The notes under the pieces were generated by a model. The model saw nothing but the letters and a program-made list of their open reading frames with translations, was not told where the DNA came from and ran no database searches. 64,000 bases of DNA, from NCBI GenBank assembly GCA_017526785.1, contig JAFXQV010000004.1:62001-126000 (forward strand), read 5' to 3'. The position numbers and the translations under genes were made by a program. This document shows, in pieces, positions 1 through 64,000 of this stretch (positions are counted from its first letter, which is position 1; each line of letters starts with the position of its first letter). The stretch comes from Oscillibacter sp. GTDB lineage: Bacteria; Bacillota; Clostridia; Oscillospirales; Oscillospiraceae.

Positions 1-624
1 GCGCTGCTGCGTCAACACGGATTCGCGCCCGGCAAGAGCGGCGGCCAGACCCGGCGCGCGTTAGAGGACGAACTGCGCCGCGACGGAATCGCGCCGTTGT
101 TGCGCGAACTCCGCGCCGTCGACCCCGACGCCGCCGCGCGGATTCACCCCGCCGACGAAAAGCGCGTCCTCCGCGCCTTGGAGGTCTACCGTGAGACCGG
201 AACCACGATTACGGCGCACAATGCCGCCACGCGTTCCCTGCCGCCGCGCTACCGCGCCGTTTGGCTGGGTCTGCGTTACCGCGACCGCGACGAGATGAAG
301 GCCGCCTTAGACCGCCGCGTAGACCGCATGATGGAGGCCGGACTGCTGGAAGAAGTCCGGGTACTCGCGGCGCGCGTGCCGCGTGACGCCACCGCGCTGC
401 AGGCTATCGGGTACAAGGAACTCCTGCCCGTACTCGACGGCGAAAAGACATTAGCGGATGGCGTCGCGGAGGTCAAACTTCGTACCCGGCAGTACGCCAA
501 ACGCCAGTTGACGTGGTTCCGGCGCAACCGGGACATTTACTGGCTGGAACGCTGGGAGGGGCGGGATTTTTCAGAGATAGTCCGAGTTTCGACAGATTAT
601 TGCTTAGGGAATGGCGTATGCTAA
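1..624 (+). CDS. miaA: tRNA dimethylallyltransferase MiaA, C-terminal part (5' end outside window)
   Basis: The reading frame is open from base 1, so the N-terminal P-loop half lies upstream of the window. The visible part carries the family's conserved blocks: DPDAAARIHPADEKRVLRAL, the segment around GYKELLPVL, and the terminal RTRQYAKRQLTWFRR. MiaA transfers a dimethylallyl group to A37 of tRNAs that read UNN codons, in the cytoplasm. The gene is followed after about 117 bases by hfq, the usual miaA-hfq order in many bacteria. The gap contains a short GC hairpin near 627-647 that lacks a T-run. The true start cannot be seen; the first ATG/TTG inside the window is internal. Confidence 0.93.
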   Translation, partial: ALLRQHGFAPGKSGGQTRRALEDELRRDGIAPLLRELRAVDPDAAARIHPADEKRVLRALEVYRETGTTITAHNAATRSLPPRYRAVWLGLRYRDRDEMKAALDRRVDRMMEAGLLEEVRVLAARVPRDATALQAIGYKELLPVLDGEKTLADGVAEVKLRTRQYAKRQLTWFRRNRDIYWLERWEGRDFSEIVRVSTDYCLGNGVC

Positions 625-741
625 GAGCGCGGACAGGCTGTCCGCGTCGCGCGCCGTTCCGGACGGACGCCGTACGGGAGAGGTACCCCGTACCGCGTGC
701 GCCCGGTCACGGGGCGACAAACAGAAAAAGGAGTGTTAGAC

Positions 742-978
742 ATGCAGAGTAAGGCCAATTTACAGGAACTTTTCCTCATCCGCGCAAGGCGCGACAGAAT
801 CCCCGTCACGATGTTTCTCATGAACGGCTTTCAGATGCGCGGCGTCATTGTGGGCTTTGACGCCTGCGCCGTGATTCTCGACAGCGAGGGACGCCAGCAG
901 ATGATTTACAAGCACGCCATTTCCACCATTGCCCCGTCCCGCCCCGTCGACCTGACCGAAGAGCGCGCCTTCCTGTAA
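742..978 (+). CDS. hfq: RNA chaperone Hfq
   Basis: This is a 78-residue Sm-like protein. The start is the ATG at 742, preceded by an AAAAAGGAG ribosome site. A longer in-frame extension upstream is not conserved. Sm1 is visible as [20 protein letters not shown] and Sm2 as the Hfq hallmark YKHAISTI near residues 53-60. Known role of the family: a hexameric ring that binds small RNAs and A/U-rich mRNA tails. The protein ends soon after the Sm core, so it lacks the long flexible tail of the enterobacterial protein, as is typical in Firmicutes. It sits directly after miaA and before a hairpin at 997-1018. Confidence 0.96.
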
Positions 979-996
979 CAGTCCAAACCTACATCA

Positions 997-1025
997 CCGG
1001 AGCGCTTACACGCTCCGGACTTTCC
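997..1025 (+). terminator. Hairpin after hfq, possible terminator
   Basis: CCGGAGCG (997-1004) pairs with CGCTCCGG (1011-1018) around a 6-base loop, and ACTTTCC follows. The T-run is short, so termination may be partial. The next gene begins at 1052. Confidence 0.5.
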
Positions 1026-1051
1026 GTAAAGACAGAGAGGGGTTACCGCCG

Positions 1052-2317
1052 ATGAATATACGCCGCTGGGGGTTCCGCCTGCTGGTGGGGCTTCTGGTAC
1101 TGTTGTCGTCCGCTTACTTCGGAATCCAGACCTACCGCTACTTCAACGACCCCTTTTCGACCACGGTCGTGTGGCTCTACCGCTTCGAGGAGAGCATGGA
1201 ACTCAACGGCTGTGTCGTCCGGGAGGAGGCCGCGCTGTCGGTCGACGACGGAACGTTTGTGCGTCCGAGCCGCGCCGAGGGCGAGCGCGTTTCCGTACAC
1301 GGCACCGTGGCACGGGTCTACGCCGACCAAGACGCACTGCGCATGCAGACGGAGACCGACGCCGTGGAGCGCCGTCTGGAGCAGTTGCGCTACGCGCGGG
1401 CGACCGCCACGGGCGCGGAGGTGTCGTCCCGGATGGACAGCCAGATTTTCCAGACGATGTTACAGCACCGCGCCGCGCTGTCGGCGGGGCGTCTCGACCG
1501 CGCCCGCGAACAGGGGGCGCAACTCCGCGCCATGGTTCTAAAGCGCGACTATACCCCCGTCGACCTCGACAACCTTGACATGGAAATCGGGGAACTGGAA
1601 AGCTCGCTGGAATCCCTGCGGAGCCGCGCCGAAACGGAAGTGCGCAAAATCACGGCGTCGCGCTCGGGGCTGTACTCGTCGGTCACGGACGGCTACGAGG
1701 CGCTTCTGACCCCCGCGACACTCCCGCAACTGACGCCCTCCGCCTTCGCGGCGCTTGACCCCGACGAACAAGCGATATCCCCCGCCGGGAAACTCGTCTA
1801 CGGCGACTACTGGTACTACGCCGCCATACTGCCCATGGAGCGCGTGGAGGAACTGCGCACCCGCGCGGCGTCCGCGTCGCCGGTACTGCGCTTCACGCGG
1901 GGCATTGACCGCGACTTTCCGGTGGAACTCTACATGGTCGGCAACGAGGAGAACGGACGCGCCGTCGTGGTGCTGCGCTGCAAGGAGTATCTGTCCGACG
2001 TTACGCTGCTGCGGCGTCAAAAGGCGTCGCTGGTCTTCGGGAGCATGGAGGGACTGCGCGTGCCGCGCGAGGCGTTGCGCCTGTTGCCGTCCGAAAACGA
2101 CGAGGAAAAGCGGCAGGGGCTTTACTGCGTCATGGGCACGGAAGCCCGCTTCAAGCCCGTGGAGGTGTTCTATACCGGGGAGGACTTCCTGTTAGTCCGC
2201 GCCACGCCCGACGCGTCCGACGTTCTGCGCGTCCGCGCCGGGGACGAGGTCATCGTGCGCGCCCATGACCTCTACGACGGCAAAATTGTCACCGGGCTTG
2301 GGGACATCGCGCGTTGA
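1052..2317 (+). CDS. HlyD-like membrane protein, function unknown
   Basis: This 421-residue protein has an N-terminal membrane anchor at about residues 8-25, a charged coiled-coil-like middle (about 90-190, rich in E, R, A and L) and a C-terminal beta-rich part ending near a VRAGDEVIV segment. The overall plan resembles periplasmic-adaptor (HlyD-family) proteins that in Clostridia often sit between hfq and yggS/sepF. No transporter partner is encoded nearby, so a role in export is not shown. The start ATG at 1052 follows GAGAGGGG. The location beside sepF and divIVA suggests an envelope function, but that is inference. Confidence 0.6.
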   Translation: MNIRRWGFRLLVGLLVLLSSAYFGIQTYRYFNDPFSTTVVWLYRFEESMELNGCVVREEAALSVDDGTFVRPSRAEGERVSVHGTVARVYADQDALRMQTETDAVERRLEQLRYARATATGAEVSSRMDSQIFQTMLQHRAALSAGRLDRAREQGAQLRAMVLKRDYTPVDLDNLDMEIGELESSLESLRSRAETEVRKITASRSGLYSSVTDGYEALLTPATLPQLTPSAFAALDPDEQAISPAGKLVYGDYWYYAAILPMERVEELRTRAASASPVLRFTRGIDRDFPVELYMVGNEENGRAVVVLRCKEYLSDVTLLRRQKASLVFGSMEGLRVPREALRLLPSENDEEKRQGLYCVMGTEARFKPVEVFYTGEDFLLVRATPDASDVLRVRAGDEVIVRAHDLYDGKIVTGLGDIAR

Positions 2318-2348
2318 GTAGAAACAGAACGAAAGGGAAGTGGGACGA

Positions 2349-3059
2349 ATGTCCATTGCGGAAAATATCGCGCTTGTGCGGGAGAAAATCGACGCCGCCG
2401 CGCGTGAAACCGGCCGGACAGGCCGTGACATTACGCTGGTCGGCGCCAGCAAGATGAACGACGCCGCCGCCTGCCGGGAGGCCGTCGCGGCGGGCATTGA
2501 CGCGCTCGGGGAAAACCGCGTGCAGGAAATGCGCGCCAAACTCTCCGAAAACGCCTATGACGGCGCGCCGTTGCACTTTATCGGGCATTTACAGCGCAAC
2601 AAGGTTCGGCAGGTCGTCGGGCATGTCGCGCTGATACAGTCCGTGGGTTCGGAGGCGCTTCTGCTGGAAATCGAGAAGGCCGCCGCCGCGCTCAATCTCG
2701 TACAGCCGATTCTCTTGGAGGTCAACGTCGCCGGGGAGGAGGCAAAGAGCGGCTTCGCGCCGCCGGAAGTCTTCCGCGCGGCGGAACTCTCCCTGACACT
2801 GCCCCACGTCCGGACGCGCGGACTGATGACAATTCCGCCTTTCGACGCCGACCGCCCCGCGACTTTGCGTTATTTTCAGGAAGTCCGCGCTCTTTCTGTT
2901 GACATTGGGGAAAAATTGTTTCATAATGTGTCCATGGAACTTTCCATGGGGATGAGCGGCGACTATCAGGACGCCGTTCGCGCCGGGGCGACGATGGTTC
3001 GTGTTGGCACGGCCATTTTCGGGGCGCGCCATTATGATACAGGAGGGGCTACGTCATGA
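2349..3059 (+). CDS. yggS: YggS family pyridoxal phosphate homeostasis protein
   Basis: This is an alanine-racemase-fold PLP-binding protein of about 236 residues. The PLP lysine is expected at about K35 in the segment LVGASKMND, equivalent to VSKT in the family. Other family blocks are GENRVQEM, HFIGHLQRNK, SVGS and the C-terminal MGMSGDYQ...RVGTAIFG. The family buffers PLP and has no known substrate. I prefer the ATG at 2349, with GAAAGGGAAG about 9 bases upstream, over the GTG at 2340. The stop overlaps the sepF start by four bases (ATGA), which suggests translational coupling. The yggS-sepF-divIVA order is classic for Firmicutes division clusters. Confidence 0.94.
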   Translation: MSIAENIALVREKIDAAARETGRTGRDITLVGASKMNDAAACREAVAAGIDALGENRVQEMRAKLSENAYDGAPLHFIGHLQRNKVRQVVGHVALIQSVGSEALLLEIEKAAAALNLVQPILLEVNVAGEEAKSGFAPPEVFRAAELSLTLPHVRTRGLMTIPPFDADRPATLRYFQEVRALSVDIGEKLFHNVSMELSMGMSGDYQDAVRAGATMVRVGTAIFGARHYDTGGATS

Positions 3060-3502
3060 ACATCTTCGAGGAGCTGAAAAAGATTACTCACCCCTACGCC
3101 GACGAGGACGACTACCCCTACGCCGACGAGGACGAGGACACCGACACGCGCGGTCGCGGCTCCTATGAGGAACGCCGCCCCAGAGGCGAGGAGCGCCGGG
3201 GCAAGCTGGTCAGCATCCCCGCCACCACCGAGTTAAAGGTCATGCTGATGAAACCGGAACGTTTCGAGAACGCCGTGGAAATCGCCGACCACCTGAAAGG
3301 CCGCCGCACGGTCGTGCTGAATCTGGAATCCACGCCCCGGGAGGAGGCCAAGCGCCTTTTGGACTTCCTCTCCGGCGTGACCTATGCCGGGGAGGGCAAA
3401 ATCAAGAAAATTGCCGCCAACACGTACTTAATCACCCCCTACCATGTGGAAATCGAGGGGGACTTGATTGACGAACTGGAAAGCAGCGGCCTGTACTTCT
3501 GA
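3056..3502 (+). CDS. sepF: Cell division protein SepF
   Basis: This 148-residue protein has a short N-terminal membrane-targeting region. A very acidic stretch follows (residues about 13-30), with YADEDDYPYADEDEDTD as a near-duplicated unit. The conserved SepF core comes after it, starting near LMKPERFENAVEIADHLK and including RRTVVLNLE and DFLSGVTYA. SepF binds FtsZ at the septum, anchors it to the membrane and forms rings. It overlaps yggS by 4 bases and precedes divIVA. The internal acidic duplication is slightly unusual but sits in the known variable linker. Confidence 0.95.
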   Translation: MNIFEELKKITHPYADEDDYPYADEDEDTDTRGRGSYEERRPRGEERRGKLVSIPATTELKVMLMKPERFENAVEIADHLKGRRTVVLNLESTPREEAKRLLDFLSGVTYAGEGKIKKIAANTYLITPYHVEIEGDLIDELESSGLYF

Positions 3503-3532
3503 CCGCTTATCAATCGTAGAGAGGGATACATT

Positions 3533-4120
3533 ATGCTTAAACCACAGGAAATCTCCGGTCACACTTTCACAAAGACCCTCTTGGGCGGGTACTCCGTCTC
3601 CGCCGTGGGGGAGTTTTTAGACGCCGTCGCCGAGGACTACTCCGCGCTCCACAACGAGAACGCTACCCTGAAATCGAAACTCAAGGTCATGGTCGACAAG
3701 GTGGAGGAGTACCGCGCCACAGAGGAGGCCATGCGTTCGGCGTTACTCGCCGCCCAGAGAACCGCCGAGGGAATCCTGAAAGACGCCGAGACCCGCCGCG
3801 ACGAAATCCTTGCCAACGCCAGCGACGAAGCGTTAGCGCGCCGCGACGACTGCCGCCGGGAAGTGGCCGAGTTAGAGGAGCGTATGCGCCGGGCGCGTAC
3901 GGAAATGGCGCGGTTCATCGCCTCCGGGCGCGAACTGTGCGCGCAGGAGATAAAATTTCTGGAACAGTTGCCCCAAATGCAGGTCAATGTGACGCTTCCG
4001 GCAGAGGACGAGGCGGAGGCAACGCCCGAACCCGCGCCCGCCGAGCCGGACACAAAGCCCGAACCCGACGCGCCGCATTTGGATGAACTCAAGTTCGGAC
4101 AGTCGCTCAAAAAGGACTGA
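3533..4120 (+). CDS. divIVA: DivIVA domain protein
   Basis: This 195-residue protein has the DivIVA N-terminal module (LKPQEISGHTFTKTLLGGYS), in which the loop that senses curved membrane lies near residues 10-20. A long coiled coil follows (about 35-140). The C-terminal tail is rich in proline and acidic residues (TPEPAPAEPDTKPEPD), then LDELKFG. The family scaffolds division or pole proteins at negatively curved membrane. The start ATG at 3533 follows AGAGAGGG. It is the last gene of the yggS-sepF-divIVA run. No lspA follows, unlike in some relatives. Confidence 0.9.
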   Translation: MLKPQEISGHTFTKTLLGGYSVSAVGEFLDAVAEDYSALHNENATLKSKLKVMVDKVEEYRATEEAMRSALLAAQRTAEGILKDAETRRDEILANASDEALARRDDCRREVAELEERMRRARTEMARFIASGRELCAQEIKFLEQLPQMQVNVTLPAEDEAEATPEPAPAEPDTKPEPDAPHLDELKFGQSLKKD

Positions 4121-4144
4121 TAATTGAAACCCATTGGGAAAGTG

Positions 4145-4173
4145 GGGCAACTTCAGCGATGAGGTTGCCCTTT
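4145..4173 (+). terminator. Weak hairpin after divIVA
   Basis: GGGCAAC (4145-4151) pairs with GTTGCCC (4164-4170) around a 12-base loop, followed by TTTC. It is positioned between divIVA and radC and could be a weak terminator. Confidence 0.35.
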
Positions 4174-4209
4174 CATGGTTTGTCAAATTCCCGAAGGAGC
4201 GGAAGCGTT

Positions 4210-4897
4210 ATGGAACAGACCCCGCGAACCCGTTTGGAGGATATCCGGCAGCGCTTTGTCGAGGTCGGCATTGAGGCGCTTTCTGCGGAGGAAACATTAG
4301 AACTGTTGTTCGGTTACGTTTCCCCGCGGAGGGACAACCGCGCCCTGTCGGAAACTCTCCTGAACAAATACGGCTCCCTTCGGCACCTGTTGTCGTCGTC
4401 CGCCAGACAGTTGCAGACCGTGGGCGGCCTGAGCGAATCCGCCGCCGTGTTTCTGGCACTCGTCGGGCAGACCGGACGCCAGATGTTTTTGGAGACCATG
4501 GAACACTGTCCGGACATGTTCGCGGAGGCCTGCGACATCGGGCGGTATTTCATGGAACTGGTACGCGGACAGCCGTGGGAAACGCTTCACGTACTCTGTT
4601 TGAGCGGGAACACGTTTCTGTCCTGCTACTCGCTCGACGGCGCGGACCCCGTGCGGCGTACGCTGGAGGCCGCGCTGGAATCCGCCGCGGACGGCGTGGC
4701 GGTATGCCGCCGTCAGACGGGCGGGCTTGTCGCGCTGTCGGAACACGACCGCGCGCTGTCGCAAAAACTCCGGGCGGCACTCGATACCGTCCGGGTCTCG
4801 CTGCGTGACTACGTCGTTGTGTCCGACGACGACTTTGTGTCGCTGTCGGAGACCGTTTCCGGGAACGCTTCGGGAAAGAATGGAGTGATAATCGACT

Positions 4898-4911
<14 letters not shown>
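4210..4911 (+). CDS. RadC-like protein with degenerate JAMM site
   Basis: This 233-residue protein has RadC layout. An N-terminal helix-hairpin-helix-like part (residues about 10-80, with [10 protein letters not shown] and VGGLSES) is followed by a JAB/MPN-like domain. In active JAMM proteins the metal site reads HxHP...S..D. Here the matching region is [15 protein letters not shown] (about 166-180), so both histidines are missing and only a downstream D remains. The protein is therefore predicted not to bind zinc or act as a peptidase. The start ATG at 4210 follows GAAGGAGCGG. The 3' end overlaps uvrB by 14 bases, suggesting co-expression. The RadC assignment comes from the N-terminal pattern and domain spacing and is moderately sure. 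Confidence 0.7.
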
Positions 4912-6855
<1,944 letters not shown>

Positions 6856-6859
<4 letters not shown>

Positions 6860-7718
6860 GCAAACCAGACAAACGCGCCGCGCTGTCGATACTGACGGGC
6901 GCGGCGCTGTGGGGCATTATCGGACTCTGGAACCGCCGACTGTTAGCGGCGGGGCTGTCGCCACGGACATTGTCGTAATACGCAACTTCGGCGGCATGGT
7001 GTTGCTGTCACTGGTGTTTCTGGCGCGTGACCGCTCCGTGTTCCGGGTGAAACGCGCCTGCCTGCCGTACTTCTTCGGTACGGGCGTCGTGAGCGTGGTA
7101 CTGTTCACGGTCTGCTACTTCTCGTGTCAAAAAATATGTTCGCTGTCTGTGGCGTCGGTACTGCTTTACACCGCGCCGTCGTTCGTCGTGGCGCTCTCGG
7201 CGTTGCTGTGGCGGGAACCCGTCACGCGTCCGAAACTGCTTGCGCTTGCGCTGACGCTCTGCGGCTGTGCGCTGGTCTGCGGACTGTTCGAGCGCGGCCT
7301 GACCGTCACCCCGGCGGGCGTCCTGTACGGACTGGGCGCGGGGTTCTTCTACGCGCTCTACAGTATCTTCGGGCGCTACGCGCTCTCGTCGGCGTCGGCG
7401 CTGACCGTCACCGTGTGGACGTTCCTGTTTGCGGGAAGCGCGTCACTGGTGTTTCTGCGTCCGGCGCATATGACGCCGTTACAGTCCCCGGCGACACTCG
7501 GCGCGGCCGCCGGACTGGTCGTGTTTTCGACCGTCCTGCCGTACCTGCTCTACACCGCCGGACTTGCGCGGGTCGAACCGGGTCACGCGTCCATTATGGC
7601 AAGTCTGGAACCCGTGGTGGCGTCGCTGACGGGCGTACTGGTGTTTCACGAGGCAATCGGCGTCACGGGCGTTGTCGGCGTTGCGCTTGTACTGGCGGGG
7701 GTGTACATTCTGCGGTAA
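6856..7718 (+). pseudogene. EamA/DMT-family transporter, frameshifted near 6961
   Basis: The ATG at 6856 overlaps the uvrB stop (ATGA) and reads SKPDKRAALSILTGAALWG and onward as a normal first EamA helix. The frame then ends at a TAA at 6976. The rest of the transporter (TDIVVIRNFGGMVLLSL onward, about ten hydrophobic helices in two repeats, ending at 7718) is in the neighbouring frame. The join falls at about 6960-6963, and a single missing base would restore the usual continuous protein of about 288 residues. The family exports small metabolites across the membrane. This is either a true pseudogene, a recent mutation or a sequencing/assembly error. The downstream frame has no start that would rescue the first helix. 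Confidence 0.8.
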
Positions 7719-7729
7719 TCAGAAAAGCC

Positions 7730-7758
7730 TTGCAATTCTGGCGGAAATTGGGTATCAT
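7730..7758 (+). promoter_or_regulatory. Sigma-A promoter for the 7788 gene
   Basis: TTGCAA (7730-7735), a 17-base spacer and TATCAT (7753-7758) lie 30 bases before the start codon. A clear AAGGAGG ribosome site follows at 7771-7777. Transcription here is separate from the uvrB run. Confidence 0.75.
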
Positions 7759-7787
7759 AGGGGGCGTGACAAGGAGGCCGGTACTGT

Positions 7788-9191
7788 ATGATACAATTCA
7801 AACCAGTTACCAAAAGGGACGGGGCGCGACTGCGGCGCTACTACGCGGCGTGTGACTATGAACTGTCCGAATATTCGCTGGGCGGGAAACTCATGTGGCG
7901 CGATAAGTACAAATCGCAATGGGCGGAAGTGGCTGGATGTCTGGTGATTCGCAACGAGGACGACGGACACTGGGTGTTTGACTACCCGGTGGCGCTCCCC
8001 GGCGGCGATGAGGACGCCGCGTTATGCGCGATTGAACAGGAGTGCTTGTCGAGCGGTGTACAGCTTTGGATTACGGTGGTTCCTGAACGCAAGGCGGCGC
8101 AACTGCTGTCGCGCTACCCCTACGCGAGAGTGAGCAATATCCGCAAGTGGCAGGATTACCTCTACGACCCCCGCGACTTGCAGTTATTCAGTGGGCGGCG
8201 CTACTCCGGACAGCGGAATCATATCAAAAAATTCCGGGCAATGTGTCCGAACGCGGTATTCCGTCCACTGGGCAAGGACGATTCCCCGGCCATTGAGCGG
8301 TTTTGGCGCGACTTCGAGGCGGAGTTCTCCAAGGGCGACAATGCAAAGGCTGTCCGGGAGTTGACGTACTCCAAACGGATGTTGAAACTTGTTGACAAGC
8401 CGTGGTTTCTGTCGGGGGGCTTCTTCGACGGCGACAAACTGATTGCGCTGACGCTGGCGGAAAAGTGCGGCGGCACGCTGATAATTCACGTTGAAAAGGC
8501 GCTCTACTCGTATACGGGCGTATACCCGGCACTGGTACAGGAATTCGCAAGCGCGTTCGGGGAGGGCTGCCGGATTATCAACCGGGAGGAGGACACCGGA
8601 GACAAACGGCTCCGTATGTCAAAACTGCAATACGCCCCGGTACGCCTCGCGCCGAAATACTGCTTTGAACCGCAAAACGAACTCTTACGGCACGTTGCCG
8701 CGATTCCCGAACTCAAAACGGCGCGTCTGACGCTCTCCGCGATAACCGAGGACGACATCCCGGCGTATAACGCCCTTGTCCTTGACGAAACCCGGAACCG
8801 CTGGTGGGGCTATGACGACGTTGCCGGACTGAAAGACCCCATCACGCCGCGCAGTTTCTACGATGTGGCGGCGCGGGACTTCGAGCGGCGTCTGGCGGCG
8901 AATTTCGCCGTTCGTCTGGACGGGCAACTTATCGGGGAGGCGGTGCTGTACAACTTCGACTGTCGCGGGAGCGCCGAATTAGGGTGCCGCGTCAGCGCGG
9001 AATACGCCGGGAATGGCTACGGTACGGAAGCATTCGCGGCGGTCGCGGAGTGGGGACTGTACCAAGTCCATTTGAGCCGGGTACTTGCCAAGTGTTTTAA
9101 GGAAAACGGCGCGTCCTACAAGATGTTGTCGTCCTGCATGCGGCGCGTGGGGGAGGATGACACGTACTTCTATTTTGAGAAACTGGTCTGA
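7788..9191 (+). CDS. DUF2156-type acyltransferase fused to C-terminal GNAT domain
   Basis: This 467-residue two-domain protein has an N-terminal part (about 1-295) resembling the DUF2156 / phosphatidylglycerol lysyltransferase C-terminal domain: FKPVTKRDGARLRRYY, RYSGQRNHIKKF, then DGDKLIALTLAEK and the double-GNAT-like core. Residues about 300-467 are a RimJ/RimL-like GNAT domain (LKTARLTLSAITEDDIPAYN, then a GCRVSAEYAGNGYGTEAF acetyl-CoA loop). Known relatives add aminoacyl or acyl groups to lipids or other amines; the substrate here is unknown. There is no membrane flippase domain, so it is not a complete MprF. The start ATG at 7788 follows AAGGAGG, and it has its own promoter. Confidence 0.7.
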   Translation: MIQFKPVTKRDGARLRRYYAACDYELSEYSLGGKLMWRDKYKSQWAEVAGCLVIRNEDDGHWVFDYPVALPGGDEDAALCAIEQECLSSGVQLWITVVPERKAAQLLSRYPYARVSNIRKWQDYLYDPRDLQLFSGRRYSGQRNHIKKFRAMCPNAVFRPLGKDDSPAIERFWRDFEAEFSKGDNAKAVRELTYSKRMLKLVDKPWFLSGGFFDGDKLIALTLAEKCGGTLIIHVEKALYSYTGVYPALVQEFASAFGEGCRIINREEDTGDKRLRMSKLQYAPVRLAPKYCFEPQNELLRHVAAIPELKTARLTLSAITEDDIPAYNALVLDETRNRWWGYDDVAGLKDPITPRSFYDVAARDFERRLAANFAVRLDGQLIGEAVLYNFDCRGSAELGCRVSAEYAGNGYGTEAFAAVAEWGLYQVHLSRVLAKCFKENGASYKMLSSCMRRVGEDDTYFYFEKLV

Positions 9192-9215
9192 AATTCAGTG
9201 TCGGGGGAACAATGT

Positions 9216-9629
9216 ATGGACTTTCAGAAACTGATTGACTATCGCAACCACTACAACCGCTTCAGTACGCGCATTGGGATTGTGCTGGAGGAACTGCGCG
9301 AGGGCTACGCGCTGGCGCGGAAAACCGTGGAAGTCGACGACACAAACCCGCTGGGTTACGCGCAGGGCGGCGTTTACTTCACGCTGGCGGACAGCACCGC
9401 CGGGTCTGCGGCGCATACGTACGGACACAAGGTCGTCACGCTCGACGCGTCCTACCACTACTACCACGCGGCGGTTCCGGGCGACATTCTCACCGCCGTG
9501 GCGACCGAACTGCACCACGGCAAGACGACCGCCGCCTTTGAGGTCAAAATCACCGACCAGCGCGACACGCTTCTTGGAAGCGGGACATTCACGTACTTTC
9601 TGTTCCCGGAGGAACTCAATTTACACTAA
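9216..9629 (+). CDS. PaaI-family hotdog thioesterase
   Basis: This 137-residue single hotdog domain has NPLGYAQGGVYFTLADSTAG in the position of the N..G..HGG.....D family signature. The usual HGG is replaced by AQGG, and the aspartate of the helix is kept. A beta-strand pair follows (VVTLDASYHYYHAAVPGD). PaaI-type enzymes hydrolyse acyl-CoA thioesters; the substrate cannot be told. I take ATG 9216, with GGGGGAAC just upstream, over GTG 9198. It lies 24 bases after the previous gene and probably shares its transcript. Its 3' side meets ftsH head-on, with a shared hairpin at 9634-9665. Confidence 0.8.
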   Translation: MDFQKLIDYRNHYNRFSTRIGIVLEELREGYALARKTVEVDDTNPLGYAQGGVYFTLADSTAGSAAHTYGHKVVTLDASYHYYHAAVPGDILTAVATELHHGKTTAAFEVKITDQRDTLLGSGTFTYFLFPEELNLH

Positions 9630-9630
9630 T

Positions 9631-9665
9631 AAAAAGCCGTCCCATTCCTGCGGGTGGGACGGCTT
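9631..9665 (-). terminator. Rho-independent terminator of the gdpP-ftsH operon (also faces 9216 gene)
   Basis: AAGCCGTCCCA (9634-9644) pairs perfectly with TGGGACGGCTT (9655-9665) over a 10-base loop. Read on the minus strand it is followed by a T5 run, so it is a strong terminator 6 bases after the ftsH stop. On the plus strand the T-run is weak, so it may act partly in both directions. Confidence 0.88.
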
Positions 9666-9670
9666 CCTGA

Positions 9671-12010
9671 TTACTGTTTCGTACTCGTTTCCGGTTCGGG
9701 GGATTGTTCGTCTTTGACGGGTTCCGCATTGCGTTTCGGCTTTTTGGGTTCGGCGTCGCGTTTCGGCTTGTCCGTTTCGGCGTCATGCTTCACTTTACCC
9801 GCTTCGGCGTTGCGTTTGGGCTTTTGGGGGGCGTTCTTCGGAAGCGCGTCCTTGTCAAGCGTGACCGTTTCCCCGGGCTTCTGCTTCGGACTGTCGCCGG
9901 GTTTTTGTCGCGGACTGTCGGCGGGCTTCTGTTGCGGACTGCCGACGGTCTTTTGTTGCGGACTGTCGGCGGGTTTCTGTCGCGGAGTGTCGCCGGATTT
10001 CTGCCGGGGAGGGTTCGCGGCGGTTTCCGGTTTCCCGGAGCGCTTCGCGTTCCGGCTCAAAATCCGTGACAGTACGGGCGTCGTGGCGCGTCCGTCCTTC
10101 TTGGCGGCGCTGTCGGACGCGCTCTCAACGGCTTTCGGTTCGGCGGCGGCCGACTTCGGAAGCGGCGGCGGCGGGTTCTCGACGCCGTTCATCACGTCGA
10201 CAAACGCGTCACGCTCCATCGTCTCATGTTCGAGCAGGTACCGCGCCACGGCGTCCAACTGCGTCCGGTGTTCCTTTAGAATCTCCTCACAACGGGTGTA
10301 CGCGTTCGACAAAACGGCCTTGATTTCTTGGTCAATCTCCGCCGCGACGGATTCGGAGTACACGCGCCCCTGCGCGATACTGCGCCCGATAAAGACCTCA
10401 TCGTGTCCGGTGTCGAACGCGACCGCGCCGAGGCGGTCACTCATGCCGTAGGAGGCGACCATTTTTCGGGCAATGTCGGTGGCGCGCTGTAAGTCGTTAC
10501 TGGCACCCGTGGAGATGTCGCCGATACAGAGCTGTTCGGCGACGCGCCCACCCAGCAACGACACAATTTTGTCCTCCATGTAGCGCCGCGACAGAAACGA
10601 GCGGTCTTCTTCCGGTAGAGAGATTGTCATGCCGCCAGCCGTGCCGCGCGGCACAATCGAAATCTGGCTGACGGGGTCCTGTCCGGGCAGACTGTACATG
10701 ACCACGGCGTGTCCGGCCTCGTGCCACGCGGTCAACTCGCGTTCGTGCTGGGGAATTACGCGGCTTCGCTTTTCGGGGCCGGCAATGACCTTGATTTCGG
10801 CGGACTTCAGGTCATCCATGGAAATGAACGGGCGATTTTTCCGGGCGGCCAGCAGCGCGCCCTCGTTGACAAGGTTCTCCAAATCCGCGCCCGTGAATCC
10901 GGCGGTACCCTGCGCGAGTTTGTGCAAGTCCACGTCCTCGGCGAGCGGCTTGCCCTTGGAATGTACCTGTAGAATCTCCTCCCGCCCCCGGATATCGGGA
11001 AGCCCCACGTAAATCTGACGGTCAAAGCGTCCGGGACGGAGTAAGGCGGGGTCGAGAACGTCGGCGCGGTTGGTCGCCGCCAAGACGACGACGCCTTCAT
11101 TGGACGAAAAGCCGTCCATTTCCACCAGTAACTGGTTCAATGTCTGTTCGCGTTCGTCGTGGCCGCCGCCGAGACCCGCGCCGCGCTGACGCCCCACGGC
11201 GTCGATTTCGTCGATGAACACGATAGCGGGGGACGTGCGCTTGGCCTGCTCAAAGAGGTCTCGAACGCGGCTCGCGCCCACGCCCACATAGAGTTCCACG
11301 AAGTCGGAGCCGGAAATCGACAAAAACCCGACTTGCGCTTCCCCGGCGACGGCTTTCGCAAGCAGTGTTTTCCCGGTACCCGGAGGCCCCACGAGAAGCA
11401 CGCCTTTCGGGATACGCGCCCCGAGTTGCACATACTTTTCAGGGTCTTTCAGGAAGTCCACGATTTCCGAAAGCTCCTCTTTCTCCTCGTCGGCTCCGGC
11501 GACATCCTCGAACGTAATGCGCTTGTCGTTCTCGGAGAGCGTACGCGTACGCGCCATGCCGAAGCGCGCCATTCTGTCGACGCCGCCGCCCATCATCTGC
11601 CCGCGCCCCGACATCATATACCACATGACGCCAATCATCAGCGCGGCCAGCCCCCACGGCATGAGCAACTGTAGCCAGTCTGTGGAGTGGTCTTGGTGAT
11701 AGTTGTAACTCTGGATAATGCCGTTCGCGTACTGCTCCTCCACAAGCGGGTTGAGGTCGTTGTAAAAAAGCTGGAAGTCGTAGAGGTCGTAATGCACGAC
11801 TTTACTACCGTTGAGTTCCTCGCGCAGATTGAGCGTCAGCGTGTTGTCCTCCACGACAAAGGACACCACTTTTTCCTGCATGAACAATTGACGGACGCGG
11901 GAATACTCAATTTCCGGCCGGGTGTTGTTCAACTGCCAGACCCAGCTCAACAGCAGAGTGGCCAGCAGTGCCACCAACAGCACACTGAAATTACTGCCTC
12001 GTCGTGTCAA
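9671..12010 (-). CDS. ftsH: ATP-dependent zinc metalloprotease FtsH with extended repeat tail
   Basis: This 779-residue protein has membrane helices at about 9-25 and 117-133 flanking the external domain. AAA Walker A is GPPGTGKT (208-215), Walker B is VFIDEID, and the zinc site HEAGH is at 430-434. FtsH degrades misfolded membrane and regulatory proteins. The catalytic part ends near residue 610. The remaining 170 residues are low-complexity and unusually long for the family: six 8-residue units (668-715, type PRQKPADS) and four 9-residue units (730-765, type KPKRNAEPV). The start is TTG at 12010, with AAGGGGGGG upstream. It is the last gene of the gdpP operon, after hpt. Confidence 0.96.
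9716..9823 (-). repeat. Four 27-bp coding repeats in ftsH tail (KPKRNAEPV type)
   Basis: Within ftsH, residues about 730-765 form four consecutive 9-residue units: [36 protein letters not shown]. They are strongly basic with one acidic residue each. This is a coding repeat, not a CRISPR or intergenic array. Confidence 0.85.
9866..10009 (-). repeat. Six 24-bp coding repeats in ftsH tail (PRQKPADS type)
   Basis: Within ftsH, residues about 668-715 form six consecutive 8-residue units: [48 protein letters not shown]. The DNA units are similar but not identical, as expected for an older expanding and contracting tract. Confidence 0.88.
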
Positions 12011-12039
12011 AAAAACCCCCCCTTTTGTGAGTGAACGTC

Positions 12040-12591
12040 TTAGGATTCGTAGACCTCCGGTTTCAGGATTCCGATGTAGGGCAGATTGCGGTAGAGCTGG
12101 GCGTAGTCGAGGCCGTAGCCCACCACGAAGGCGTCCGGCACGGTGAAGCCGACGTAATCGGCGCTAACGGCCTTCTGGCGTCCGGACGGCTTGTCCAGCA
12201 GGGTGACAATGGTAATGGACGCCGCGCCCTTGGCCTTGAGGTACTCTTGCAGAAACGCGAGTGTGTTGCCGGAGTCGAGGATATCTTCCACGATAATCAA
12301 GTCCCGCCCGTGAATGTCCTGTTGCAGGTCGTGATTGATACGGACGCGGCCGGAGGATTTGGTGGCGTTGGCGTAGGAACTGACCGCCATCATCTCCAAG
12401 TCACAGCGGAGCGGACAGGCGCGGATAAGGTCGGCCAGAAACAGTACGGAGCCTTTCAGGATACCGACAAACAGAGGTCGTGTCCCGGCGAAGCGCTCGG
12501 CGATTTCCTCGCCCATTTCCCGGACGCGTTCCCGGATTTGTTCCTCTGTATATAGTACCTTTAAAATGTCATTTGTCAACTCATTTTTCAT
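12040..12591 (-). CDS. hpt: Hypoxanthine phosphoribosyltransferase
   Basis: This 183-residue type I phosphoribosyltransferase has the PRPP-binding loop [13 protein letters not shown] at about residues 98-110 and the upstream [16 protein letters not shown] segment. The protein salvages hypoxanthine and guanine to IMP and GMP using PRPP in the cytoplasm. The tilS-hpt-ftsH order is the widespread Firmicutes arrangement and supports the call. The start is the ATG at 12591. The gap to tilS is 31 bases and that to ftsH is 29, consistent with one transcript. Confidence 0.97.
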
Positions 12592-12622
12592 AAATCATGG
12601 CCTCCATTTCAGAAATTTTCCG

Positions 12623-13936
12623 TCATTTCCCACAAACTGGATATTTCACGCGGATAAAGCGGCATTCGGGGCTGTCGGGTACGAAAGCCGCGTCCGTGCC
12701 GATACGCCATACGGCCGCGAGGCGTCCGGCGACGTAGAACGCCGGGAGCGTGTCGCGTTCGCGCAGGGAAATTCGGCGGTCGGCGCAAAGACGTTTCACG
12801 GTGCGGCTTCCGTTGCTTCCCGGGAGCGTCAAGCGTTCCCCGGCCGGACACGGCCGGACGGTGACAGTATCGTTACCCGCGCGGAGTGCAAGTCCGGTTT
12901 CGTCGGCACGGTCTAATAACGTCAACTCGTAGCCGCCCCAGCGGAGCGGGATACCCGGTACCAGCGTCCGTTCCCCGGAGGCGACCGGACGCGTTTCCAG
13001 CACAAGCCAGCCGTCGCGTACCGCCGCCGTCACGCCGTGCGGCAGGTCGACGCGTTTGCCGGAGGCGCTGTCCAGCAGGTTCAGCGCCGCGCGGAGATGT
13101 GCCGCCCCGACATCCTTTCGCCCCGCGCCGATACGTTCCAGCAAGTCCAGCAGAATCAGCGGGCGCAGTTCCGGCGGCGCGTCCGACAAGTCCCGGACGG
13201 GCATTGCCGCGAATCCGGTACGCGTCTCGGCGCGTGCCATGTGCCGCCGCGCCTCGGCCTCTATCGACGCGTGGAGCAGTGCGGCGTGTCCGCCGGCCGC
13301 GCACAAGTGTTCCTCGGCTTTCGGGTTCAGGCGTCGCAACAGCGGCATGACCTCCAGCCGCAAGAGGTTTCTTGACGCCGCGCCGGGGTCGGCGTTCGTC
13401 TCGTCCTCGACATGCGGAATGGCGTGCTGGGCGGCGTACGCCTCGATTTCGGAGCGCGGCACGTCCAGCAGTGGCCGGACAATCCCGCCCTGTTCGTGAG
13501 ACATTCCCGACAGCCCGCGCAGACCCGTTCCGCGAATCAGGTGCCACAAAATGGTCTCGGCGTTGTCCCCGGCGTGGTGCGCCACATAGATACGGGCGAT
13601 TCCGCGCTTTTCGGCCTCCGTTCGCAGAAAGGCATAGCGCAGTTTCCGGGCGGCCTCCTCGACGGACAGCCCCTCCCGCGCCGCGTACGCGTGAACGTCC
13701 CCGCCGCCGCTGACAAACGCTATTGCGTGTCCGGCGCACCAGTCGCGCACAAAGCACTCGTCACGGTACGCCGTGGGGCGTAAATGGTGGTTATAGTGCG
13801 CGGCGGTGACGCTTCCGCCGTGTCGGGCGCACCAGTCCCGCAACAAGTCCAGCAGTACCATAGAATCCACGCCGCCCGACACGCCGCACAGCACGCTTTC
13901 CTCGGCCTCGGGCAGCCACCCGGAAATGTCACGCAT
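12623..13936 (-). CDS. tilS: tRNA(Ile)-lysidine synthase TilS
   Basis: This 437-residue protein has the N-type ATP-pyrophosphatase loop SGGVDS (20-25), the AHYNHHLRP motif and the partner motif VAHHAGDNAETILW. A substrate-binding region and a C-terminal domain (from about 360) then follow. TilS attaches lysine to C34 of tRNA-Ile(CAU) so that it reads AUA, and is normally essential. It lies between dnaB (16-base gap) and hpt. A working TilS is of interest here because the upstream gene dnaB appears to begin with an ATA codon. Confidence 0.95.
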   Translation of the reverse strand: MRDISGWLPEAEESVLCGVSGGVDSMVLLDLLRDWCARHGGSVTAAHYNHHLRPTAYRDECFVRDWCAGHAIAFVSGGGDVHAYAAREGLSVEEAARKLRYAFLRTEAEKRGIARIYVAHHAGDNAETILWHLIRGTGLRGLSGMSHEQGGIVRPLLDVPRSEIEAYAAQHAIPHVEDETNADPGAASRNLLRLEVMPLLRRLNPKAEEHLCAAGGHAALLHASIEAEARRHMARAETRTGFAAMPVRDLSDAPPELRPLILLDLLERIGAGRKDVGAAHLRAALNLLDSASGKRVDLPHGVTAAVRDGWLVLETRPVASGERTLVPGIPLRWGGYELTLLDRADETGLALRAGNDTVTVRPCPAGERLTLPGSNGSRTVKRLCADRRISLRERDTLPAFYVAGRLAAVWRIGTDAAFVPDSPECRFIRVKYPVCGK

Positions 13937-13952
13937 ATGGCAACGCCTCCTG

Positions 13953-15308
13953 TCACTCGTCCTCGCGGCGCTCTAACGTGGCGAACATCGTATACTGTGG
14001 CATCCAGCGCAGTTCGACAGTCCCCGTCTCGCCGTGGCGGTTCTTCGCTACGATACACTCCGCGATGTTGTGCTTTTCGGAATCCTCGTTGTAGTAGTCG
14101 TCGCGATACAGGAACATCACGATATCCGCGTCCTGCTCGATAGCGCCCGATTCGCGCAAGTCCGACAGTTGCGGGCGTTTGTCGTCGCGCTTCTCGTTGG
14201 CGCGGCTCAACTGACTGAGGCACACCACAGGCACGTCCAATTCCTTCGCCATGATTTTCAGCATGCGCGACATGTCCGACACGACCTGTTGTCGGTTCTC
14301 GTTGCCCCGCGAACGGTTCCCGCTCGAACTCATCAATTGCAGATAGTCTATCACGACAAGCCCCAGATTATCAAGGCGGCGGCACTTGGCATTCATGTCG
14401 GCGACGGTCAAGAGCGGGTCGTCGTCCAGCAGAATGTCCATACGGCTCAACGTCACGACGGACGCGGCGATTTTCTCCCAGTCGGCCTCGTCCAGTTCCC
14501 CGGTTTTCAGGCGGTAGTTGTCCACGAGTGACTCCACCGACAGAATACGCGTCGCCAACTGTTCCTTGGACATCTCCAGCGAAAAAATTGCAACGGTCTT
14601 TTCGGTACTCCGCGCCACGTTCAGCGCCACGTTCAGCGCCATGGACGTTTTGCCCATCCCCGGACGCGCCGCCAGCAGTATGAGGTCGGAGCGGTTCAGC
14701 CCCATGATTTTCCGGTCAATCGCCGAAAGCCCCGTGGACAGTCCCGGCAAATGGTCTTCGGTCTCGCTCATCTCGCCCAGACGGTCTAAGACATCCGGCA
14801 GAACCTGTTTCAGCGGCACGAGGCCTTTCGCGCCCTGCCCCTTGCGGATAGCGTAAATTCTCTGTTCGGCGGCCTCTAAAATGGCGCGGGCTTCCCCGGT
14901 TCCCTCCTGTACCAGCGTCGTAATTTCCGACGCCGCCTCCGCCACGGCGCGCAGCAGCGCCTTGTCCGCGACAATCCCGGCGTACTCCATGACGTTCGCG
15001 CTCGTGGGCGTAATCTCCATGAGTTGCGCCAGATAGGAGCGCGTCGTCGTCTCGTCATAGGTTTCATTTTTATTTTTCTGCTTCCGCCGATTTTTCCGCA
15101 TTTCCTCCGCGACGGTAATGCCGTCGATGGGGCGGGAGTAGGAGAACATGGTGTAAATGGTCTCGAAAATCTCCTTGTTCGTCTCCAAATAGAAGTCCGC
15201 CGGACGGAGCTTTTCCATGACCAGTTTCACACAGTCCGGGTCAATCAGCATGGAGCCCAACACGGCCTGTTCGGCCTCGACGGAGTGCGGTGCCTGCCGG
15301 AGCAGCAA
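13953..15308 (-). CDS. dnaB: Replicative DNA helicase DnaB (DnaC in Bacillus naming)
   Basis: The N-terminal domain begins LLRQAPHSVEAEQAVLGSML. The RecA-like domain carries Walker A RPGMGKTSMA, Walker B LVVIDYLQLM and RESGAIEQDAD near the arginine finger. It is the hexameric fork helicase. The coordinates use the first standard start, TTG at 15308, but this has no ribosome site at a proper distance. Seven to eight bases of strong Shine-Dalgarno (GGGGGTGAT, 15337-15329) are instead correctly spaced for an in-frame ATA at 15323. From there the protein would read (M)ANEDLLLRQ, the usual family N-terminus. It lies between rplI and tilS. Confidence 0.97.
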   Translation of the reverse strand: MLLRQAPHSVEAEQAVLGSMLIDPDCVKLVMEKLRPADFYLETNKEIFETIYTMFSYSRPIDGITVAEEMRKNRRKQKNKNETYDETTTRSYLAQLMEITPTSANVMEYAGIVADKALLRAVAEAASEITTLVQEGTGEARAILEAAEQRIYAIRKGQGAKGLVPLKQVLPDVLDRLGEMSETEDHLPGLSTGLSAIDRKIMGLNRSDLILLAARPGMGKTSMALNVALNVARSTEKTVAIFSLEMSKEQLATRILSVESLVDNYRLKTGELDEADWEKIAASVVTLSRMDILLDDDPLLTVADMNAKCRRLDNLGLVVIDYLQLMSSSGNRSRGNENRQQVVSDMSRMLKIMAKELDVPVVCLSQLSRANEKRDDKRPQLSDLRESGAIEQDADIVMFLYRDDYYNEDSEKHNIAECIVAKNRHGETGTVELRWMPQYTMFATLERREDE

Positions 15309-15345
15309 ATCTTCATTTGCTATGGTGAATCACCCCCGGGACGCG

Positions 15346-15795
15346 TCATTTCTGCTCGTAAACCGCCACATACACGGTTCCGCTAATTTCAAAGCCGAAT
15401 TTCGCCTTGACCTCATAGTTTCCAAAGGCCTTGATGGGGTTCTCCAAGACCAGCTTCTGGCGCGGAATCTCCACGCCGTACTGCTCTTTCAGCGCGTCGG
15501 AGATTTCCTGCGTGGTGATGGAGCCGAACAGTTTGCCGTTACTGCCCGCCCGCGCCGTCATGCGCACCTGACAGCTTTTGAGTTTCTCGACGGTGGCTTC
15601 CGCCTCGGCTTTCAGGCGGGCTTCCTCGGCCTTTTGCGCCTTTTCCCGCATTTTCATGGTGTTGATGGTGTCGGCGGTCGCGGGAAGCGCGAGTTTGCGC
15701 GGGAGCAGGTAGTTCCGGGCGTAGCCCTCGGCGACTTCGACCATTTGCCCCTTTTTGCCCTTGCCGCGTACGTCCTGTTGCAAAATGACTTTCAT
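15346..15795 (-). CDS. rplI: 50S ribosomal protein L9
   Basis: This 149-residue protein begins MKVILQQDVRGKGKKGQMVE, typical of L9, followed by VAEGYARNYLLPRKLA, the long linker helix (about 50-80) and the C-terminal domain (SVTTQEISDAL-like region GSITTQEISDALKEQYG). L9 binds 23S rRNA near the L1 stalk and helps keep the reading frame. The start ATG at 15795 follows AAGGAGAAAC. It precedes dnaB by 37 bases. In most relatives gdpP lies directly upstream; here an LRR protein gene is inserted between them. Confidence 0.97.
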   Translation of the reverse strand: MKVILQQDVRGKGKKGQMVEVAEGYARNYLLPRKLALPATADTINTMKMREKAQKAEEARLKAEAEATVEKLKSCQVRMTARAGSNGKLFGSITTQEISDALKEQYGVEIPRQKLVLENPIKAFGNYEVKAKFGFEISGTVYVAVYEQK

Positions 15796-15840
15796 GGTGG
15801 TTTCTCCTTATCAAATCAATGAAAATTTCTATGGACTGTT

Positions 15841-17214
15841 TCAGGTTCCTGCGGGTACCTCTTTCGACACCGCCGGGGCGGCCGGACGCTGATGGGAATC
15901 CAGCAGAAACACCGTCAATGTATGCGCCTCCTTGGCGAAAACCGTGTAGGCGTTGGGGTCGTCAATGGGGTGTGTGTCCACGCCCAGAAAACACCCGTCG
16001 GCGTCATAGGACGCGATAAACAGCGTACTGCCCTTTTCCGGCTCGCCCCCGACATCCACAGTCACGCGCCCATTGGCGATACTCAGACTGACAATGGTCG
16101 CCGTGGAAACGGGCGGCGCTTCTCCGTAATGCACTTCAATGTAGTTACGCTGTATCATGTCGGCGAAGTCGTTCTTGCTGACGGCCTCCCACTGCATGAT
16201 GTTCCCGGCGTAGTACACGTTTTTCAGGGCGGGACAGTTCGTAAACGCGCCTTTCTTGATAGTCTTCACGCTCTCCGGAATCACGACGTATTCCAGCCCG
16301 ATACAGTCCAGAAATACGCCCTCCTCGATAGTGGACAGTTTCGGGGGCAGTTCGATGGATGTCACCCAGTTACAGCCTTTAAAGGCCTGTGAGGCAATTT
16401 TCGTCACATTCGGGGGAATCGTGTAATCCGTCAGCGCGGAACAGCCGGAAAATGTCTCCTGCCCTATAGTTTTGAGCGTTTCGGGAAACACAACCGTTTT
16501 CAGGTTCGTACAGTCCTTGAATAAATAGGCTTTTGTCTCGGTAAATTTGGTTTCTCCGGCCTGAAAGTCCGTCAGCCGGGTACACTTGGAAAAGGACGCC
16601 TGTCCCAGTTTGGAAACGGTTTTCGGCAGGGACAGATTCTTGATTGCGATACAGCCTGTGAAGGCGTAGTTGCCGATTTCCTGTAGCCCCTCCGTCCACG
16701 CGATATCCGACAAATACTCGCAGTTGGCAAAGGCGGAATCCCCAATGACCTTGAGCGTTTGCGGGATGGTGACGGCGGTAATCGTCTTGCAGTCGCAGAA
16801 GGCGTAATTGCCGACACGCGTCACGCCCTGTTCAAAGTTGACTTTCTGGATGTCGAGACGGTAGTTCCGCCACGGTATCACATTCCCGCTGGAATAGTTC
16901 GCCATAGCGCCCTTGCCGCTGATGGTCATGACGCCGTCCACGTCGAGCCGCCACGCCATACCGGTTCCGCACTCGCCATAGGCTTTTGTCGTCGCCAGTA
17001 GCGCGGCCTCGTCCGGCGGCGCTGTGGCCTCGTCCGTGAAGTCCTCCGGCGGCGCTAAAAAGGCGGCGCTGTCCGTGGAATCTTCGGGCGGGGCGTCGGC
17101 GGAATCTTCCGGCGGCGGAGCCAAAAAGGCGGCGTCGTCAGCGCGTACGGGAATCATCAGAAGCGTCAGAAAGAGAAGCGAGAGAACGGGAACCAGAAAA
17201 TTTTGCTTTTTCAT
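15841..17214 (-). CDS. Secreted BspA-type leucine-rich repeat protein
   Basis: This 457-residue protein has a signal peptide (KKQNFLVPVLSLLFLTLLMI then an R-A-D cleavage area near residue 25). An acidic, proline-rich linker (about 27-75) follows, containing two AAFLAPP units and several PPEDS units. A WRLDVDGVMTISGKGAM segment comes next, then about nine LRR_5/BspA repeats of the type VTIPQTLKVIGDSAFANC. A final beta-domain ends the protein (about 380-457). Such proteins are surface or secreted adhesion and binding modules. There is no LPXTG or membrane anchor, so it is probably released. It sits inside the gdpP-rplI-dnaB run with 13-45 base gaps, a setting for which I see no functional reason. 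Confidence 0.85.
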   Translation of the reverse strand: MKKQNFLVPVLSLLFLTLLMIPVRADDAAFLAPPPEDSADAPPEDSTDSAAFLAPPEDFTDEATAPPDEAALLATTKAYGECGTGMAWRLDVDGVMTISGKGAMANYSSGNVIPWRNYRLDIQKVNFEQGVTRVGNYAFCDCKTITAVTIPQTLKVIGDSAFANCEYLSDIAWTEGLQEIGNYAFTGCIAIKNLSLPKTVSKLGQASFSKCTRLTDFQAGETKFTETKAYLFKDCTNLKTVVFPETLKTIGQETFSGCSALTDYTIPPNVTKIASQAFKGCNWVTSIELPPKLSTIEEGVFLDCIGLEYVVIPESVKTIKKGAFTNCPALKNVYYAGNIMQWEAVSKNDFADMIQRNYIEVHYGEAPPVSTATIVSLSIANGRVTVDVGGEPEKGSTLFIASYDADGCFLGVDTHPIDDPNAYTVFAKEAHTLTVFLLDSHQRPAAPAVSKEVPAGT

Positions 17215-17227
17215 AGTAAAACCCTCC

Positions 17228-19210
17228 TCATTTCTTGAAATAGGCGTCTATCGAATCAGTTAAACGCTTGCGGGTATCGTCGACGGTCGCATTGGGAATC
17301 CGGCACCCGGCGACGGTGGAGTTTCCGCCGCCGCCTAACGGTTCCAGTACCATTTGCACATTGACATCCCCCATGGAACGCGCCGACAGCATGACCGCAT
17401 CCCCGATACGGTAGACCACGAAAGAGGCCTGTACGCCCTTTAGCGTCAGCAGTTCGTCGGCGGCCATGGAGGCCGTTACGCGGTCAATACCGTCCTCGTC
17501 CACGGCGGCAATCGCTATGTCGCCCCGGTAGAGTTCGGCCTGCCGGATGATTCCGTAGCGGGCGACCATTGTCTGCAAGTCACTCTGGAAGAGTTTCTGT
17601 ACGTCCTCGGTATCGGCTCCCGAACGCCGCAAAAACGCCGCCGCCTCGAACGTACGCCCCCCGGTACGTTGCGCGAAATGTTTCGTGTCGAGTACGATTC
17701 CGGCCAGAAGCGCTTCCGCCTCCTCTTTCAAGAGGTCGTCGGGGTTGACCATGTACTGTAACAGCTCCGTGACGAGTTCCGACGCCGACGACGCGTAAGG
17801 CTCGTGGAAGCTGAACGCCGGATTTTCGATGTACGTCGCGGCGCGGCGGTGGTGGTCAATGACCGCCACGCGGTTGCAGGATTCCAGAATATCGGGACTC
17901 TCGACCATTTCCGGGCGGTTGGTGTCCACGACGACCAACAGCGTCCCCGGACGCATGCGCAGGAAGGCCTCGCCGGGGTCGAGAAACACCCCCTCGTATT
18001 CGGGCAGTACGCGGAGCTTGTCAAACAGGCTCCGGGCGTTGGTCTGGTCGGCGTTGATAACCACATGATGTTCTTTCCCGCGCTTCCGCGCCGCGCAGCA
18101 GACGCCCGCCGCCGCGCCCACGGCGTCCATATCGGAGAACGTATGCCCCATGACGTAGACCTCTTTCGCGTCGGACATCATCTCGCTTAGCGCCGTGGCC
18201 ATGACGCGGGATTTGACTTTCGTCCGCTTCTCGGCGGTCTTGGAGCGCCCGCCGTAAAAGTCGAAATCGACCTTGTTCCGGACTACGGCTTGGTCTCCGC
18301 CACGGCTGAGCGCCATTTCCAGCGACACGTTGGCGGTCTTGTAGAGTTCGGCGACGTTCTCCGCGCCCACGCCCACCCCGATAGACAACGTGGCGCTGAT
18401 ACTGTCGGCCTTGACTTCGTGGATGGTGTCCAGAATCGAAAACTTTTCCTCTATGAGATGCTCGTACCACGCTTCCTCAAAGATGTACAGGTAGCGGTCT
18501 CTCTGCGTACGGAGCAATAGGCCGCTTGACGCCCAGCGGTTTAACCTTTCCTCGAACTGCGCCAGTAAGGCGCTTCTCTGGACTTCCGGACAGGCCTTTA
18601 ACAGGTCTTCGTAATTGTCCAGCACGATGATTGCCACTACGGGGCGGTTGTCCTCGTACATCTTGCGGAGCGCGTCGGCGTCGGTGGTGTCAATCCAGTA
18701 CGTGGTGGCAATCAGATTCTGTTCGCCTTTGCCGCGCGGCCGGGTCATGCTTCCGAACACCCGGAAACGGCGGCCGTTGATTTCGACGCGTTCGGGGGCT
18801 TCGCGCTTGCCCTCCAAGAGCCATTGCACCTGAAACCCCGGCGCGGCGTCGCGGATGAGCGTTTCAAAGAGGCCTTCCCGAATGCCCGTCAGTTGCAGGA
18901 AACTTTCGTTGCTCCATATGATTTCTTCGGTGTCGGGGCGGAGTACCATGGTCGGCAGGGGGGAATTGATGAGAGAGGACTTCCCCGCCGTGTCGACGCT
19001 TCCGGTCAGACTGTCGATGTATTGCAGGACGCGGGCGCGGCGCTGATTGTTCCCGCGCTGGAAGAAATAGTAAAGTATTCCGGATACCAGCAGTTCAAAA
19101 CCCGCCAGTGCCGGGCTGACCGTCAAAGCCAGTGCCGCGAACAGCAGAAGAAAGAGAAAGTACAGCCTCATATTCGGTTCCAAGAGCCGGGACAACGGAT
19201 TTTGTTTCAT
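17228..19210 (-). CDS. gdpP: Cyclic-di-AMP phosphodiesterase GdpP
   Basis: This is a 660-residue protein. Two N-terminal membrane helices (about 12-50) are followed by a degenerate PAS domain (about 70-150), a degenerate GGDEF domain (about 170-300) and the catalytic DHH/DHHA1 part. That part shows GHTFSDMDAVGAA, VVDTNRPE, IDHHRRA and the GGGGNSTVAG substrate loop. The family hydrolyses c-di-AMP to pApA and so affects turgor and wall stress. The ATG at 19210, with GGGGAGGCC upstream, is preferred over an upstream extension. A good promoter lies at 19253-19281. It is the first gene of the run that ends with ftsH. Confidence 0.93.
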   Translation of the reverse strand: MKQNPLSRLLEPNMRLYFLFLLLFAALALTVSPALAGFELLVSGILYYFFQRGNNQRRARVLQYIDSLTGSVDTAGKSSLINSPLPTMVLRPDTEEIIWSNESFLQLTGIREGLFETLIRDAAPGFQVQWLLEGKREAPERVEINGRRFRVFGSMTRPRGKGEQNLIATTYWIDTTDADALRKMYEDNRPVVAIIVLDNYEDLLKACPEVQRSALLAQFEERLNRWASSGLLLRTQRDRYLYIFEEAWYEHLIEEKFSILDTIHEVKADSISATLSIGVGVGAENVAELYKTANVSLEMALSRGGDQAVVRNKVDFDFYGGRSKTAEKRTKVKSRVMATALSEMMSDAKEVYVMGHTFSDMDAVGAAAGVCCAARKRGKEHHVVINADQTNARSLFDKLRVLPEYEGVFLDPGEAFLRMRPGTLLVVVDTNRPEMVESPDILESCNRVAVIDHHRRAATYIENPAFSFHEPYASSASELVTELLQYMVNPDDLLKEEAEALLAGIVLDTKHFAQRTGGRTFEAAAFLRRSGADTEDVQKLFQSDLQTMVARYGIIRQAELYRGDIAIAAVDEDGIDRVTASMAADELLTLKGVQASFVVYRIGDAVMLSARSMGDVNVQMVLEPLGGGGNSTVAGCRIPNATVDDTRKRLTDSIDAYFKK

Positions 19211-19252
19211 AACGGCCTCCCCATTCCGCGCACACCTCGCGGGGATTGCCAC

Positions 19253-19281
19253 AGTATATCATTTTCCGGGCGGGTTCGCAA
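19253..19281 (-). promoter_or_regulatory. Sigma-A promoter of the gdpP-ftsH operon
   Basis: On the minus strand TTGCGA (19281-19276), 17 bases and TATACT (19258-19253) lie about 43 bases before the gdpP start. No internal promoter of similar quality was seen down to ftsH, so it probably drives all seven genes. Confidence 0.75.
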
Positions 19282-19407
19282 CCGCTTTTTTGGGGCGTTT
19301 GCGTGGAAAGAGAGACTTTTACTCCGATACATTCTCCGTGGATTGAGAGAGGCGCGCAGGCACACACAGCGCCTTATTTGCCTTTTCAAATTTTTTGATA
19401 TTGGGGC

Positions 19408-19435
19408 TTGACTTTTTTAAATTCTCTGGTATAAT
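19408..19435 (+). promoter_or_regulatory. Sigma-A promoter of tRNA-Ser
   Basis: TTGACT (19408-19413), 16 bases and the perfect TATAAT (19430-19435) with a preceding TGG extended -10 lie about 40 bases before the tRNA. Confidence 0.8.
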
Positions 19436-19475
19436 TGTATTGTTGTCAGTTGGTGGAACTGAATATTATGTCGTG

Positions 19476-19566
19476 GAGAAGTCGCCTAGTTGGTCGAGGG
19501 CGCATGATTGGAAATCATGTAGGCTCCTAAAGGGTCTCGAGGGTTCGAATCCCTCCTTCTCCGCCA
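19476..19566 (+). tRNA. tRNA-Ser, anticodon GGA
   Basis: The acceptor stem GGAGAAG (19476-19482) pairs with CTTCTCC (19556-19562). Discriminator G and an encoded CCA follow (19563-19566). The anticodon stem CATGA/TCATG encloses the 7-base loop TTGGAAA with anticodon GGA at 19510-19512. A long variable arm marks a class II tRNA, as expected for serine. The T arm contains GGTTCGAATCC. It reads UCC/UCU codons. Confidence 0.97.
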
Positions 19567-19572
19567 GAAAAG

Positions 19573-19619
19573 AAGGGTTGAAATGATACCACGCTGGTGT
19601 CGTTTCAACCTTTCTTTTT
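19573..19619 (+). terminator. Strong terminator after tRNA-Ser
   Basis: A 19-bp stem (19573-19591 with 19595-19613; three G-U pairs, no mismatch) with a 3-base loop is followed by CTTTTTG. It ends the tRNA transcript. Confidence 0.9.
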
Positions 19620-19712
19620 GTTGCGATTTACGGGTTTTTCGCTTTTTCAGAACGATTTTACGCTGTCCCACACGGTTTCCCAATTCGCGCCAAACCAGCC
19701 CGTTTCCCTCCG

Positions 19713-19871
19713 AGCGGCTGTATGCGAACCCTATCCGGAGCCGATGATTTCGCTACGATTATGTCATTCATCGGTTCCGTTAAAAAGCACGGCATCAATG
19801 TTTTCACCGCTGTAAAGGATGCCTTTCTGGGCAATGCTTACGGCGTCCTTTTCCCTGCCCTGATTGAATAG
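19713..19871 (+). pseudogene. Remnant of an IS66-type transposase C-terminus
   Basis: The frame reads SGCMRTLSGADDFATIMSFI, then GSVKKHGINVF and a stop at 19869-19871. This pattern (SGC-RT--GA--FA-IMS-I-T--K-G-N-F) is the characteristic end of IS66-family transposases. The rest of the transposase and the IS ends are missing: upstream, after the tRNA terminator, the frame has no transposase sequence. It is a decayed insertion sequence just downstream of tRNA-Ser. The family assignment comes from recall of the motif and needs a search. Confidence 0.65.
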
Positions 19872-19933
19872 TTACAAGTAATTCGGGCGAAAATACGCCC
19901 TTTCGGGTGCGGCGGCAGAGTGTGAGGCGCATT

Positions 19934-20005
19934 ATGAAAACAAAAGCGGTTCGGATTCACGGAAAAATGGAATTGCGTCTGGAGGAAGCGGTATTTCGCG
20001 ACAAC
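19934..20005 (+). pseudogene. N-terminal remnant of a zinc-type alcohol dehydrogenase (tentative)
   Basis: The ATG at 19934 opens MKTKAVRIHGKMELRLEE, close to the start of medium-chain dehydrogenases of the sorbitol / L-sorbose-1-phosphate group (MKTKAVR-YGK-DLRLEE). Resemblance stops after about 22 codons and the frame then runs antisense to another ORF. It is best read as a leftover gene start in a decayed region, not a functional gene. Confidence 0.4.
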
Positions 20006-20015
20006 CTCAGTCCGC

Positions 20016-20228
20016 TTAAACGACTGCTTCCGCTTCGTTGTCACGCTTCAGCCTCCATCCCGGACAGGCCGCTTGAATGGCGCTGTCCACGCCGTCACGG
20101 AAAGCGGCTTCTTCCGCCTCCGTCCGGCGCGGTGTGTGTACCCGCACAGTTCCGCCGCGAACCTGCGTCTCCGTGACATCGTAGGCCGCGTGGCGCGGCG
20201 TCCATCCGCTGGGATATCCCCTGTCCAT
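20016..20228 (-). CDS. Small hypothetical protein next to the recombinase
   Basis: This 70-residue ORF starts DRGYPSGWTPRHAAYDVTE and contains a helical, acidic-then-basic middle (RRTEAEEAAFRDGVDSAIQ). It has a strong Shine-Dalgarno AGGTGGTGAT ending 4 bases before ATG 20228. Just upstream a 15-codon ORF (20280-20233, MMLPKGIRRLTETRW) with its own GGAAGG site ends at that Shine-Dalgarno, an arrangement seen in coupled leader peptides. It points away from the serine recombinase. I do not recognise a family. Function is unknown; it may belong to the recombinase element. Confidence 0.45.
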   Translation of the reverse strand: MDRGYPSGWTPRHAAYDVTETQVRGGTVRVHTPRRTEAEEAAFRDGVDSAIQAACPGWRLKRDNEAEAVV

Positions 20229-20318
20229 AGAATCACCACCTCGTTTCCGTCAAGCGGCGTATGCCTTTCGGTAACATCATATGACCTTCCTTTCTGTTCC
20301 TTGCCCGTCAATCGCCCC

Positions 20319-20347
20319 TTGACGCCCCCGCCGGAATGTGGTATCAT
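20319..20347 (+). promoter_or_regulatory. Sigma-A promoter of the serine recombinase
   Basis: TTGACG (20319-20324), 17 bases and TATCAT (20342-20347) with a TGG extended -10 precede the recombinase. The transcript would start near 20354, leaving a leader of about 110 bases with a hairpin. Confidence 0.75.
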
Positions 20348-20408
20348 AATCGGCGTGGAGCTGGTAAATATTGGCACAAAGTACAATGTGGGTACGTCGT
20401 GATACAGC

Positions 20409-20448
20409 GCCTGCCGGGAGAACCAGTCCCGGCGGGCGTGTATTTTTG
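20409..20448 (+). terminator. Leader hairpin before the recombinase, possible attenuator
   Basis: An 11-bp GC-rich stem (20409-20419 with 20427-20437, one G-T pair, 7-base loop) is followed by GTGTATTTTTGGG. It lies between the promoter and the start codon, where it could terminate early transcripts. Confidence 0.55.
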
Positions 20449-20463
20449 GGAAAGGAGGCTGGC

Positions 20464-21939
20464 GTGTATGGAACTGTCGGGATAGTGGCGGCTATGTACC
20501 TGCGCAAGAGCCGCGCCGAGGAGGGCATGGACACGGCGGAGATACTGCGGCGGCACCGTGAGACGCTAAACGAGTTCGCGGCGCGGAACGGCATCCGGGT
20601 GCGGGAAGTCTTTCAGGAGGTGAAGTCCGGCGGGAGCCTCTACGCACGCCCGGAGATGATACGGCTTTTAGAGGCCGTGGAGGCCGGACGCTATCAAGCT
20701 GTACTCTGCATGGACATTGACCGCCTGTCCAGAGGTGAGACGTGGGAGCGTGGACAAATCTGGGCGACGTTCAAAAGAGCCGGGACGCTGATTGTCACGC
20801 CGGGGAAGACGTATAACTTTTCCGAGGAATCAGACGAACTCATGGTGGAGCTTCGCGGCCTGTTCGCGAATTACGAGTACAAAAAAATCCGAGAGCGCCA
20901 GCAGCGCGGCATAGCGCGCGCCGTTCAAGAGGGGCAGTTTCTTGCCCCGACGCCCTACGGATATCGGAAACGTGTCATTGACCACAGACACACGCTGGAA
21001 ATTTACGAGCCGGAAGCAAGGTTTGTCCGCATGATGTTCGACTTATACAGGTCTGGCGTCGGAAGCGACGCGATAGCGGCACGGCTGAACGAGGCCGGAG
21101 CGCGTCCGCGTCGGGCGGAAGTGTTCAGTAAGACGGCCGTGTTTAACATCCTGCGAAACCCTGTGTACGCGGGGAAAATCGTCTGGAATCAGACGCAATG
21201 GACTGACGGAAAACGCCGGAAGCAGGCTCTCCCGCGTCCGGAATCCGAATGGACGGTCACGGACGGGATTCACCCCCCGATTATCAGTCAGGAACTCTTT
21301 GACGAGTGCAAGGCTATTAGGAAAGCCCGCTGGCGTCCGGCGTGTTTCGACGGCACGATAAAATCTCCGCTCGCGGGGCTTGTCCGCTGTAAGCGTTGCG
21401 GGAAGTATATGCAGCGTCAGCAGAACAGCGGATATTACTATCTGCGCTGTAGTCGGCGGCGTTGTTCCACGCTGGCAAACTATGCGGATGTGGAAAGGGC
21501 TGTCATTGAGGGTTTGCGGGACATCCTATGCGCGCTTGAAATGGAACCGGGTCAACAGCCCGCTGACGCGCTGGCAAAGGCGCAGGCGCGCCTTGCGTCG
21601 GCGCGGAACTCCATTGCGGCGGAGAAGCGGAAACAGGCGCGGCTTTACGATTTTCTGGAAAGCGGCACATACTCCGAAGCAGTCTTCCGGGAACGGATGG
21701 ACGCCGCAAACGGGCGCATGGCCGCGCTGAAATCACGGGAGAAGGAGGCGTTGCAGGAGATGGAAAGGCTTTCCGCGCAAGATAAAAGAAAACAAGCCGA
21801 TGGAATCCACGCGCTTTTGCAAGTCTATGAAAGCGCGGACGGTGCCGGGAGAAACGCCCTCCTGCAGGGGGTTGTGGATGTAATCTGGTACGAGCGCAAC
21901 GGGCGCGAGCCGTTTGCTCTCGAAATTTTTTTGAAGTGA
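20464..21939 (+). CDS. Large serine recombinase
   Basis: This 491-residue protein has the resolvase catalytic domain (about 8-155) with the active-site serine in YLRKS and the DIDRLSR motif. A recombinase domain (about 170-280) follows. Next comes a zinc ribbon with cysteine pairs CKRCG and CSRRRC (about 325-350), and then a coiled coil (about 380-460). Such enzymes integrate or excise elements by serine-linked double-strand exchange. The start is GTG 20464, with AAGGAGG five bases upstream. The ATG at 20468 is out of frame and stops after five codons. No phage or conjugative genes flank it, so it is an isolated or stripped element. Confidence 0.92.
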   Translation: MYGTVGIVAAMYLRKSRAEEGMDTAEILRRHRETLNEFAARNGIRVREVFQEVKSGGSLYARPEMIRLLEAVEAGRYQAVLCMDIDRLSRGETWERGQIWATFKRAGTLIVTPGKTYNFSEESDELMVELRGLFANYEYKKIRERQQRGIARAVQEGQFLAPTPYGYRKRVIDHRHTLEIYEPEARFVRMMFDLYRSGVGSDAIAARLNEAGARPRRAEVFSKTAVFNILRNPVYAGKIVWNQTQWTDGKRRKQALPRPESEWTVTDGIHPPIISQELFDECKAIRKARWRPACFDGTIKSPLAGLVRCKRCGKYMQRQQNSGYYYLRCSRRRCSTLANYADVERAVIEGLRDILCALEMEPGQQPADALAKAQARLASARNSIAAEKRKQARLYDFLESGTYSEAVFRERMDAANGRMAALKSREKEALQEMERLSAQDKRKQADGIHALLQVYESADGAGRNALLQGVVDVIWYERNGREPFALEIFLK

Positions 21940-21944
21940 TTTGG

Positions 21945-22343
21945 TTATGTCGTGCAATAGATACCTAACTCTTGAATGGCGAAATCAAGCGCCATGAGTT
22001 CGACGAGGGCGGTATTGTTTAACTGTGTCCGCCGCTGGATAGCCTCTTTGAATGGCAGATTCAGTCCGGGGAAGAGGGTACCGGTTTCGAGTGCCTCCAT
22101 ACGGCTGTATCGAACCGGGTTTTTGCCCTGCATGGGGACGTAGGGAAAGACCATGGGGGCGCACTGGCCGGGAAGAGCGCCGCGTTCGACGCCGCAGGAC
22201 GACGGCGCGGGCATGCGTTCCATAGTCTCCGGCACGGGTACGCGTACGGTATCCGCTTCCGCGGCTTCCAGCGTAACGGGCGTGGCGGGTGCATAATCGG
22301 ATGTTTCCGAATTGGAAGATTTCTTTTTCGCTGTGTTTTCCAT
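21945..22343 (-). CDS. CotJA-like spore coat protein with CotJB-like tail
   Basis: This 132-residue protein has a low-complexity N-terminal half (about 1-70). The CotJA pattern follows: MVFPYVPMQ...YSRMEALETGTLFPGLNLPF, matching the family's YVPWQ...GT-FPELDKPF. The last 25 residues, ALVELMALDFAIQELGIYC, look like the start of CotJB (L--LQ--DFA--EL-LYLDTH). This suggests a fusion or a relic of a lost cotJB. CotJ proteins assemble in the inner coat layer of the forespore. A possible mother-cell sigma-E/K promoter lies upstream at 22397-22422. No cotJC follows; the gene ends next to the serine recombinase, which may have cut the operon. Confidence 0.65.
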   Translation of the reverse strand: MENTAKKKSSNSETSDYAPATPVTLEAAEADTVRVPVPETMERMPAPSSCGVERGALPGQCAPMVFPYVPMQGKNPVRYSRMEALETGTLFPGLNLPFKEAIQRRTQLNNTALVELMALDFAIQELGIYCTT

Positions 22344-22366
22344 TGTCGGTGAATGCCTCCTTTGAC

Positions 22367-22394
22367 AGAGAATCCGCGTCGCGACGCGTTCTCT
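22367..22394 (-). promoter_or_regulatory. Inverted repeat in the leader of the cotJA-like gene
   Basis: AGAGAA and TTCTCT flank the palindrome CGCGTCGCGACGCG (22375-22388). The hairpin falls between the probable promoter and the ribosome site of the coat gene. It may stabilise the leader or bind a regulator. Confidence 0.4.
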
Positions 22395-22396
22395 CC

Positions 22397-22422
22397 ATTC
22401 TATGCCAAAGCGGAGAACATGT
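22397..22422 (-). promoter_or_regulatory. Possible sigma-E/K promoter of the cotJA-like gene
   Basis: On the minus strand, AC followed by 16 bases and CATAGAATG resembles the sigma-K pattern (AC-N16-CATANNNTA; last base differs). Mother-cell control would fit a coat protein. This is a pattern match only. Confidence 0.4.
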
Positions 22423-22460
22423 GAAAGCGACAGAGGGGACAGAAACTGCCCCCTCTGTTT

Positions 22461-23357
22461 TCAGGACAACAGAGCGTTGATGTCCTCTACTTCCAAGTCC
22501 TGCAACGCCCAGTTGACGCCGTAGCCGACGACTTTTGCCAAGTCCCGGACTTGCGCGTCGATATCGCGCGGCGTCACCATGAGGCCGTCGTGACCGTTCC
22601 GCAACGCCGTTTCGTCGAGTTCGTGTCCGTGTTCCTCCAGCAAGTCCGCCGCCAGTGTCACGGCGTCGACAACCGTCGGCACGCCAATCGCGAGAACCGG
22701 CACGCCGACGCTTTGTCTGTCCAGCGCGGCGCGGTGGTTGCCGACGCCGGAACCTGGCAAGATTCCGGTGTCCGACAACTGCACCGTGTTGCAAAGGCGC
22801 GCCCTGCGGCGGGACGCTAACGCGTCAATGGCAATCACGAGCGCGGGGCGTATCCTGTCGACGAGCGCCCGGACGGCTTCCGCCGTCTCGACGCCCGTGG
22901 TACCCAGTACGCCCGTCCGGAACGCCGCCACGGGGCGGAATCCCGCGAACTGGCGCGGCATCGCCTCAATTAAATGCCGCGTGACCAGCACGCTTTCCGC
23001 CGCCAATGGCCCCACGGAATCCGGCGTCATGTCGGGGTTGCCCAACGCGATAACCAGCGCGGCACCGTCCGTTTCGGGAAGAAGCGCTTTCAACGCCCGT
23101 CCGGTTGCGCGTACGGCGCGGGCGAAAAAGTCCGGCGTACGCTTCCAGTACGCGGTCAAGTCCAGCGTGACGTACGTCCCGGCGGGACGCCCTAACGCCT
23201 GCTCCCCGCGCCTGTCCAGTATTTCTACTTTCGTGACCGGATAGCCCTCCGATTTGCGCTCCCGCGAACGGACGCCCGTCAAGCGCGTGGTGGCTTCGGC
23301 GCTCTCGCGCCAGAGTTCAAAGGCTTCCAGCGCCAAGTCCGTGCGTCTGTTGACCAT
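22461..23357 (-). CDS. gpr: GPR endopeptidase (spore germination protease)
   Basis: This is a 298-residue protein. Family blocks are RTDLALEAFE at the start (with the zymogen cleavage region), GNPDMTPDSVGPLAAESVLVTRH written here in part as GNPDMTPDSVGPL, then PGVLGTTG-like RTGVLGTTGVET, and ALASRR...NTVQLSDTGI...GVGN. GPR degrades small acid-soluble spore proteins during germination. The start ATG at 23357 has GGAAGGAGCG upstream; a longer frame extends into the leader but lacks family similarity. An unusual promoter, palindrome and hairpin lie upstream at 23447-23566. No SASP gene is visible in the window. Confidence 0.92.
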   Translation of the reverse strand: MVNRRTDLALEAFELWRESAEATTRLTGVRSRERKSEGYPVTKVEILDRRGEQALGRPAGTYVTLDLTAYWKRTPDFFARAVRATGRALKALLPETDGAALVIALGNPDMTPDSVGPLAAESVLVTRHLIEAMPRQFAGFRPVAAFRTGVLGTTGVETAEAVRALVDRIRPALVIAIDALASRRRARLCNTVQLSDTGILPGSGVGNHRAALDRQSVGVPVLAIGVPTVVDAVTLAADLLEEHGHELDETALRNGHDGLMVTPRDIDAQVRDLAKVVGYGVNWALQDLEVEDINALLS

Positions 23358-23446
23358 GGCCGCGCTCCTTCCGTGGCGGTGTTCGCCCGCCGCGAGGGTA
23401 TCTTGTGCGGGAACGCGGCGAAACATGCGCGGGAAAATATGGAACG

Positions 23447-23481
23447 TCCCCGGCACGTAATGGCAGAACGTGCCGGGGACT
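23447..23481 (-). promoter_or_regulatory. Large hairpin in the gpr leader
   Basis: GTCCCCGGCACGT (23447-23459) and ACGTGCCGGGGAC (23469-23481) form a perfect 13-bp stem with a 9-base loop, about 90 bases before gpr. On the minus strand it is followed by GTTCCATATTTTCC, a poor T-run, so it may be an attenuator or a stability element and not a simple terminator. Confidence 0.55.
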
Positions 23482-23515
23482 GTCTGTGAGGGGAAAAAGG
23501 AGGTATCAAGGAGAG

Positions 23516-23531
23516 TTAGTTTTAACTAACA
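23516..23531 (-). promoter_or_regulatory. Palindromic operator-like site at the transcription start
   Basis: GTTAGTT and AACTAAC are perfect inverted 7-mers with a 2-base centre. They sit immediately downstream of a sigma-A -10 box, at about +1 to +16, the place where a dimeric repressor (MarR or TetR type) would block initiation. Confidence 0.55.
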
Positions 23532-23537
23532 ATGATA

Positions 23538-23566
23538 AGATACCACATTTTGAGCGGCTTGTCAAG
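23538..23566 (-). promoter_or_regulatory. Consensus sigma-A promoter upstream of gpr
   Basis: On the minus strand the perfect TTGACA (23566-23561), 17 bases and TATCTT (23543-23538) with a TGG extended -10 are present. The -35 box overlaps the stop codon of the CPBP gene. It points toward gpr, which is normally forespore-specific, so a vegetative promoter here is unexpected. Confidence 0.75.
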
Positions 23567-24284
23567 AGGAAATTTTTTCCGCGCCCGAAAAAGGCACGAT
23601 TCCCGCCAGCCAAAGCGCGTAACAGGTCAGGCCAAGCAGAATCAAGCAGAACGCCGTCAAAAACAGCAGGCTTGCCGTTCCGCTATGCGCCGCGAAAATC
23701 TGATAGCTGACATCCACGCAGGCATGCGCCAGAATTACGGACACGATATCGCCGCTTTTGAGGTACACCGCGCCCAGAAACAGCCCGATAACCACGGCGT
23801 ATCCGGTCTGTAACAGCACGTCCGGCGGGGACATTCCGGCGACGTTCGTCAGGTGTGCCGCGCCGAACAACAGCGCCGAAAGCCATAATGTACGGGCGTC
23901 GGCGTTGTTCGCGGCGCGGAGTTTCGCGATTGCGACGCCCCGGAAGATAGCCTCCTCGAACACGGCGGGCGCGAGACCCAGCAGCAACACATAAGGCAAT
24001 TCCGCCGCGCCGCGCAACGGCATTCCGGCAGAGGCGTTCAGGGCGACGTTGTACAGCGCGACGCCCAGCGCCGGACATGCCCAGCGGAGGCCGCGCAGTG
24101 ACTGCCGCCACGCGATACCGCGCCGGAACCGCGCCAGCAACGCAAGCCCGACGACAATTCGCGCCAGCGCCCCGGCGGCGTCCTCGTCGAGACCGGACGC
24201 GGTTCCAAGGATATACAGCGGAACCGCCGCCAGCAGTCCGGCCAAGAACACAAGCGCCGTGAACAAGACCGGGTGCCGCGTCAT
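23562..24284 (-). CDS. CPBP family intramembrane metalloprotease
   Basis: This 240-residue protein has about seven hydrophobic segments. The CPBP/Abi motif EEAIFRG lies near residues 117-123, and the second and third motif histidines lie in GAAHLTN and ILAHACVD. The family (type II CAAX protease relatives) cleaves within the membrane; substrates here are unknown. The start ATG at 24284 overlaps the stop of the upstream small gene by four bases (ATGA), so the two are coupled. The gene's 3' end overlaps the -35 box of the gpr-side promoter. Confidence 0.85.
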   Translation of the reverse strand: MTRHPVLFTALVFLAGLLAAVPLYILGTASGLDEDAAGALARIVVGLALLARFRRGIAWRQSLRGLRWACPALGVALYNVALNASAGMPLRGAAELPYVLLLGLAPAVFEEAIFRGVAIAKLRAANNADARTLWLSALLFGAAHLTNVAGMSPPDVLLQTGYAVVIGLFLGAVYLKSGDIVSVILAHACVDVSYQIFAAHSGTASLLFLTAFCLILLGLTCYALWLAGIVPFSGAEKISS

Positions 24285-24745
24285 GACTTGTCCTTTTGCG
24301 CCGTCACGGTCGCCTTGCCGATGGTGTCGTGAAAGACAAAATGTGCCGTGTACTGTCCGGCGTCGGCCTCGAAGTCGAGACTGCCCTTGCCCTCGACGCC
24401 ATTCTGCCCGAAAGCGGCGTCAGAGGTCATGTCCTCGACGCTGGGGAGGTTCTCCACATCCATATTTTCGTAAGCGTTCGCGGCGTCCTCGTCGGCGTTG
24501 AAGTAAACGTCGAAACTGCCCGCGCTCAGCGCGTACTCCATGTGGATGTGTTCTCCTTCGCCGACGGTCAGAAAGCCGGAACCGGAGAAAAGCGGCTGTC
24601 CGGCCTTGCCGTTCATGATGATGGTGTTCCGCCCCGCGTAGGTCGTGACGCCGGTAATGTCGCCGCCGCGGTGACGGTACAGGAACAGCCCCGCCGCGAC
24701 AATAAGCACAATGGCGGCGGCGATGATAATCGTTTTTTTCTTCAT
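24281..24745 (-). CDS. Small membrane-anchored or secreted protein, function unknown
   Basis: This 154-residue protein starts KKKTIIIAAAIVLIVAAGLF, a single N-terminal membrane helix, followed by an extracellular beta-rich domain (about 30-150) with an acidic patch (YFNADEDAANAYEN). There is no lipobox cysteine, so it is membrane-anchored or cleaved. The ATG at 24745 with GAGGC upstream is favoured over the long upstream frame. Translational coupling to the CPBP protease (ATGA overlap) suggests that the two work together, for example as substrate or partner; this is inference. No family recognised. Confidence 0.65.
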   Translation of the reverse strand: MKKKTIIIAAAIVLIVAAGLFLYRHRGGDITGVTTYAGRNTIIMNGKAGQPLFSGSGFLTVGEGEHIHMEYALSAGSFDVYFNADEDAANAYENMDVENLPSVEDMTSDAAFGQNGVEGKGSLDFEADAGQYTAHFVFHDTIGKATVTAQKDKS

Positions 24746-24862
24746 GATACAGCCTCGTTTTCTATAAATTGCGATTTTGCGAAGGTTCCCTTGCCGCGCC
24801 ATTGTACCGCTTTCCGCGCCGTTTGTAAATAACATTTTGGTGACAAAGCCGTGACAACCCGC

Positions 24863-24891
24863 TTGCGGTTTTGCGCGGCATGCGGTATACT
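24863..24891 (+). promoter_or_regulatory. Sigma-A promoter of polA operon
   Basis: TTGCGG (24863-24868), 17 bases and TATACT (24886-24891) end 29 bases before the polA start. They probably drive polA-rimI-GNAT-tsaD. Confidence 0.78.
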
Positions 24892-24920
24892 GTGGGAAAC
24901 ACGGACGGGAGGCGGAACAA

Positions 24921-27554
24921 GTGAAACTCATGGTGCTTGACGGGAACAGTATCCTGAATCGGGCTTATCACGGCGTGGCTCCTCTGATAACCAAAGAGGG
25001 ACTGCATACGCAGGCCATTTTCGGCTTTCTGAACACGGTTCTCCCCATTGAAAACAGGCAGAGGCCGGAGGCGCTATGCGCGACGTTCGACGTACACGCG
25101 CCGACATTCCGCCACAAGGCCGACGCGGCCTACAAGGCCAACCGAAAGCCCATGCCCGACGATTTGCGGGAACAGGTTCCGGTATTGAAAGAGGTTCTCG
25201 ACGCGCTGAACATCCCGCGCTATGAGTTGGCCGGATACGAGGCCGACGACCTGATAGGCACCATTGCGCGGCGGTGTGAGGCGTCGGGCTGGGAGTGCGT
25301 GATTGTGACCGGAGACCGCGACATCCTACAGCTCATCAGCGACCGCGTGACGGTCTTACTGCTCTCCAGAGCGGGACCCGTTGAGATGAACCCGGCGACG
25401 TTCCGGGAGAAGTACGGCTTCCCGCCGGAGAACATCGTAGACCTGAAAGCGCTTATGGGCGACGCGTCGGACAATATCCCGGGCGTCGCGGGCGTCGGCG
25501 AAAAGACCGCCTCCGCGCTGATACAAGAGTATCAGACCATTGAAAACCTGTATCGGCGTCTGCCCGACATCGACGCGAAACCCGGCGTCATAAAAAAACT
25601 GACGGCGGGCGCGGACAGTGCCAGACATTCCTACTGGCTGGCGACAATCAAGACGGATGTTCCCATAGACTTCGCGCCGGAGGCGAATCTTCGGAGAGAA
25701 CCCGGTAGTAGTGCCTATGCGCTGTTCCAAAGATTGGAGTTCCACAGGCTGACGGAGCGCCTGCACCTGCAAGCGCCGCCGGAGGTCGTGCCGGACGCGG
25801 AACCCGTCGCGGCGACGGGCGACGTTGTGCCGCTCGCGGACATCGACGCCGTACGGGCGGCGCGGGAACGTCTGCGCGGCGCGGACGTGTTCGCAAGCAC
25901 GGACACACAGTTACAGCTTGTCGTACTTTGGCAGTCCGGCACCGCCTACGCGCTGGACGCGTCCGCGTTCCGGGGCGACTTCGACGCCGCACTGCGGACG
26001 CTCTTTGACGGCTCGCTGCCGCTGGTCGGACACGGCGTCAAGGACACTATGCGGGAACTGTCACAACACGGGGCGTCGCCCGACGGCTGGGCGGACGACA
26101 CTATGCTCATGGCGTACCTGCTCGACGCCACCGCCGGACAGTACGACCTCGACCGACTTTGCCGGAAATACGGCGGCTTCACAATCGCCCGGGCGGCGTC
26201 CGGCGACGGCGAACAGCTCTCACTACTGGACGCGCCCGCGACAGCGTGTTACAGTGACCTCGCGGCGGAGGCGGCCGCGCTGGAACGTCTCCGCGACATT
26301 CTGTCGCCCAAACTCCGCGACTGGAATCTGACGGAACTGTACCAAAGCGCGGAAATGCCGTTGTGCCGCGTCCTCGCCGACATGGAGCAGGCCGGATGTA
26401 CGGTAGACCGTGACGCGCTTTCGGCGTTCGGGCAACTCCTGTCGGACAGAATCCGCGAACAGGAAAAGGAAATCTATGCACTCGCCGGACATGAATTTAA
26501 TATCAATTCCCCGAAACAGCTTGGCACCGTTCTTTTCGACGAGTTACAGCTTCCGCACGGCAAAAAAACCAAAACGGGCTGGTCAACGAACGCGGATGTA
26601 TTGGACAATCTCCGGAACGAGTCCGAACTTGTCGCGGCGGTCTTGGACTACCGTCAGTATACGAAACTCAAGTCCACGTACGCCGACGGACTGTTAAAGG
26701 CAATCGGCGCGGATGGGCGCGTCCGGACATCGTTCCAAATGACCGTCACCGCGACGGGGCGTCTGAGTTCCACGGAACCGAATTTACAGAACATTCCCAC
26801 GCGTACCGACTTGGGAAGCGAAATCCGGAAAATGTTCCTGCCGTCGCCGGGAAATGTGCTTGTTGACGCCGACTACTCCCAAATTGAGTTGCGGCTTCTG
26901 GCGCACATGTCCGGGGACGAGGCCATGCAACGGGCGTTTCTCGACGGCACCGACATTCACACCGCCACCGCCGCGCAGGTGTTCCGCGTCGCGCCGGGGG
27001 ACGTGTCGCCGGAAATGCGCCGTCACGCGAAAGCGGTCAACTTCGGCATTGTGTACGGAATCTCGGCGTTCTCGCTGTCGCGTGACATCGGCGTGAGTGT
27101 CGCCGACGCGAAAGCCTATATGGACGGCTATTTCGCGGCGTTTCCGGGCGTCCGGCGCTATATGGACAGCGTCGTACAACAGGCGCGGGAACGCGGCTAT
27201 GTCGAAACGCTCTTTCACCGCCGCCGCGAACTGCCCGAACTGTCGTCGCCACAGCACACGCGCCGGGCGTTCGGGGAGCGCGTCGCGCTGAATATGCCCG
27301 TACAGGGTACGGCGGCCGATATCATGAAACTGGCCATGTGCGCGGTCTGGAAGCGTCTCCGGGCGGCGTGTCCCGCCGCGAAACTCGTGCTACAGATTCA
27401 TGACGAGTTAATCGTAGACTGTCCGGCGGAACAGGCGGAACAGGTGGCGGAAATTCTCCGCGAGGAGATGGAAGGCGTCGCGGCGCTGTCCGTGCCGCTG
27501 ACCGCCGACGCCCATTGGGGGCGGAACTGGCTGGAAGCAAAAGAGGGGGCGTAA
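24921..27554 (+). CDS. polA: DNA polymerase I
   Basis: This 877-residue protein has three parts. The 5'-3' exonuclease domain (about 1-290) shows EADDLIGT, VTGDRDILQL and GDASDNIPGVAGVGEKTA. The middle 3'-5' exonuclease-like domain (about 305-470) has lost the DxE proofreading signature: the site reads FASTDTQLQ, as in Bacillus-type enzymes. The polymerase domain shows motif A (DADYSQIELR), motif B (RRHAKAVNFGIVYGIS) and motif C (QIHDELIVD). It fills gaps in repair and removes Okazaki primers. The start is GTG 24921 after GGGAGGCGG. It is followed after one base by rimI. Confidence 0.97.
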   Translation: MKLMVLDGNSILNRAYHGVAPLITKEGLHTQAIFGFLNTVLPIENRQRPEALCATFDVHAPTFRHKADAAYKANRKPMPDDLREQVPVLKEVLDALNIPRYELAGYEADDLIGTIARRCEASGWECVIVTGDRDILQLISDRVTVLLLSRAGPVEMNPATFREKYGFPPENIVDLKALMGDASDNIPGVAGVGEKTASALIQEYQTIENLYRRLPDIDAKPGVIKKLTAGADSARHSYWLATIKTDVPIDFAPEANLRREPGSSAYALFQRLEFHRLTERLHLQAPPEVVPDAEPVAATGDVVPLADIDAVRAARERLRGADVFASTDTQLQLVVLWQSGTAYALDASAFRGDFDAALRTLFDGSLPLVGHGVKDTMRELSQHGASPDGWADDTMLMAYLLDATAGQYDLDRLCRKYGGFTIARAASGDGEQLSLLDAPATACYSDLAAEAAALERLRDILSPKLRDWNLTELYQSAEMPLCRVLADMEQAGCTVDRDALSAFGQLLSDRIREQEKEIYALAGHEFNINSPKQLGTVLFDELQLPHGKKTKTGWSTNADVLDNLRNESELVAAVLDYRQYTKLKSTYADGLLKAIGADGRVRTSFQMTVTATGRLSSTEPNLQNIPTRTDLGSEIRKMFLPSPGNVLVDADYSQIELRLLAHMSGDEAMQRAFLDGTDIHTATAAQVFRVAPGDVSPEMRRHAKAVNFGIVYGISAFSLSRDIGVSVADAKAYMDGYFAAFPGVRRYMDSVVQQARERGYVETLFHRRRELPELSSPQHTRRAFGERVALNMPVQGTAADIMKLAMCAVWKRLRAACPAAKLVLQIHDELIVDCPAEQAEQVAEILREEMEGVAALSVPLTADAHWGRNWLEAKEGA

Positions 27555-27555
27555 T

Positions 27556-28023
27556 ATGTCGGAACGAATGCGGGTGCGAATCGAACCCATGACGGCGGAA
27601 CACTTGGACGAAGTGGCGGCACTGGAACGCGTATGCTTCACTGACCCTTGGTCGCGGAATCTGCTGTCGGAGGCGCTCAAAAACGATTTGTCGGCGTACC
27701 TTGTGGCGCTCGACGACGCCGGACACGTCGCCGGGTATGCGGGGCTGACCGTCGTTTTAGACGAAGGTTCCATTGACAATATCGCCGTACGCCCGGACTG
27801 TCGGCGGCAGGGCGTCGCGGCGCAACTGCTACAGGTATTTTTGGATTTCGCGCAGGGAAACAATCTGGCGTTTCTGACACTCGAAGTCCGGGCGTCGAAT
27901 TACGCCGCAATCGCGCTGTACGGAAGCCGCGGATTCCGCGCCGTCGGACGCCGCAAGCGCTATTACGAACACCCCACCGAGGACGCGCTGATTATGACAA
28001 GGACGTTTGACAATGAACCGTGA
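27556..28023 (+). CDS. rimI: Ribosomal-protein-alanine N-acetyltransferase RimI
   Basis: This 155-residue GNAT protein has the start region MTAEHLDEVAALE and the RimI signature CFTDPWS. The acetyl-CoA loop is DCRRQGVAAQLLQ, and the end TLEVRASNYAAIALYGSRGF is typical of RimI. The family acetylates the N-terminal alanine of S18 and relatives. Its place just upstream of tsaD (with one GNAT gene between) is the frequent rimI-tsaD linkage. It starts 2 bases after polA and overlaps the next gene by 11 bases. Confidence 0.92.
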   Translation: MSERMRVRIEPMTAEHLDEVAALERVCFTDPWSRNLLSEALKNDLSAYLVALDDAGHVAGYAGLTVVLDEGSIDNIAVRPDCRRQGVAAQLLQVFLDFAQGNNLAFLTLEVRASNYAAIALYGSRGFRAVGRRKRYYEHPTEDALIMTRTFDNEP

Positions 28024-28618
28024 CACAATGAACTTGAGAACACCAACAGCCGACGAATTGCGTTTTGTGTACGACCGCGACCTGTCGGAAGCGTTCCCGC
28101 CGCAGGAACTGAAACCGCTACGGAACATCGTGGACATGACGCGACGCGGCAAATACGCGCCGTTGTGCCTCTACGACGGCGCGGAAATCGCCGGGGAGTG
28201 CTTTCTGTGGCTGGGGCGTCCGGGGTGGATGTTGCTGGACTACCTCTGTGTGACGCACTCGCGGCGCAATACGGGGCTTGGCGCGTATATGTTGCAAGTC
28301 ATGTTAAACAAGTACCCGGACGGCGTGATTATCGGGGAAGTGGAGGCCGTGGAACACGCGCCTGACCCGGCCATGGCGGCGCGGCGCATGGGCTTCTATC
28401 TCCGCAACGGGGCGCGGCTGGCGGGTTTCGACACGGAGATTTTCGGCGTACACTACAAGACCATTTACTGGTCACGTACGCCGCGCCCGGACGCCGAAAT
28501 CTGCCGCGAACACGCCGCAATCTACAAAACCAGTTTCACGCCCGACAAGTACGGGCGTTATATACAGATTCCGCGCAGAACGACGGGCGCGCCGTCCCCG
28601 GTGAAATGGGAAGCCTAA
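28013..28618 (+). CDS. GNAT-family N-acetyltransferase
   Basis: This protein of about 201 residues has a GNAT fold: VYDRDLSEAFPPQELKPL, then LCLYDGAEIAGECFLW, a central strand and RRNTGLGAYMLQ as the acetyl-CoA loop. The C-terminal part, with FDTEIFGVHYKTIYWS, resembles GNATs found in Clostridia beside rimI/tsaD. The substrate is unknown. I chose ATG 28013, preceded by AAGGACG, inside the end of rimI; ATG 28028 is possible. It is followed after 13 bases by tsaD with AAAGGAGG. Confidence 0.8.
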   Translation: MNRDTMNLRTPTADELRFVYDRDLSEAFPPQELKPLRNIVDMTRRGKYAPLCLYDGAEIAGECFLWLGRPGWMLLDYLCVTHSRRNTGLGAYMLQVMLNKYPDGVIIGEVEAVEHAPDPAMAARRMGFYLRNGARLAGFDTEIFGVHYKTIYWSRTPRPDAEICREHAAIYKTSFTPDKYGRYIQIPRRTTGAPSPVKWEA

Positions 28619-28631
28619 AGGAGGCCGCGCA

Positions 28632-29660
28632 ATGAAAATATTATCCTTTGAGACATCGTGCGACGAAACGGCGGTAGCGGTCACGGAGGACGGCCGCCGC
28701 GTGCTGTCCGACGCCGTGGCGTCACAAGTACCCGTCCACGCGCTTTACGGCGGGGTCGTGCCGGAAATCGCGTCCCGCGCACACACAGAGGCCATTGTCG
28801 CCTTGACCGAACAGGCACTATCCGACGCGCATTGCACCCGCGCCGATATCGACGCCGTGGCGGTCACGTACGCGCCCGGGCTGATTGGCGCGTTACTCGT
28901 CGGCGTCAGCTTTGCCAAGTCCATGGCGCTGGCGCTGGGCGTCCCGCTGATTCCCGTACACCACATCCGGGGACATATCGCCGCGAATTATCTGGCGTTC
29001 CCGGAATTAGAACCGCCGTTTTTGTCGCTGGCGGTCTCCGGCGGGAATACGCTGTTAGTCGATGTGCGGGACTACACGGACATGCAGATTTTAGGCTCCA
29101 CGCGGGACGACGCCGCCGGAGAGTGTTTCGACAAGGCGGCGCGGGTCTTGGGACTGCCGTACCCCGGCGGGAAACCTGTTGAGGAACTGGCGAAGCAGTC
29201 ACCCGGGGGCGTGTACAAGTTGCCGTCGGCGCGTGTCGACGGCGCGCCGCTGGACATGAGTTTCTCCGGCCTGAAAACGGCCGTCGTGAACATCGCCCAC
29301 CACGCCGAACAGACCGGAGAAACGTTAGACCGCGCCGCGCTGGCGCGGGACTTTATCGCCGCTGTCAGTGAGACGTTGGTGCCGCGCACCATGGAGGCCG
29401 CGAAACTCGCCGGACGCCGGGTCTTGTGCGCGGCGGGCGGCGTCGCGGCGAATACGTTTATCAGGCGCGACTTGCAGGAAGCGTGTAACCGCGCCGGAAT
29501 CCGGCTGTACCTGCCGCCGCTGAAACTCTGCGGCGACAACGGCGCGATGATTGGCGCGCAGGCCTATTACGAGTATCAGGCCGGACACGTCGCCGACATG
29601 CGCCTGAACGCGTACGCCACGCGGGAAATTACGTCCGACTGGCTCCCCGAAACGCCGTGA
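28632..29660 (+). CDS. tsaD: tRNA N6-adenosine threonylcarbamoyltransferase TsaD
   Basis: This is a 342-residue ASKHA-fold enzyme. The start KILSFETSCDETAVAV is diagnostic. The metal-binding pair lies in HHIRGHIAANYL, and VSGGNTLL, STRDDAAGECFDKAAR and AAGGVAANTFIRR follow. TsaD transfers the threonylcarbamoyl group to A37 of ANN-decoding tRNAs together with TsaB, TsaE and TsaC, none of which is in the window. It is the last gene of the polA run. It ends convergent with hsdS; in between there is only a weak 5-bp hairpin (29665-29678). Confidence 0.97.
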   Translation: MKILSFETSCDETAVAVTEDGRRVLSDAVASQVPVHALYGGVVPEIASRAHTEAIVALTEQALSDAHCTRADIDAVAVTYAPGLIGALLVGVSFAKSMALALGVPLIPVHHIRGHIAANYLAFPELEPPFLSLAVSGGNTLLVDVRDYTDMQILGSTRDDAAGECFDKAARVLGLPYPGGKPVEELAKQSPGGVYKLPSARVDGAPLDMSFSGLKTAVVNIAHHAEQTGETLDRAALARDFIAAVSETLVPRTMEAAKLAGRRVLCAAGGVAANTFIRRDLQEACNRAGIRLYLPPLKLCGDNGAMIGAQAYYEYQAGHVADMRLNAYATREITSDWLPETP

Positions 29661-29750
29661 AGTAACGCCCTCTCGGGCGGGGCAACGCGCCCATTAGTAG
29701 CCCGGATTCGGAGTAACGACATATTTCTGACTGTCCCCGGCGCGGAAATT

Positions 29751-30905
29751 CTACGGATACAACTCCCCCGACATCAGGCGCGGTAAAAGGGTGTCGCGGA
29801 GTTCTGATAATTTTCTTGATTCTATCCGGTTACTAATGATTGAATCGTAAAGTGGTTGCATAAATGCGCTAATTTCCATATAGTCACCGGAAGACGGAAC
29901 AATTACCTCCGCTTTATCGAGTTCATCACGCTTGATATGTCCCATAGTGGTGGCTTTATCAGCGGCAACCGCTATGAAATGATGGAGATAATAGTTTGTC
30001 CATGCGTAAATAAACCACTTGTCAAATTGCGTTGACGTTACTTTGAACAGATGTTGATTTAATCCGCAGTCACCGCCACACCAAAAATCAACAAGCAAAC
30101 TTCCCGACCAAGAAAAAATAATGTCTCCGTCATGCACAATATATTCGGGCTTTATATCCGCAGTGCAACGCTCGGAACTGCTATCGGTCATCCCATGTCT
30201 AAGTTCCTTGATTTTGAGAACGGGAAGCCCCGTCTCCCCTGCAATGGGACGATACTTTTGCATAGCAAGGCCGTTCAAGTAATGGGCAATAGAAGACAGG
30301 TTGCTTTTATACCAGCCTACAGGCAGTGATTCCCCAATGAGGAAGTTTTTGTTGAAAATCGCCTGCGCCTGTTGCGATAAATTCTCATTTATGCGCGTAT
30401 TGAGTTCGATTTTATCGTCAAGGGCGCATAGAAGTTCAGAAATTTGCTTCTGCACTGACTTGTCAGGAACATTGACCTCTATACAATGAAAGGTATCTCT
30501 TGTAATGGTATCAAATACCGTTCCATGTACATTGTTTTTCAGCAATCTGACATTGTACTTGAGCAAATAATATAAAAATTCGCTCTCTACAATTTCAGGT
30601 TTTGCTCTCAACCCATAACACGACTGATTAAAGGCCATAGGATATGGAATCATAGCCAGTTCGCCCACGGTTCCTCTTGCGGATATGATAATATCATCTC
30701 TTTGCAATAAGGTTGTGGAACTGTGTTTTAGGCCTTCCTCTGTAATTGATTTTTCCGCAGTATAGACATATCGTCTATCGTCGTTAAAATCCTTCACAGA
30801 AAGCCATGGAATATTTCCGTTCCAATAGTTGGGGACACTTGTCTTAGGTGTACCTCCTCCTATAATGTCCATAATCTCGGATAACCGATATTGCATGTTC
30901 ATCAC
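29751..30905 (-). CDS. hsdS: Orphan type I restriction specificity subunit HsdS
   Basis: This is a full-length 384-residue HsdS with two target-recognition domains and two conserved helices. TRD1 starts YRLSEIMDIIGGGTPKTSVP. The central repeat is DDKIELNTRINENLSQQAQAI, written here in part as LDDKIELNTRINENL. TRD2 starts after SLPVGWYKSNLSS. The end is SRKLSELRDTLLPRLMSGE. HsdS selects the bipartite DNA site for HsdM/HsdR. No hsdM or hsdR is present, so it has no partner here. The gene is clearly more AT-rich than its neighbours, a sign of transfer. The start is GTG 30905, ATG 30902 or ATG 30896; GGGAG lies upstream. Confidence 0.92.
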   Translation of the reverse strand: MMNMQYRLSEIMDIIGGGTPKTSVPNYWNGNIPWLSVKDFNDDRRYVYTAEKSITEEGLKHSSTTLLQRDDIIISARGTVGELAMIPYPMAFNQSCYGLRAKPEIVESEFLYYLLKYNVRLLKNNVHGTVFDTITRDTFHCIEVNVPDKSVQKQISELLCALDDKIELNTRINENLSQQAQAIFNKNFLIGESLPVGWYKSNLSSIAHYLNGLAMQKYRPIAGETGLPVLKIKELRHGMTDSSSERCTADIKPEYIVHDGDIIFSWSGSLLVDFWCGGDCGLNQHLFKVTSTQFDKWFIYAWTNYYLHHFIAVAADKATTMGHIKRDELDKAEVIVPSSGDYMEISAFMQPLYDSIISNRIESRKLSELRDTLLPRLMSGELYP

Positions 30906-30961
30906 CGTTTCTGTTAATCTCCCGTTTCACAAGTCGCCGTCAGGCAACAGAGGGGGCATTT

Positions 30962-32221
30962 TTACAGTTCCAGCGGCAGACCGGACAGCCAGCGGCGCAA
31001 CAGGTCAAAGGCATGGTTGCCCGCTAAATTTTGCAGGATGTCGCGGCGGCGGTTGCCCAAGTCCAGAGCGCGGCAGAAAGTGCCGTCGGGCGTGGCGAGG
31101 CCGATGTAGACGATACCCACGTCCACGCCGCGCTCGTCGCGGTCTGGCCCCGCGACGCCCGTCACGGACACGCCCACCGGAGCGCCCGTCACGCGGCACA
31201 CGCATTCGGCCATAGCCCGCGCCGTCGGCTCGGACACCGCGCCGTAAGCGTCCAGAGTGTCGGCGGGGACGCCTAACACGTCGGCCTTGATTTGCGTCCA
31301 GTAGCTGACCACGCCGCCACGGTACACCGCCGACACGCCCGGAATCGCCGTCAGACGTGCCGCGAGGCGTCCGCCCGTACAGCTTTCGGCGGTCGCCAGT
31401 GTCAAACCGCGTTCGCGCAGTCCCGACACGCACACATACTCCAGCCCCCGCACGTCCACGCCGTACACGATATCGCCTAACAGCGCCGTCACGTCCGACA
31501 CCACCGGGGACAACATCGCTTCCGCCGCCTCCGCGCTTGCGGCCTTCGCCGTGGCGCGGAGGCGTACTTCACTCGGTTTCGCGTACGTGGCAAGTGTCGG
31601 GTTGGTCATGCGTTCCATTTTGTCGCGCAAGAGTGCCTCTATCTGGCTCTCGCCCATGCCGAAAGTCATAATGTCGCGGGACACAATCACGGCTTCGGAC
31701 AGCCGCCGCAAGTAGGGTATCGCCCAGCGTTCCAGCATGGTGCGCATTTCAAACGGCGGCCCCGGCAACATCAGAACGTGTACGCCGTTTTCCTCGAACG
31801 CGCACCCGGGCGCGGTGCCGACGGGATTGTCAAAGATGATACAGTCCACGGGCAATTCCGCCTGACGGACGTTGTTTTCGGGCATGGGACTGTGTAAGTT
31901 GCGCTCATACCGGGCGCGGATTCGTGCCACAATATCCGGGTGCAAGACCAATTCCCGTCCGAACGCCCGGCAAATGGTCTGTTTGGTAAGGTCGTCGTAC
32001 GTGGGACCCAAGCCGCCCGTTGTAATGATGATGTCGGCGCGGTTCCGGGCGCGTTCGACGGCTTCCCGGAGGCGTCCGGCGTTGTCGCCGACGACCGTGT
32101 GCCAGTAGACGTTGATTCCCAGCGACGAAAGAGCCTGTGAAAGTTCCTGCGCGTTGGTGTTGGCGATGTTCCCTAACAGGAGTTCCGTACCAACCGCGAT
32201 AATTTCCGCGATATGCGCCAT
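30962..32221 (-). CDS. cinA: CinA-family nicotinamide-nucleotide amidase / competence-damage protein
   Basis: This 419-residue two-domain protein has an N-terminal MoCF-like domain (1-165: AEIIAVGTELLLG, TTGGLGPTYDD, LPGPPFEM). The C-terminal CinA domain (about 260-410) carries ATAESCTGGRLAARLTAIPG and VTGVAGPDRDE. The family deamidates NMN in the pyridine nucleotide cycle. It follows thiI with an 18-base gap on the same strand and probably shares its promoter at 33436-33464. No recA neighbour is present, unlike the cinA-recA operon of streptococci. Confidence 0.95.
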   Translation of the reverse strand: MAHIAEIIAVGTELLLGNIANTNAQELSQALSSLGINVYWHTVVGDNAGRLREAVERARNRADIIITTGGLGPTYDDLTKQTICRAFGRELVLHPDIVARIRARYERNLHSPMPENNVRQAELPVDCIIFDNPVGTAPGCAFEENGVHVLMLPGPPFEMRTMLERWAIPYLRRLSEAVIVSRDIMTFGMGESQIEALLRDKMERMTNPTLATYAKPSEVRLRATAKAASAEAAEAMLSPVVSDVTALLGDIVYGVDVRGLEYVCVSGLRERGLTLATAESCTGGRLAARLTAIPGVSAVYRGGVVSYWTQIKADVLGVPADTLDAYGAVSEPTARAMAECVCRVTGAPVGVSVTGVAGPDRDERGVDVGIVYIGLATPDGTFCRALDLGNRRRDILQNLAGNHAFDLLRRWLSGLPLEL

Positions 32222-32239
32222 GATGTCCCCTTTCCGCCG

Positions 32240-33418
32240 TTACGGCTTCACCCACTGCCATTGCGTACCCGACAGCGCCTCCGCGCACAGCGTCTCCACG
32301 TCCAGCGCGGCCTCCGCCGCCTCGACTTCCGACAGTGCCGGACGCGTCGCGGGGTGCCGCGGCGTGAACACGGTACAGCAGTCCTCATACGGCAGTATGG
32401 ACGTTTCATAGGTTCCGATTCTCTGCGCCATGTGGATGATGTCGACTTTGTCCATACCAATCAGCGGCCGGAGAACCGGAACCGACACGACGCTTTCCGT
32501 CACGGCTAAGGCCTTCATGGTCTGGCTGGCCACCTGTCCGAGTGATTCCCCGGTGACAAGCGCCGTCACGCCGGACTGCTTCGCCACCGACTGGGACAGG
32601 CGCATCATGAACCGCCGCATAATCAGCGTGAAATACGCCTCCGGGCAGTGCTTGCGTATTTCCTCCTGAATGCGCGTGAACGGCACGATGTGAATTTTCA
32701 TGCGCCCGCAAGAGGCCGTCAGCAGTTTGGCAAGATGTAGTACCTTGTCCTGTGCCTGCGGAGAGGTGTACGGCGGGGAGACAAAGTGAATCAATTCCAG
32801 TTCGACGCCGCGCCGCGCAATCATCCAAGAGGCCACCGGGGAATCCAGTCCGCCGGAAATCAGGCTCAACGCGCGTCCGCCCATGCCGACGGGCAGTCCG
32901 CCCGCCCCGGTTACGGACGGCGTATGCACGTACGCGGCCTTCTCGCGGATTTCGACGTAGACCGTCAAATCGGGGTCGCGCATTTCGGCGCGGACATCCG
33001 GGAACGTCTCGGCCAGCAGTCCGCCGACGGCCTGACTGACCTGTATGGAGTTCATCGGATACTGCTTGTCGGCGCGTTTGGTCTCGACTTTGAACGTACG
33101 CGCCTTGGCGAATTCGGCGGCCAGATAGCGCGCGGCGGCCTCCCGGATTGCCTCCGGGTCGCGTTCGCACGGCATGGCGCGCGCCACGCGTACGACGCCG
33201 AACACCTGCCGCGCGGCGTCGAAAGCGGCGTCCATGTCGCAGTCGACGCCCAGCGGCTCGACGTAAATCGTGCTTTGCCGCATATAAACTTGGAAACTGC
33301 CGCAGCGCCGCAGACGCCGGCTTACATTCGACAATAGTTTGTCCTCGAACGCCCGGCGGTTCAGGCCTTTCAGCACGACTTCCCCTAATTTCAAGAGCAA
33401 TGTTTCTTTGGTTTCCAT
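32240..33418 (-). CDS. thiI: tRNA 4-thiouridine synthase ThiI
   Basis: This 392-residue protein starts METKETLLLKLGEVVLKGLN. It has a ferredoxin-like and THUMP domain (about 55-165) that binds tRNA ends, and a PP-loop ATPase domain with SGGLDSPVA. The long C-terminal rhodanese domain of the enterobacterial protein is absent, as is usual in Firmicutes. It adds sulfur to U8 of tRNA. The cysteine desulfurase that commonly neighbours it is not here. ATG 33418 is used, not the upstream extension: the probable -10 box is only 18 bases before this codon. Confidence 0.95.
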   Translation of the reverse strand: METKETLLLKLGEVVLKGLNRRAFEDKLLSNVSRRLRRCGSFQVYMRQSTIYVEPLGVDCDMDAAFDAARQVFGVVRVARAMPCERDPEAIREAAARYLAAEFAKARTFKVETKRADKQYPMNSIQVSQAVGGLLAETFPDVRAEMRDPDLTVYVEIREKAAYVHTPSVTGAGGLPVGMGGRALSLISGGLDSPVASWMIARRGVELELIHFVSPPYTSPQAQDKVLHLAKLLTASCGRMKIHIVPFTRIQEEIRKHCPEAYFTLIMRRFMMRLSQSVAKQSGVTALVTGESLGQVASQTMKALAVTESVVSVPVLRPLIGMDKVDIIHMAQRIGTYETSILPYEDCCTVFTPRHPATRPALSEVEAAEAALDVETLCAEALSGTQWQWVKP

Positions 33419-33435
33419 AAAATCACCCGTGGCAC

Positions 33436-33464
33436 ATGATACCACAGGATGTCCGGCTTTTCCA
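33436..33464 (-). promoter_or_regulatory. Probable promoter of thiI-cinA
   Basis: On the minus strand TGGAAA (33464-33459, 4 of 6 matches), 17 bases and TATCAT (33441-33436) with a TGG extended -10 end 18 bases before the thiI start. Confidence 0.55.
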
Positions 33465-33492
33465 GTGCCGCGCGAAATTTTGATAGCCGCGC

Positions 33493-33521
33493 TTGCGTTT
33501 TGGCGTCCGCTGTGCTACACT
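33493..33521 (+). promoter_or_regulatory. Sigma-A promoter of the 33546-34657 cassette
   Basis: TTGCGT (33493-33498), 17 bases and TACACT (33516-33521) with a TGC extended -10 end 24 bases before the first start codon. Confidence 0.65.
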
Positions 33522-33545
33522 GTCAGCGGGAAAGAAGGGGTGCAT

Positions 33546-33797
33546 ATGAAATCGGACAGAGGGAAAAAGAAGCTGGGCGCGTGGCTTTCGGCGCTGGTCA
33601 TGGCGGCACTCATGGGCGGATACGCGCTGTTCGTGCTGTTCATTCTGACGTTGGAGCCGGAAGCGTTTGTCGTATGCTTTCCGCTGCTGCTCGGCGCAAT
33701 ACTCCCGCTGGCGGCGATTGTGGGCGTACTGGCGGCGTTGCGTCAGCGCCTGAACGAAATCGACGGCGGCGAGGAGGACGAGGCCGCGAAATACTGA
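33546..33797 (+). CDS. Small two-helix membrane protein, unknown
   Basis: This 83-residue protein has a basic N-terminus (KSDRGKKKLG), two hydrophobic helices (about 12-34 and 39-60) and an acidic tail (EIDGGEEDEAAKY). The ATG at 33546 with AAGGGGTG upstream is supported by the promoter that ends 24 bases before it. It is the first gene of a small cassette with DUF4160, DUF2442 and YbjQ. No family recognised. Confidence 0.65.
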   Translation: MKSDRGKKKLGAWLSALVMAALMGGYALFVLFILTLEPEAFVVCFPLLLGAILPLAAIVGVLAALRQRLNEIDGGEEDEAAKY

Positions 33798-33813
33798 CGA
33801 AAGGGGAACCAAT

Positions 33814-34065
33814 ATGCCCGAAATTACACGCTTTTATGGCATTGTCATTAAGATGTATTTCAAGGACAGCGAGCATGAACCCAGCCGCATTCACGCCATA
33901 TATGGCGACTGCATGGGCGCGTTTAACATCAAGACCATGAAAATGATACAGGGCGACTTGCCCCGAAAGGGACAGGAACTGGTGCGGGAATGGCTTGCTT
34001 TGCACCAGAATGAGCTTCAGGAAATGTGGGAAAGCCAAAAAATCCGCAAACTGCCGCCGCTGTAA
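33814..34065 (+). CDS. DUF4160 domain protein
   Basis: This 83-residue protein matches DUF4160: MPEITRFYGIVIKMYF, then SRIHAIYGDCMGAFNI, with the family's F-H--Y core here as RIHAIYGD. The lysine-rich end WESQKIRKLPPL is also typical. DUF4160 genes very often pair with DUF2442 genes, as here (12-base gap), and have been suggested to act in toxin-antitoxin-like or mobile contexts; no biochemical function is established. An AAAGGGG ribosome site precedes ATG 33814. Confidence 0.82.
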   Translation: MPEITRFYGIVIKMYFKDSEHEPSRIHAIYGDCMGAFNIKTMKMIQGDLPRKGQELVREWLALHQNELQEMWESQKIRKLPPL

Positions 34066-34077
34066 AAGGAACCGCCT

Positions 34078-34362
34078 ATGATACCGAGAATCCGCAAGTT
34101 GGAACCGCTGTCGGATTACCGTCTTTTCGCGGTGTTCGACGACGGGAAACAGGTTATCTACGATGTGTCGGAGAATATCCGGAAAATTCCGTCTTACGGT
34201 CTTTTGGAGGACGTGCCGGGACTGTTCCGGCAGGTGCAGTTAGACCAGAGCCGTACTTGCGTTTACTGGAATGAGGATATCGACCTTCCCAGTGACGCCA
34301 TTTACGAATACGGAATCACGCTTGACAAAGGAGAGACGAATTATGCTGTTGCTGAACATTGA
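34078..34362 (+). CDS. DUF2442 domain protein
   Basis: This is a 94-residue DUF2442 protein. It begins IPRIRKLEPLSDYRLFAVFD and carries DGKQVIYDVSE, LF-QV and YWNEDIDLPSDAIYEYG, the family's W----DLP-D-LY pattern. It is paired with the DUF4160 gene upstream. The end overlaps the ybjQ-like gene by 20 bases. The function is not established. The pair resembles small host-genome or accessory cassettes scattered through Firmicutes and cyanobacteria. Confidence 0.83.
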   Translation: MIPRIRKLEPLSDYRLFAVFDDGKQVIYDVSENIRKIPSYGLLEDVPGLFRQVQLDQSRTCVYWNEDIDLPSDAIYEYGITLDKGETNYAVAEH

Positions 34363-34657
34363 CTACGTACCCGGCCGGGAAGTCGCGGAGGCGCTGGGCA
34401 TTGTGAAGGGAACCACCGTGCAGAGCAAGAACTTCGGGCGGGACTTCATGGCGGGCATGAAAACGCTTGTCGGCGGGGAAATCGTCGGCTACACGGAGAT
34501 GTTGACGGAAGCGCGTCAAATCGCAATGAAGCGCATGGTCGACGAGGCGAAAGCCCTGAACGCGGACGCGGTAATCAATGTCCGGTTCAGTTCGTCGAGT
34601 ATCATGCAGGGCGCGGCGGAGGTCGTGGCCTACGGCACGGCGGTCAGACTGGCGTAA
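34343..34657 (+). CDS. YbjQ / UPF0145 family protein
   Basis: This protein of about 104 residues follows the YbjQ pattern: LGIVKGTTVQSKNFGRDF, then a helix (TEARQIAMKRMVDEAKALNAD) and AVINVRFSSSSIMQGAAEVV. The family forms pentamers of unknown function and was once called heavy-metal-binding. ATG 34343 follows AAAGGAGAG and lies inside the end of the DUF2442 gene (20-base overlap), so it is probably co-translated. It is the last gene before a shared terminator. Confidence 0.88.
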   Translation: MLLLNIDYVPGREVAEALGIVKGTTVQSKNFGRDFMAGMKTLVGGEIVGYTEMLTEARQIAMKRMVDEAKALNADAVINVRFSSSSIMQGAAEVVAYGTAVRLA

Positions 34658-34666
34658 AATACGGAA

Positions 34667-34705
34667 CACCCCGGCGGGAAATCCCGTCGGGGCGTTGTCA
34701 TTTTA
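34667..34705. terminator. Bidirectional terminator between ybjQ-like gene and rfbA
   Basis: CCCCGGCGGG (34669-34678) pairs with CCCGTCGGGG (34683-34692) over a 4-base loop (one G-T pair). On the plus strand CGTTGTCATTTT follows, and on the minus strand TGTTCCGTATTTT, so it can serve both convergent runs. Confidence 0.7.
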
Positions 34706-35560
34706 GAGGCACTGTAAATATTTCCCGTACAGGGTCTTGCCGAGTTCGCGTCCCATGGCGTGAACCTGTTCGCGGGAAATCCAGCCTTCGGCTAAAGCGA
34801 GTTCTTCCAGACAGCCGATATAGCGTCCGCTGTGTTCCTGCAATTCCTTGATAGTCCGCGCGGCGTCAAGCAGACTGTCGGCGGTTCCGGCGTCCAGCCA
34901 AGTGAAGCCCTTTTCCAGCGGGATAACCTGTAACTGTCCCCGGCGGAGATATTCCAAATTTACGTCCGTAATTTCAAGTTCCCCGCGCGCGGACGGTTTC
35001 AGGTGCCGGGCGATTTCCATCGCCTGCTGGTCGTAGAAGTACAGGCCGGGAATGATATAATTGCTCTTGGGGTGCTTGGGCTTTTCCTCAATGGAAATGG
35101 CCTTTCCGGTCTCGTCGAACTCGACCACGCCGAACGGCGACGGATTCTCGACCCAGTAGCCAAATACGGTCGCGCCAGTGTTATTTTGAGCGGCTTTTTT
35201 AAGGGTGCGTTCCAGCGTCAGGGCGTGGAAGATGTTGTCACCCAGCACAAGACACACTTGGTCGCCGCGCGCGAAGCTCTCCGCAATCAAGAGCGCGTCG
35301 GCGATTCCGCGCGCCACGGGCTGGACGGCGTAATAGATGTTCAGTCCGAATTGCTGGCCGTTGCCCAGAAGCGCCGAAAACGCGGCCTCCTCTCCGGGCG
35401 GGACAATCACGAGAATGTCCGAAATCCCCGACTGCATGAGAATGGCGAGCGGGTAATAAATCAAAGGTTTGTCGTAGACGGGGAGTAGCGGCTTGCAGAC
35501 CGGCTTTGTCATGGGATAGAGGCGGGTTCCCTTTCCGGCCGCGAGTACAATTCCTTTCAT
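34703..35560 (-). CDS. rfbA: Glucose-1-phosphate thymidylyltransferase
   Basis: This 285-residue nucleotidyltransferase starts KGIVLAAGKGTRLYPMTKPV (the pyrophosphorylase signature). YDKPLIYYPLAILM, LVLGDNIFH and the RmlA-type TWLDAGTADSLLDA follow. It makes dTDP-glucose from dTTP and glucose-1-phosphate, the first step to dTDP-rhamnose. The partners rfbB, rfbC and rfbD are not in the window. Here rfbA is the last gene of an operon with glmM, so its substrate supply may be linked to hexose phosphate mutation. It is 37 bases after the COG2426 gene. Confidence 0.93.
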   Translation of the reverse strand: MKGIVLAAGKGTRLYPMTKPVCKPLLPVYDKPLIYYPLAILMQSGISDILVIVPPGEEAAFSALLGNGQQFGLNIYYAVQPVARGIADALLIAESFARGDQVCLVLGDNIFHALTLERTLKKAAQNNTGATVFGYWVENPSPFGVVEFDETGKAISIEEKPKHPKSNYIIPGLYFYDQQAMEIARHLKPSARGELEITDVNLEYLRRGQLQVIPLEKGFTWLDAGTADSLLDAARTIKELQEHSGRYIGCLEELALAEGWISREQVHAMGRELGKTLYGKYLQCL

Positions 35561-35597
35561 GATACGGTTCCCTTCTGTTGTGAGTGAATTTGACAGC

Positions 35598-36086
35598 TTA
35601 TCCCAAAATCGAGGCTACGGAGCTTGTCAGGAACGTGACAATAAACCCGGCGACAATCAGGCCGGAGAATATCGAGAGCAGGGCGTTTCTCAGGCGCATA
35701 TTGAGGAACGCGGCGACGAGTGCGCCCGTCCAGCCTCCCGTACCGGGCAGCGGAACCGCCACGAACAGGAACAGCCCAAAGTAGCGGTACTTTAACACAG
35801 TCCGGCTCTTGAGATGTGCCTTGCGTTCGAGGCGGTCGATGAAACTGCCCAGACGCGGGAACGTGGCGCGGAGCCATTTGAAAATCCGGCGGATGTAGAC
35901 AATAATCAGGGGGATGGGAAGCATATTGCCGAGGACGCACACAACCCACGCTTCGACGGGGCGCAGGCCAAGCCCCACGGCAAACGGGATTCCGCCCCGC
36001 AGTTCCAGCACGGGAATCATGGAGACCAGCGCCGCCGCGATTATTTTTCCAAATTCTGTGCTTTCCAAAGACGGGAGATACTCCAC
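35598..36086 (-). CDS. COG2426-type small membrane protein
   Basis: This 162-residue protein has four to five hydrophobic helices, with the family blocks IPVLELRGGIPFAV, NMLPIPLI and PLPGTGGWTGALVA. Databases label the group putative small multi-drug export protein, but evidence for export is weak; the PGTG motif recalls the DedA/SNARE-associated fold. The start is GTG 36086, with AGAGGTGAAACC upstream. The longer frame above it lacks a ribosome site. It lies between vanZ-like and rfbA in the glmM operon. Confidence 0.82.
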   Translation of the reverse strand: MEYLPSLESTEFGKIIAAALVSMIPVLELRGGIPFAVGLGLRPVEAWVVCVLGNMLPIPLIIVYIRRIFKWLRATFPRLGSFIDRLERKAHLKSRTVLKYRYFGLFLFVAVPLPGTGGWTGALVAAFLNMRLRNALLSIFSGLIVAGFIVTFLTSSVASILG

Positions 36087-36124
36087 GGTGGTTTCACCTC
36101 TTGACTGGTTCTTTTGTACGGGGT

Positions 36125-36595
36125 TCAGGCCGACGCGGCGCGTCTCCGCGTCAGCAGGAGGAAGAGCAGGGATATCAGCGCGCACCCGGCCGCGACGCCG
36201 CACGTATCCAGCGCCACGTCAAACACGCTTGGGGCGCGTCCCGCCGAAAAGTGCTGGTGGAACTCGTCCAGCGCCGCGAAAAACGCGCCGCTTGCAATGA
36301 CCCCCGGCACGGCGGGGAACCGCCGCTGATACGTGGACAGCCCCCGCAGTCCACAGCCGAGGACAAAGTAGAGCGTAAAGTGCGCTAACTTGCGGACAAC
36401 GACATGCAGAAATTCAGCGTCCAGCGCGGAGAGCGGCGGGAAAACAGATACAAGCCATTTTACAATCATCAGGCTGAGAGAGCCGGACGTTTCGGCGTCC
36501 TGCGACGAAAAGCCGAACGTCAGCACAAGCGGCAGAGCCGTCAGCGTGACCCAAAGCCACAGCGGCGGGGCATTGCGTATCGGGGAATTTTTCAA
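36125..36595 (-). CDS. VanZ-like family protein
   Basis: This 156-residue protein has four hydrophobic helices and the VanZ pattern FSSQDAETS near residue 30, VVRKLAHFTLYFVLG near 66-80, ALDEFHQHFSAGRAPSVFDV near 107-126 and D-CGV. VanZ gives low-level teicoplanin resistance; most members are uncharacterised membrane proteins. It starts 28 bases after glmM stops. The position in an amino-sugar operon favours an envelope role, but the precise job is unknown. Confidence 0.85.
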   Translation of the reverse strand: MKNSPIRNAPPLWLWVTLTALPLVLTFGFSSQDAETSGSLSLMIVKWLVSVFPPLSALDAEFLHVVVRKLAHFTLYFVLGCGLRGLSTYQRRFPAVPGVIASGAFFAALDEFHQHFSAGRAPSVFDVALDTCGVAAGCALISLLFLLLTRRRAASA

Positions 36596-36623
36596 AGAAA
36601 CACCTCAACAGTCGCCGGACGTG

Positions 36624-38018
36624 TTACTCGGATTTGACCGCGTAGCCCCGGCTTTTAATCACCTTCACCACGTCGTTGACGTACTGCCAGCACAGCGCGC
36701 CCGTTTCGGCCTCGACCATGACGCGGACAAGCGGCTCCGTGCCGGATTCCCGGACTAAAATCCGCCCGCTGTCGCCTAAGGCCGCCTCCACCTTGCGCAC
36801 ACTTGCCAGCACTTCCTCGTCCGCCATCGCGGCGGCCTTGTCGTGTACCTCCACGTTCACAAGCAGTTGGGGGTAAATGGTCAGACCCTCGCTAAGTTTG
36901 CTCATGGGGCAGTTCTTCGCGCACAGAACCTCCATTATCTTCAGAGACGTTAAAATGCCGTCCCCGGTGTTGGCGTACTTGGTGAAAATGATATGTCCGG
37001 ACTGCTCCCCGCCCAGACGGCAGTTGTTTTTGACCATGTACTCATACACGTACTTGTCTCCGACGGCGGTCTTGGCGTAACCGATTCCGGCGGCGTCGAG
37101 CGCCTTGTAAAGGCCAAAGTTGCTCATCACGGTTGTGACAATCGTATTGACAAGCAGTTTCCCGCGCTCTTTCATGTACTTTCCGTAAATGTACAGGATG
37201 TGGTCTCCGGTGACAATGCCGCCCTTCTCGTCGACGCACAAACAGCGGTCGGCGTCGCCGTCGTAGGCGAAGCCCACGTCACACTGATGTTCCACCACGA
37301 ACCGTTGCAGGCCTTCCAGATGCGTAGACCCGGCGTTTTCGTTGATGTTCAGTCCGTTGGGTTCGGCGTTGATGACGAGTGTTTTCGCGCCGAGCGCCTC
37401 AAAGACGGCTTGCGCTTCTTCCCACGCCGCGCCGTTGGCGCAGTCCAGCGCGACGGTTTTTCCTTTGAACGAGTACATCCCCAGCGAGATGAGATAGCCC
37501 ATGTAGCGGTTACGCCCGCTGGTGTAGTCCACCGTACGCCCGATTTTATCGCGCAGGGCAAACGGAATATCAACCCAAGTCCGCCCGAACGCCTCCACAG
37601 CGCCGTCCAGATAGGCTTCCACAAGGGAAATCGTGTCCTCATCCATTTTCTCGCCGTGGCCGTTGAGCAGTTTAATGCCGTTGTCCTGATAGGGGTTGTG
37701 GGACGCGGAAATCATAATGCCGCAGTCGAACGAGTCCACGCGGCAGATGTACGACACGGAAGGCGTCGTCGTGACGTGGAGCAGGTAGGCGTCCGCGCCG
37801 GAGGCAATCAGCCCCGCCACAAGCGAGAACTCGAACATGTACGAGGAACGCCGGGTATCCTTGCCTATGACAATGCGCACGTCGTCGGGCTGTCCGTCGC
37901 GGCGCTTCTGTTCGCCGAAGTACCAGCCCAGAAAGCGCCCGATTCTGTAGGCGTGGTCAGCGGTCAGGTTTTTATTGGCCTCCCCCCGGAAGCCGTCCGT
38001 CCCGAAGTATTTACCCAT
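36624..38018 (-). CDS. glmM: Phosphoglucosamine mutase GlmM
   Basis: This 464-residue protein starts GKYFGTDGFRGEANKNLTAD. The phosphoserine loop is ISASHNPYQDNGIK (catalytic Ser about 106), the metal loop is AYDGDADRCL, the sugar-binding motif is GGEQSGHII and the phosphate site is RESGTEPLVRVMVE. It converts glucosamine-6-phosphate to glucosamine-1-phosphate for UDP-GlcNAc, the precursor of the MurA substrate also encoded here. ATG 38018 is preferred over an upstream in-frame ATG on the basis of the conserved start. It lies two bases after the end of the beta-helix gene. Confidence 0.97.
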   Translation of the reverse strand: MGKYFGTDGFRGEANKNLTADHAYRIGRFLGWYFGEQKRRDGQPDDVRIVIGKDTRRSSYMFEFSLVAGLIASGADAYLLHVTTTPSVSYICRVDSFDCGIMISASHNPYQDNGIKLLNGHGEKMDEDTISLVEAYLDGAVEAFGRTWVDIPFALRDKIGRTVDYTSGRNRYMGYLISLGMYSFKGKTVALDCANGAAWEEAQAVFEALGAKTLVINAEPNGLNINENAGSTHLEGLQRFVVEHQCDVGFAYDGDADRCLCVDEKGGIVTGDHILYIYGKYMKERGKLLVNTIVTTVMSNFGLYKALDAAGIGYAKTAVGDKYVYEYMVKNNCRLGGEQSGHIIFTKYANTGDGILTSLKIMEVLCAKNCPMSKLSEGLTIYPQLLVNVEVHDKAAAMADEEVLASVRKVEAALGDSGRILVRESGTEPLVRVMVEAETGALCWQYVNDVVKVIKSRGYAVKSE

Positions 38019-38019
38019 G

Positions 38020-38700
38020 TTAAGAAGCCCCCCATTCTTTTTGCCTCCGGACAACCACGCCGCCTGTTTTCACGATGCTGTCCGCCGGAATCACGCCCCG
38101 CACGCAGTTGACCGGATACACGCTCACGCGGCGTCCCAGCACGCAGCCCGGATTCAGCACGGAGTTACAGCCGACTTCCACGCCGTCGCCCAGAATCGCG
38201 CCAAACTTTTTCAGCCCGGTTTCGATGGGCGGCTCCGCTTTCACGGTGACAAGCGTCTTGTCGCTCTTGACGTTGCTGGTAATGCTCCCCGCGCCCATAT
38301 GGGCGCGGTAGCCCAGAATGCTGTCGCCGACGTAATTGTAGTGCGGCGTCTGCACGCCGTCGAAGAGAATCGCGTTCTTGAGTTCCACGGAGTTCCCGAC
38401 GACGCACCCCGCGCCGACCAGCGCCGAGCCGCGCACAAACGCGCCGTGGCGCACTTCCGTTTCCGCCCCGATGATACAGGGGCCGCACAGAAACGCCGTC
38501 GGGGCGACGACCGCCGTTTTGTGTACCCACACGGACGGAATCACCTGTTCGTAGTCCGCGCCCAGCGAGGGAGCCAGCGTCAGAATAAACGTGCTGATTT
38601 CGGGCAGAGCCTCCCACGGGAACTCGAACTTTTCCAGCAGGGGAGCCGCCAGCGTATGGGACAAGTCCAGCAGCGCCGGAACTTTCAGAGAATCACGCAT
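38020..38700 (-). CDS. Left-handed beta-helix transferase (GlmU C-terminal-like)
   Basis: This protein of about 226 residues has a short helical N-terminus (about 1-55) and a hexapeptide-repeat beta helix: AVVAPTAFLCGPCIIGAETEVR written in part as VVAPTAFLCGPCIIGAETE, then VELKNAILFDGVQTPH and NYVGDSILGYRAHMGAGS. These match the GlmU acetyltransferase half (the ELKN and YVGDS-IG-----GAG blocks). The uridylyltransferase half is absent. Together with glmM immediately downstream (1-base gap), a role in amino-sugar acetylation or in sensing is plausible. The Shine-Dalgarno AAAGGAG is about 14 bases before ATG 38700, farther than usual. Confidence 0.75.
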   Translation of the reverse strand: MRDSLKVPALLDLSHTLAAPLLEKFEFPWEALPEISTFILTLAPSLGADYEQVIPSVWVHKTAVVAPTAFLCGPCIIGAETEVRHGAFVRGSALVGAGCVVGNSVELKNAILFDGVQTPHYNYVGDSILGYRAHMGAGSITSNVKSDKTLVTVKAEPPIETGLKKFGAILGDGVEVGCNSVLNPGCVLGRRVSVYPVNCVRGVIPADSIVKTGGVVVRRQKEWGAS

Positions 38701-38782
38701 AACAGAAAATCGAACTCCTTTCGGCAAACGCTTAACAGCCGCCGCGTCGCCGCGGACAGCGGGTGAAAAGTCATACGGAAAT

Positions 38783-38811
38783 AGTATACAACGCCGAAAG
38801 CCGGATAGCAA
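38783..38811 (-). promoter_or_regulatory. Sigma-A promoter of the beta-helix/glmM/vanZ/COG2426/rfbA run
   Basis: On the minus strand TTGCTA (38811-38806), 17 bases and TATACT (38788-38783) lie about 83 bases before the first start. Gaps downstream are all under 40 bases. Confidence 0.75.
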
Positions 38812-38941
38812 GCACAATTTTTATGAAATCCGCGCCCTCGCTACGCGTCAGATTGCCGGATTGTGTGATTTACGGCCTTTTGAATCCATTACAAGCGCGA
38901 ATTTCGACAAAAAAAGAGGCTTTTACAGTATTTGGAAGATA

Positions 38942-39682
38942 TTACCCCAGCGCCACGTCCAGCGCCATCATCAGGAGAAATCCTAACAAATATCCGCAGG
39001 TTCCGGCGCGGCTTTGGGCTTGCGGCGTCAGTTCCTCCGCGACGACGCACAGCATAGCCCCGGCCGCGAAGCTCAACAGCCACGGCATAAGCGGCCGCGC
39101 CAGTGACGCCGCGCCGACCGTCAGCAGTCCGAAAAGCGGTTCCACCGCGCCGGAGAGCGTCCCCCACAGGAACGCCCGCACACGCCCGCCGCGTTCCCGG
39201 CACATCGGCAGGGACACCGCCGCGCCCTCCGGGAAGTTCTGGATACCGATACCGAGCGCCAGCGCCGCCGCCCCCGCCGCCGAACCGTTCACCGACAGCG
39301 CGCACGCCAGCCCGACCGCCATGCCCTCCGGGATGTTGTGCAGGGTGATGGCGGTCATTAAGAGCGCGTTCTGACGCCGCACACTCACGCGGCAGATAAT
39401 CACGGCGTCCAGCACAATCAGGAACGCCGCCCCGGCGAGTACGCCCAGCGTCGGCGGAAGCCACACCGGAAAGACATTTTCGGCCTCCGTCTGCTCCATG
39501 GCGGGAATTAAGAGGCTCCAGACGGAAGCGGCGGTCATGACGCCCGCCGCGAAGCCGAGCATAAGTTTCTGTAAACGCGGGTGCTGTTCCCCGGGCAGAA
39601 CGAACACCATCGCGGCACCAAGCGTGGTCATCAGGAAAGTGAATCCCGTACCCAGCGCGGCGCGGCAGAGCGTCAACGGCAT
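38942..39682 (-). CDS. ZIP family metal transporter
   Basis: This 246-residue protein has about eight hydrophobic helices, with the ZIP signature TAITLHNIPEGMAVG in helix 4 and a second metal helix with GIQNFPEGAAVSLPM. Histidines and glutamates in these helices carry Zn2+ or related ions into the cytoplasm. A histidine-rich loop is almost absent. The start ATG 39682 has GGAGGGGGC upstream. On the minus strand a TATACT box lies near 39739-39734 but without a good -35, so regulation by an activator or other sigma is possible. Confidence 0.92.
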   Translation of the reverse strand: MPLTLCRAALGTGFTFLMTTLGAAMVFVLPGEQHPRLQKLMLGFAAGVMTAASVWSLLIPAMEQTEAENVFPVWLPPTLGVLAGAAFLIVLDAVIICRVSVRRQNALLMTAITLHNIPEGMAVGLACALSVNGSAAGAAALALGIGIQNFPEGAAVSLPMCRERGGRVRAFLWGTLSGAVEPLFGLLTVGAASLARPLMPWLLSFAAGAMLCVVAEELTPQAQSRAGTCGYLLGFLLMMALDVALG

Positions 39683-39806
39683 TGCGCCCCCTCCTGTTCC
39701 GTAGCGAATTAGGCGCGAAGCCCCACAGGACAGTATAGGCGCGGACGCCCCCGGCGGTGACAGAAAAACGGAGCCGCCCCATTCTTTGAGACAGCCCCGT
39801 GCCGTA

Positions 39807-40805
39807 TTACATCGCGGCCAGCATGCTTGTCATGGAAATTCCGTAGCCCCTCGCCGGGTTCTGTAACAGAACATGCGTCACCGCGCCGACAAATCTGCCG
39901 TTCTGCACAATCGGGCTTCCGCTCATGCCCTGCACAATGCCGCCCGTCGCCGAGAGCAGTTCCGGGTCTGTGACGGTAATTTCGAGTTCGCGCCCGTCTC
40001 CGGCGTCCGGGAGAACGCGCGTAATCTCAATCGCGTATGGCTTCACCTCGTCGCCCCGCACGTTGGAGAGTATCCGCGCCGCGCCCGCTGACGGTTCCCC
40101 AATCGGCACGGGTTCCCCCGTGATATCGGCCTCTGTCAGCGTCCCGAACACGCCCTTGTCCGTGTTGGCGCAGAGCGCGCCGAGGTCTCGCGTTAAGTCG
40201 AACTCCCCGCGCAGTTCCCCGGCCTCCCCGCGCGCGCCCTTTTTGACGGCCTTGACCGTCGACGGCAACACGGAACCGTCATGAAACGGCATTAACAGCC
40301 CGGTATCAACGTCCGTGACGCCGTGTCCGAGCGCCCCGAACTTGCGGCTTTCCGGGTCGTACCATGTCAGGGTTCCAATGCCCGCCATGCTGTCCCGAAT
40401 CCAAGCGCCGATTTGGCACACGCCGTCCTCGTTGCGCTCCGGCTCCACCCGGACAGTCACTTCCCCGCCGTTGCGGCTGACGCGCAAATCCGCCGCGCCG
40501 TCCTCCTGCAACAGGCTTTGGAACTGCTCCACGGACGTGACGGGCGTCCCGCCGCACTGCAAGATAACGTCACCCGTACGCAGACCGCCATTTCGGGCGG
40601 GCGTGCCGCCGTCGGTCAGCTTCACGACCATGACGCCCTTCGCGAACAGCTTGATTCCGACGGTATGCCCCACGGGAATCAGACTGCGGACGCCGTTCAT
40701 TTCCGCCGCCCCGGCGGTCGCCACGCACAGAAGCAACGCCGCCGCCATGCCGCATATCCGTTTCGCCCACGCTCCATACAAGCGAATCACCCCTTTGGAA
40801 ACCAT
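39807..40805 (-). CDS. spoIVB: SpoIVB peptidase
   Basis: This is a 332-residue protein. A signal or anchor helix (about 15-33) is followed by a PDZ domain (about 50-115: GGLRTGDVILQCGG) and the S55 serine peptidase domain. The catalytic pair is seen as ALGHGVTDVDTG (His about 161) and GMSGSPIVQ (Ser about 295). SpoIVB is made in the forespore and signals across the septum to release pro-sigma-K processing. In many Clostridia and Bacillus spo0A follows; here the downstream neighbour is the ZIP gene. The start is ATG 40805; a longer frame upstream has no signal peptide. Confidence 0.95.
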   Translation of the reverse strand: MVSKGVIRLYGAWAKRICGMAAALLLCVATAGAAEMNGVRSLIPVGHTVGIKLFAKGVMVVKLTDGGTPARNGGLRTGDVILQCGGTPVTSVEQFQSLLQEDGAADLRVSRNGGEVTVRVEPERNEDGVCQIGAWIRDSMAGIGTLTWYDPESRKFGALGHGVTDVDTGLLMPFHDGSVLPSTVKAVKKGARGEAGELRGEFDLTRDLGALCANTDKGVFGTLTEADITGEPVPIGEPSAGAARILSNVRGDEVKPYAIEITRVLPDAGDGRELEITVTDPELLSATGGIVQGMSGSPIVQNGRFVGAVTHVLLQNPARGYGISMTSMLAAM

Positions 40806-40938
40806 GATTTTCCGCCGTTTCCGCTGGATTCGTCCGTGAGCGTCGGCGCGTTTAGGATGTGCCGCCGCGCCGAAATCAACCGACACAAAATCCGGCATTT
40901 GTGGTGCCGAATTTTTGGAAAAGAGAAATTTCCCCTCT

Positions 40939-42006
40939 TTAGGCCGATTTTTTTAGATATATAGTGCCATCTGAGGCAATGCAGTATTCCACTGGCTTTT
41001 CGGCGGAATACAACGAGGTTTCAAATTTGTTTTCCAGTTCCTCGCATTCGTTCTCCATCAGATACATGATTGTCTGATTGACATCACGCGTCAGTCCCTC
41101 CGTGTCCACCTTTTTTCCGATTTTCGGCTTGAAGGCGGCTATTGCCATTTTCAGCGCGTTAAAATTGGCAATTAATTGTTTTTCGTACTTTCCAATATAC
41201 TTGTTTACATCATTTTCCACATAGCGCAAGTATTCGGAATCGTAGTTTTGGGAATAATAGACTTCCAGCAGATTTGCGGTCATGTAGAGTTGAATGGAGA
41301 GGTCCAGACACTGGCGGATTTGGAAAGCCTTTTCTACCGCCTGTTCTATATCGCCCGTTTTCGCGTTCTGTACGGTGGCATACAAGTCGTTGAGATAAAA
41401 TTCAACATCCTGAATCGCCGTTTTCCGTGTTCCCTGAAGGCTTTGAATCGTCGCGGCGCGTTGTTCGCTATGTGCCATCATGGACGCGAAGTTTTCGTAG
41501 GCGTACTTGACGAAATTGAGTTCAGACAAAAGCTCCGCCTTTTTGTCCCCGTACAAAAACGCCAGTATCTGGTCAATACTTTGCGTGATTCTGGTCATTT
41601 TCTGGTTAATCTCTGTGAGGAAATATTGAGACGTGACAATGGACATCGCCGCGAATCCCATCATAACAACCGCTTGTGTACTCAAGGGCTGAAAATGCGC
41701 GTGACCCGCGAACTTTCCGCCCTGCCCTCTAACCGTACTCATGTAGCCGCTGTCGTCCGCGAATTTCACCAGCTTATGCGGAACTCCGTCAGGCCACTTT
41801 GCGACATAGTAGGCGTCTTTCAACGTATTGGCCGCCACCATAGACGGAATCTGTTGATACAGGGCGGAAATTTGCCCCTTGCTGAATGCGGAAATCTCCA
41901 GCTTTTCATATTGCGTCGACATATCCGGCGAAAACGGGCTTTCATAAGGGAAAATCTGGCATTCCTTGTCGCCAAAATCCAGCCGGACAATATTTTCATC
42001 ATTCAT
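40939..42006 (-). CDS. Unrecognised coiled-coil protein, accessory-like
   Basis: This 355-residue protein belongs to no family that I recognise. Residues about 1-95 are mixed alpha/beta (starts NDENIVRLDFGDKECQIFPY). A hydrophobic amphipathic stretch follows at about 108-130 (STQAVVMMGFAAMSIVTSQYF). Then comes a long predicted coiled-coil helical region (about 130-320, with TEINQKMTRITQSIDQILAF). A short beta end (YCIASDGTIYLKK) closes the protein. The base composition is visibly more AT-rich than its neighbours, which suggests later arrival. It has a clear GAAAGGAGC ribosome site. It stands alone between spoIVB and ftsZ and lacks mobility genes nearby. Membrane-associated defence or toxin-like roles are possible but unproven. 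Confidence 0.75.
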   Translation of the reverse strand: MNDENIVRLDFGDKECQIFPYESPFSPDMSTQYEKLEISAFSKGQISALYQQIPSMVAANTLKDAYYVAKWPDGVPHKLVKFADDSGYMSTVRGQGGKFAGHAHFQPLSTQAVVMMGFAAMSIVTSQYFLTEINQKMTRITQSIDQILAFLYGDKKAELLSELNFVKYAYENFASMMAHSEQRAATIQSLQGTRKTAIQDVEFYLNDLYATVQNAKTGDIEQAVEKAFQIRQCLDLSIQLYMTANLLEVYYSQNYDSEYLRYVENDVNKYIGKYEKQLIANFNALKMAIAAFKPKIGKKVDTEGLTRDVNQTIMYLMENECEELENKFETSLYSAEKPVEYCIASDGTIYLKKSA

Positions 42007-42103
42007 AATTGCTCCTTTCCAAACGGTGAAAGCGTCCCATTTTTATACTAAATCCGCAAAAAGGAAAGCGAAAATTCGTGTGCTGAATAACGGGTGTAGG
42101 AAA

Positions 42104-42130
42104 GCCCCCACGGGATATCCCGTGAGGGGC
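42104..42130 (-). terminator. Hairpin after ftsZ
   Basis: GCCCCC-ACGGG and CCCGT-GAGGGGC pair around ATAT with one bulged base. On the minus strand it lies 10 bases after the ftsZ stop and is followed by TTTCC. It is a probable terminator with a short T-run. Confidence 0.6.
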
Positions 42131-42139
42131 ATTTTCGCA

Positions 42140-43354
42140 TTACTGACGGTCTTTGAAGATGTTGAACAGGGAACCCCAGTAATCGTCGTCACTGTTGGCG
42201 GACTTCTGCGGGTCGGCGGCGGGAGTGGCCTCCACGGTCGGCGCGGGGGACGGTTCCGGCTGTACGACGGGCGCGGGGGACGGCTGAACCGCGGGAGCCG
42301 CGACGGGTTGCGATACCGGAACGGCTTCCGGCGCGGGCGTGTACACGGGAACCGCCGCCCGGACGGGCTGCGCGGCCGGGGCGTCGACACTCGACTTGGC
42401 CTTGTCAAAGCCCGTGGCGATGACCGTCACGCGGATTTCGTCGTCCATGTTCTCGTCGAACGTCGCGCCAAAGATGGTCAGCGCGTCGGGATGTACGGCC
42501 TGCTGTACGAGACTGGCCGCTTGGTCGACTTCTTCCAGACCGATGTCCGGGGAACCCGTGATGTTAATCAGAATGCCGCGCGCGCCCTCGATGGACGTTT
42601 CCAGCAACGGGCTGGAAATCGCCATACGGGCGGCCTCCTCGGCCTTGCTCTTGCCTCCGGCACGCCCGACGCCCATGTGCGCCATGCCGGCGTCTTTCAT
42701 GACGGCGGTCACGTCGGCGAAGTCCAGATTGATAAAGCCGGTGTCCCGAATCAGGTCGGAGATGGACTGCACGGCCTGCTTCAGCACGTCGTCGGCGATT
42801 TCAAAGGCGTTGACAAAGGTAATCTTCTGGTCAGTCGCGAATTTCAGGCGGTCGTTGGGGATAATCACCAGAGAGTCGACTTTGCTTTCCAGTTCGGCGA
42901 TACCCGCCTCGGCACAGCGCATTCTCTGCTTGCCCTCGAAGCCAAAAGGTTTCGTGACCACGGCGACGGTCAGAATGTCCATTTCCTTGGCAATCTCGGC
43001 CACGACGGGAGCCGCGCCCGTTCCGGTGCCGCCGCCCATTCCGGCGGTAATAAAGACCATGTCCGTATCTTCAAGCGCCTTGGAAAGCTGATTACGGCTC
43101 TCTTCGGCGGACTTGCGTCCCACTTCCGGATTGGACCCGGCACCCTGTCCGTGCGTGAGTTTCTCGCCAATCTGGATTTTTGAAGTGGCGCTGGAGATGT
43201 TCAAGGCCTGCTTGTCCGTATTGACCGCCACGAAGTCAATGCCCTTGATACCGGAATTGACCATGCGGTTGACGACGTTACTGCCTGCTCCGCCGACGCC
43301 AATGACCCTGATGTTGACAACGCTTTCGGGTCCCGTGTCTAATCCAAATGCCAT
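42140..43354 (-). CDS. ftsZ: Cell division protein FtsZ
   Basis: This 404-residue tubulin-like GTPase has VIGVGGAGSNVVNRM (18-31), the tubulin signature GGGTGTG (107-113), the T7-loop area NLDFADV and the usual C-terminal domain. The linker (about 320-385) is rich in repeated P, A, V and Q (APAVQPSPAPVVQPEPSPAP). The extreme C-terminus, DDDYWGSLFNIF, is the likely interaction peptide for SepF/FtsA-type partners. It builds the Z-ring. It is separated from ftsQ by 157 bases with its own promoter at 43423-43451. No ftsA is present upstream. Confidence 0.98.
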   Translation of the reverse strand: MAFGLDTGPESVVNIRVIGVGGAGSNVVNRMVNSGIKGIDFVAVNTDKQALNISSATSKIQIGEKLTHGQGAGSNPEVGRKSAEESRNQLSKALEDTDMVFITAGMGGGTGTGAAPVVAEIAKEMDILTVAVVTKPFGFEGKQRMRCAEAGIAELESKVDSLVIIPNDRLKFATDQKITFVNAFEIADDVLKQAVQSISDLIRDTGFINLDFADVTAVMKDAGMAHMGVGRAGGKSKAEEAARMAISSPLLETSIEGARGILINITGSPDIGLEEVDQAASLVQQAVHPDALTIFGATFDENMDDEIRVTVIATGFDKAKSSVDAPAAQPVRAAVPVYTPAPEAVPVSQPVAAPAVQPSPAPVVQPEPSPAPTVEATPAADPQKSANSDDDYWGSLFNIFKDRQ

Positions 43355-43422
43355 GTTACTGCCTCCTGCCTTTTGTATCGGCGAACGGTTCCGCCGTTGT
43401 TTGTATGATTTGCGTCCGCTCT

Positions 43423-43451
43423 ATTGTATGACACTTTTCCTGTCCGGTCAA
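43423..43451 (-). promoter_or_regulatory. Sigma-A promoter of ftsZ
   Basis: On the minus strand TTGACC (43451-43446), 17 bases and TACAAT (43428-43423) lie about 69 bases before the start, between ftsQ and ftsZ. Confidence 0.78.
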
Positions 43452-43511
43452 GCCCCCATTCTCAAAATTTAACGATTTTTTTACAAAACCCCCGGAACAC
43501 GGAAAGATTTC

Positions 43512-44411
43512 TCAGCGGACATTCGGCTGGAAATAGTTTTTGTCGTCGCGGGTGAGGTCGAAAGTCCCGGTCATGTTGTCCTGAATCTTTTCCCCGGAGA
43601 TATAGACTTCCAGCGCGTGGAGCTTGAAATTGTAGTCGGCGTCCAGCGGGAACTTGACGGTGAAGCGCCCGCCGTAGTCGACCAAAATGCAGTCGTGCTT
43701 GTCGAGGCGGATACCGTCCACGTCGTCGAGAACCTGCTTTTCGTCCAGCGCGGTCAGAAGTCGGACTAAACTCCTCTGCTGTGGCAGATACTCGCTCGGC
43801 AAGGCAATCTGTGTCCCGATGGACGGCGACAGAATCGGGCAGCCCGTAATCTGGGCGTAGCCGTCGGCGGCGGAGATGTCGAGGCGGTCAACAATTTTCC
43901 CGCTGGGGCTGACGAGCCAGCACGCGCCGTCCTGCGCGACCGCCAGCGGAATGACGCACTCTTTCAGGTCGATAATGAGCGTGTCGGGGAAATTCCGGCT
44001 GATGTGGACATCCTCCAAGTAGGTCAACTCCCGGATGAGCCTTTCGGCCATGCGGTACTTGTTCATTAAAAACATGTTTTGCCCGTCGGAAACGCCCGCA
44101 ATGGACAAAATTTCGGCGTCGCTGTAGCGGTGCGCGCCCGTGATGTTCACGATTTTGACGCGGAAGAACATAATCAGCGCCGACAGCACCATGACAACGA
44201 TAATCAGCGAGGACAGCACCCGCGACAGATAGCCCCGCTCGGTGTGGACGCGTCTGTGCCGCCGTCTGGGACGCCGGACGCGTTCCCGCCCCGCGTCCCG
44301 GACGGGTCGCGGTTCCCGCGCGATATTGGCGCGGCGCTTGTCACGGCTCCGGCGTTCCCGCTGATGTCCGCTCTGTCGGTTGCCTCTCCGGCTGTTCTTG
44401 CCCTCTGCCAT
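43512..44411 (-). CDS. ftsQ: Cell division protein FtsQ/DivIB
   Basis: This 299-residue protein has a very basic cytoplasmic N-terminus (about 1-68, rich in R), one membrane helix (about 72-95), then a POTRA domain beginning FRVKIVNITGAHRYSDAEIL and an FtsQ beta domain. It belongs to the FtsQ-FtsL-FtsB complex that activates septal wall synthesis. ATG 44411 with CAGGAGAC upstream is preferred; a GTG at 44447 overlapping murA is possible. It follows murA and precedes ftsZ, the usual murA/murB-ftsQ-ftsZ order. Confidence 0.9.
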   Translation of the reverse strand: MAEGKNSRRGNRQSGHQRERRSRDKRRANIAREPRPVRDAGRERVRRPRRRHRRVHTERGYLSRVLSSLIIVVMVLSALIMFFRVKIVNITGAHRYSDAEILSIAGVSDGQNMFLMNKYRMAERLIRELTYLEDVHISRNFPDTLIIDLKECVIPLAVAQDGACWLVSPSGKIVDRLDISAADGYAQITGCPILSPSIGTQIALPSEYLPQQRSLVRLLTALDEKQVLDDVDGIRLDKHDCILVDYGGRFTVKFPLDADYNFKLHALEVYISGEKIQDNMTGTFDLTRDDKNYFQPNVR

Positions 44412-44443
44412 AATTTGTCTCCTGTACAATTTCCCGCCCAATT

Positions 44444-45694
44444 TCACATAGGTTCCACATCCCCGCCCAGCGCGGACAGGTCACGGGCGATGTCCTCATA
44501 GCCCCGTTGAATGTGGCGCAGGTTTCCGACACGGGTTTCCCCGTCGGCGGACAGCGCCGCCACGCACAACGCCGCGCCCCCGCGCAAGTCCGTACACTCC
44601 ACCGCCGCGCCGCGCAGGGACGCCACGCCGTTGACCACCGCCACGCGTCCGAAAACACGGATGTCCGCGCCCATGCGGCGGAGTTCCGCGACGTGTCGGT
44701 AACGGTTCTCGAACAGGTTTTCTTCAAAGATGGTCGTGCCGTCGGCGCGGAGGAGCGCCGCCATAAACAGCGCTTGCGCGTCGGTCGGGAATCCCGGGTA
44801 CGGCGCGGTATGAATCGGTTCCACGGCTTTGAGCCGCGACGCCGCCCGGAAGCGAATCCCGTTCGCGTCGGGCGTGGCCTGACAGCCGCTTTCGCGCAGT
44901 ACGGACAGCGCCGCGTCAAGGTGCCGCGCCTCCGCGCCCCGCAGGAAGATTTCTCCGCCCGCCGCCGCCGCCGCGCACAGATACGTAGCGGCCACAATCC
45001 GGTCGGGCATGACCGGATATGTACAGCCGTGCAGGAGCGGCCGCCCCGCGACGGCGACGGTATCCGTACCCGCGCCGCGCACGTCGCCGCCGCAGGCGTT
45101 GAGGAATCCGGCGAGGTCGACAATTTCGGGTTCCCGCGCCGCGTTGCGGACAACGGTCACGCCGCCGCCGCCGCAGGCCGCCAGCATAAGATTTTCGGTC
45201 GCGCCCACGGACGGCACCGGAAGCACGATATCGCCTCCGCGCAGGCGGCAGGCGTCGCAACACAGCACGCCGCCGCGCTCCTGAACGTCCGCGCCCATGG
45301 CGCGAAGTCCGGACAAATGCAAATCAATCGGACGCGCTCCGAGGTCACAGCCGCCGGGCATGCCGCAGGACGCCCGGCCGCACCGCGCCAGAATCGCGCC
45401 CAAGAATACGACGGACGAGCGCATTTCGCGCATGAGCGTTTCGGAAATCGGGCGGCCACGGAAAGAGGCCGTGTCGATATTGAGCGTGTCGCCGTCCCAC
45501 GCCGCCGAACAGCCCAGCTCCCGCAGAATGCAAATCGACATTTCCACGTCCCGCAGACGCGGACAGCGCGTCAGCGTCACAACGCCGTCGACCAGCGGCA
45601 CCGCCGCCAGAATCGGCAGGACGCTGTTTTTCGCGCCCTGCACGCGGACTTCCCCCGACAGAGGCCGTCCGCCCCGGATTACGATTTCTTTCAT
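44444..45694 (-). CDS. murA: UDP-N-acetylglucosamine 1-carboxyvinyltransferase MurA
   Basis: This 416-residue protein starts KEIVIRGGRPLSGEVRVQGA. The catalytic loop ASCGMPGGCDLGARPID has the reactive cysteine at about 116, and a second domain follows with ADRILAATY-like PDRIVAATYLCAAAAAGG and GFPTDAQALFMAALL. It catalyses the first committed step of peptidoglycan synthesis, joining enolpyruvate from PEP to UDP-GlcNAc, and is the fosfomycin target. The presence of the Cys predicts sensitivity. It lies between murG and ftsQ, a common position in Clostridia dcw clusters. Confidence 0.96.
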   Translation of the reverse strand: MKEIVIRGGRPLSGEVRVQGAKNSVLPILAAVPLVDGVVTLTRCPRLRDVEMSICILRELGCSAAWDGDTLNIDTASFRGRPISETLMREMRSSVVFLGAILARCGRASCGMPGGCDLGARPIDLHLSGLRAMGADVQERGGVLCCDACRLRGGDIVLPVPSVGATENLMLAACGGGGVTVVRNAAREPEIVDLAGFLNACGGDVRGAGTDTVAVAGRPLLHGCTYPVMPDRIVAATYLCAAAAAGGEIFLRGAEARHLDAALSVLRESGCQATPDANGIRFRAASRLKAVEPIHTAPYPGFPTDAQALFMAALLRADGTTIFEENLFENRYRHVAELRRMGADIRVFGRVAVVNGVASLRGAAVECTDLRGGAALCVAALSADGETRVGNLRHIQRGYEDIARDLSALGGDVEPM

Positions 45695-45771
45695 AGCCGT
45701 TCCCCCACAAAATAGGCGTAACCCGTCGGGCGGCGGGTCCGTCTCATCCTATGGGGAGAGCGCGAAAACGG

Positions 45772-46899
45772 TTACTTTTCGATGGATTCCACGGTGTCCA
45801 AAATGCGTTCCGTCGCGTCGCGGATACCCAGCGACGCCATTGCCGCCGACATGCGCTCCAGCCGCGCCGGGTCGCGCAGAACGTCGCTGACGGTCTTGAA
45901 TAGCAGTTGCCCGGAACACTCCGGCTCCGTCAGCACGACCGCGCCCCCGGCTTCCTCTAACGCCCTCGCGTTCTTCTCCTGATGATGATTCGTCACGTAC
46001 GGCGACGGCACCAGTACGGCCGGGACGCCCAACGCGGTCAACTCGCTGAGCGTCGACGCCCCGGCGCGGGAGATTACCAAGTCCGCCGCCCGCATGACAA
46101 GCGGCATATTGTACAGGTACTCGACCAGCCGAACGGACGACGCGTCGACGCCCTTTTCCTTTAAGAGTGCCTGAATCACGGGAAATCCGGCCTTCCCGGC
46201 GGAGTGGATGTGATGAAACGGCGTCTTGACGGCTTCCAGCGCGATGAAGTCGGCCATTTGCCGATTCATGCCCGACGCCCCCAGCGAACCCCAGAACGAC
46301 ACCACAAGCGGCTTTCCGTCGTCCACGCCGAGTTCCCGCTTTGCTTCGGACTTCGTACGCGTGAAGAAGTCGCCCCGGACGGGCGTCCCCGTGACGATGA
46401 CTTTCTCCGGGTGCTTATAATTCGCGCGGCAGGCCTCAAAGCCCACCATAATCCGGTCTACGACAGGCTCTAAAAGTTTCGTGGTCAAGCCGGGAATCAT
46501 GTTGGATTCGTGAACCGCCGTCGGAATGCCGAGTTTCGCGGCGGCCTTGACGGCCGGATAACTGGCGTATCCGCCCGTGCCAATGACCGCTTCCGGGCGG
46601 AACTCCAACAGAATCCGCTTGGCCTCCGCCGGGGAACGCGCCAAGTTGAACACGGAGACTAAATTGTGACGCAGTTCTTTCACGGCGAAAGAGCGGTGAA
46701 AATTCGATACGTGTACTGTCTTGAACGGGTACCCGGCCTTTTCGAGTAAATCGCGTTCGAGGCCGCGTTCCGCGCCCACAAACAGGAATTCGGCGTCGGG
46801 GCATTCCTCCCCGATTCTCTGCGCGAGCGCGAGGGCGGGGTTGACGTGTCCCGCCGTGCCGCCGCAGGTGAAAAGCACCCGTTTCCAAGCCTTTTTCAT
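45772..46899 (-). CDS. murG: MurG, lipid II synthase
   Basis: This is a 375-residue GT-B glycosyltransferase. The N-terminal loop is FTCGGTAGHVNPALALAQ, the second G-loop is IGTGGYASYP, and the C-terminal UDP-GlcNAc binding region includes SRAGASTLSELTALGVPAV with the catalytic-region motif. It adds GlcNAc to lipid I on the inner membrane face. It lies 16 bases downstream of ftsW and upstream of murA; this ftsW-murG order matches the dcw cluster. The start ATG 46899 has GGGGGCG upstream. Confidence 0.96.
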   Translation of the reverse strand: MKKAWKRVLFTCGGTAGHVNPALALAQRIGEECPDAEFLFVGAERGLERDLLEKAGYPFKTVHVSNFHRSFAVKELRHNLVSVFNLARSPAEAKRILLEFRPEAVIGTGGYASYPAVKAAAKLGIPTAVHESNMIPGLTTKLLEPVVDRIMVGFEACRANYKHPEKVIVTGTPVRGDFFTRTKSEAKRELGVDDGKPLVVSFWGSLGASGMNRQMADFIALEAVKTPFHHIHSAGKAGFPVIQALLKEKGVDASSVRLVEYLYNMPLVMRAADLVISRAGASTLSELTALGVPAVLVPSPYVTNHHQEKNARALEEAGGAVVLTEPECSGQLLFKTVSDVLRDPARLERMSAAMASLGIRDATERILDTVESIEK

Positions 46900-46915
46900 G
46901 CCCGTACGCCCCCCG

Positions 46916-48208
46916 TCATAGTTTCATCTGGCGCGACACCGAAAGCACAATCCCCATTTCCGCCAGTTGTATCAGAATCGCCGTGCCGCCGTAGCTGAAG
47001 AACGGCAGGGAAATTCCGGTTGTCGGCAGGAATCCCGTCACGACGCCGATATTGAAAAACGTCTGCATGGCCATCTGTGTGATGACGCCCGTCACCAACA
47101 GGCTACCGAAACGGTCTCTGGCGTGCAGGGCAATCCAGTAGCCGCGCAGAATCATGGCCGCGAACAGCAACATAATTAATGTCGCGCCAATCAGCCCGAG
47201 TTCCTCGCAGACGACCGCAAAAATGAAATCGTTGTGTTCTTCGGGCAGGTAGAGGAACTTCTGGCGGCTCTTGCCCAGCCCGACGCCGAACAGGCCGCCG
47301 GAACCAATCGAAATCAGGCTCTGCACGAGCTGGTATCCCTGATTCTGCGCGTCAATGAAGGGGTTCCGCCACATGGCAATTCTCGATTGACCGTACGGGA
47401 TAACGCCTTTTATCATCAGAAGCGCCCCGAACCCCGCGCCGCCGACCGCGCCCAGCACCCATTTGAGTTCGATACCGCCGACTAACATCAGCACCGCGCC
47501 CGTACCCAGAATCAGAATCGTTCCGGACAAATGCGGCTCCATCATCATCAGCACGGCGATAACGCCCATAATTTTCATATAGGGCAGAATGCCCTCCTGA
47601 AACGTACGCATTTTGTCGCGCTTGCGGGAGATGTCGGCCGAAAACCAGATAATGACCGCGAGTTTCGTAATCTCCGAGGGCTGGAACCGGAACAGATTCC
47701 CCACGCCAATCCAGCGCCGCGCGTTGTGGCTCAGCTTGCCGATTCCGGGTATCAGCACTAAAATTAACATGACAATGGACACTATCAGAAACAGTTTTGC
47801 GACTGCCCGCAGGCGCTCATAGTTGATGTGGCTTGCCATCAGCATGAAGCAAACGCCCGTCAGCGCAAAGAGGCCTTGAAGCCGGAAAAAATAGGTCGGG
47901 TCCTGCTTCTCGTAGTAGGCCGAGGGGAAACTGGCCGACAACAGCATGACCAGTCCAACCGCCGTCAACAGCAACACCAGCAGGCAAAACGGCAAGTCAA
48001 TCGGGCCGCTGGCAAGTTCGCGGCTTTCGCGCTCTTTCTCGCGCACTTTCTCGCGTACCTGCCTGTCCCGGCTCTCTTTCTTCTTGCGCGCCTGCCGCTG
48101 CTCCGGCGTCGGAGGCGGCTCTTTCGGCGCGGATACCGCGGCCTTTCCGCGCAGTACGTCCGCCGCGTCCCGGAGTCTCAGCCATAAATCCCGCTGTCGT
48201 CGCGCCAT
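46916..48208 (-). CDS. ftsW: FtsW/SpoVE SEDS-family lipid II polymerase
   Basis: This 430-residue protein has a charged cytoplasmic N-terminus (about 1-70, rich in K, R and E with a PPPTPEQRQARKKKESR stretch) that is longer than usual. About ten membrane helices follow. SEDS marks include KQDPTYFFRLQG, NARRWIG, FRFQPSEITKLAVI, LPEEHNDFIFAV and the terminal FFSYGGTAIL. It polymerises glycan strands at the septum with a class B PBP. In a spore former this gene could be either FtsW or SpoVE; the dcw position does not decide. murD, often just upstream, is absent. Confidence 0.93.
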   Translation of the reverse strand: MARRQRDLWLRLRDAADVLRGKAAVSAPKEPPPTPEQRQARKKKESRDRQVREKVREKERESRELASGPIDLPFCLLVLLLTAVGLVMLLSASFPSAYYEKQDPTYFFRLQGLFALTGVCFMLMASHINYERLRAVAKLFLIVSIVMLILVLIPGIGKLSHNARRWIGVGNLFRFQPSEITKLAVIIWFSADISRKRDKMRTFQEGILPYMKIMGVIAVLMMMEPHLSGTILILGTGAVLMLVGGIELKWVLGAVGGAGFGALLMIKGVIPYGQSRIAMWRNPFIDAQNQGYQLVQSLISIGSGGLFGVGLGKSRQKFLYLPEEHNDFIFAVVCEELGLIGATLIMLLFAAMILRGYWIALHARDRFGSLLVTGVITQMAMQTFFNIGVVTGFLPTTGISLPFFSYGGTAILIQLAEMGIVLSVSRQMKL

Positions 48209-48235
48209 TCCGACGCCTCCTTCCGTTCGTGAATG

Positions 48236-49225
48236 TCACGCGCCGTAGCGGTTCCGTACCGCCATGTACGCCACCAGACAGCACACCGCCGTCAGCCCAG
48301 AAAACACGCCCACTACTTTCCACTCGCTCCACCCGGACAGCTCCAAATGATGATGAAGCGGTGCCATCTTGAAGATACGCTTGCCGTGCGTGGCCTTGAA
48401 GTAGCCCACTTGGATAATGTCCGACATGGTTTCGGCGATATAGACAATCCCCACGGGCAACAGCACCAAGGGCATATCCATAGCGAAGGCCAGCGCCGCG
48501 ACGGCTCCGCCCAAGAACAGACTGCCCGTGTCGCCCATGAACACGACCGCCGGGTGCGCGTTGTAGAACAGGAACGCCGTCAGACCGCCCGCCATTGCCG
48601 CCGGAAACAGACCTTGCACGCCGTCGGGGTTCCACGTCAGCGCCACGGCCGCGAAAAAGCCCATGACAACCAGCGTCACGGTCGCCGCGAGGCCGTCCAC
48701 GCCGTCCGTAAGGTTCACGGAGTTGACGCACCCCACGATTACGAACGCCGCGAAGAACAGATAGACGTACCAGTTCAACGAGAAAGATATGTCCATGCCG
48801 GGGACGTAGACCGTATTTTTCAGGAATCCCTCATGGCGCATAATCGTAAGGAAGATGACGGACGCGGCCAGTTGTAAGAGGAGTTTCTGACGGGCGGTCA
48901 AGCCCTCATTCCGGTGGTGGCGGACTTTCTGGAAGTCGTCGACAAAGCCGATAGCCCCGAAGCCCAGCGCGAACAGCAGAATATACAGGTGTACGAAGAC
49001 CCCCGCCCGCATGTACGGCAGGCCGAACGCGAACACCGCGACAGCGGTTCCCATAATGAACATAATGCCGCCCATGGTCGGCGTGCCGGATTTTTTCGCG
49101 TGCCAAGTGGGGCCGTCGGCGCGGATTTCCTGACCGGCGTGCAGTTTGCGCAGTTCCTCCAAGACGTAGTGTCCGAGAACGAGCGTCAGCGCGAAGCTGA
49201 CCAGAAATGCAAGACAGGCTGTCAC
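48236..49225 (-). CDS. mraY: Phospho-N-acetylmuramoyl-pentapeptide transferase MraY
   Basis: This 329-residue protein has about ten membrane helices and shows KKSGTPTMGG, FVDDFQKV (with the aspartates that bind Mg), NSVNLTDGVDGLA and FMGDTGSLFLGG. It transfers phospho-MurNAc-pentapeptide to undecaprenyl phosphate, giving lipid I. The start is GTG 49225, with AAAGGAGCG upstream. It follows murE directly; murF, which would normally lie between the two, is missing. The 3' neighbour is ftsW. Confidence 0.96.
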   Translation of the reverse strand: MTACLAFLVSFALTLVLGHYVLEELRKLHAGQEIRADGPTWHAKKSGTPTMGGIMFIMGTAVAVFAFGLPYMRAGVFVHLYILLFALGFGAIGFVDDFQKVRHHRNEGLTARQKLLLQLAASVIFLTIMRHEGFLKNTVYVPGMDISFSLNWYVYLFFAAFVIVGCVNSVNLTDGVDGLAATVTLVVMGFFAAVALTWNPDGVQGLFPAAMAGGLTAFLFYNAHPAVVFMGDTGSLFLGGAVAALAFAMDMPLVLLPVGIVYIAETMSDIIQVGYFKATHGKRIFKMAPLHHHLELSGWSEWKVVGVFSGLTAVCCLVAYMAVRNRYGA

Positions 49226-49301
49226 GGTGTTTCAAACGCTCCTTTATGAATTACTCTGCCGCGTACGATACCATAAAGCGGCGCGGAAAGCAAGCGGAAA
49301 A

Positions 49302-50771
49302 TCATTTTCCTTTCCCGAAGTACCGCGCCGTCGGCGACAGATACCCCGCCACAATTTTCCGTTCGTCCATCGGATATTTCACCTGCCCGATTTCCTGATA
49401 GGTTTCGTGACCCTTGCCGCAGAGTACGATTACGTCTCCGGGCTGGGCGCTGTCCATGCAGTAGCGGATAGCGCGTACTCTGTCTTCAATGACGACATAG
49501 GGCGTTTTGGTACCCTCCAAGCCGGGGAGAATGTCGCGGATAATGGCCGAGGGCGATTCCGTGCGGGGATTGTCCGTCGTGATGACCACAAAATCGGCGT
49601 TCGCGGCCGCGACCGCGCCCATTTTCGGACGCTTTGTCTTGTCTCGGTCGCCGCCACAGCCGAATAGCGCAATTGTCCGGCCTTTCGCGAAGCCCCTGAC
49701 GCTTTTTAGTACGTTCTCGAGGCCGTCGGGGGTGTGGGCGTAGTCGATAAGCACCGTGTAGGGCTGGCCGGGCGTCGGGACGACCTCCACGCGCCCCTTG
49801 ACGTGCGGGACAGTGGCGAGAATTTTCGCGCTTTTGTCCAGCGGGATTCCCAAGGCCAGCGCCGCCGCGAGCGCGTCGAGTGCGTTGTAGACCATGAACG
49901 CGCCGGGGATGTTCACGCGCACCGGAACGCAGGCGCGGGGCGTCACCGCCGTAAATGACACATGGTCGGACGCCAACTCGATGTTGTCGGCGCGTAAGTC
50001 GGCCGCCGGGGAGCGTCCGAACGTGGACACCGCGCAGGTAGCGTGTCTTGTCACGCGTTCCGTCCACGGGTCGTCGGCGTTGCATACGCCCTTGTCGCAG
50101 TTCTGGAACAGAATCGCTTTCGCGTCGCAGTAGGCCTCCATGGTCTTGTGGAAGTCGAGGTGGTCTTGCGTCAGGTTCGTGAAAACGCCCACGGCGTAGT
50201 GTACGCCGTATACCCTGTCGAGATACAGCGCGTGGGACGAGACCTCCATCACGACATGCGTACAGCCCGCGTCGCGCATGCGCGCAAACAGGCCTTGTAA
50301 CTCGAAAGATTCCGGGGTCGTGCGCTCCGTGGGGAGAACCTCGTCCCCGATTAGGTTTTGATTTGTGCCGATAAGCCCGACTTTTGCGCCGCCGCTCTTC
50401 TCCAGAATGGCCTTTACAAGGTACGTCGTGGTCGTCTTGCCGTTGGTGCCAGTGACGCCAATCATCGTCATGGCGTCGGCGGGGTGGCGGTAGAAGTTCG
50501 CCCCGATGACCGCCAAGGCGCGCCGGGAGTTGCGTACCTGCACATAGGGAATACCGTCCTTCGGGGGACGTTCGCACACCGCCGCGCAAGCGCCCTTGTG
50601 GTAGGCTTGCGCGATGAAGTCGTGTCCGTCGGCGGCATACCCGGTCATGGCGACGAACAGCCCGCCGGGGCGCGCCGTGCGGGAATCGTAACAGACCGAC
50701 GGAATGTCGCGCTCCATGTCCGCGGTCGCGGAAATGATGTCCAAACCTTTCAAAAGGTCTTTGAGTTTCAT
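49302..50771 (-). CDS. murE: UDP-MurNAc-tripeptide synthetase MurE
   Basis: This 489-residue Mur ligase has the N-terminal domain VCYDSRTARPGGLFVAM and the ATP loop GVTGTNGKTTTTYL. A carbamylated-lysine region follows with HYAVGVFTNLTQDHLDFH, and the C-terminal DNPRTE motif. In this family the DNPR motif marks enzymes that add meso-diaminopimelate, not lysine, so the wall is probably of A1gamma (mDAP) type. It adds the third stem residue. It lies between spoVD and mraY. No murF follows. Confidence 0.95.
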   Translation of the reverse strand: MKLKDLLKGLDIISATADMERDIPSVCYDSRTARPGGLFVAMTGYAADGHDFIAQAYHKGACAAVCERPPKDGIPYVQVRNSRRALAVIGANFYRHPADAMTMIGVTGTNGKTTTTYLVKAILEKSGGAKVGLIGTNQNLIGDEVLPTERTTPESFELQGLFARMRDAGCTHVVMEVSSHALYLDRVYGVHYAVGVFTNLTQDHLDFHKTMEAYCDAKAILFQNCDKGVCNADDPWTERVTRHATCAVSTFGRSPAADLRADNIELASDHVSFTAVTPRACVPVRVNIPGAFMVYNALDALAAALALGIPLDKSAKILATVPHVKGRVEVVPTPGQPYTVLIDYAHTPDGLENVLKSVRGFAKGRTIALFGCGGDRDKTKRPKMGAVAAANADFVVITTDNPRTESPSAIIRDILPGLEGTKTPYVVIEDRVRAIRYCMDSAQPGDVIVLCGKGHETYQEIGQVKYPMDERKIVAGYLSPTARYFGKGK

Positions 50772-50815
50772 AGTAAATGCCTCTTTTCTCTGCTCTCGCT
50801 TCTACAATGGCGCAA

Positions 50816-53401
50816 TTAGTCGAGTACCGTACCGTCCCCGAACTGCACCGTTACGACGCTTCCCGCTATAAGACTTGTGCCGGGTTCCTTGTCCTGCCGG
50901 ATTGCCAGAAGATTGGACGCGCCGCGCGTCGTACCCGAAACGCGGAGAATCAGTCCGGCGTCGACTAAGGCCTTGTTGGCCTTCTCCATGCTCATTCCCA
51001 GCACGTCCGGGACTTTGCACAAATCATCCGGCTTCTTCTCCCCCAGATACAGGATGATTTGGGCGTTATTCGGCACAATCGCGCCCCCGGCGGGGGTCTG
51101 GTCGGTAACGTTGTCGCCGTCGCCGACAACGCGGTAGCTGAACGAAGCGTGTGTCAGCCGCTCTATGGCCTCGTCACGCGTACGGCCGACCACGTTGGGC
51201 GTCGCCACGTCCACGCGTGCAAGCTCCTCCTCGGTGTACTCCGGCTCCACGCCCAGATACGGCAGAATGTCCGCCATGACCTGACTTGCCGTCGGCGCGA
51301 CCATGTTGCCGCCCGACACATACACGCCCGTGTCACGGCTCGGCGTGTCGAGTGTCAGAAGCATGATATAGCGCGGCTTGTCGGCCGGGGCGAAGCACAT
51401 GAACGACACCACGACATCGCCCCGGGGGTTGTCGGCGGTTTTGGAGCCGGTTTTGTCGGCGGTTCCGGTCTTGCCGCCGATACGGTACCCGGCGACTTGG
51501 CCGTTTTTCCCGGTGCCTTTCGCCACCACGTACTCCAAGCATTCCCGCACAACCGCCGACGTTTCCTCGCTGACCACCTGCCGAATCGGCGTGGCGTCGT
51601 GCTGCCAGACAAGATTTCCGTTGCCATCCAGTTTCTTCTCGACGATATAGGGCGTGTAGAGGTAGCCACCGTTCACGCAGGCCGCCTGCGCCCGGATAAG
51701 CTCTATCGGCGTGACGTTGAACGTCTGCCCGAACGAGTAGGACGCCAGAGAAACCACGTTGGAGTTGAAACTGCTTTCACTCGCGAAAATGCCCGTGACT
51801 TCGCCTATCATGTCGATTCCGGTTTTGTCCATGAGGCCAAACGACTTCAGGTAGCGGTAGTAGGTCTCCGTGCCGATGCTCAGTCCCATGGTGATGAATG
51901 CCGGGTTGCACGAGTTCCCGGTAGCGGTCTTCAAGTCCTGCACGCCGTGTCCGCTCCGCTTGGAACACCCGATAGGTTTTGACCAGCCCGGGACGCGTAT
52001 GGAACCCGTGCAGTTAAATGTGGAATCCAGACTAATCAGGCCTTCCTCCAGCCCGGCGGCAAGCGTAATCGGCTTGAACGTCGAACCGGGTTCATAGGTC
52101 GAGTCAATGCACTTGTTGCGCCACTGCGTGTTCATGGCGGCGTTGAGGACGGCGGCGCGGGCTTCCTCGTACGCCTCCTCGGTCTCGTACTCCGTACGCT
52201 TGGCGTCAATGGCCTGTTGCTGTTGCTCCACCTTTTTCAGTAGGGACGTGTCCAGAATCATGCTGTACTGGTTCGGGTCGTAGTCGGGGTACGACGCCAT
52301 AGCGACAATCGCGCCGTTGGTCACGTCCATGACGATTCCGGCGGCACCGTTGGCGGCGTCGTAGCGGTCAATCATGTCGCGCAAGCCCTTTTCAAGGTAC
52401 GTCTGCACCGTGACATCCATGGTCAGCATGAGCGTGTTTCCGTCCTCGGCGTCGTAATACTGCTCGTACTGGTAGAGCAAATCCGTCCCCTTGGCGTTCT
52501 TGGCGGTGATGGTCATGCCCGACACGCCCTGCAAGTCGGATTCATATTTCGATTCCAGCCCCACACCGCCGACGTTCTCCGCGTTGACGAACCCCAGCAC
52601 GTTCGCCGCGAGCGTGTTATAGGGGTAGTAGCGCTTGGAATCCGGCTGCATCCAGATTCCCTGCAGGCGTCTCGGACTGGACTTGTGGTCGGATTTCAGG
52701 ACGGTTTTGCCGTTGAGGTTTTCTTCCGTCAGTTCGTAGCCTTCTTCGTCAATCAGGCCGTTCATGAACGCCCGCACTTCGTCGGCGGTTTTCTGTTCGA
52801 CTTTCTTCTTAATAATCGCGTACTGGTTTCTTGTGTTCTCCATCTGCTTCACAATCCAACCTTGGTCGACTTCCAGAATCCGGCTCAGGCCTCTGGCGAT
52901 GTAGGACTGGTCAAGCAGGCGGGGCGGGTAGTAGTCCGCTTTCTTTTTGGCGGCCACCGCCGCGTCGTATTTCTGCTGTTCCTGCTGTTTCTGCACGAAC
53001 TGCTCTATTTCCTTCGGGGATATGATGACGGTCTCGGCCGTGGCGGACGCCGCCATGACATATCCGTTACGGTCTAAGATAGAGCCGCGGGACGCCGTAA
53101 TGACGGCGCTACGGGTCTGCTGGTGCGCGGCGCGTTCCTGTAGGGCGTCGTGCTGGCGGATTTGCAAATCATAGAGCTTGAAAAAGAGCGCCGCGAACGT
53201 CACGACGCCCAGCAGGGTCATGACCCACAAAATACGGGTGCGGATGACCTGATTCGCGCGGCGCGACTCCTCGCTGACGCGGAGCGACGGGCGGGCGGTG
53301 TACACGTCGGGGCTTGTGAACAAGTCCGACACGGCCTCTTGCAGGAACGCCCCCGCCCGGGACAGCATGCCGCGCAGGATGTCGAAAATTTTATCAGGCA
53401 T
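50816..53401 (-). CDS. spoVD: Class B penicillin-binding protein with PASTA domains (SpoVD/FtsI type)
   Basis: This 861-residue protein has a short cytoplasmic part, a membrane helix (about 56-73), a dimerisation domain and a transpeptidase. The active-site Ser440 lies in STFK, the SxN motif reads SCN in TGNSCNPA, and KTG lies in GGKTGTADK. A helix-rich insertion (about 385-425, rich in E, Q and A) lies just before the active site. Two PASTA domains end the protein (about 725-861). It cross-links septal peptidoglycan. SpoVD and vegetative PBP2B both have PASTA domains, so the name is tentative. It lies between ftsL and murE. Confidence 0.9.
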   Translation of the reverse strand: MPDKIFDILRGMLSRAGAFLQEAVSDLFTSPDVYTARPSLRVSEESRRANQVIRTRILWVMTLLGVVTFAALFFKLYDLQIRQHDALQERAAHQQTRSAVITASRGSILDRNGYVMAASATAETVIISPKEIEQFVQKQQEQQKYDAAVAAKKKADYYPPRLLDQSYIARGLSRILEVDQGWIVKQMENTRNQYAIIKKKVEQKTADEVRAFMNGLIDEEGYELTEENLNGKTVLKSDHKSSPRRLQGIWMQPDSKRYYPYNTLAANVLGFVNAENVGGVGLESKYESDLQGVSGMTITAKNAKGTDLLYQYEQYYDAEDGNTLMLTMDVTVQTYLEKGLRDMIDRYDAANGAAGIVMDVTNGAIVAMASYPDYDPNQYSMILDTSLLKKVEQQQQAIDAKRTEYETEEAYEEARAAVLNAAMNTQWRNKCIDSTYEPGSTFKPITLAAGLEEGLISLDSTFNCTGSIRVPGWSKPIGCSKRSGHGVQDLKTATGNSCNPAFITMGLSIGTETYYRYLKSFGLMDKTGIDMIGEVTGIFASESSFNSNVVSLASYSFGQTFNVTPIELIRAQAACVNGGYLYTPYIVEKKLDGNGNLVWQHDATPIRQVVSEETSAVVRECLEYVVAKGTGKNGQVAGYRIGGKTGTADKTGSKTADNPRGDVVVSFMCFAPADKPRYIMLLTLDTPSRDTGVYVSGGNMVAPTASQVMADILPYLGVEPEYTEEELARVDVATPNVVGRTRDEAIERLTHASFSYRVVGDGDNVTDQTPAGGAIVPNNAQIILYLGEKKPDDLCKVPDVLGMSMEKANKALVDAGLILRVSGTTRGASNLLAIRQDKEPGTSLIAGSVVTVQFGDGTVLD

Positions 53402-53557
53402 AGTTGCCTCCTGAACATAACGGAACGGCGGTTCCGGGGATACTTCTCAACGCGGACGAACAGAGAGCAAGAAGCCGCGCTTCTCGCTCTCCGTCGGTGT
53501 CGCAATATCGGCGGCCCGGAATGGTTTCGGCTGCGCTGCTTCATTATAATGCGGCGG

Positions 53558-54103
53558 TTAGCTGAAAAATTCCTTCATGGCCTCAAAACCGTGTAACGCG
53601 GAAAGCATGAATCCGCTAAGTACGCCGCTCTCCTCCTCTTGGTAGACGACAACATTGTCACCCTCGGACAAGTCCACGTACGCCACCTGACTGGCGGCGG
53701 GTACGGACATTCCAGCGGCCTCGGCGGCTTCCTTGACGGTCGCCCGGTCAAACATCTGCTCGTATTCCGCGTTCAATTTCGCGTGTTCGGTCTCCAGACT
53801 TTGCAGTTCGCCCTTCAGTTGCACCGTCTCGGAAGAAAGACGGGTCAGCTCAATGCAGTTCATCAGCACGAGCATGGCAACCGCGAGCGCCGCCACAACG
53901 CCCAGAATCGCGGGGAGAGAGACCTGTACTGTAGCCGCTCTCCGCCCGGCCATTGCACGGGCTTTCCGGCGTCTGTGTTGATAGGTCAACTCGCCGGCCT
54001 GTTCCAATTCCCGCTGTCTTATCGTCCAATCCAGTCCTCTGGCCAGGTTGTCGCTCATAGCGGTCCTTCGCACAAAACGCTCTTCCCTCGCCACCAACTC
54101 CAT
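53558..54103 (-). CDS. ftsL: FtsL-like septum protein
   Basis: This 181-residue bitopic protein has a basic cytoplasmic N-terminus (about 1-57), a membrane helix (about 60-82) and a short coiled coil (about 88-120: LSSETVQLKGELQSLETEHA). A C-terminal tail of about 60 residues follows that most FtsL proteins lack. It scaffolds FtsQ and the septal PBP. The identity rests mainly on position between rsmH and the class B PBP plus topology, because FtsL sequences diverge. The start is ATG 54103, with AGAAGGGGG upstream. Confidence 0.75.
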   Translation of the reverse strand: MELVAREERFVRRTAMSDNLARGLDWTIRQRELEQAGELTYQHRRRKARAMAGRRAATVQVSLPAILGVVAALAVAMLVLMNCIELTRLSSETVQLKGELQSLETEHAKLNAEYEQMFDRATVKEAAEAAGMSVPAASQVAYVDLSEGDNVVVYQEEESGVLSGFMLSALHGFEAMKEFFS

Positions 54104-54226
54104 GGCAATTCCCCCTTCTGCGCGGCGCGTCCCCGCGCCGTTCTTTATATCGGTACAGCCGCGCCGGGGCGCGTCCGACCTTCACAAACGTTTCCGGAGG
54201 CCTTGCGCCCCCTCTGTCGAAAGTGT

Positions 54227-55195
54227 TCAGACTGACTTTGTTTGTATATCGAACGTGTCGAGCTTCTCCACGGCGCGGAGTTTGGCACTCCGGGCGCGGG
54301 GATTGTCGTGCAGTTCGGCCTCGCCGGGCGTGACGGGTTTCCGGGTCACGGGGCGGACTGTCGGTCGCCGTCCGCACACGCACACCGGAAACTCTTTCGG
54401 GCAGACACAGCCCTGTTGAAATTCTTTGAATGTCCGTTTTACGATTCTGTCCTCAAGGGAGTGGAACGTAATCACGGCAAGGCGTCCGCCGGGTTTGAGA
54501 CGCGCCACGGCGGCGCGTAACATGGGTTCTAACGCGTCGAGTTCGCCGTTGACGGCAATCCGGATGGCCTGAAAGGAACGCTTGGCGGGGTGCTGTTTCT
54601 CGCGCAGGGCGCGGGACGGCATCGCGGCGCGGATAATGTCGGCTAACTCCAAAGTGGTTTCGATAGGACGCGTCTCACGTACGTGGACAATCGCTCGGGC
54701 GACGGCCGGGGCGTAACGTTCTTCTCCGTACTCGTAGAGAATGCGGCGGAGTTCGTCGCCGGGGTACGTGTTGACCACGTCGTAGGCCGACAGCGGGGAG
54801 GCGGGGTCCATGCGCATATCCAGCGGCGCGTCGTGGAGGTACGAGAAACCGCGTTTCGGGTTCTCTAACTGCGGCGACGACACGCCCAAGTCAAACAGCA
54901 TGCCGTCGGCCTCCCGGACGCCGATACCGTCCAGAAGCGCGGCAAGGTCGGCAAAGGAACCGTGCAGGAGCGTCACGCGTTCGCGCCACGGCGCGAGGCG
55001 CTCGGCCGACGCCGACAGCGCCTCCGGGTCGCGGTCAATGCCGATGAGGCGTCCGGAAGCCAGACGCCGGGCGATTTCGGACGCGTGTCCGGCACGGCCA
55101 AGGGTGCCGTCGACGTACACGCCATCCGGCCGCACAGACAGCGCCTCCAGACAGGCGTCCAGCAGAACCGGCGTGTGGCGGTATTCGTTGCTCAT
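54227..55195 (-). CDS. rsmH: 16S rRNA (cytosine1402-N4)-methyltransferase RsmH
   Basis: This is a 322-residue protein. The start YRHTPVLLDACLEAL is typical of RsmH/MraW. The SAM loop is VDGTLGRAGHASEIA, and LFDLGVSSPQLENPKRGFS, HPAKRSFQAIRIAVN and TFHSLEDRIVKR follow. It methylates C1402 of 16S rRNA. It heads the dcw cluster; mraZ, the usual regulator gene upstream, is absent. ATG 55195 is preferred because the upstream extension lacks family similarity. The promoter at 55385-55413 gives a leader of about 180 bases. Confidence 0.96.
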   Translation of the reverse strand: MSNEYRHTPVLLDACLEALSVRPDGVYVDGTLGRAGHASEIARRLASGRLIGIDRDPEALSASAERLAPWRERVTLLHGSFADLAALLDGIGVREADGMLFDLGVSSPQLENPKRGFSYLHDAPLDMRMDPASPLSAYDVVNTYPGDELRRILYEYGEERYAPAVARAIVHVRETRPIETTLELADIIRAAMPSRALREKQHPAKRSFQAIRIAVNGELDALEPMLRAAVARLKPGGRLAVITFHSLEDRIVKRTFKEFQQGCVCPKEFPVCVCGRRPTVRPVTRKPVTPGEAELHDNPRARSAKLRAVEKLDTFDIQTKSV

Positions 55196-55384
55196 ATCCG
55201 TTCCACGCTCCCAGCGTATGTCCAGTATAGCCGCGTTCACCGGAATTGGCAAGCCCTTTTTGCGGCAAAAGGGAAAAAGTTTGCGTTTTCCGGTTCCGGG
55301 CGGCGGAATTAGAACGCATATTCTATATTTCCCACCCGCCGTACCGAAAACTTATAAAATCCTCCGTGCCAGACCTTGTTGCAA

Positions 55385-55413
55385 AGTATACTCGACCGGG
55401 CGCTATGTGTCAA
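55385..55413 (-). promoter_or_regulatory. Consensus sigma-A promoter of the dcw cluster
   Basis: On the minus strand TTGACA (55413-55408), 17 bases and TATACT (55390-55385) form one of the best promoters in the window. It is the only strong promoter seen between 55195 and the ftsZ promoter, so it probably drives rsmH through ftsQ. Confidence 0.85.
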
Positions 55414-55428
55414 GGAAAAATACGGACG

Positions 55429-55458
55429 CATAAGTTACAAACCAGTTTCCAACTTATG
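55429..55458. repeat. Inverted repeat just upstream of the dcw promoter
   Basis: CATAAGTT (55429-55436) and AACTTATG (55451-55458) are perfect inverted copies 14 bases apart. They lie 16 bases upstream of the -35 box and 39 bases past the stop of the 55497 gene. On the minus strand TATTTTTCC follows a few bases later. The repeat could be an AT-rich terminator for the upstream gene or a regulator site. Confidence 0.5.
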
Positions 55459-55496
55459 ACAATTTTATAAGGTTCCGGTATCCGCTATGGACATGT

Positions 55497-56018
55497 TCAG
55501 GCGTCGGACTTGGGGGCTTCGGGATTGGCCGCTATTTTCTCGCGCTTCTCCTGAATCTTGGCGGCGGAGACCGTGCGGAACCGGGCGCGGTTCTCCTTTA
55601 CTTCGTTGGCGGCCTTCTGGATGATTTCCTCGGTGCGGGCAAGGGAGTCTTCCGCGTACTCGTTGGCCACTTGGAAAAGCTGTCTGGCGCGTTCCTCGGC
55701 ACGGGCGATAATCTGGTGTGCCTGCTCCTGTGCCTTGTAGACGACTTCGCTTTCCGACACCATTTTCCGGGCGGTCTGTTCGGCCTGCCTCACAATGCGG
55801 TCGGCTTCGCGCTTGGCCTCGTCCTTGAACTTGTCCCGGGCGGCCAACAGTTCCTGTGAGCGCTTGAACTCCACCGGGAACTGTGCCTTTAACTCGTCGA
55901 GCAGGTCAAGAACCTCGTCGCGGTCAACTTTGCACATCCCCGTCTGCAAGGCGACGGGGCGCGCTTCCTCGATTTTCTCATAGAGCATGTCAATCAGACG
56001 GTCTACTTCATTGGCCAT
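55497..56018 (-). CDS. Coiled-coil protein, DivIVA/ATP-synthase-b-like
   Basis: This 173-residue protein is almost entirely helical. An N-terminal part is VDRLIDMLYEKIEEARPVAL, followed by about 120 residues of charged coiled coil (RSQELLAARDKFKDEAKREA and RIVRQAEQTARKMVSE). It ends in a short tail (NPEAPKSDA). Clostridia often carry such a gene just after coaD, where databases call it ATPase or DivIVA-like; function is not established. There is no membrane helix. It lies 14 bases downstream of coaD. Confidence 0.7.
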   Translation of the reverse strand: MANEVDRLIDMLYEKIEEARPVALQTGMCKVDRDEVLDLLDELKAQFPVEFKRSQELLAARDKFKDEAKREADRIVRQAEQTARKMVSESEVVYKAQEQAHQIIARAEERARQLFQVANEYAEDSLARTEEIIQKAANEVKENRARFRTVSAAKIQEKREKIAANPEAPKSDA

Positions 56019-56032
56019 TTTTCATTCTCCTT

Positions 56033-56512
56033 TTACTTCATCATATCCCGCACCAGGGGAATGACGGCCCCGGGCAGATAGTTTTCAAGCGGTTGACGAT
56101 AGCGTATCATCTCCCGCGCCATGGAAGAACTGAAGTGCCGAAAGGCGGGGCTTGCGGGTAAAAATAAGGTCTCCAACCCCTCATGAATGCCCCGGTTAAT
56201 CAAGGCAAGCTGGTATTCGGCGTCGAAGTCTGTGCCGTCGCGCACACCGCGCACAATGGCGGCCGCGCCGCGGCTGACGGCGTAATCCGCCAGCAGGCCG
56301 GGGTACAGTTCGGCCTCCACGTTGGGCAAGTCCGACACGGCGGCGCGAACCAGAATCAATTTCTGTTCGGGCGTGAACATCTGGTTTCGCTTTTCGGCGT
56401 TCGGGCTGACGCAGACCCACACTTTGTCGAAGCGGGCGGCCGTACGGGCAATCACGTCGTAATGCCCCAGCGTGATGGGGTCGAAGCTCCCGGAGCAGAC
56501 AGCAATTTTCAT
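56033..56512 (-). CDS. coaD: Phosphopantetheine adenylyltransferase CoaD
   Basis: This 159-residue nucleotidyltransferase starts KIAVCSGSFDPITLGHYDVI with the HxGH-type motif written TLGH. Conserved RAAVSDLPNVEAELYPGLLAD and IVRGVRDGTDFDAEYQLA follow, and the C-terminal SSSMAREM stands in place of ISSTxVRE. It makes dephospho-CoA from ATP and phosphopantetheine. It overlaps rsmD by four bases (ATGA), the common rsmD-coaD pairing. The coiled-coil gene follows. Confidence 0.96.
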   Translation of the reverse strand: MKIAVCSGSFDPITLGHYDVIARTAARFDKVWVCVSPNAEKRNQMFTPEQKLILVRAAVSDLPNVEAELYPGLLADYAVSRGAAAIVRGVRDGTDFDAEYQLALINRGIHEGLETLFLPASPAFRHFSSSMAREMIRYRQPLENYLPGAVIPLVRDMMK

Positions 56513-57060
56513 GAAACCTCATCCTTGTGGCAGAGCGTGACGGCGATTTTCCCGTAGCGGTAAGTACGCCCGACATAAAAAGGCGGCGGCGGTACGGGAA
56601 AGGGTGCCGTTGCCGGGTGTTCGGCGACTATTATACCACGTTGTTTCAGAATGTCAAATGCTATGGCGCATTTTATGGCCTCTTCCAGCAGTCCGGACTG
56701 GTAAGGAGGGTCGAGAAAGAGCAGGTCGAAGCGTTCCGGCGTCCGGGAGAGGAAGTCGAGCGCGTCCGTTTGCAGGACGACGGCGCGGGCGTCCAGTCCG
56801 GCGGCGCGGAGGTTGTCCCGGACAAGCGCGGCGGCCTTGGGGCTGTTGTCGACGAAAACCGCCGATTCCGCCCCGCGCGAGAGGCATTCAATGCCTAACT
56901 GCCCCGTCCCGGCGAACAAGTCCAGCACGCGCTTACCGGCGATGTCAAACTGAATGGCGCTAAACAGGCCTTCCTTGACGCGGTCGGTTGTCGGGCGGGT
57001 GTCGCGCCCTTCCAGTTCGCGGAGGCGTGTCCCCCGCGCCGAACCCGTGATGACCCGCAA
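56509..57060 (-). CDS. rsmD: 16S rRNA (guanine966-N2)-methyltransferase RsmD
   Basis: This protein of about 183 residues has RVITGSARGTRL at the start, DTRPTTDRVKEGLFSAI, the SAM loop LDLFAGTGQLGIECLSRGA and the catalytic motif FLDPPYQSG (DPPY). I place the start at TTG 57060, not ATG 57093. The family begins at this residue, AAAGGAG is 10 bases upstream, and the -10 box at 57096-57101 is too close to 57093 for that ATG to be transcribed with a leader. It overlaps coaD by 4 bases. Confidence 0.95.
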   Translation of the reverse strand: MRVITGSARGTRLRELEGRDTRPTTDRVKEGLFSAIQFDIAGKRVLDLFAGTGQLGIECLSRGAESAVFVDNSPKAAALVRDNLRAAGLDARAVVLQTDALDFLSRTPERFDLLFLDPPYQSGLLEEAIKCAIAFDILKQRGIIVAEHPATAPFPVPPPPFYVGRTYRYGKIAVTLCHKDEVS

Positions 57061-57095
57061 GGCGTCCACGCTCCTTTCCGCATAGGCTTTCACGT

Positions 57096-57124
57096 ATTTT
57101 ACGGCAAGGCGCGGAAATTTTCAA
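57096..57124 (-). promoter_or_regulatory. Sigma-A promoter of rsmD-coaD
   Basis: On the minus strand TTGAAA (57124-57119), 17 bases and TAAAAT (57101-57096) give a predicted transcript start near 57089, 29 bases before the TTG start. The region 57102-57240 is strikingly AT-rich compared with the window. Confidence 0.68.
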
Positions 57125-57237
57125 TAGCATTTCTTAAATTTCCACCCGGAAAATTTGAAAATTTTTTGAAAACTTTTTCCATCCCGACCCGCAATGCCAG
57201 ATTTTGGACATTGCCCGGAGATTTTCCGCTGTTTCCC

Positions 57238-57266
57238 TTGCCCGAAAGCGTCTTTTGTGCTATACT
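57238..57266 (+). promoter_or_regulatory. Sigma-A promoter of the 57307 pyrophosphatase
   Basis: TTGCCC (57238-57243), 17 bases and TATACT (57261-57266) with a TGC extended -10 end 40 bases before the start codon. GAGGAGGAAC follows near the start. Confidence 0.72.
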
Positions 57267-57306
57267 GCCGGAAGAACGCCCAAATTGCGACGAGGAGGAA
57301 CTTTTC

Positions 57307-58923
57307 ATGGAAACCGTCTACATCACCGGACACAAAAACCCCGATTCCGACTCCATCATCTCCGCGCTGTCCTACGCCGCGCTCAAAAACGCCTTGGGCG
57401 AGCGAAACTATGTCGCGGCGCGTCTGGGAAGTGTCAGCGACGAAACGCAGTTGATACTTGACCGCTTCAACGCCGAGCCGCCCGTCCTCATTAACAACGT
57501 CCGCAATCAGGTGCGTGACCTCGACTTCGACACGCCGCCGATGATTTCCCCCGCCGCGACCATCAGCCGCGCCGCCGAGGCCATGCAGACGGCACATATC
57601 TCCGTCCTGCCCGTGGTCAACGAGGACGGCACCCTGTTTGGCATGCTCTCCGCCGGGGATGTCGCCAACTACGACATGGAGTGTGTCCATAATTCCATGA
57701 TTCAGCCCGTGCCGATTTACAATGTCATTTCGGTCTTGGAGGGGAAGATTCTCCACCGCGGCGGGGAAATCCGGGACACCATCTCCGGGGAGGTCAATAT
57801 TGCCCTGCCTTCCAGCCGCGAACACCTGCTCTTTTCCGACAAAAACTCCATTGTCATCTGTGGAGACCAGCCGAAGATGCTGCGCCGCGCCATTGAAATC
57901 GGCGTGGACTGCGCGATAGTCTGTCAGGCGGAGGTCGCGCCGGAAATCCTCGAGAGCGCCGGGGACACCTGCATTATCGCCACGCCCATGGACGCCTACC
58001 ACACTGTCCACCTGCTTGGCCACTCCCAGCCGATTTCCCATATCTGCAAAACAACCGACATGACCGTGTTCCATCTGGACGACTACATTTCCGACGTGGA
58101 GAACGCCGTACTCGAAAGCCGTTTCCGCGCCTATCCGATTCTTGACGAAAATGAGCATGTCGTCGGCACGCTCTCGCGCTTTCACCTGCTCCGCCCGCGC
58201 CGGAAACGCGTCATTCTCATGGACCACAACGAGCGCGCCCAGTCCGTACCCGGTCTGGAGGAAGCCCGCATTATGGAAATCATCGACCACCACCGTCTGG
58301 CCGACATCGAGACCAACAACCCCGTGTATGTGCGCAATGAACCCGTGGGGAGTACGTGTACGATTGTCGCGGGCATGTATCAGGAAAAGGGCATGATGCC
58401 CACGGAGAAAGTCGCCGGACTGCTCGCCGCCGGAATCGTCTCCGATACCGTCATGTTCAAGTCGCCGACCTGCACACAGCGCGACAAAGATGTAGCCGCC
58501 CGTCTGGCGCGTATCGCGGACGTGTCGCTGGACGAACTCGGGCGCGCTATTTTCTCCGCCACCAGCAGTGACGACAAGACCGTGGAGGCCATGCTTGGCA
58601 CCGACTACAAAGAGTTCCATATCGCCGGACACAGCCTCGCCGTAAGCCAAATTACCTGCATGGACTCCGACCGCGTCCTCAAGCGGAAAGACGAATTCCT
58701 CAAAGCCATGAAGGCCAACCGCGAAAAGCGCAAACTCGACATAGTTGTGCTGATGATTACCGACGTTCTGCTGGAAGGCACGCAACTGCTCTTTGTCGGC
58801 GACGATGAGAGTATCCGGCACGCGTTCAACATCAAGGACGACGCCGGAAACTGCGCGTTCCTGCCGAAAATCATGTCCCGGAAGAAACAGGTCATTCCCA
58901 CGCTGTCGGCCATGTGGGGCTAA
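57307..58923 (+). CDS. Putative Mn-dependent inorganic pyrophosphatase with CBS and DRTGG domains
   Basis: This 538-residue family II pyrophosphatase has a DHH domain that starts ETVYITGHKNPDSDSIISAL (metal ligands H and D). It is interrupted by a regulatory insert: CBS domain 1 (about 70-120), a DRTGG domain (about 130-245) and CBS domain 2 (about 250-300). The domain resumes with LMDHNERAQSV and EIIDHHRLAD, followed by the DHHA2 domain (about 385-538, with FKSPTCTQRD). The CBS/DRTGG insert in relatives binds adenine nucleotides and tunes activity. ATG 57307 is preferred over an upstream frame by the promoter and GAGGAGG. Confidence 0.93.
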   Translation: METVYITGHKNPDSDSIISALSYAALKNALGERNYVAARLGSVSDETQLILDRFNAEPPVLINNVRNQVRDLDFDTPPMISPAATISRAAEAMQTAHISVLPVVNEDGTLFGMLSAGDVANYDMECVHNSMIQPVPIYNVISVLEGKILHRGGEIRDTISGEVNIALPSSREHLLFSDKNSIVICGDQPKMLRRAIEIGVDCAIVCQAEVAPEILESAGDTCIIATPMDAYHTVHLLGHSQPISHICKTTDMTVFHLDDYISDVENAVLESRFRAYPILDENEHVVGTLSRFHLLRPRRKRVILMDHNERAQSVPGLEEARIMEIIDHHRLADIETNNPVYVRNEPVGSTCTIVAGMYQEKGMMPTEKVAGLLAAGIVSDTVMFKSPTCTQRDKDVAARLARIADVSLDELGRAIFSATSSDDKTVEAMLGTDYKEFHIAGHSLAVSQITCMDSDRVLKRKDEFLKAMKANREKRKLDIVVLMITDVLLEGTQLLFVGDDESIRHAFNIKDDAGNCAFLPKIMSRKKQVIPTLSAMWG

Positions 58924-58950
58924 GCGGATTTTGTCTGGACAAAAACGGCG

Positions 58951-58983
58951 ACGCCGGGACTTTCCAAACGGAAATCCCGGCGT
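58951..58983. terminator. Hairpin downstream of the pyrophosphatase
   Basis: ACGCCGGGA and TCCCGGCGT (58951-58959, 58975-58983) enclose an inner CTTTCC/GGAAA stem and an AAAC loop. On the plus strand no T-run follows; on the minus strand CGCCGTTTTTGTCC follows. It is the only termination candidate between the pyrophosphatase and the next operon. Confidence 0.5.
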
Positions 58984-59079
58984 TCGCGTGTCGTCTCTGT
59001 GAACCTCCCGAACGCTTTTTCCTCTGTAACGCCTCCCTGCTGTGCCATGGCCGCGCGGGACGCAAGATAAACAATCCCA

Positions 59080-59108
59080 TTGACCTTACGCGGAAAAGAC
59101 GTTATAAT
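59080..59108 (+). promoter_or_regulatory. Sigma-A promoter of the binding-protein/kinase operon
   Basis: TTGACC (59080-59085), 17 bases and the perfect TATAAT (59103-59108) end 40 bases before the lipoprotein start. Downstream genes overlap by ATGA, so this one promoter probably serves all three. Confidence 0.82.
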
Positions 59109-59148
59109 CAGGAATACGGAAATTTCAGGCGCAAAGGGGCGTGACGGT

Positions 59149-60528
59149 ATGAAGGAAAAACGCGTGATATTGCTGTTCTGCGTCGGGGTACTGGTAATGG
59201 CGCTTGCGGCGTGCGGGAGGGCTGACCCGCCCCCGACGCCCGAAGCGCGCGATACCGCCCAAGCAGAGGCGGAACTTCCCACGAACGCCACGCGGGTTGA
59301 TTTCTGGTTTGCCGGGAGCGTCACGCCGCTGGCCGTCATGCGGGATATCGTCGACACGTTCAACGCGTCCCAAGAGACGTATTACGTGAAAATGACGACG
59401 TTCGAGACTTTCCCGGAACTCTACCGCAGAGTGAACGCGGCCATTGCCACGGATACCGCCCCCGACGTCGTGGTGCTGGAGCGCGACCCGTCCAACGAAC
59501 TCCGGCAGAAGGGCTTGACGGTCGACTTGACGCAGGTTCTGCGCCGTGACCCGAATTTCAACCCGTCGCGCTTCCTGCCCGTGTACTACAATCAGGGTCT
59601 GTCCGGGGACGGCAACATTTTCGCCATGCCGCTTTACGGCACGACCTATGTCATGTACTACAACAAGGCCGCGTTCGCGGCGGCGGGAATCGACCCGGCG
59701 GATATTCATACATGGCACGACCTCGCGTCGGCCGCCGCCGCGATTCGGGACAGCGAGTTATACGAATACGGCTGGGAGCCGATGTGGGGTCACGAGGGCA
59801 TGATAGACGCCGCGCTCTCGAACGGCGGTGCCATCTATTCGGAGGACGGGCGAACCGTCACCATCAACACGCCGGAATGGGTCGAAGTCTGGGAGGCGTT
59901 CCGGCAGTGGATTCATGAAGAAAAGACAATGCGTGTCCATTCGGGCGGCTACGGCTGGGAGTCGTGGGACCACACCCGGAAAGACGTACTCGAAGGCCGC
60001 GCCGGGGGCTATACGGGTTCCTCCGGCGACCAAGCGGATTTAGATTTCGGGCTCGTCGGGATGATGGAGCAGCCCGCGTGGGACGACGGCGACGAAGCCC
60101 GGCCGGGCGCTCGCGCTCTGCTGTTAAATGTCCTGTCCACGTCCGACTTGGAGCGCCAGACCGGGGCTTACGCCCTTATCCGGTACCTAATCGACGTACC
60201 CGCGCAAGTCCGCTGGACGGTCGGCACGGGCTATATCGCGGTCAATCAGGGCGTGCTGGACGACGCGGAGTATCAGTCCCACCTTTCGCGGAACCCGGAC
60301 GCGGACGTGCCGCTTCTGCAGAGCGCCCACGCGTCGGCGTACCCGCCCGACCCGACGGGCGGCACCATCCGGGAGGCGATTATCCGCGCCGCAGACCGGA
60401 TTCAGATTGAGAACCTCCCGGCGCAGGAGGTCTTGGACGAGGCGCAGAGAGCCGCCCAAAAGGCCTTGGACGCCATACTCCCGCCGATTTCGGAACCCGT
60501 TCAGGAAGGAGGCGGCGCGGATTCATGA
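59149..60528 (+). CDS. Extracellular solute-binding lipoprotein (ABC family 1 type), no permease
   Basis: This 459-residue protein has a lipoprotein signal: KEKRVILLFCVGVLVMALAA then a cysteine (lipobox LAAC) at about residue 22. A TPEARDTAQ linker follows, then a family 1 sugar-type binding fold: VDFWFAGSVTP, DIVDTFNASQ, PLYGTTYVMYYNKAAFAAAG and the late DLERQTGAYALIRYL. Proteins of this family normally feed ABC sugar importers. No permease or ATPase gene follows; the next gene overlaps by ATGA (60525-60528) and is a second binding protein, followed by a sensor kinase. This suggests a sensory and not a transport role. ATG 59149 follows AAAGGGGC. Confidence 0.9.
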   Translation: MKEKRVILLFCVGVLVMALAACGRADPPPTPEARDTAQAEAELPTNATRVDFWFAGSVTPLAVMRDIVDTFNASQETYYVKMTTFETFPELYRRVNAAIATDTAPDVVVLERDPSNELRQKGLTVDLTQVLRRDPNFNPSRFLPVYYNQGLSGDGNIFAMPLYGTTYVMYYNKAAFAAAGIDPADIHTWHDLASAAAAIRDSELYEYGWEPMWGHEGMIDAALSNGGAIYSEDGRTVTINTPEWVEVWEAFRQWIHEEKTMRVHSGGYGWESWDHTRKDVLEGRAGGYTGSSGDQADLDFGLVGMMEQPAWDDGDEARPGARALLLNVLSTSDLERQTGAYALIRYLIDVPAQVRWTVGTGYIAVNQGVLDDAEYQSHLSRNPDADVPLLQSAHASAYPPDPTGGTIREAIIRAADRIQIENLPAQEVLDEAQRAAQKALDAILPPISEPVQEGGGADS

Positions 60529-61601
60529 AAAAACGGATTTGGATTGCCGTATTCGCTTTGCTGTGCGTGTTCGGCCTGTTGTTTACGTTTCTCCGGCCGC
60601 GTGCCGAAAAGGAAATCAGGGTCTGCGCGTTGCTGAACGGCAGTATTCAGGACAGAAGCTACACGCAGGCGCAGTACGAGGCGCTGGCCGCCGCCTGCCA
60701 AAAGCTGGGCTTGGACTTGGCATGGTTCGACAAGGTACCCTTTGACGACAGTTTCCCCGCCATGGCGCGGCGCATGATTGAGGACGGCTACCGCGTCATT
60801 GTCTGCGACCACTACTTATACGAGCCGTATCTGACAGAGCTTGCCGCCGCGTATCCCCATGTGTACTTTCTGAACGCGTCGGGGACGGAATCGGCGCAAA
60901 ACTACGCGTCGTACTTGGGGCGGATGTATCAGGCGCGGTACCTGTCGGGGCTTGTGGCGGGGGCGCGGACGGAAACGGGACAAATCGGCTACGTCCTCGC
61001 GTTCCTGACCCCGGAGACCATACGGCAGTTGAACGCGTTCACCATCGGCGTACGGAAAACGAACCCCGACGCCCATGTGTACGTACGGCGTATCAACGAC
61101 TGGAACAGCGCCGAAAAGGCCGCGTCCGTCACGTCCATGCTGCTGGACGCGCACAATATCGACGTGCTGACGCTCCACGTCAACGCCATTTCGCCGCTCC
61201 GCGTCGCCGACAAGCGCGGCGTCTACACCATCGGGAACAACTACGACAACCGGGAACTGTTCCCGGACACCTACCTGACGGCCTGCGTCTTTCAGTGGGA
61301 GCCGTTTTTCGAGGAACGGCTGGGCGAGTGCGTACGGGGTCAGTTCACCGGGCGGCACTACTGGGAGGGACTGCGAAGCGGCCTCGTGGCGCTCTCCCCG
61401 CTGACGGAACTTGTACCGGACAGCACGCGCCGCCTCGTGAACGCCGAAATGGGGCGGCTGATGAATGGTACTTTTGACGTGTTTTTCGGCTCCGTCACCG
61501 ATATTTACGGCACGGTTCAGGTACGCGAACACGAGAACCTGTCGGACAGGGAGCTTTTGTACGGAATGTACTGGTTTGTGGACGGGGTGATTATGGAATG
61601 A
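60525..61601 (+). CDS. BMP/PnrA-family substrate-binding protein, probable sensor accessory
   Basis: This 358-residue protein has an N-terminal signal/anchor helix (KKRIWIAVFALLCVFGLLFTFLR at 2-25, shown for its hydrophobicity). The first globular block is VCALLNGSIQDRSYTQAQYE, with YPHVYFLNASG and GRMYQARYLSGLVAG. The BMP block TLHVNAIS-plus DKRGVYTIGNNYDN follows, and the gene ends after YWFVDGVIM. BMP/PnrA proteins usually bind nucleosides or other small ligands for ABC import. The lipobox cysteine is missing, so the helix probably anchors it. It is embedded between a binding lipoprotein and a hybrid kinase with ATGA overlaps on both sides. Confidence 0.82.
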   Translation: MKKRIWIAVFALLCVFGLLFTFLRPRAEKEIRVCALLNGSIQDRSYTQAQYEALAAACQKLGLDLAWFDKVPFDDSFPAMARRMIEDGYRVIVCDHYLYEPYLTELAAAYPHVYFLNASGTESAQNYASYLGRMYQARYLSGLVAGARTETGQIGYVLAFLTPETIRQLNAFTIGVRKTNPDAHVYVRRINDWNSAEKAASVTSMLLDAHNIDVLTLHVNAISPLRVADKRGVYTIGNNYDNRELFPDTYLTACVFQWEPFFEERLGECVRGQFTGRHYWEGLRSGLVALSPLTELVPDSTRRLVNAEMGRLMNGTFDVFFGSVTDIYGTVQVREHENLSDRELLYGMYWFVDGVIME

Positions 61602-64000
61602 TACGGAAACTGCTCGAACGCCGTACGCTTCGGCTGTCCATGATACTCGGCTCTCTGGTGGCGGCCTTGATTCTGCTGGGGGTGTTCCTCTACGCGCGGG
61701 TGGACACGCTTCTAAACGTCTACATGGAGGTGCAGGGCGAAAAGCAGGCCGAAACCCTCGCCGAACTGACCGAACGGCAGTTTCAGACAGAGTTAATCGC
61801 CCTCTACACGGTCGCCAGTGAACTCCCCCGCATTGAGGGCATGCGCGCCGACGCCCTCCGCGCCATCCAGAGCGCCGACTACGCCGGGAGAATCGGCGTA
61901 CAGCGCATAGACGGCAGTCCGTTCTACGGGGAGGTCTACAGCGCCGATGACTTCCCGTGTATCGAAAAGGCCGTCCACGGCGAAAACGCCATTTCGTTTT
62001 GTCCGGGAAAAGGCCTGATGTTCTGCGTTCCGGCCTTCCGTGACGACAATATTCTGTTCGTGGTCTACAGGCTCTACCCGGAAAGCGTACTCTTTGAGCG
62101 CTTCGGCGTCCAGAGTTACGGCGGGAGCGGGAGAACCCGTATCGCCGACGCCTCCGGGCGGGTCATCGTCACGTCCCTTCCGATATACTCCGACGCGACT
62201 TGGATTCTCCGGGAAAAGTCCGTCGAAACGGGCATTCAGGAACTGGAAAGCAGGCTCTACAATTCCGGGAGCGCGGCACTGTTCCGGCCTTCGAGTATCG
62301 GGGAAGTCATGCTCTACGCCGCCATGATTCACGGCAGCGACTACCACCTGATAGGTTACGTGCCGAAAACCGTCGTCATGCAGGGCGTACAGCATATCAG
62401 CCTCCTTGTTATCATGGTGTTTCTCATTCTGACGCTGACGGTATTCGCGGGGGGCTTCCTGCTGATTGGGCTGGAACGCAAGTCGCGGGAAAGTGACACG
62501 CTCCGCGAGGCGGCGCGTATCGCGGAGAAGTCCAGCGCCGCGAAAAGCGAGTTTCTCTCCAACATGTCCCACGACATCCGAACGCCCATGAATGCCATTA
62601 TCGGCTTTACAAATCTGGCGCTCCGGAACCCCGCAGACACGGAACGGGTCATAGAGTATCTGGGCAAAATTCAGGCGTCCTCCAGCCACTTACTGGCGCT
62701 GATTAACGACGTACTCGAAATGAGCCGCATTGAGAGCGGGAAAATTGAGCTTGACGAAACTTTATGCTCCCTGCCGGAAATCCTGCACGACCTCAATACC
62801 ATCATCGTCGGGCAGGTCGAGGCCAAGCAACAGGAACTGACCATGGACGCCGTGGACGTGGTCAACGAAAATGTGTACTGCGACAAACTGCGCCTGAATC
62901 AAGTGTTGCTAAACCTGTTGTCGAACGCGGTCAAGTACACGCCCGCCGGGGGGAAGATTTCCGTCCGGGTCATCCAGCGCACTGGCGAACACGACGGCTG
63001 CGCCGACTATGAACTCCGCGTGAAAGACAGCGGAATCGGCATGTCCCCGGAGTTTGCGAAAAAGGTCTTTGACGCCTTCGAGCGCGAGAAAACGTCGACC
63101 GTCAGCGGCATTCAGGGTACAGGCCTCGGCATGGCCATCACGAAGAGTATCATTGACCTGATGAACGGCTCCATCCGCGTGGAGACCGAACCCGGCAAGG
63201 GTTCGGAATTCATCGTGGACGTGTCCATGAAAGTCGAGACCTCCGGCGTGCCTGACCGCCACATCCCCGAACTCAACGGACTGCGGGCGCTGGTCGTCGA
63301 CGACGATTTCCACACCTGCGACAGCACCACGAAACTGCTGTCACAACTGGGCATGCGCTCCGACTGGACGCTCTCCGGGAAAGAGGCCGTGCTTCGCGCC
63401 AAGCACGCCCACGAGACCAAAGACCATTTCAAAGTGTTCCTGATTGACTGGAAACTCCCGGACTTGAACGGCATTGAGGCCGTGCGGCAGATTCGCGCGA
63501 TTGTTGGGGCGGATGTCCCCATTCTGCTTATGACCGCCTACGACTGGCCGTCCATCAAGGATGAGGCGATTGCCGCCGGGGTCAACGGCTTCTGCAACAA
63601 GCCGCTGTTCCTGTCGGAACTCCACAGCGCGATGATGCGCGTTGTCGGCAAGGCGGACGGCGCGGAAACCCGCCCCGAGGACAAGAACCCGCCCGCGAAC
63701 TTCGACGGACGCCGCCTGTTACTCGTCGACGATATCGAGATGAACCGTGAGATTGCCGCCGCCGTGCTGGAAATGAGCGGCTTCGAGGTCGAGGAAGCCC
63801 GCGACGGTACGGAGGCCGTGGAGAAAGTCACCAACGCCGCCCCCGGCTACTATGACGCCGTGCTGATGGACATTCAAATGCCCGTCATGAACGGCTACGA
63901 GGCGGCGCGGAAAATCCGGGCGTCGGACAGCCAGAACGCCGCAATCCCCATTGTCGCCATGACCGCCAACGCCTTTGACGAGGACAAGAAAGCCGCCTAC
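61598..64000 (+). CDS. Hybrid sensor histidine kinase with two receiver domains (3' end outside window)
   Basis: The 2403 bases are open to the window end (801 codons visible). The parts are membrane helix 1 (about 15-33), an extracellular sensor (about 35-265) and membrane helix 2 (about 268-290). HisKA follows with phospho-His325 in SHDIRTPMNAIIGF, then HATPase with N box (LNLLSNAVKY), G1 (DSGIGM) and G2 (GTGLGMA). Receiver 1 has Asp about 617 in LIDWKLPDLNG and receiver 2 has Asp about 758 in LMDIQMPVMNG. Both receivers keep their Asp. The start ATG 61598 overlaps the BMP gene by ATGA. It probably continues with the end of receiver 2 and perhaps an HPt domain. Confidence 0.95.
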   Translation, partial: MIRKLLERRTLRLSMILGSLVAALILLGVFLYARVDTLLNVYMEVQGEKQAETLAELTERQFQTELIALYTVASELPRIEGMRADALRAIQSADYAGRIGVQRIDGSPFYGEVYSADDFPCIEKAVHGENAISFCPGKGLMFCVPAFRDDNILFVVYRLYPESVLFERFGVQSYGGSGRTRIADASGRVIVTSLPIYSDATWILREKSVETGIQELESRLYNSGSAALFRPSSIGEVMLYAAMIHGSDYHLIGYVPKTVVMQGVQHISLLVIMVFLILTLTVFAGGFLLIGLERKSRESDTLREAARIAEKSSAAKSEFLSNMSHDIRTPMNAIIGFTNLALRNPADTERVIEYLGKIQASSSHLLALINDVLEMSRIESGKIELDETLCSLPEILHDLNTIIVGQVEAKQQELTMDAVDVVNENVYCDKLRLNQVLLNLLSNAVKYTPAGGKISVRVIQRTGEHDGCADYELRVKDSGIGMSPEFAKKVFDAFEREKTSTVSGIQGTGLGMAITKSIIDLMNGSIRVETEPGKGSEFIVDVSMKVETSGVPDRHIPELNGLRALVVDDDFHTCDSTTKLLSQLGMRSDWTLSGKEAVLRAKHAHETKDHFKVFLIDWKLPDLNGIEAVRQIRAIVGADVPILLMTAYDWPSIKDEAIAAGVNGFCNKPLFLSELHSAMMRVVGKADGAETRPEDKNPPANFDGRRLLLVDDIEMNREIAAAVLEMSGFEVEEARDGTEAVEKVTNAAPGYYDAVLMDIQMPVMNGYEAARKIRASDSQNAAIPIVAMTANAFDEDKKAAY

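What the first reader, a model, noticed from the sequence alone, without database searches (positions are those of the whole stretch)
1..64000. GATC tetranucleotide appears to be absent from the whole window
Reading all 64 kb, including block and line junctions, I found no GATC. At about 60% GC, chance predicts very roughly 230 copies (0.2 x 0.2 x 0.3 x 0.3 per position). Near misses such as GATA, GATG, GATT and ATCG occur throughout, and other 4-base palindromes (GTAC, CATG, CCGG, GCGC, TCGA, AGCT) are present. The absence also covers the acquired-looking pieces: the AT-rich hsdS (29751-30905), the serine recombinase region and the unrecognised gene at 40939-42006. Such a loss must act through codon choice genome-wide. 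It fits long selection by a GATC-cutting enzyme (DpnII/Sau3AI/MboI type, or a methyl-directed DpnI-like enzyme). Alternatively, GATC could be harmful as a modified or recognised site.
Basis: partly seen in the sequence, partly recalled or inferred. Interest (0 to 1): 0.88.

Follow-up and report, generated by a model that had tools for sequence, protein, structure and literature searches.

The report
Genome purged of many restriction sites
This gut bacterium has lost almost every copy of GATC, and of about fourteen other short DNA words that bacterial cutting enzymes recognise, which looks like an extreme footprint of defence enzymes acting on their own host's genome.

Summary
Confirmed: the window holds 0 GATC (154 expected by Markov model, 180 +/- 11 by synonymous codon shuffling). 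The loss is genome-wide: 6 of about 1,286 expected in the 509 kb examined (22% of the genome).

GATC is not alone. About fifteen recognition-type words are nearly gone, among them CTAG, CCWGG, GGNCC, GDGCHC, AAGCTT, AGTACT, CACGTG and GGCGCC; of 3,812 non-palindromic hexamers only the six GDGCHC members fall below O/E 0.3. Seven related species share such a multi-word purge; 74 other sampled genus members do not. Gene-word matches: DpnII/GATC, Eco47II/GGNCC, EcoRV/GATATC in a relative. A relative that kept the GATC methylase but lacks the nuclease has GATC at O/E 0.40. A resident prophage is purged too.

Best reading: restriction-site avoidance pushed close to extinction by several type II systems. 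Known in kind, extreme in depth and number. Against it: 3 of 6 GATC-free genomes show no DpnII; one gene-word match failed; cytosine-methylase counts are not raised in the clade; enzymes for most of the missing words were not found or could not be searched.

The parts
1..64000 (.). Whole window: no GATC on either strand (the word is its own reverse complement); also 0 AAGCTT, AGTACT, ATGCAT, CACGTG, CAGCTG, GTTAAC, and 3 CCWGG, 3 GDGCHC, 1 GGCGCC, 1 GACGTC, 1 TTCGAA
   Evidence: some of these single-word expectations are small in the window alone (GTTAAC about 4-5, ATGCAT 3-7)
19475..19566 (+). tRNA-Ser gene; holds the window's only CTAG, at 19486
20371..21939 (+). Serine recombinase gene (cassette-chromosome/XisF-like); 0 GATC, 5.1 expected
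22467..23357 (-). Gene matching the protein (taken for gpr, germination protease; label recalled) that stands beside the GATC methylase in relatives G003 and G019; here it has no restriction system beside it
   Evidence: (G000:C2:84467-85357)
24921..27554 (+). DNA polymerase I gene, used as phylogenetic marker
29751..30905 (-). Type I restriction specificity subunit gene hsdS, G+C 42%; 0 GATC, 4.5 expected; not the GATC enzyme
40939..42006 (-). Unrecognised gene, G+C 46%, no Pfam match; 0 GATC, 2.8 expected

Best explanation
Restriction-site avoidance pushed close to extinction. The genome encodes a two-gene DpnII-type restriction-modification system: a Dam/DpnM-like methylase that should mark GATC and a DpnII-like endonuclease that should cut unmarked GATC. 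Each new GATC is a small liability, because a copy that is not methylated in time is cut by the cell's own enzyme; purifying selection removes it, mostly by synonymous change. The same process acts at once on other type II sites, so GATC is one member of a purge of about fifteen words, and six related species show purges of the same kind with overlapping word sets. Shown here: the absence, its spread over the 22% of the genome examined, its restriction to recognition-type words, its limit to one clade among the genus members sampled, and the DpnII and Eco47II genes. Inferred: the enzymes' specificities and activity, that self-cutting is the selective agent, and that most other missing words also have (or lately had) an enzyme.
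For: DpnII plus Dam-type methylase 14 bases apart in this genome. GATC 6/1,286. DpnII is in 4 of 86 genus genomes; 3 of those 4 are GATC-free, as are 3 of the 77 sampled without it (Fisher p 0.0009, not corrected for kinship). Only recognition-type words are affected: 11 of 53 palindromic hexamers below O/E 0.1 against 6 of 3,812 non-palindromic ones, all six members of GDGCHC; CCWGG 0.04 but CCSGG 1.16, GCWGC 0.21 but GCSGC 1.03. Eco47II-family endonuclease with C5 methylase in G000 and GGNCC at 0.08; EcoRV-family endonuclease in G070 and GATATC 0/16 there, against 123/117 in G000. G003 keeps the methylase but has no DpnII and has GATC at 148/367. Two of the five surviving CTAG lie in tRNA genes that make up 395 of 509,429 bases, and a third at a CRISPR repeat-spacer junction. 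Resident prophage: GATC 0/59, CCWGG 0/51. A codon-redraw model regains about 7% of a word after 3% fourfold divergence, so words at 0-5% suggest enzymes active now or until lately.
Against: G009, G068 and G070 are GATC-free without a DpnII hit; an assembly gap is plausible for G009 and G068 (they also lack the neighbouring gene) but not shown, and G070 has that gene. G080 has DpnII but GATC at 0.81. G003's 0.40 is not unique: 6 of the 74 non-clade members are below 0.5 without DpnII. G019 has an EcoO109I-family enzyme, yet RGGNCCY is at 0.71 there. Cytosine-methylase matches are not raised in the clade: 1-5 match rows per genome against 0-13 in 17 other genus members. Only DpnII, Eco47II and one MmeI-like enzyme were found in G000 (type I hsdS aside), fewer than the missing words; other methylase classes were not counted genome-wide. 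Whether G003 regained or retained its GATC is undecided. Methylation and cutting were not measured.
Confidence: 0.8

Rival explanations
1. Selection from other cells' enzymes: the lineage trades DNA within a population whose strains together carry many type II systems, and a genome (like its phages) keeps mainly DNA free of all those sites. The purge then reflects the population's enzymes more than the resident ones.
For: More missing words than enzymes found in G000; GATC-free genomes without DpnII; purged prophage; PMC4687349 proposes a similar reason for GATC avoidance in DpnI strains (passage read).
Against: Gene-word matches within single genomes (GATATC with EcoRV in G070); no exchange was measured; the enzyme inventory of G000 is incomplete, so the excess of words is not established.
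Confidence: 0.12
2. Mutational loss: a modified base in GATC (for example m5C) mutates it away, without selection.
For: AATC and GATT are more common relative to the rest of the genus than the other one-step neighbours (ratio 1.71, next 1.24), and of the 40 words that aligned clade relatives have at GATC sites of G003, 9 are AATC and 2 GATT, against 7 GGTC.
Against: The methylase is of the Dam N6-adenine type, which gives no deaminating cytosine; survivors sit in tRNA genes (CTAG); G003 keeps the methylase and yet has GATC; about fourteen other words of different make-up are lost as well.
Confidence: 0.04
3. A general aversion to palindromes (hairpins, DNA structure) instead of enzymes.
For: Palindromic hexamers (GATC and CTAG cores left out) pooled are at O/E 0.38-0.69 in the seven clade members; but also 0.49-0.90 in the other genus members.
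Against: Many palindromes are untouched in G000 (GATATC 1.05, ACGCGT 1.00, TTGCAA 1.04, CGTACG 0.93); the lost sets differ between relatives; words with a W centre are lost while their S forms are not.
Confidence: 0.02
4. Another GATC enzyme, such as a DpnI-like nuclease that cuts methylated GATC or a MutH/Sau3AI-type nuclease, does the selecting.
For: PMC4687349 reports GATC avoidance in 38 of 42 genomes with DpnI-like genes (passage read); could apply to G070, G009 and G068.
Against: No PF02976 in any clade genome; in G000 a DpnII gene suffices. PF06044 was not searched.
Confidence: 0.02

Closest known systems
DpnII-type GATC restriction-modification system (Streptococcus pneumoniae DpnII; MboI, MjaIII kin, names recalled)
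   Same: DpnII-family endonuclease and DpnM/Dam-type methylase side by side; best solved relative of the methylase is DpnM, 2dpm, E 1e-57
   Different: No second methylase gene between or in the 14-base gap of the pair in G000; the G080 operon region has a further methylase-like ORF (likened to DpnA from memory)
Avoidance of type II restriction sites in host genomes (Rusinov et al. 2015, PMC4687349, passages read)
   Same: Word-specific under-representation tied to orthodox type II systems; GATC and CTAG are named outliers there
   Different: That survey calls a site avoided at O/E 0.78 or less; here about fifteen words are at about 0-0.15 at once, in one clade
Avoidance of host restriction targets by plasmids and phages (Shaw et al., PMC10359461, passages read; PMC6286503, search listing only)
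   Same: Mobile DNA avoids targets of host systems; the G000 prophage does so strongly
   Different: Here the chromosome itself is purged to a similar degree for GATC and CCWGG
GATC-free phages such as phiX174 (PMC5014478, abstract start seen)
   Same: Complete lack of GATC
   Different: A few-kilobase phage genome there, a 2.3-Mb bacterial genome here

Membership tests
DpnII-type restriction-modification system | DpnII-family endonuclease (PF04556) | tested here: met
   E 1.3e-101, over the cut-off, no stops inside
DpnII-type restriction-modification system | Adjacent Dam/DpnM-type adenine methylase (PF02086, TIGR00571) | tested here: met
   E 9.9e-55 and 6.9e-76; genes 14 bases apart on one strand
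DpnII-type restriction-modification system | Second methylase (DpnA) as in the pneumococcal operon (recalled; not in all members) | tested here: not met
   Only two genes, 14 bases apart, in G000; the genome has one PF02086 gene. A distant PF01555-type gene was not excluded
DpnII-type restriction-modification system | Cuts unmethylated GATC and methylates it | not testable with these tools
   Needs enzyme assay or methylome
Restriction-site avoidance in a host genome | The word is rarer than composition and codon usage predict | tested here: met
   0/154 and 0/180 in the window, 6/1,286 in 509 kb
Restriction-site avoidance in a host genome | Specific to recognition-type words, not to all words or all palindromes | tested here: met
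Restriction-site avoidance in a host genome | A cognate system is present in the genome | tested here: inconclusive
   Met for GATC and GGNCC in G000 and GATATC in G070; not found for GATC in G009, G068, G070; RGGNCCY in G019 fails; most other words untested
Sau3AI/MutH-type system | PF02976 domain in the genome | tested here: not met
   No match in G000; 1 of 86 in the genus, G104
DpnI-type methyl-directed system | PF06044 domain in the genome | not tested

The most novel reading that the evidence does not exclude
The clade lives in a regime in which the chromosome is held free of about fifteen restriction words at the same time, with the set of forbidden words turning over between species faster than neutral drift would allow (CCWGG absent in G019 but at half of expectation in its close sister G009). 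Forbidden-word spectra of genomes would then be a readable record of the enzymes a lineage meets, perhaps including those of neighbours with which it trades DNA, and a further force on codon choice beside mutation and translation.
Probability: 0.3. Interest if true: 0.86.

Novelty: new variant of a known kind. Interest (0 to 1): 0.72.

Why it matters
Site avoidance is usually a statistical tilt. Here it is nearly absolute, for many words at once, in one small clade of an otherwise ordinary genus. That is a natural experiment on how costly a cell's own restriction enzymes are: under a two-state mutation-selection-drift balance (recalled model, my inference), O/E of 0.005 means a scaled selection strength near 5 on every single site. 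Pairs such as G003/G019 (nuclease absent or present beside the same methylase) and G009/G019 (CCWGG common or absent) could time the purge and the rebound, which the 2015 survey guessed to take of the order of a hundred million years (passage read). In practice such genomes would escape DpnII-, MboI- or HindIII-based library methods, and forbidden-word profiles might help to assign prophages and contigs to hosts.

Tried and rejected
MutH/Sau3AI as cause: rejected for the clade, no PF02976 match in its seven genomes. Cytosine deamination: disfavoured, although AATC/GATT are the most enriched neighbours. General palindrome aversion: rejected. CTAG as a separate novelty: CTAG is low across the genus (156/925 in 74 others; the column headed rest73 holds 74 loci) and in most genomes (PMC4687349, passage read), though lower still here, 5/354. 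CGATCG as a whole-genome proxy for GATC: imperfect, since G030 has 7 CGATCG but GATC at 85/76, and G002 has 5. 16S rRNA, to see whether RNA genes keep GATC: no match in this assembly. Gapped dyad words: some are low, but codon periodicity was not controlled, so they are not claimed. Is G003's GATC regained or retained: 30 sites align to clade relatives; of 12 that also align to outgroups, 6 have GATC in some outgroup, against 62 of 328 one-step-neighbour sites; outgroup rows 57/220 against 413/10,786: leans to retention or regain at favoured sites, undecided. CCWGG in G009: only 4,506 bases aligned with G019, one informative site, which looks regained; at the fourfold divergence of 0.09 the redraw model predicts about 0.2, observed 0.51: unexplained. 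EcoO109I/RGGNCCY in G019: mismatch. 'More methylases in the clade': not borne out for the C5 family. Motif scan for methylases in 409 kb found one MmeI-like gene besides rRNA-type or spurious hits; its pattern misses D12 genes such as DpnM. Solved structures for the DpnII protein: none matched. No structure prediction was made.
Full report
Observation. The window holds no GATC. Its own trinucleotide content predicts 153.9 copies and base composition 231.8. Shuffling synonymous codons within 59 called genes predicts 180 +/- 11, minimum 155 in 200 shuffles; most expected copies (139.5 of 180) lie in the frame NNG-ATC, so the loss is one of codon choice. That single CTAG, at 19486, lies inside the tRNA-Ser gene at 19475-19566.

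Extent. The window is part of a 2.34-Mb assembly in 38 contigs, G000. In 509,429 bases of it, window included (22%), GATC occurs 6 times against 1,286 expected and CTAG 5 times against 354. CGATCG occurs once in the whole assembly. The six surviving GATC all lie in called genes in the frame GAT-C, to which the codon shuffle gives about one copy in six (noticed after the fact). Two of the genes look like a recombinase and a KAP-type NTPase (by eye, no search).

The enzyme. The genome has one D12-type methylase (PF02086, E 9.9e-55; Dam family TIGR00571; best solved structure DpnM, 2dpm) and, 14 bases from it on the same strand, a 284-residue DpnII-family endonuclease (PF04556). They lie at C18:17169-18823, outside the window. 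No PF02976 (MutH/Sau3AI) gene was found in this genome.

Relatives. The held genus has 86 genomes including this one. DpnII is found in 4 of 86: G000, G019, G027, G080. GATC was counted in 81 of the 86: this genome and one region each of 80 others (3.2-20 kb), most of them centred on polA; five genomes were not sampled. Six are GATC-free, at O/E 0.00-0.011 with all stretches pooled: G000, G009, G019, G027, G068, G070. G003 is at 148/367 = 0.40. The other 74 range from 0.42 to 1.27, median 0.91, with 6 below 0.5. In a tree of 73 polymerase I proteins, G000, G009, G019, G068, G070 and G003 form one group on a long stem (support 100); the order of G003 and G070 at its base is unresolved. G027 has no polA in its assembly; its DpnII and methylase are 91% and 90% identical to those of G000, with the same neighbours.

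Where the enzyme is missing. G009, G068 and G070 are GATC-free without a detectable DpnII. In G019 and G003 the methylase sits beside a gene that I take for gpr; that gene is absent from the G009 and G068 assemblies too, so an assembly gap is plausible for those two. It is not shown for G070, which has the gene. G003 keeps the methylase (73% identical), about 60 bases from that gene, and has no DpnII anywhere in its assembly; it is the one clade member with many GATC. Its ratio, 0.40, is however close to that of the lowest non-clade members. G080 has DpnII but GATC at 0.81, as a recent arrival would. Among 61 DpnII-bearing loci found in the species-level genome collection, GATC ratios run from 0.00 to 1.07, and only two are below 0.1, both from this clade.

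The larger pattern. In the first 409 kb, GATC is one of many missing words. Of 53 palindromic hexamers with at least 15 copies expected, 11 are below O/E 0.1 and 17 below 0.3: AAGCTT 0/62, AGTACT 0/60, ATGCAT 0/23, CACGTG 1/86, GGCGCC 15/412, CAGCTG 2/53, GTTAAC 1/25, TTCGAA 4/89, GACGTC 8/158, GTGCAC 5/53, CTCGAG 8/82 and others. Of 3,812 non-palindromic hexamers six are below 0.3, and they are the six non-palindromic members of GDGCHC. Among five-base words CCWGG is at 0.04 and GGNCC at 0.10-0.15; GCWGC (0.21) and GASTC (0.25) are reduced less; CCSGG, GCSGC and GAWTC are not. With GATC, CTAG, CCWGG, GGNCC and GDGCHC this makes about fifteen words at O/E of roughly 0.15 or less. They read like a catalogue of type II sites (recalled). 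Untouched palindromes such as GATATC (1.05) and ACGCGT (1.00) exclude a general aversion.

Clade-wide. With at least 5 copies expected and O/E under 0.15 as the test, the seven clade members have 8-16 of 34-54 palindromic hexamers missing and the other 74 genus members 0-3 each; non-palindromic controls are 0-10 of 2,360-3,930 in the seven. Sample sizes differ, so I repeated it with single regions of 14-20 kb: 3-6 of 22-24 in three blocks of this window; 4-8 of 17-25 in seven regions of G009, G019, G027, G068 and G070; 0 and 2 of 21-23 in two regions of G003; mean 0.39 of 16.4 in 72 other genus members, at most 3; and, of 59 DpnII-bearing loci of other lineages, 0 or 1 except one with 4 of 18 (L174). 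So G003 does not stand out at that size, and the trait is not wholly unique outside the genus. The word sets overlap but differ: CCWGG is gone in six of seven and at 0.51 in G009; GATATC 0/16 in G070 and 1/8 in G068 only; GRGCYC in G000, G003, G027 and G068; CYCGRG in G027 and G070. Endonuclease genes match in three cases (DpnII/GATC and Eco47II/GGNCC in G000, EcoRV/GATATC in G070) and fail in one (EcoO109I in G019, RGGNCCY 0.71); of the three other candidate partner proteins scanned, two had no Pfam match and one only a winged-helix domain.

Mechanism. The best reading is ordinary in kind: a methylase that lags leaves sites open to the cell's own endonuclease, so each site carries a cost, and selection removes it through silent changes. 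Pointers to selection: two of five surviving CTAG lie in tRNA genes (395 of 509,429 bases) and one at a CRISPR repeat-spacer junction; the clade member without the nuclease has GATC; and a prophage (terminase, primase-helicase and integrase families) lacks GATC (0/59) and CCWGG (0/51) and has 16 of 24 testable palindromic hexamers missing, while of 50 related viral stretches of 8 kb or more (of 80 retrieved) 38 keep GATC at O/E 0.5 or more, 10 are at 0.1-0.5 and 2 have none. A redraw of synonymous codons suggests that a released word regains about 7% of its number after 3% fourfold divergence, so words at 0-5% point to enzymes active now or until lately. I could not show that G000 has enough enzymes: two C5 methylases (one with Eco47II, one in the prophage), one D12 (DpnM), one MmeI-like enzyme, a prophage adenine methylase and the type I hsdS were seen; other classes were not counted genome-wide. 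C5-methylase match rows are 1-5 in the seven clade genomes and 0-13 in 17 other genus members, so that family gives no sign of a larger arsenal.

What is new. Restriction-site avoidance, GATC avoidance and CTAG scarcity are in print (PMC4687349 and PMC10359461, passages read; PMC6286503, search listing only). In four searches of the paper library (listings and abstract starts seen, two papers opened in part) I saw no report of a genome with about fifteen such words near zero, nor of this clade. That is a limited search of an open-licence library. I rate it a new variant of a known kind.

Noticed in passing
G009 pieces L086, L251-L253 versus G019 pieces L089, L173, L259: CCWGG is 84/166-170 in G009 but 0/72-74 in its close sister G019 (polA dS 0.14) and near zero in five other clade members; a neutral redraw predicts about 0.2, so the difference is faster than that model.
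   Followed up: partly
L267 (G019:C35): EcoO109I-family endonuclease beside a C5 methylase, but RGGNCCY is not depleted in the 37 kb of G019 at hand: recent arrival or other specificity.
   Followed up: partly
L020:9402-9941 (G000:C33): Array of 8 direct repeats that looks like CRISPR; one of the genome sample's five CTAG sits at a repeat-spacer junction.
   Followed up: partly
L240 (G003:C54:1-20000): Stretch with lower G+C (0.516) that holds 10 of the 12 CCWGG seen in 128 kb of G003; looks like recently acquired DNA not yet purged.
   Followed up: no
L291 (G000:C18:40001-60000): Prophage more deeply purged of palindromes than its host: 16 of 24 testable hexamers at O/E under 0.15.
   Followed up: partly
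L167 and L169 (G070:C18, C81): EcoRV-family endonuclease with D12 methylase, and a second D12 methylase next to a protein that looks like an HNH nuclease (by eye), in the GATC-free genome that lacks DpnII.
   Followed up: partly
L005:2915, L013:9006, L014:4152, L016:2687, L016:16607, L021:11669: All six surviving GATC of the G000 sample are in the frame GAT-C, though codon shuffling puts most expected copies in the frame NNG-ATC.
   Followed up: no
L174 (uncultured Clostridia, rabbit-named isolate Lapin-005): DpnII-bearing locus outside the genus with 4 of 18 testable palindromic hexamers missing; possible second purged lineage.
   Followed up: no
L328, L329 (viral contigs): Viral stretches with no GATC (0/36 and 0/45) although at 42% G+C, unlike most relatives.
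   Followed up: no
L171 (G104:C52): The only MutH/Sau3AI-family gene in the genus, beside a C5-type methylase ORF; GATC is at 0.42 in that genome.
   Followed up: no
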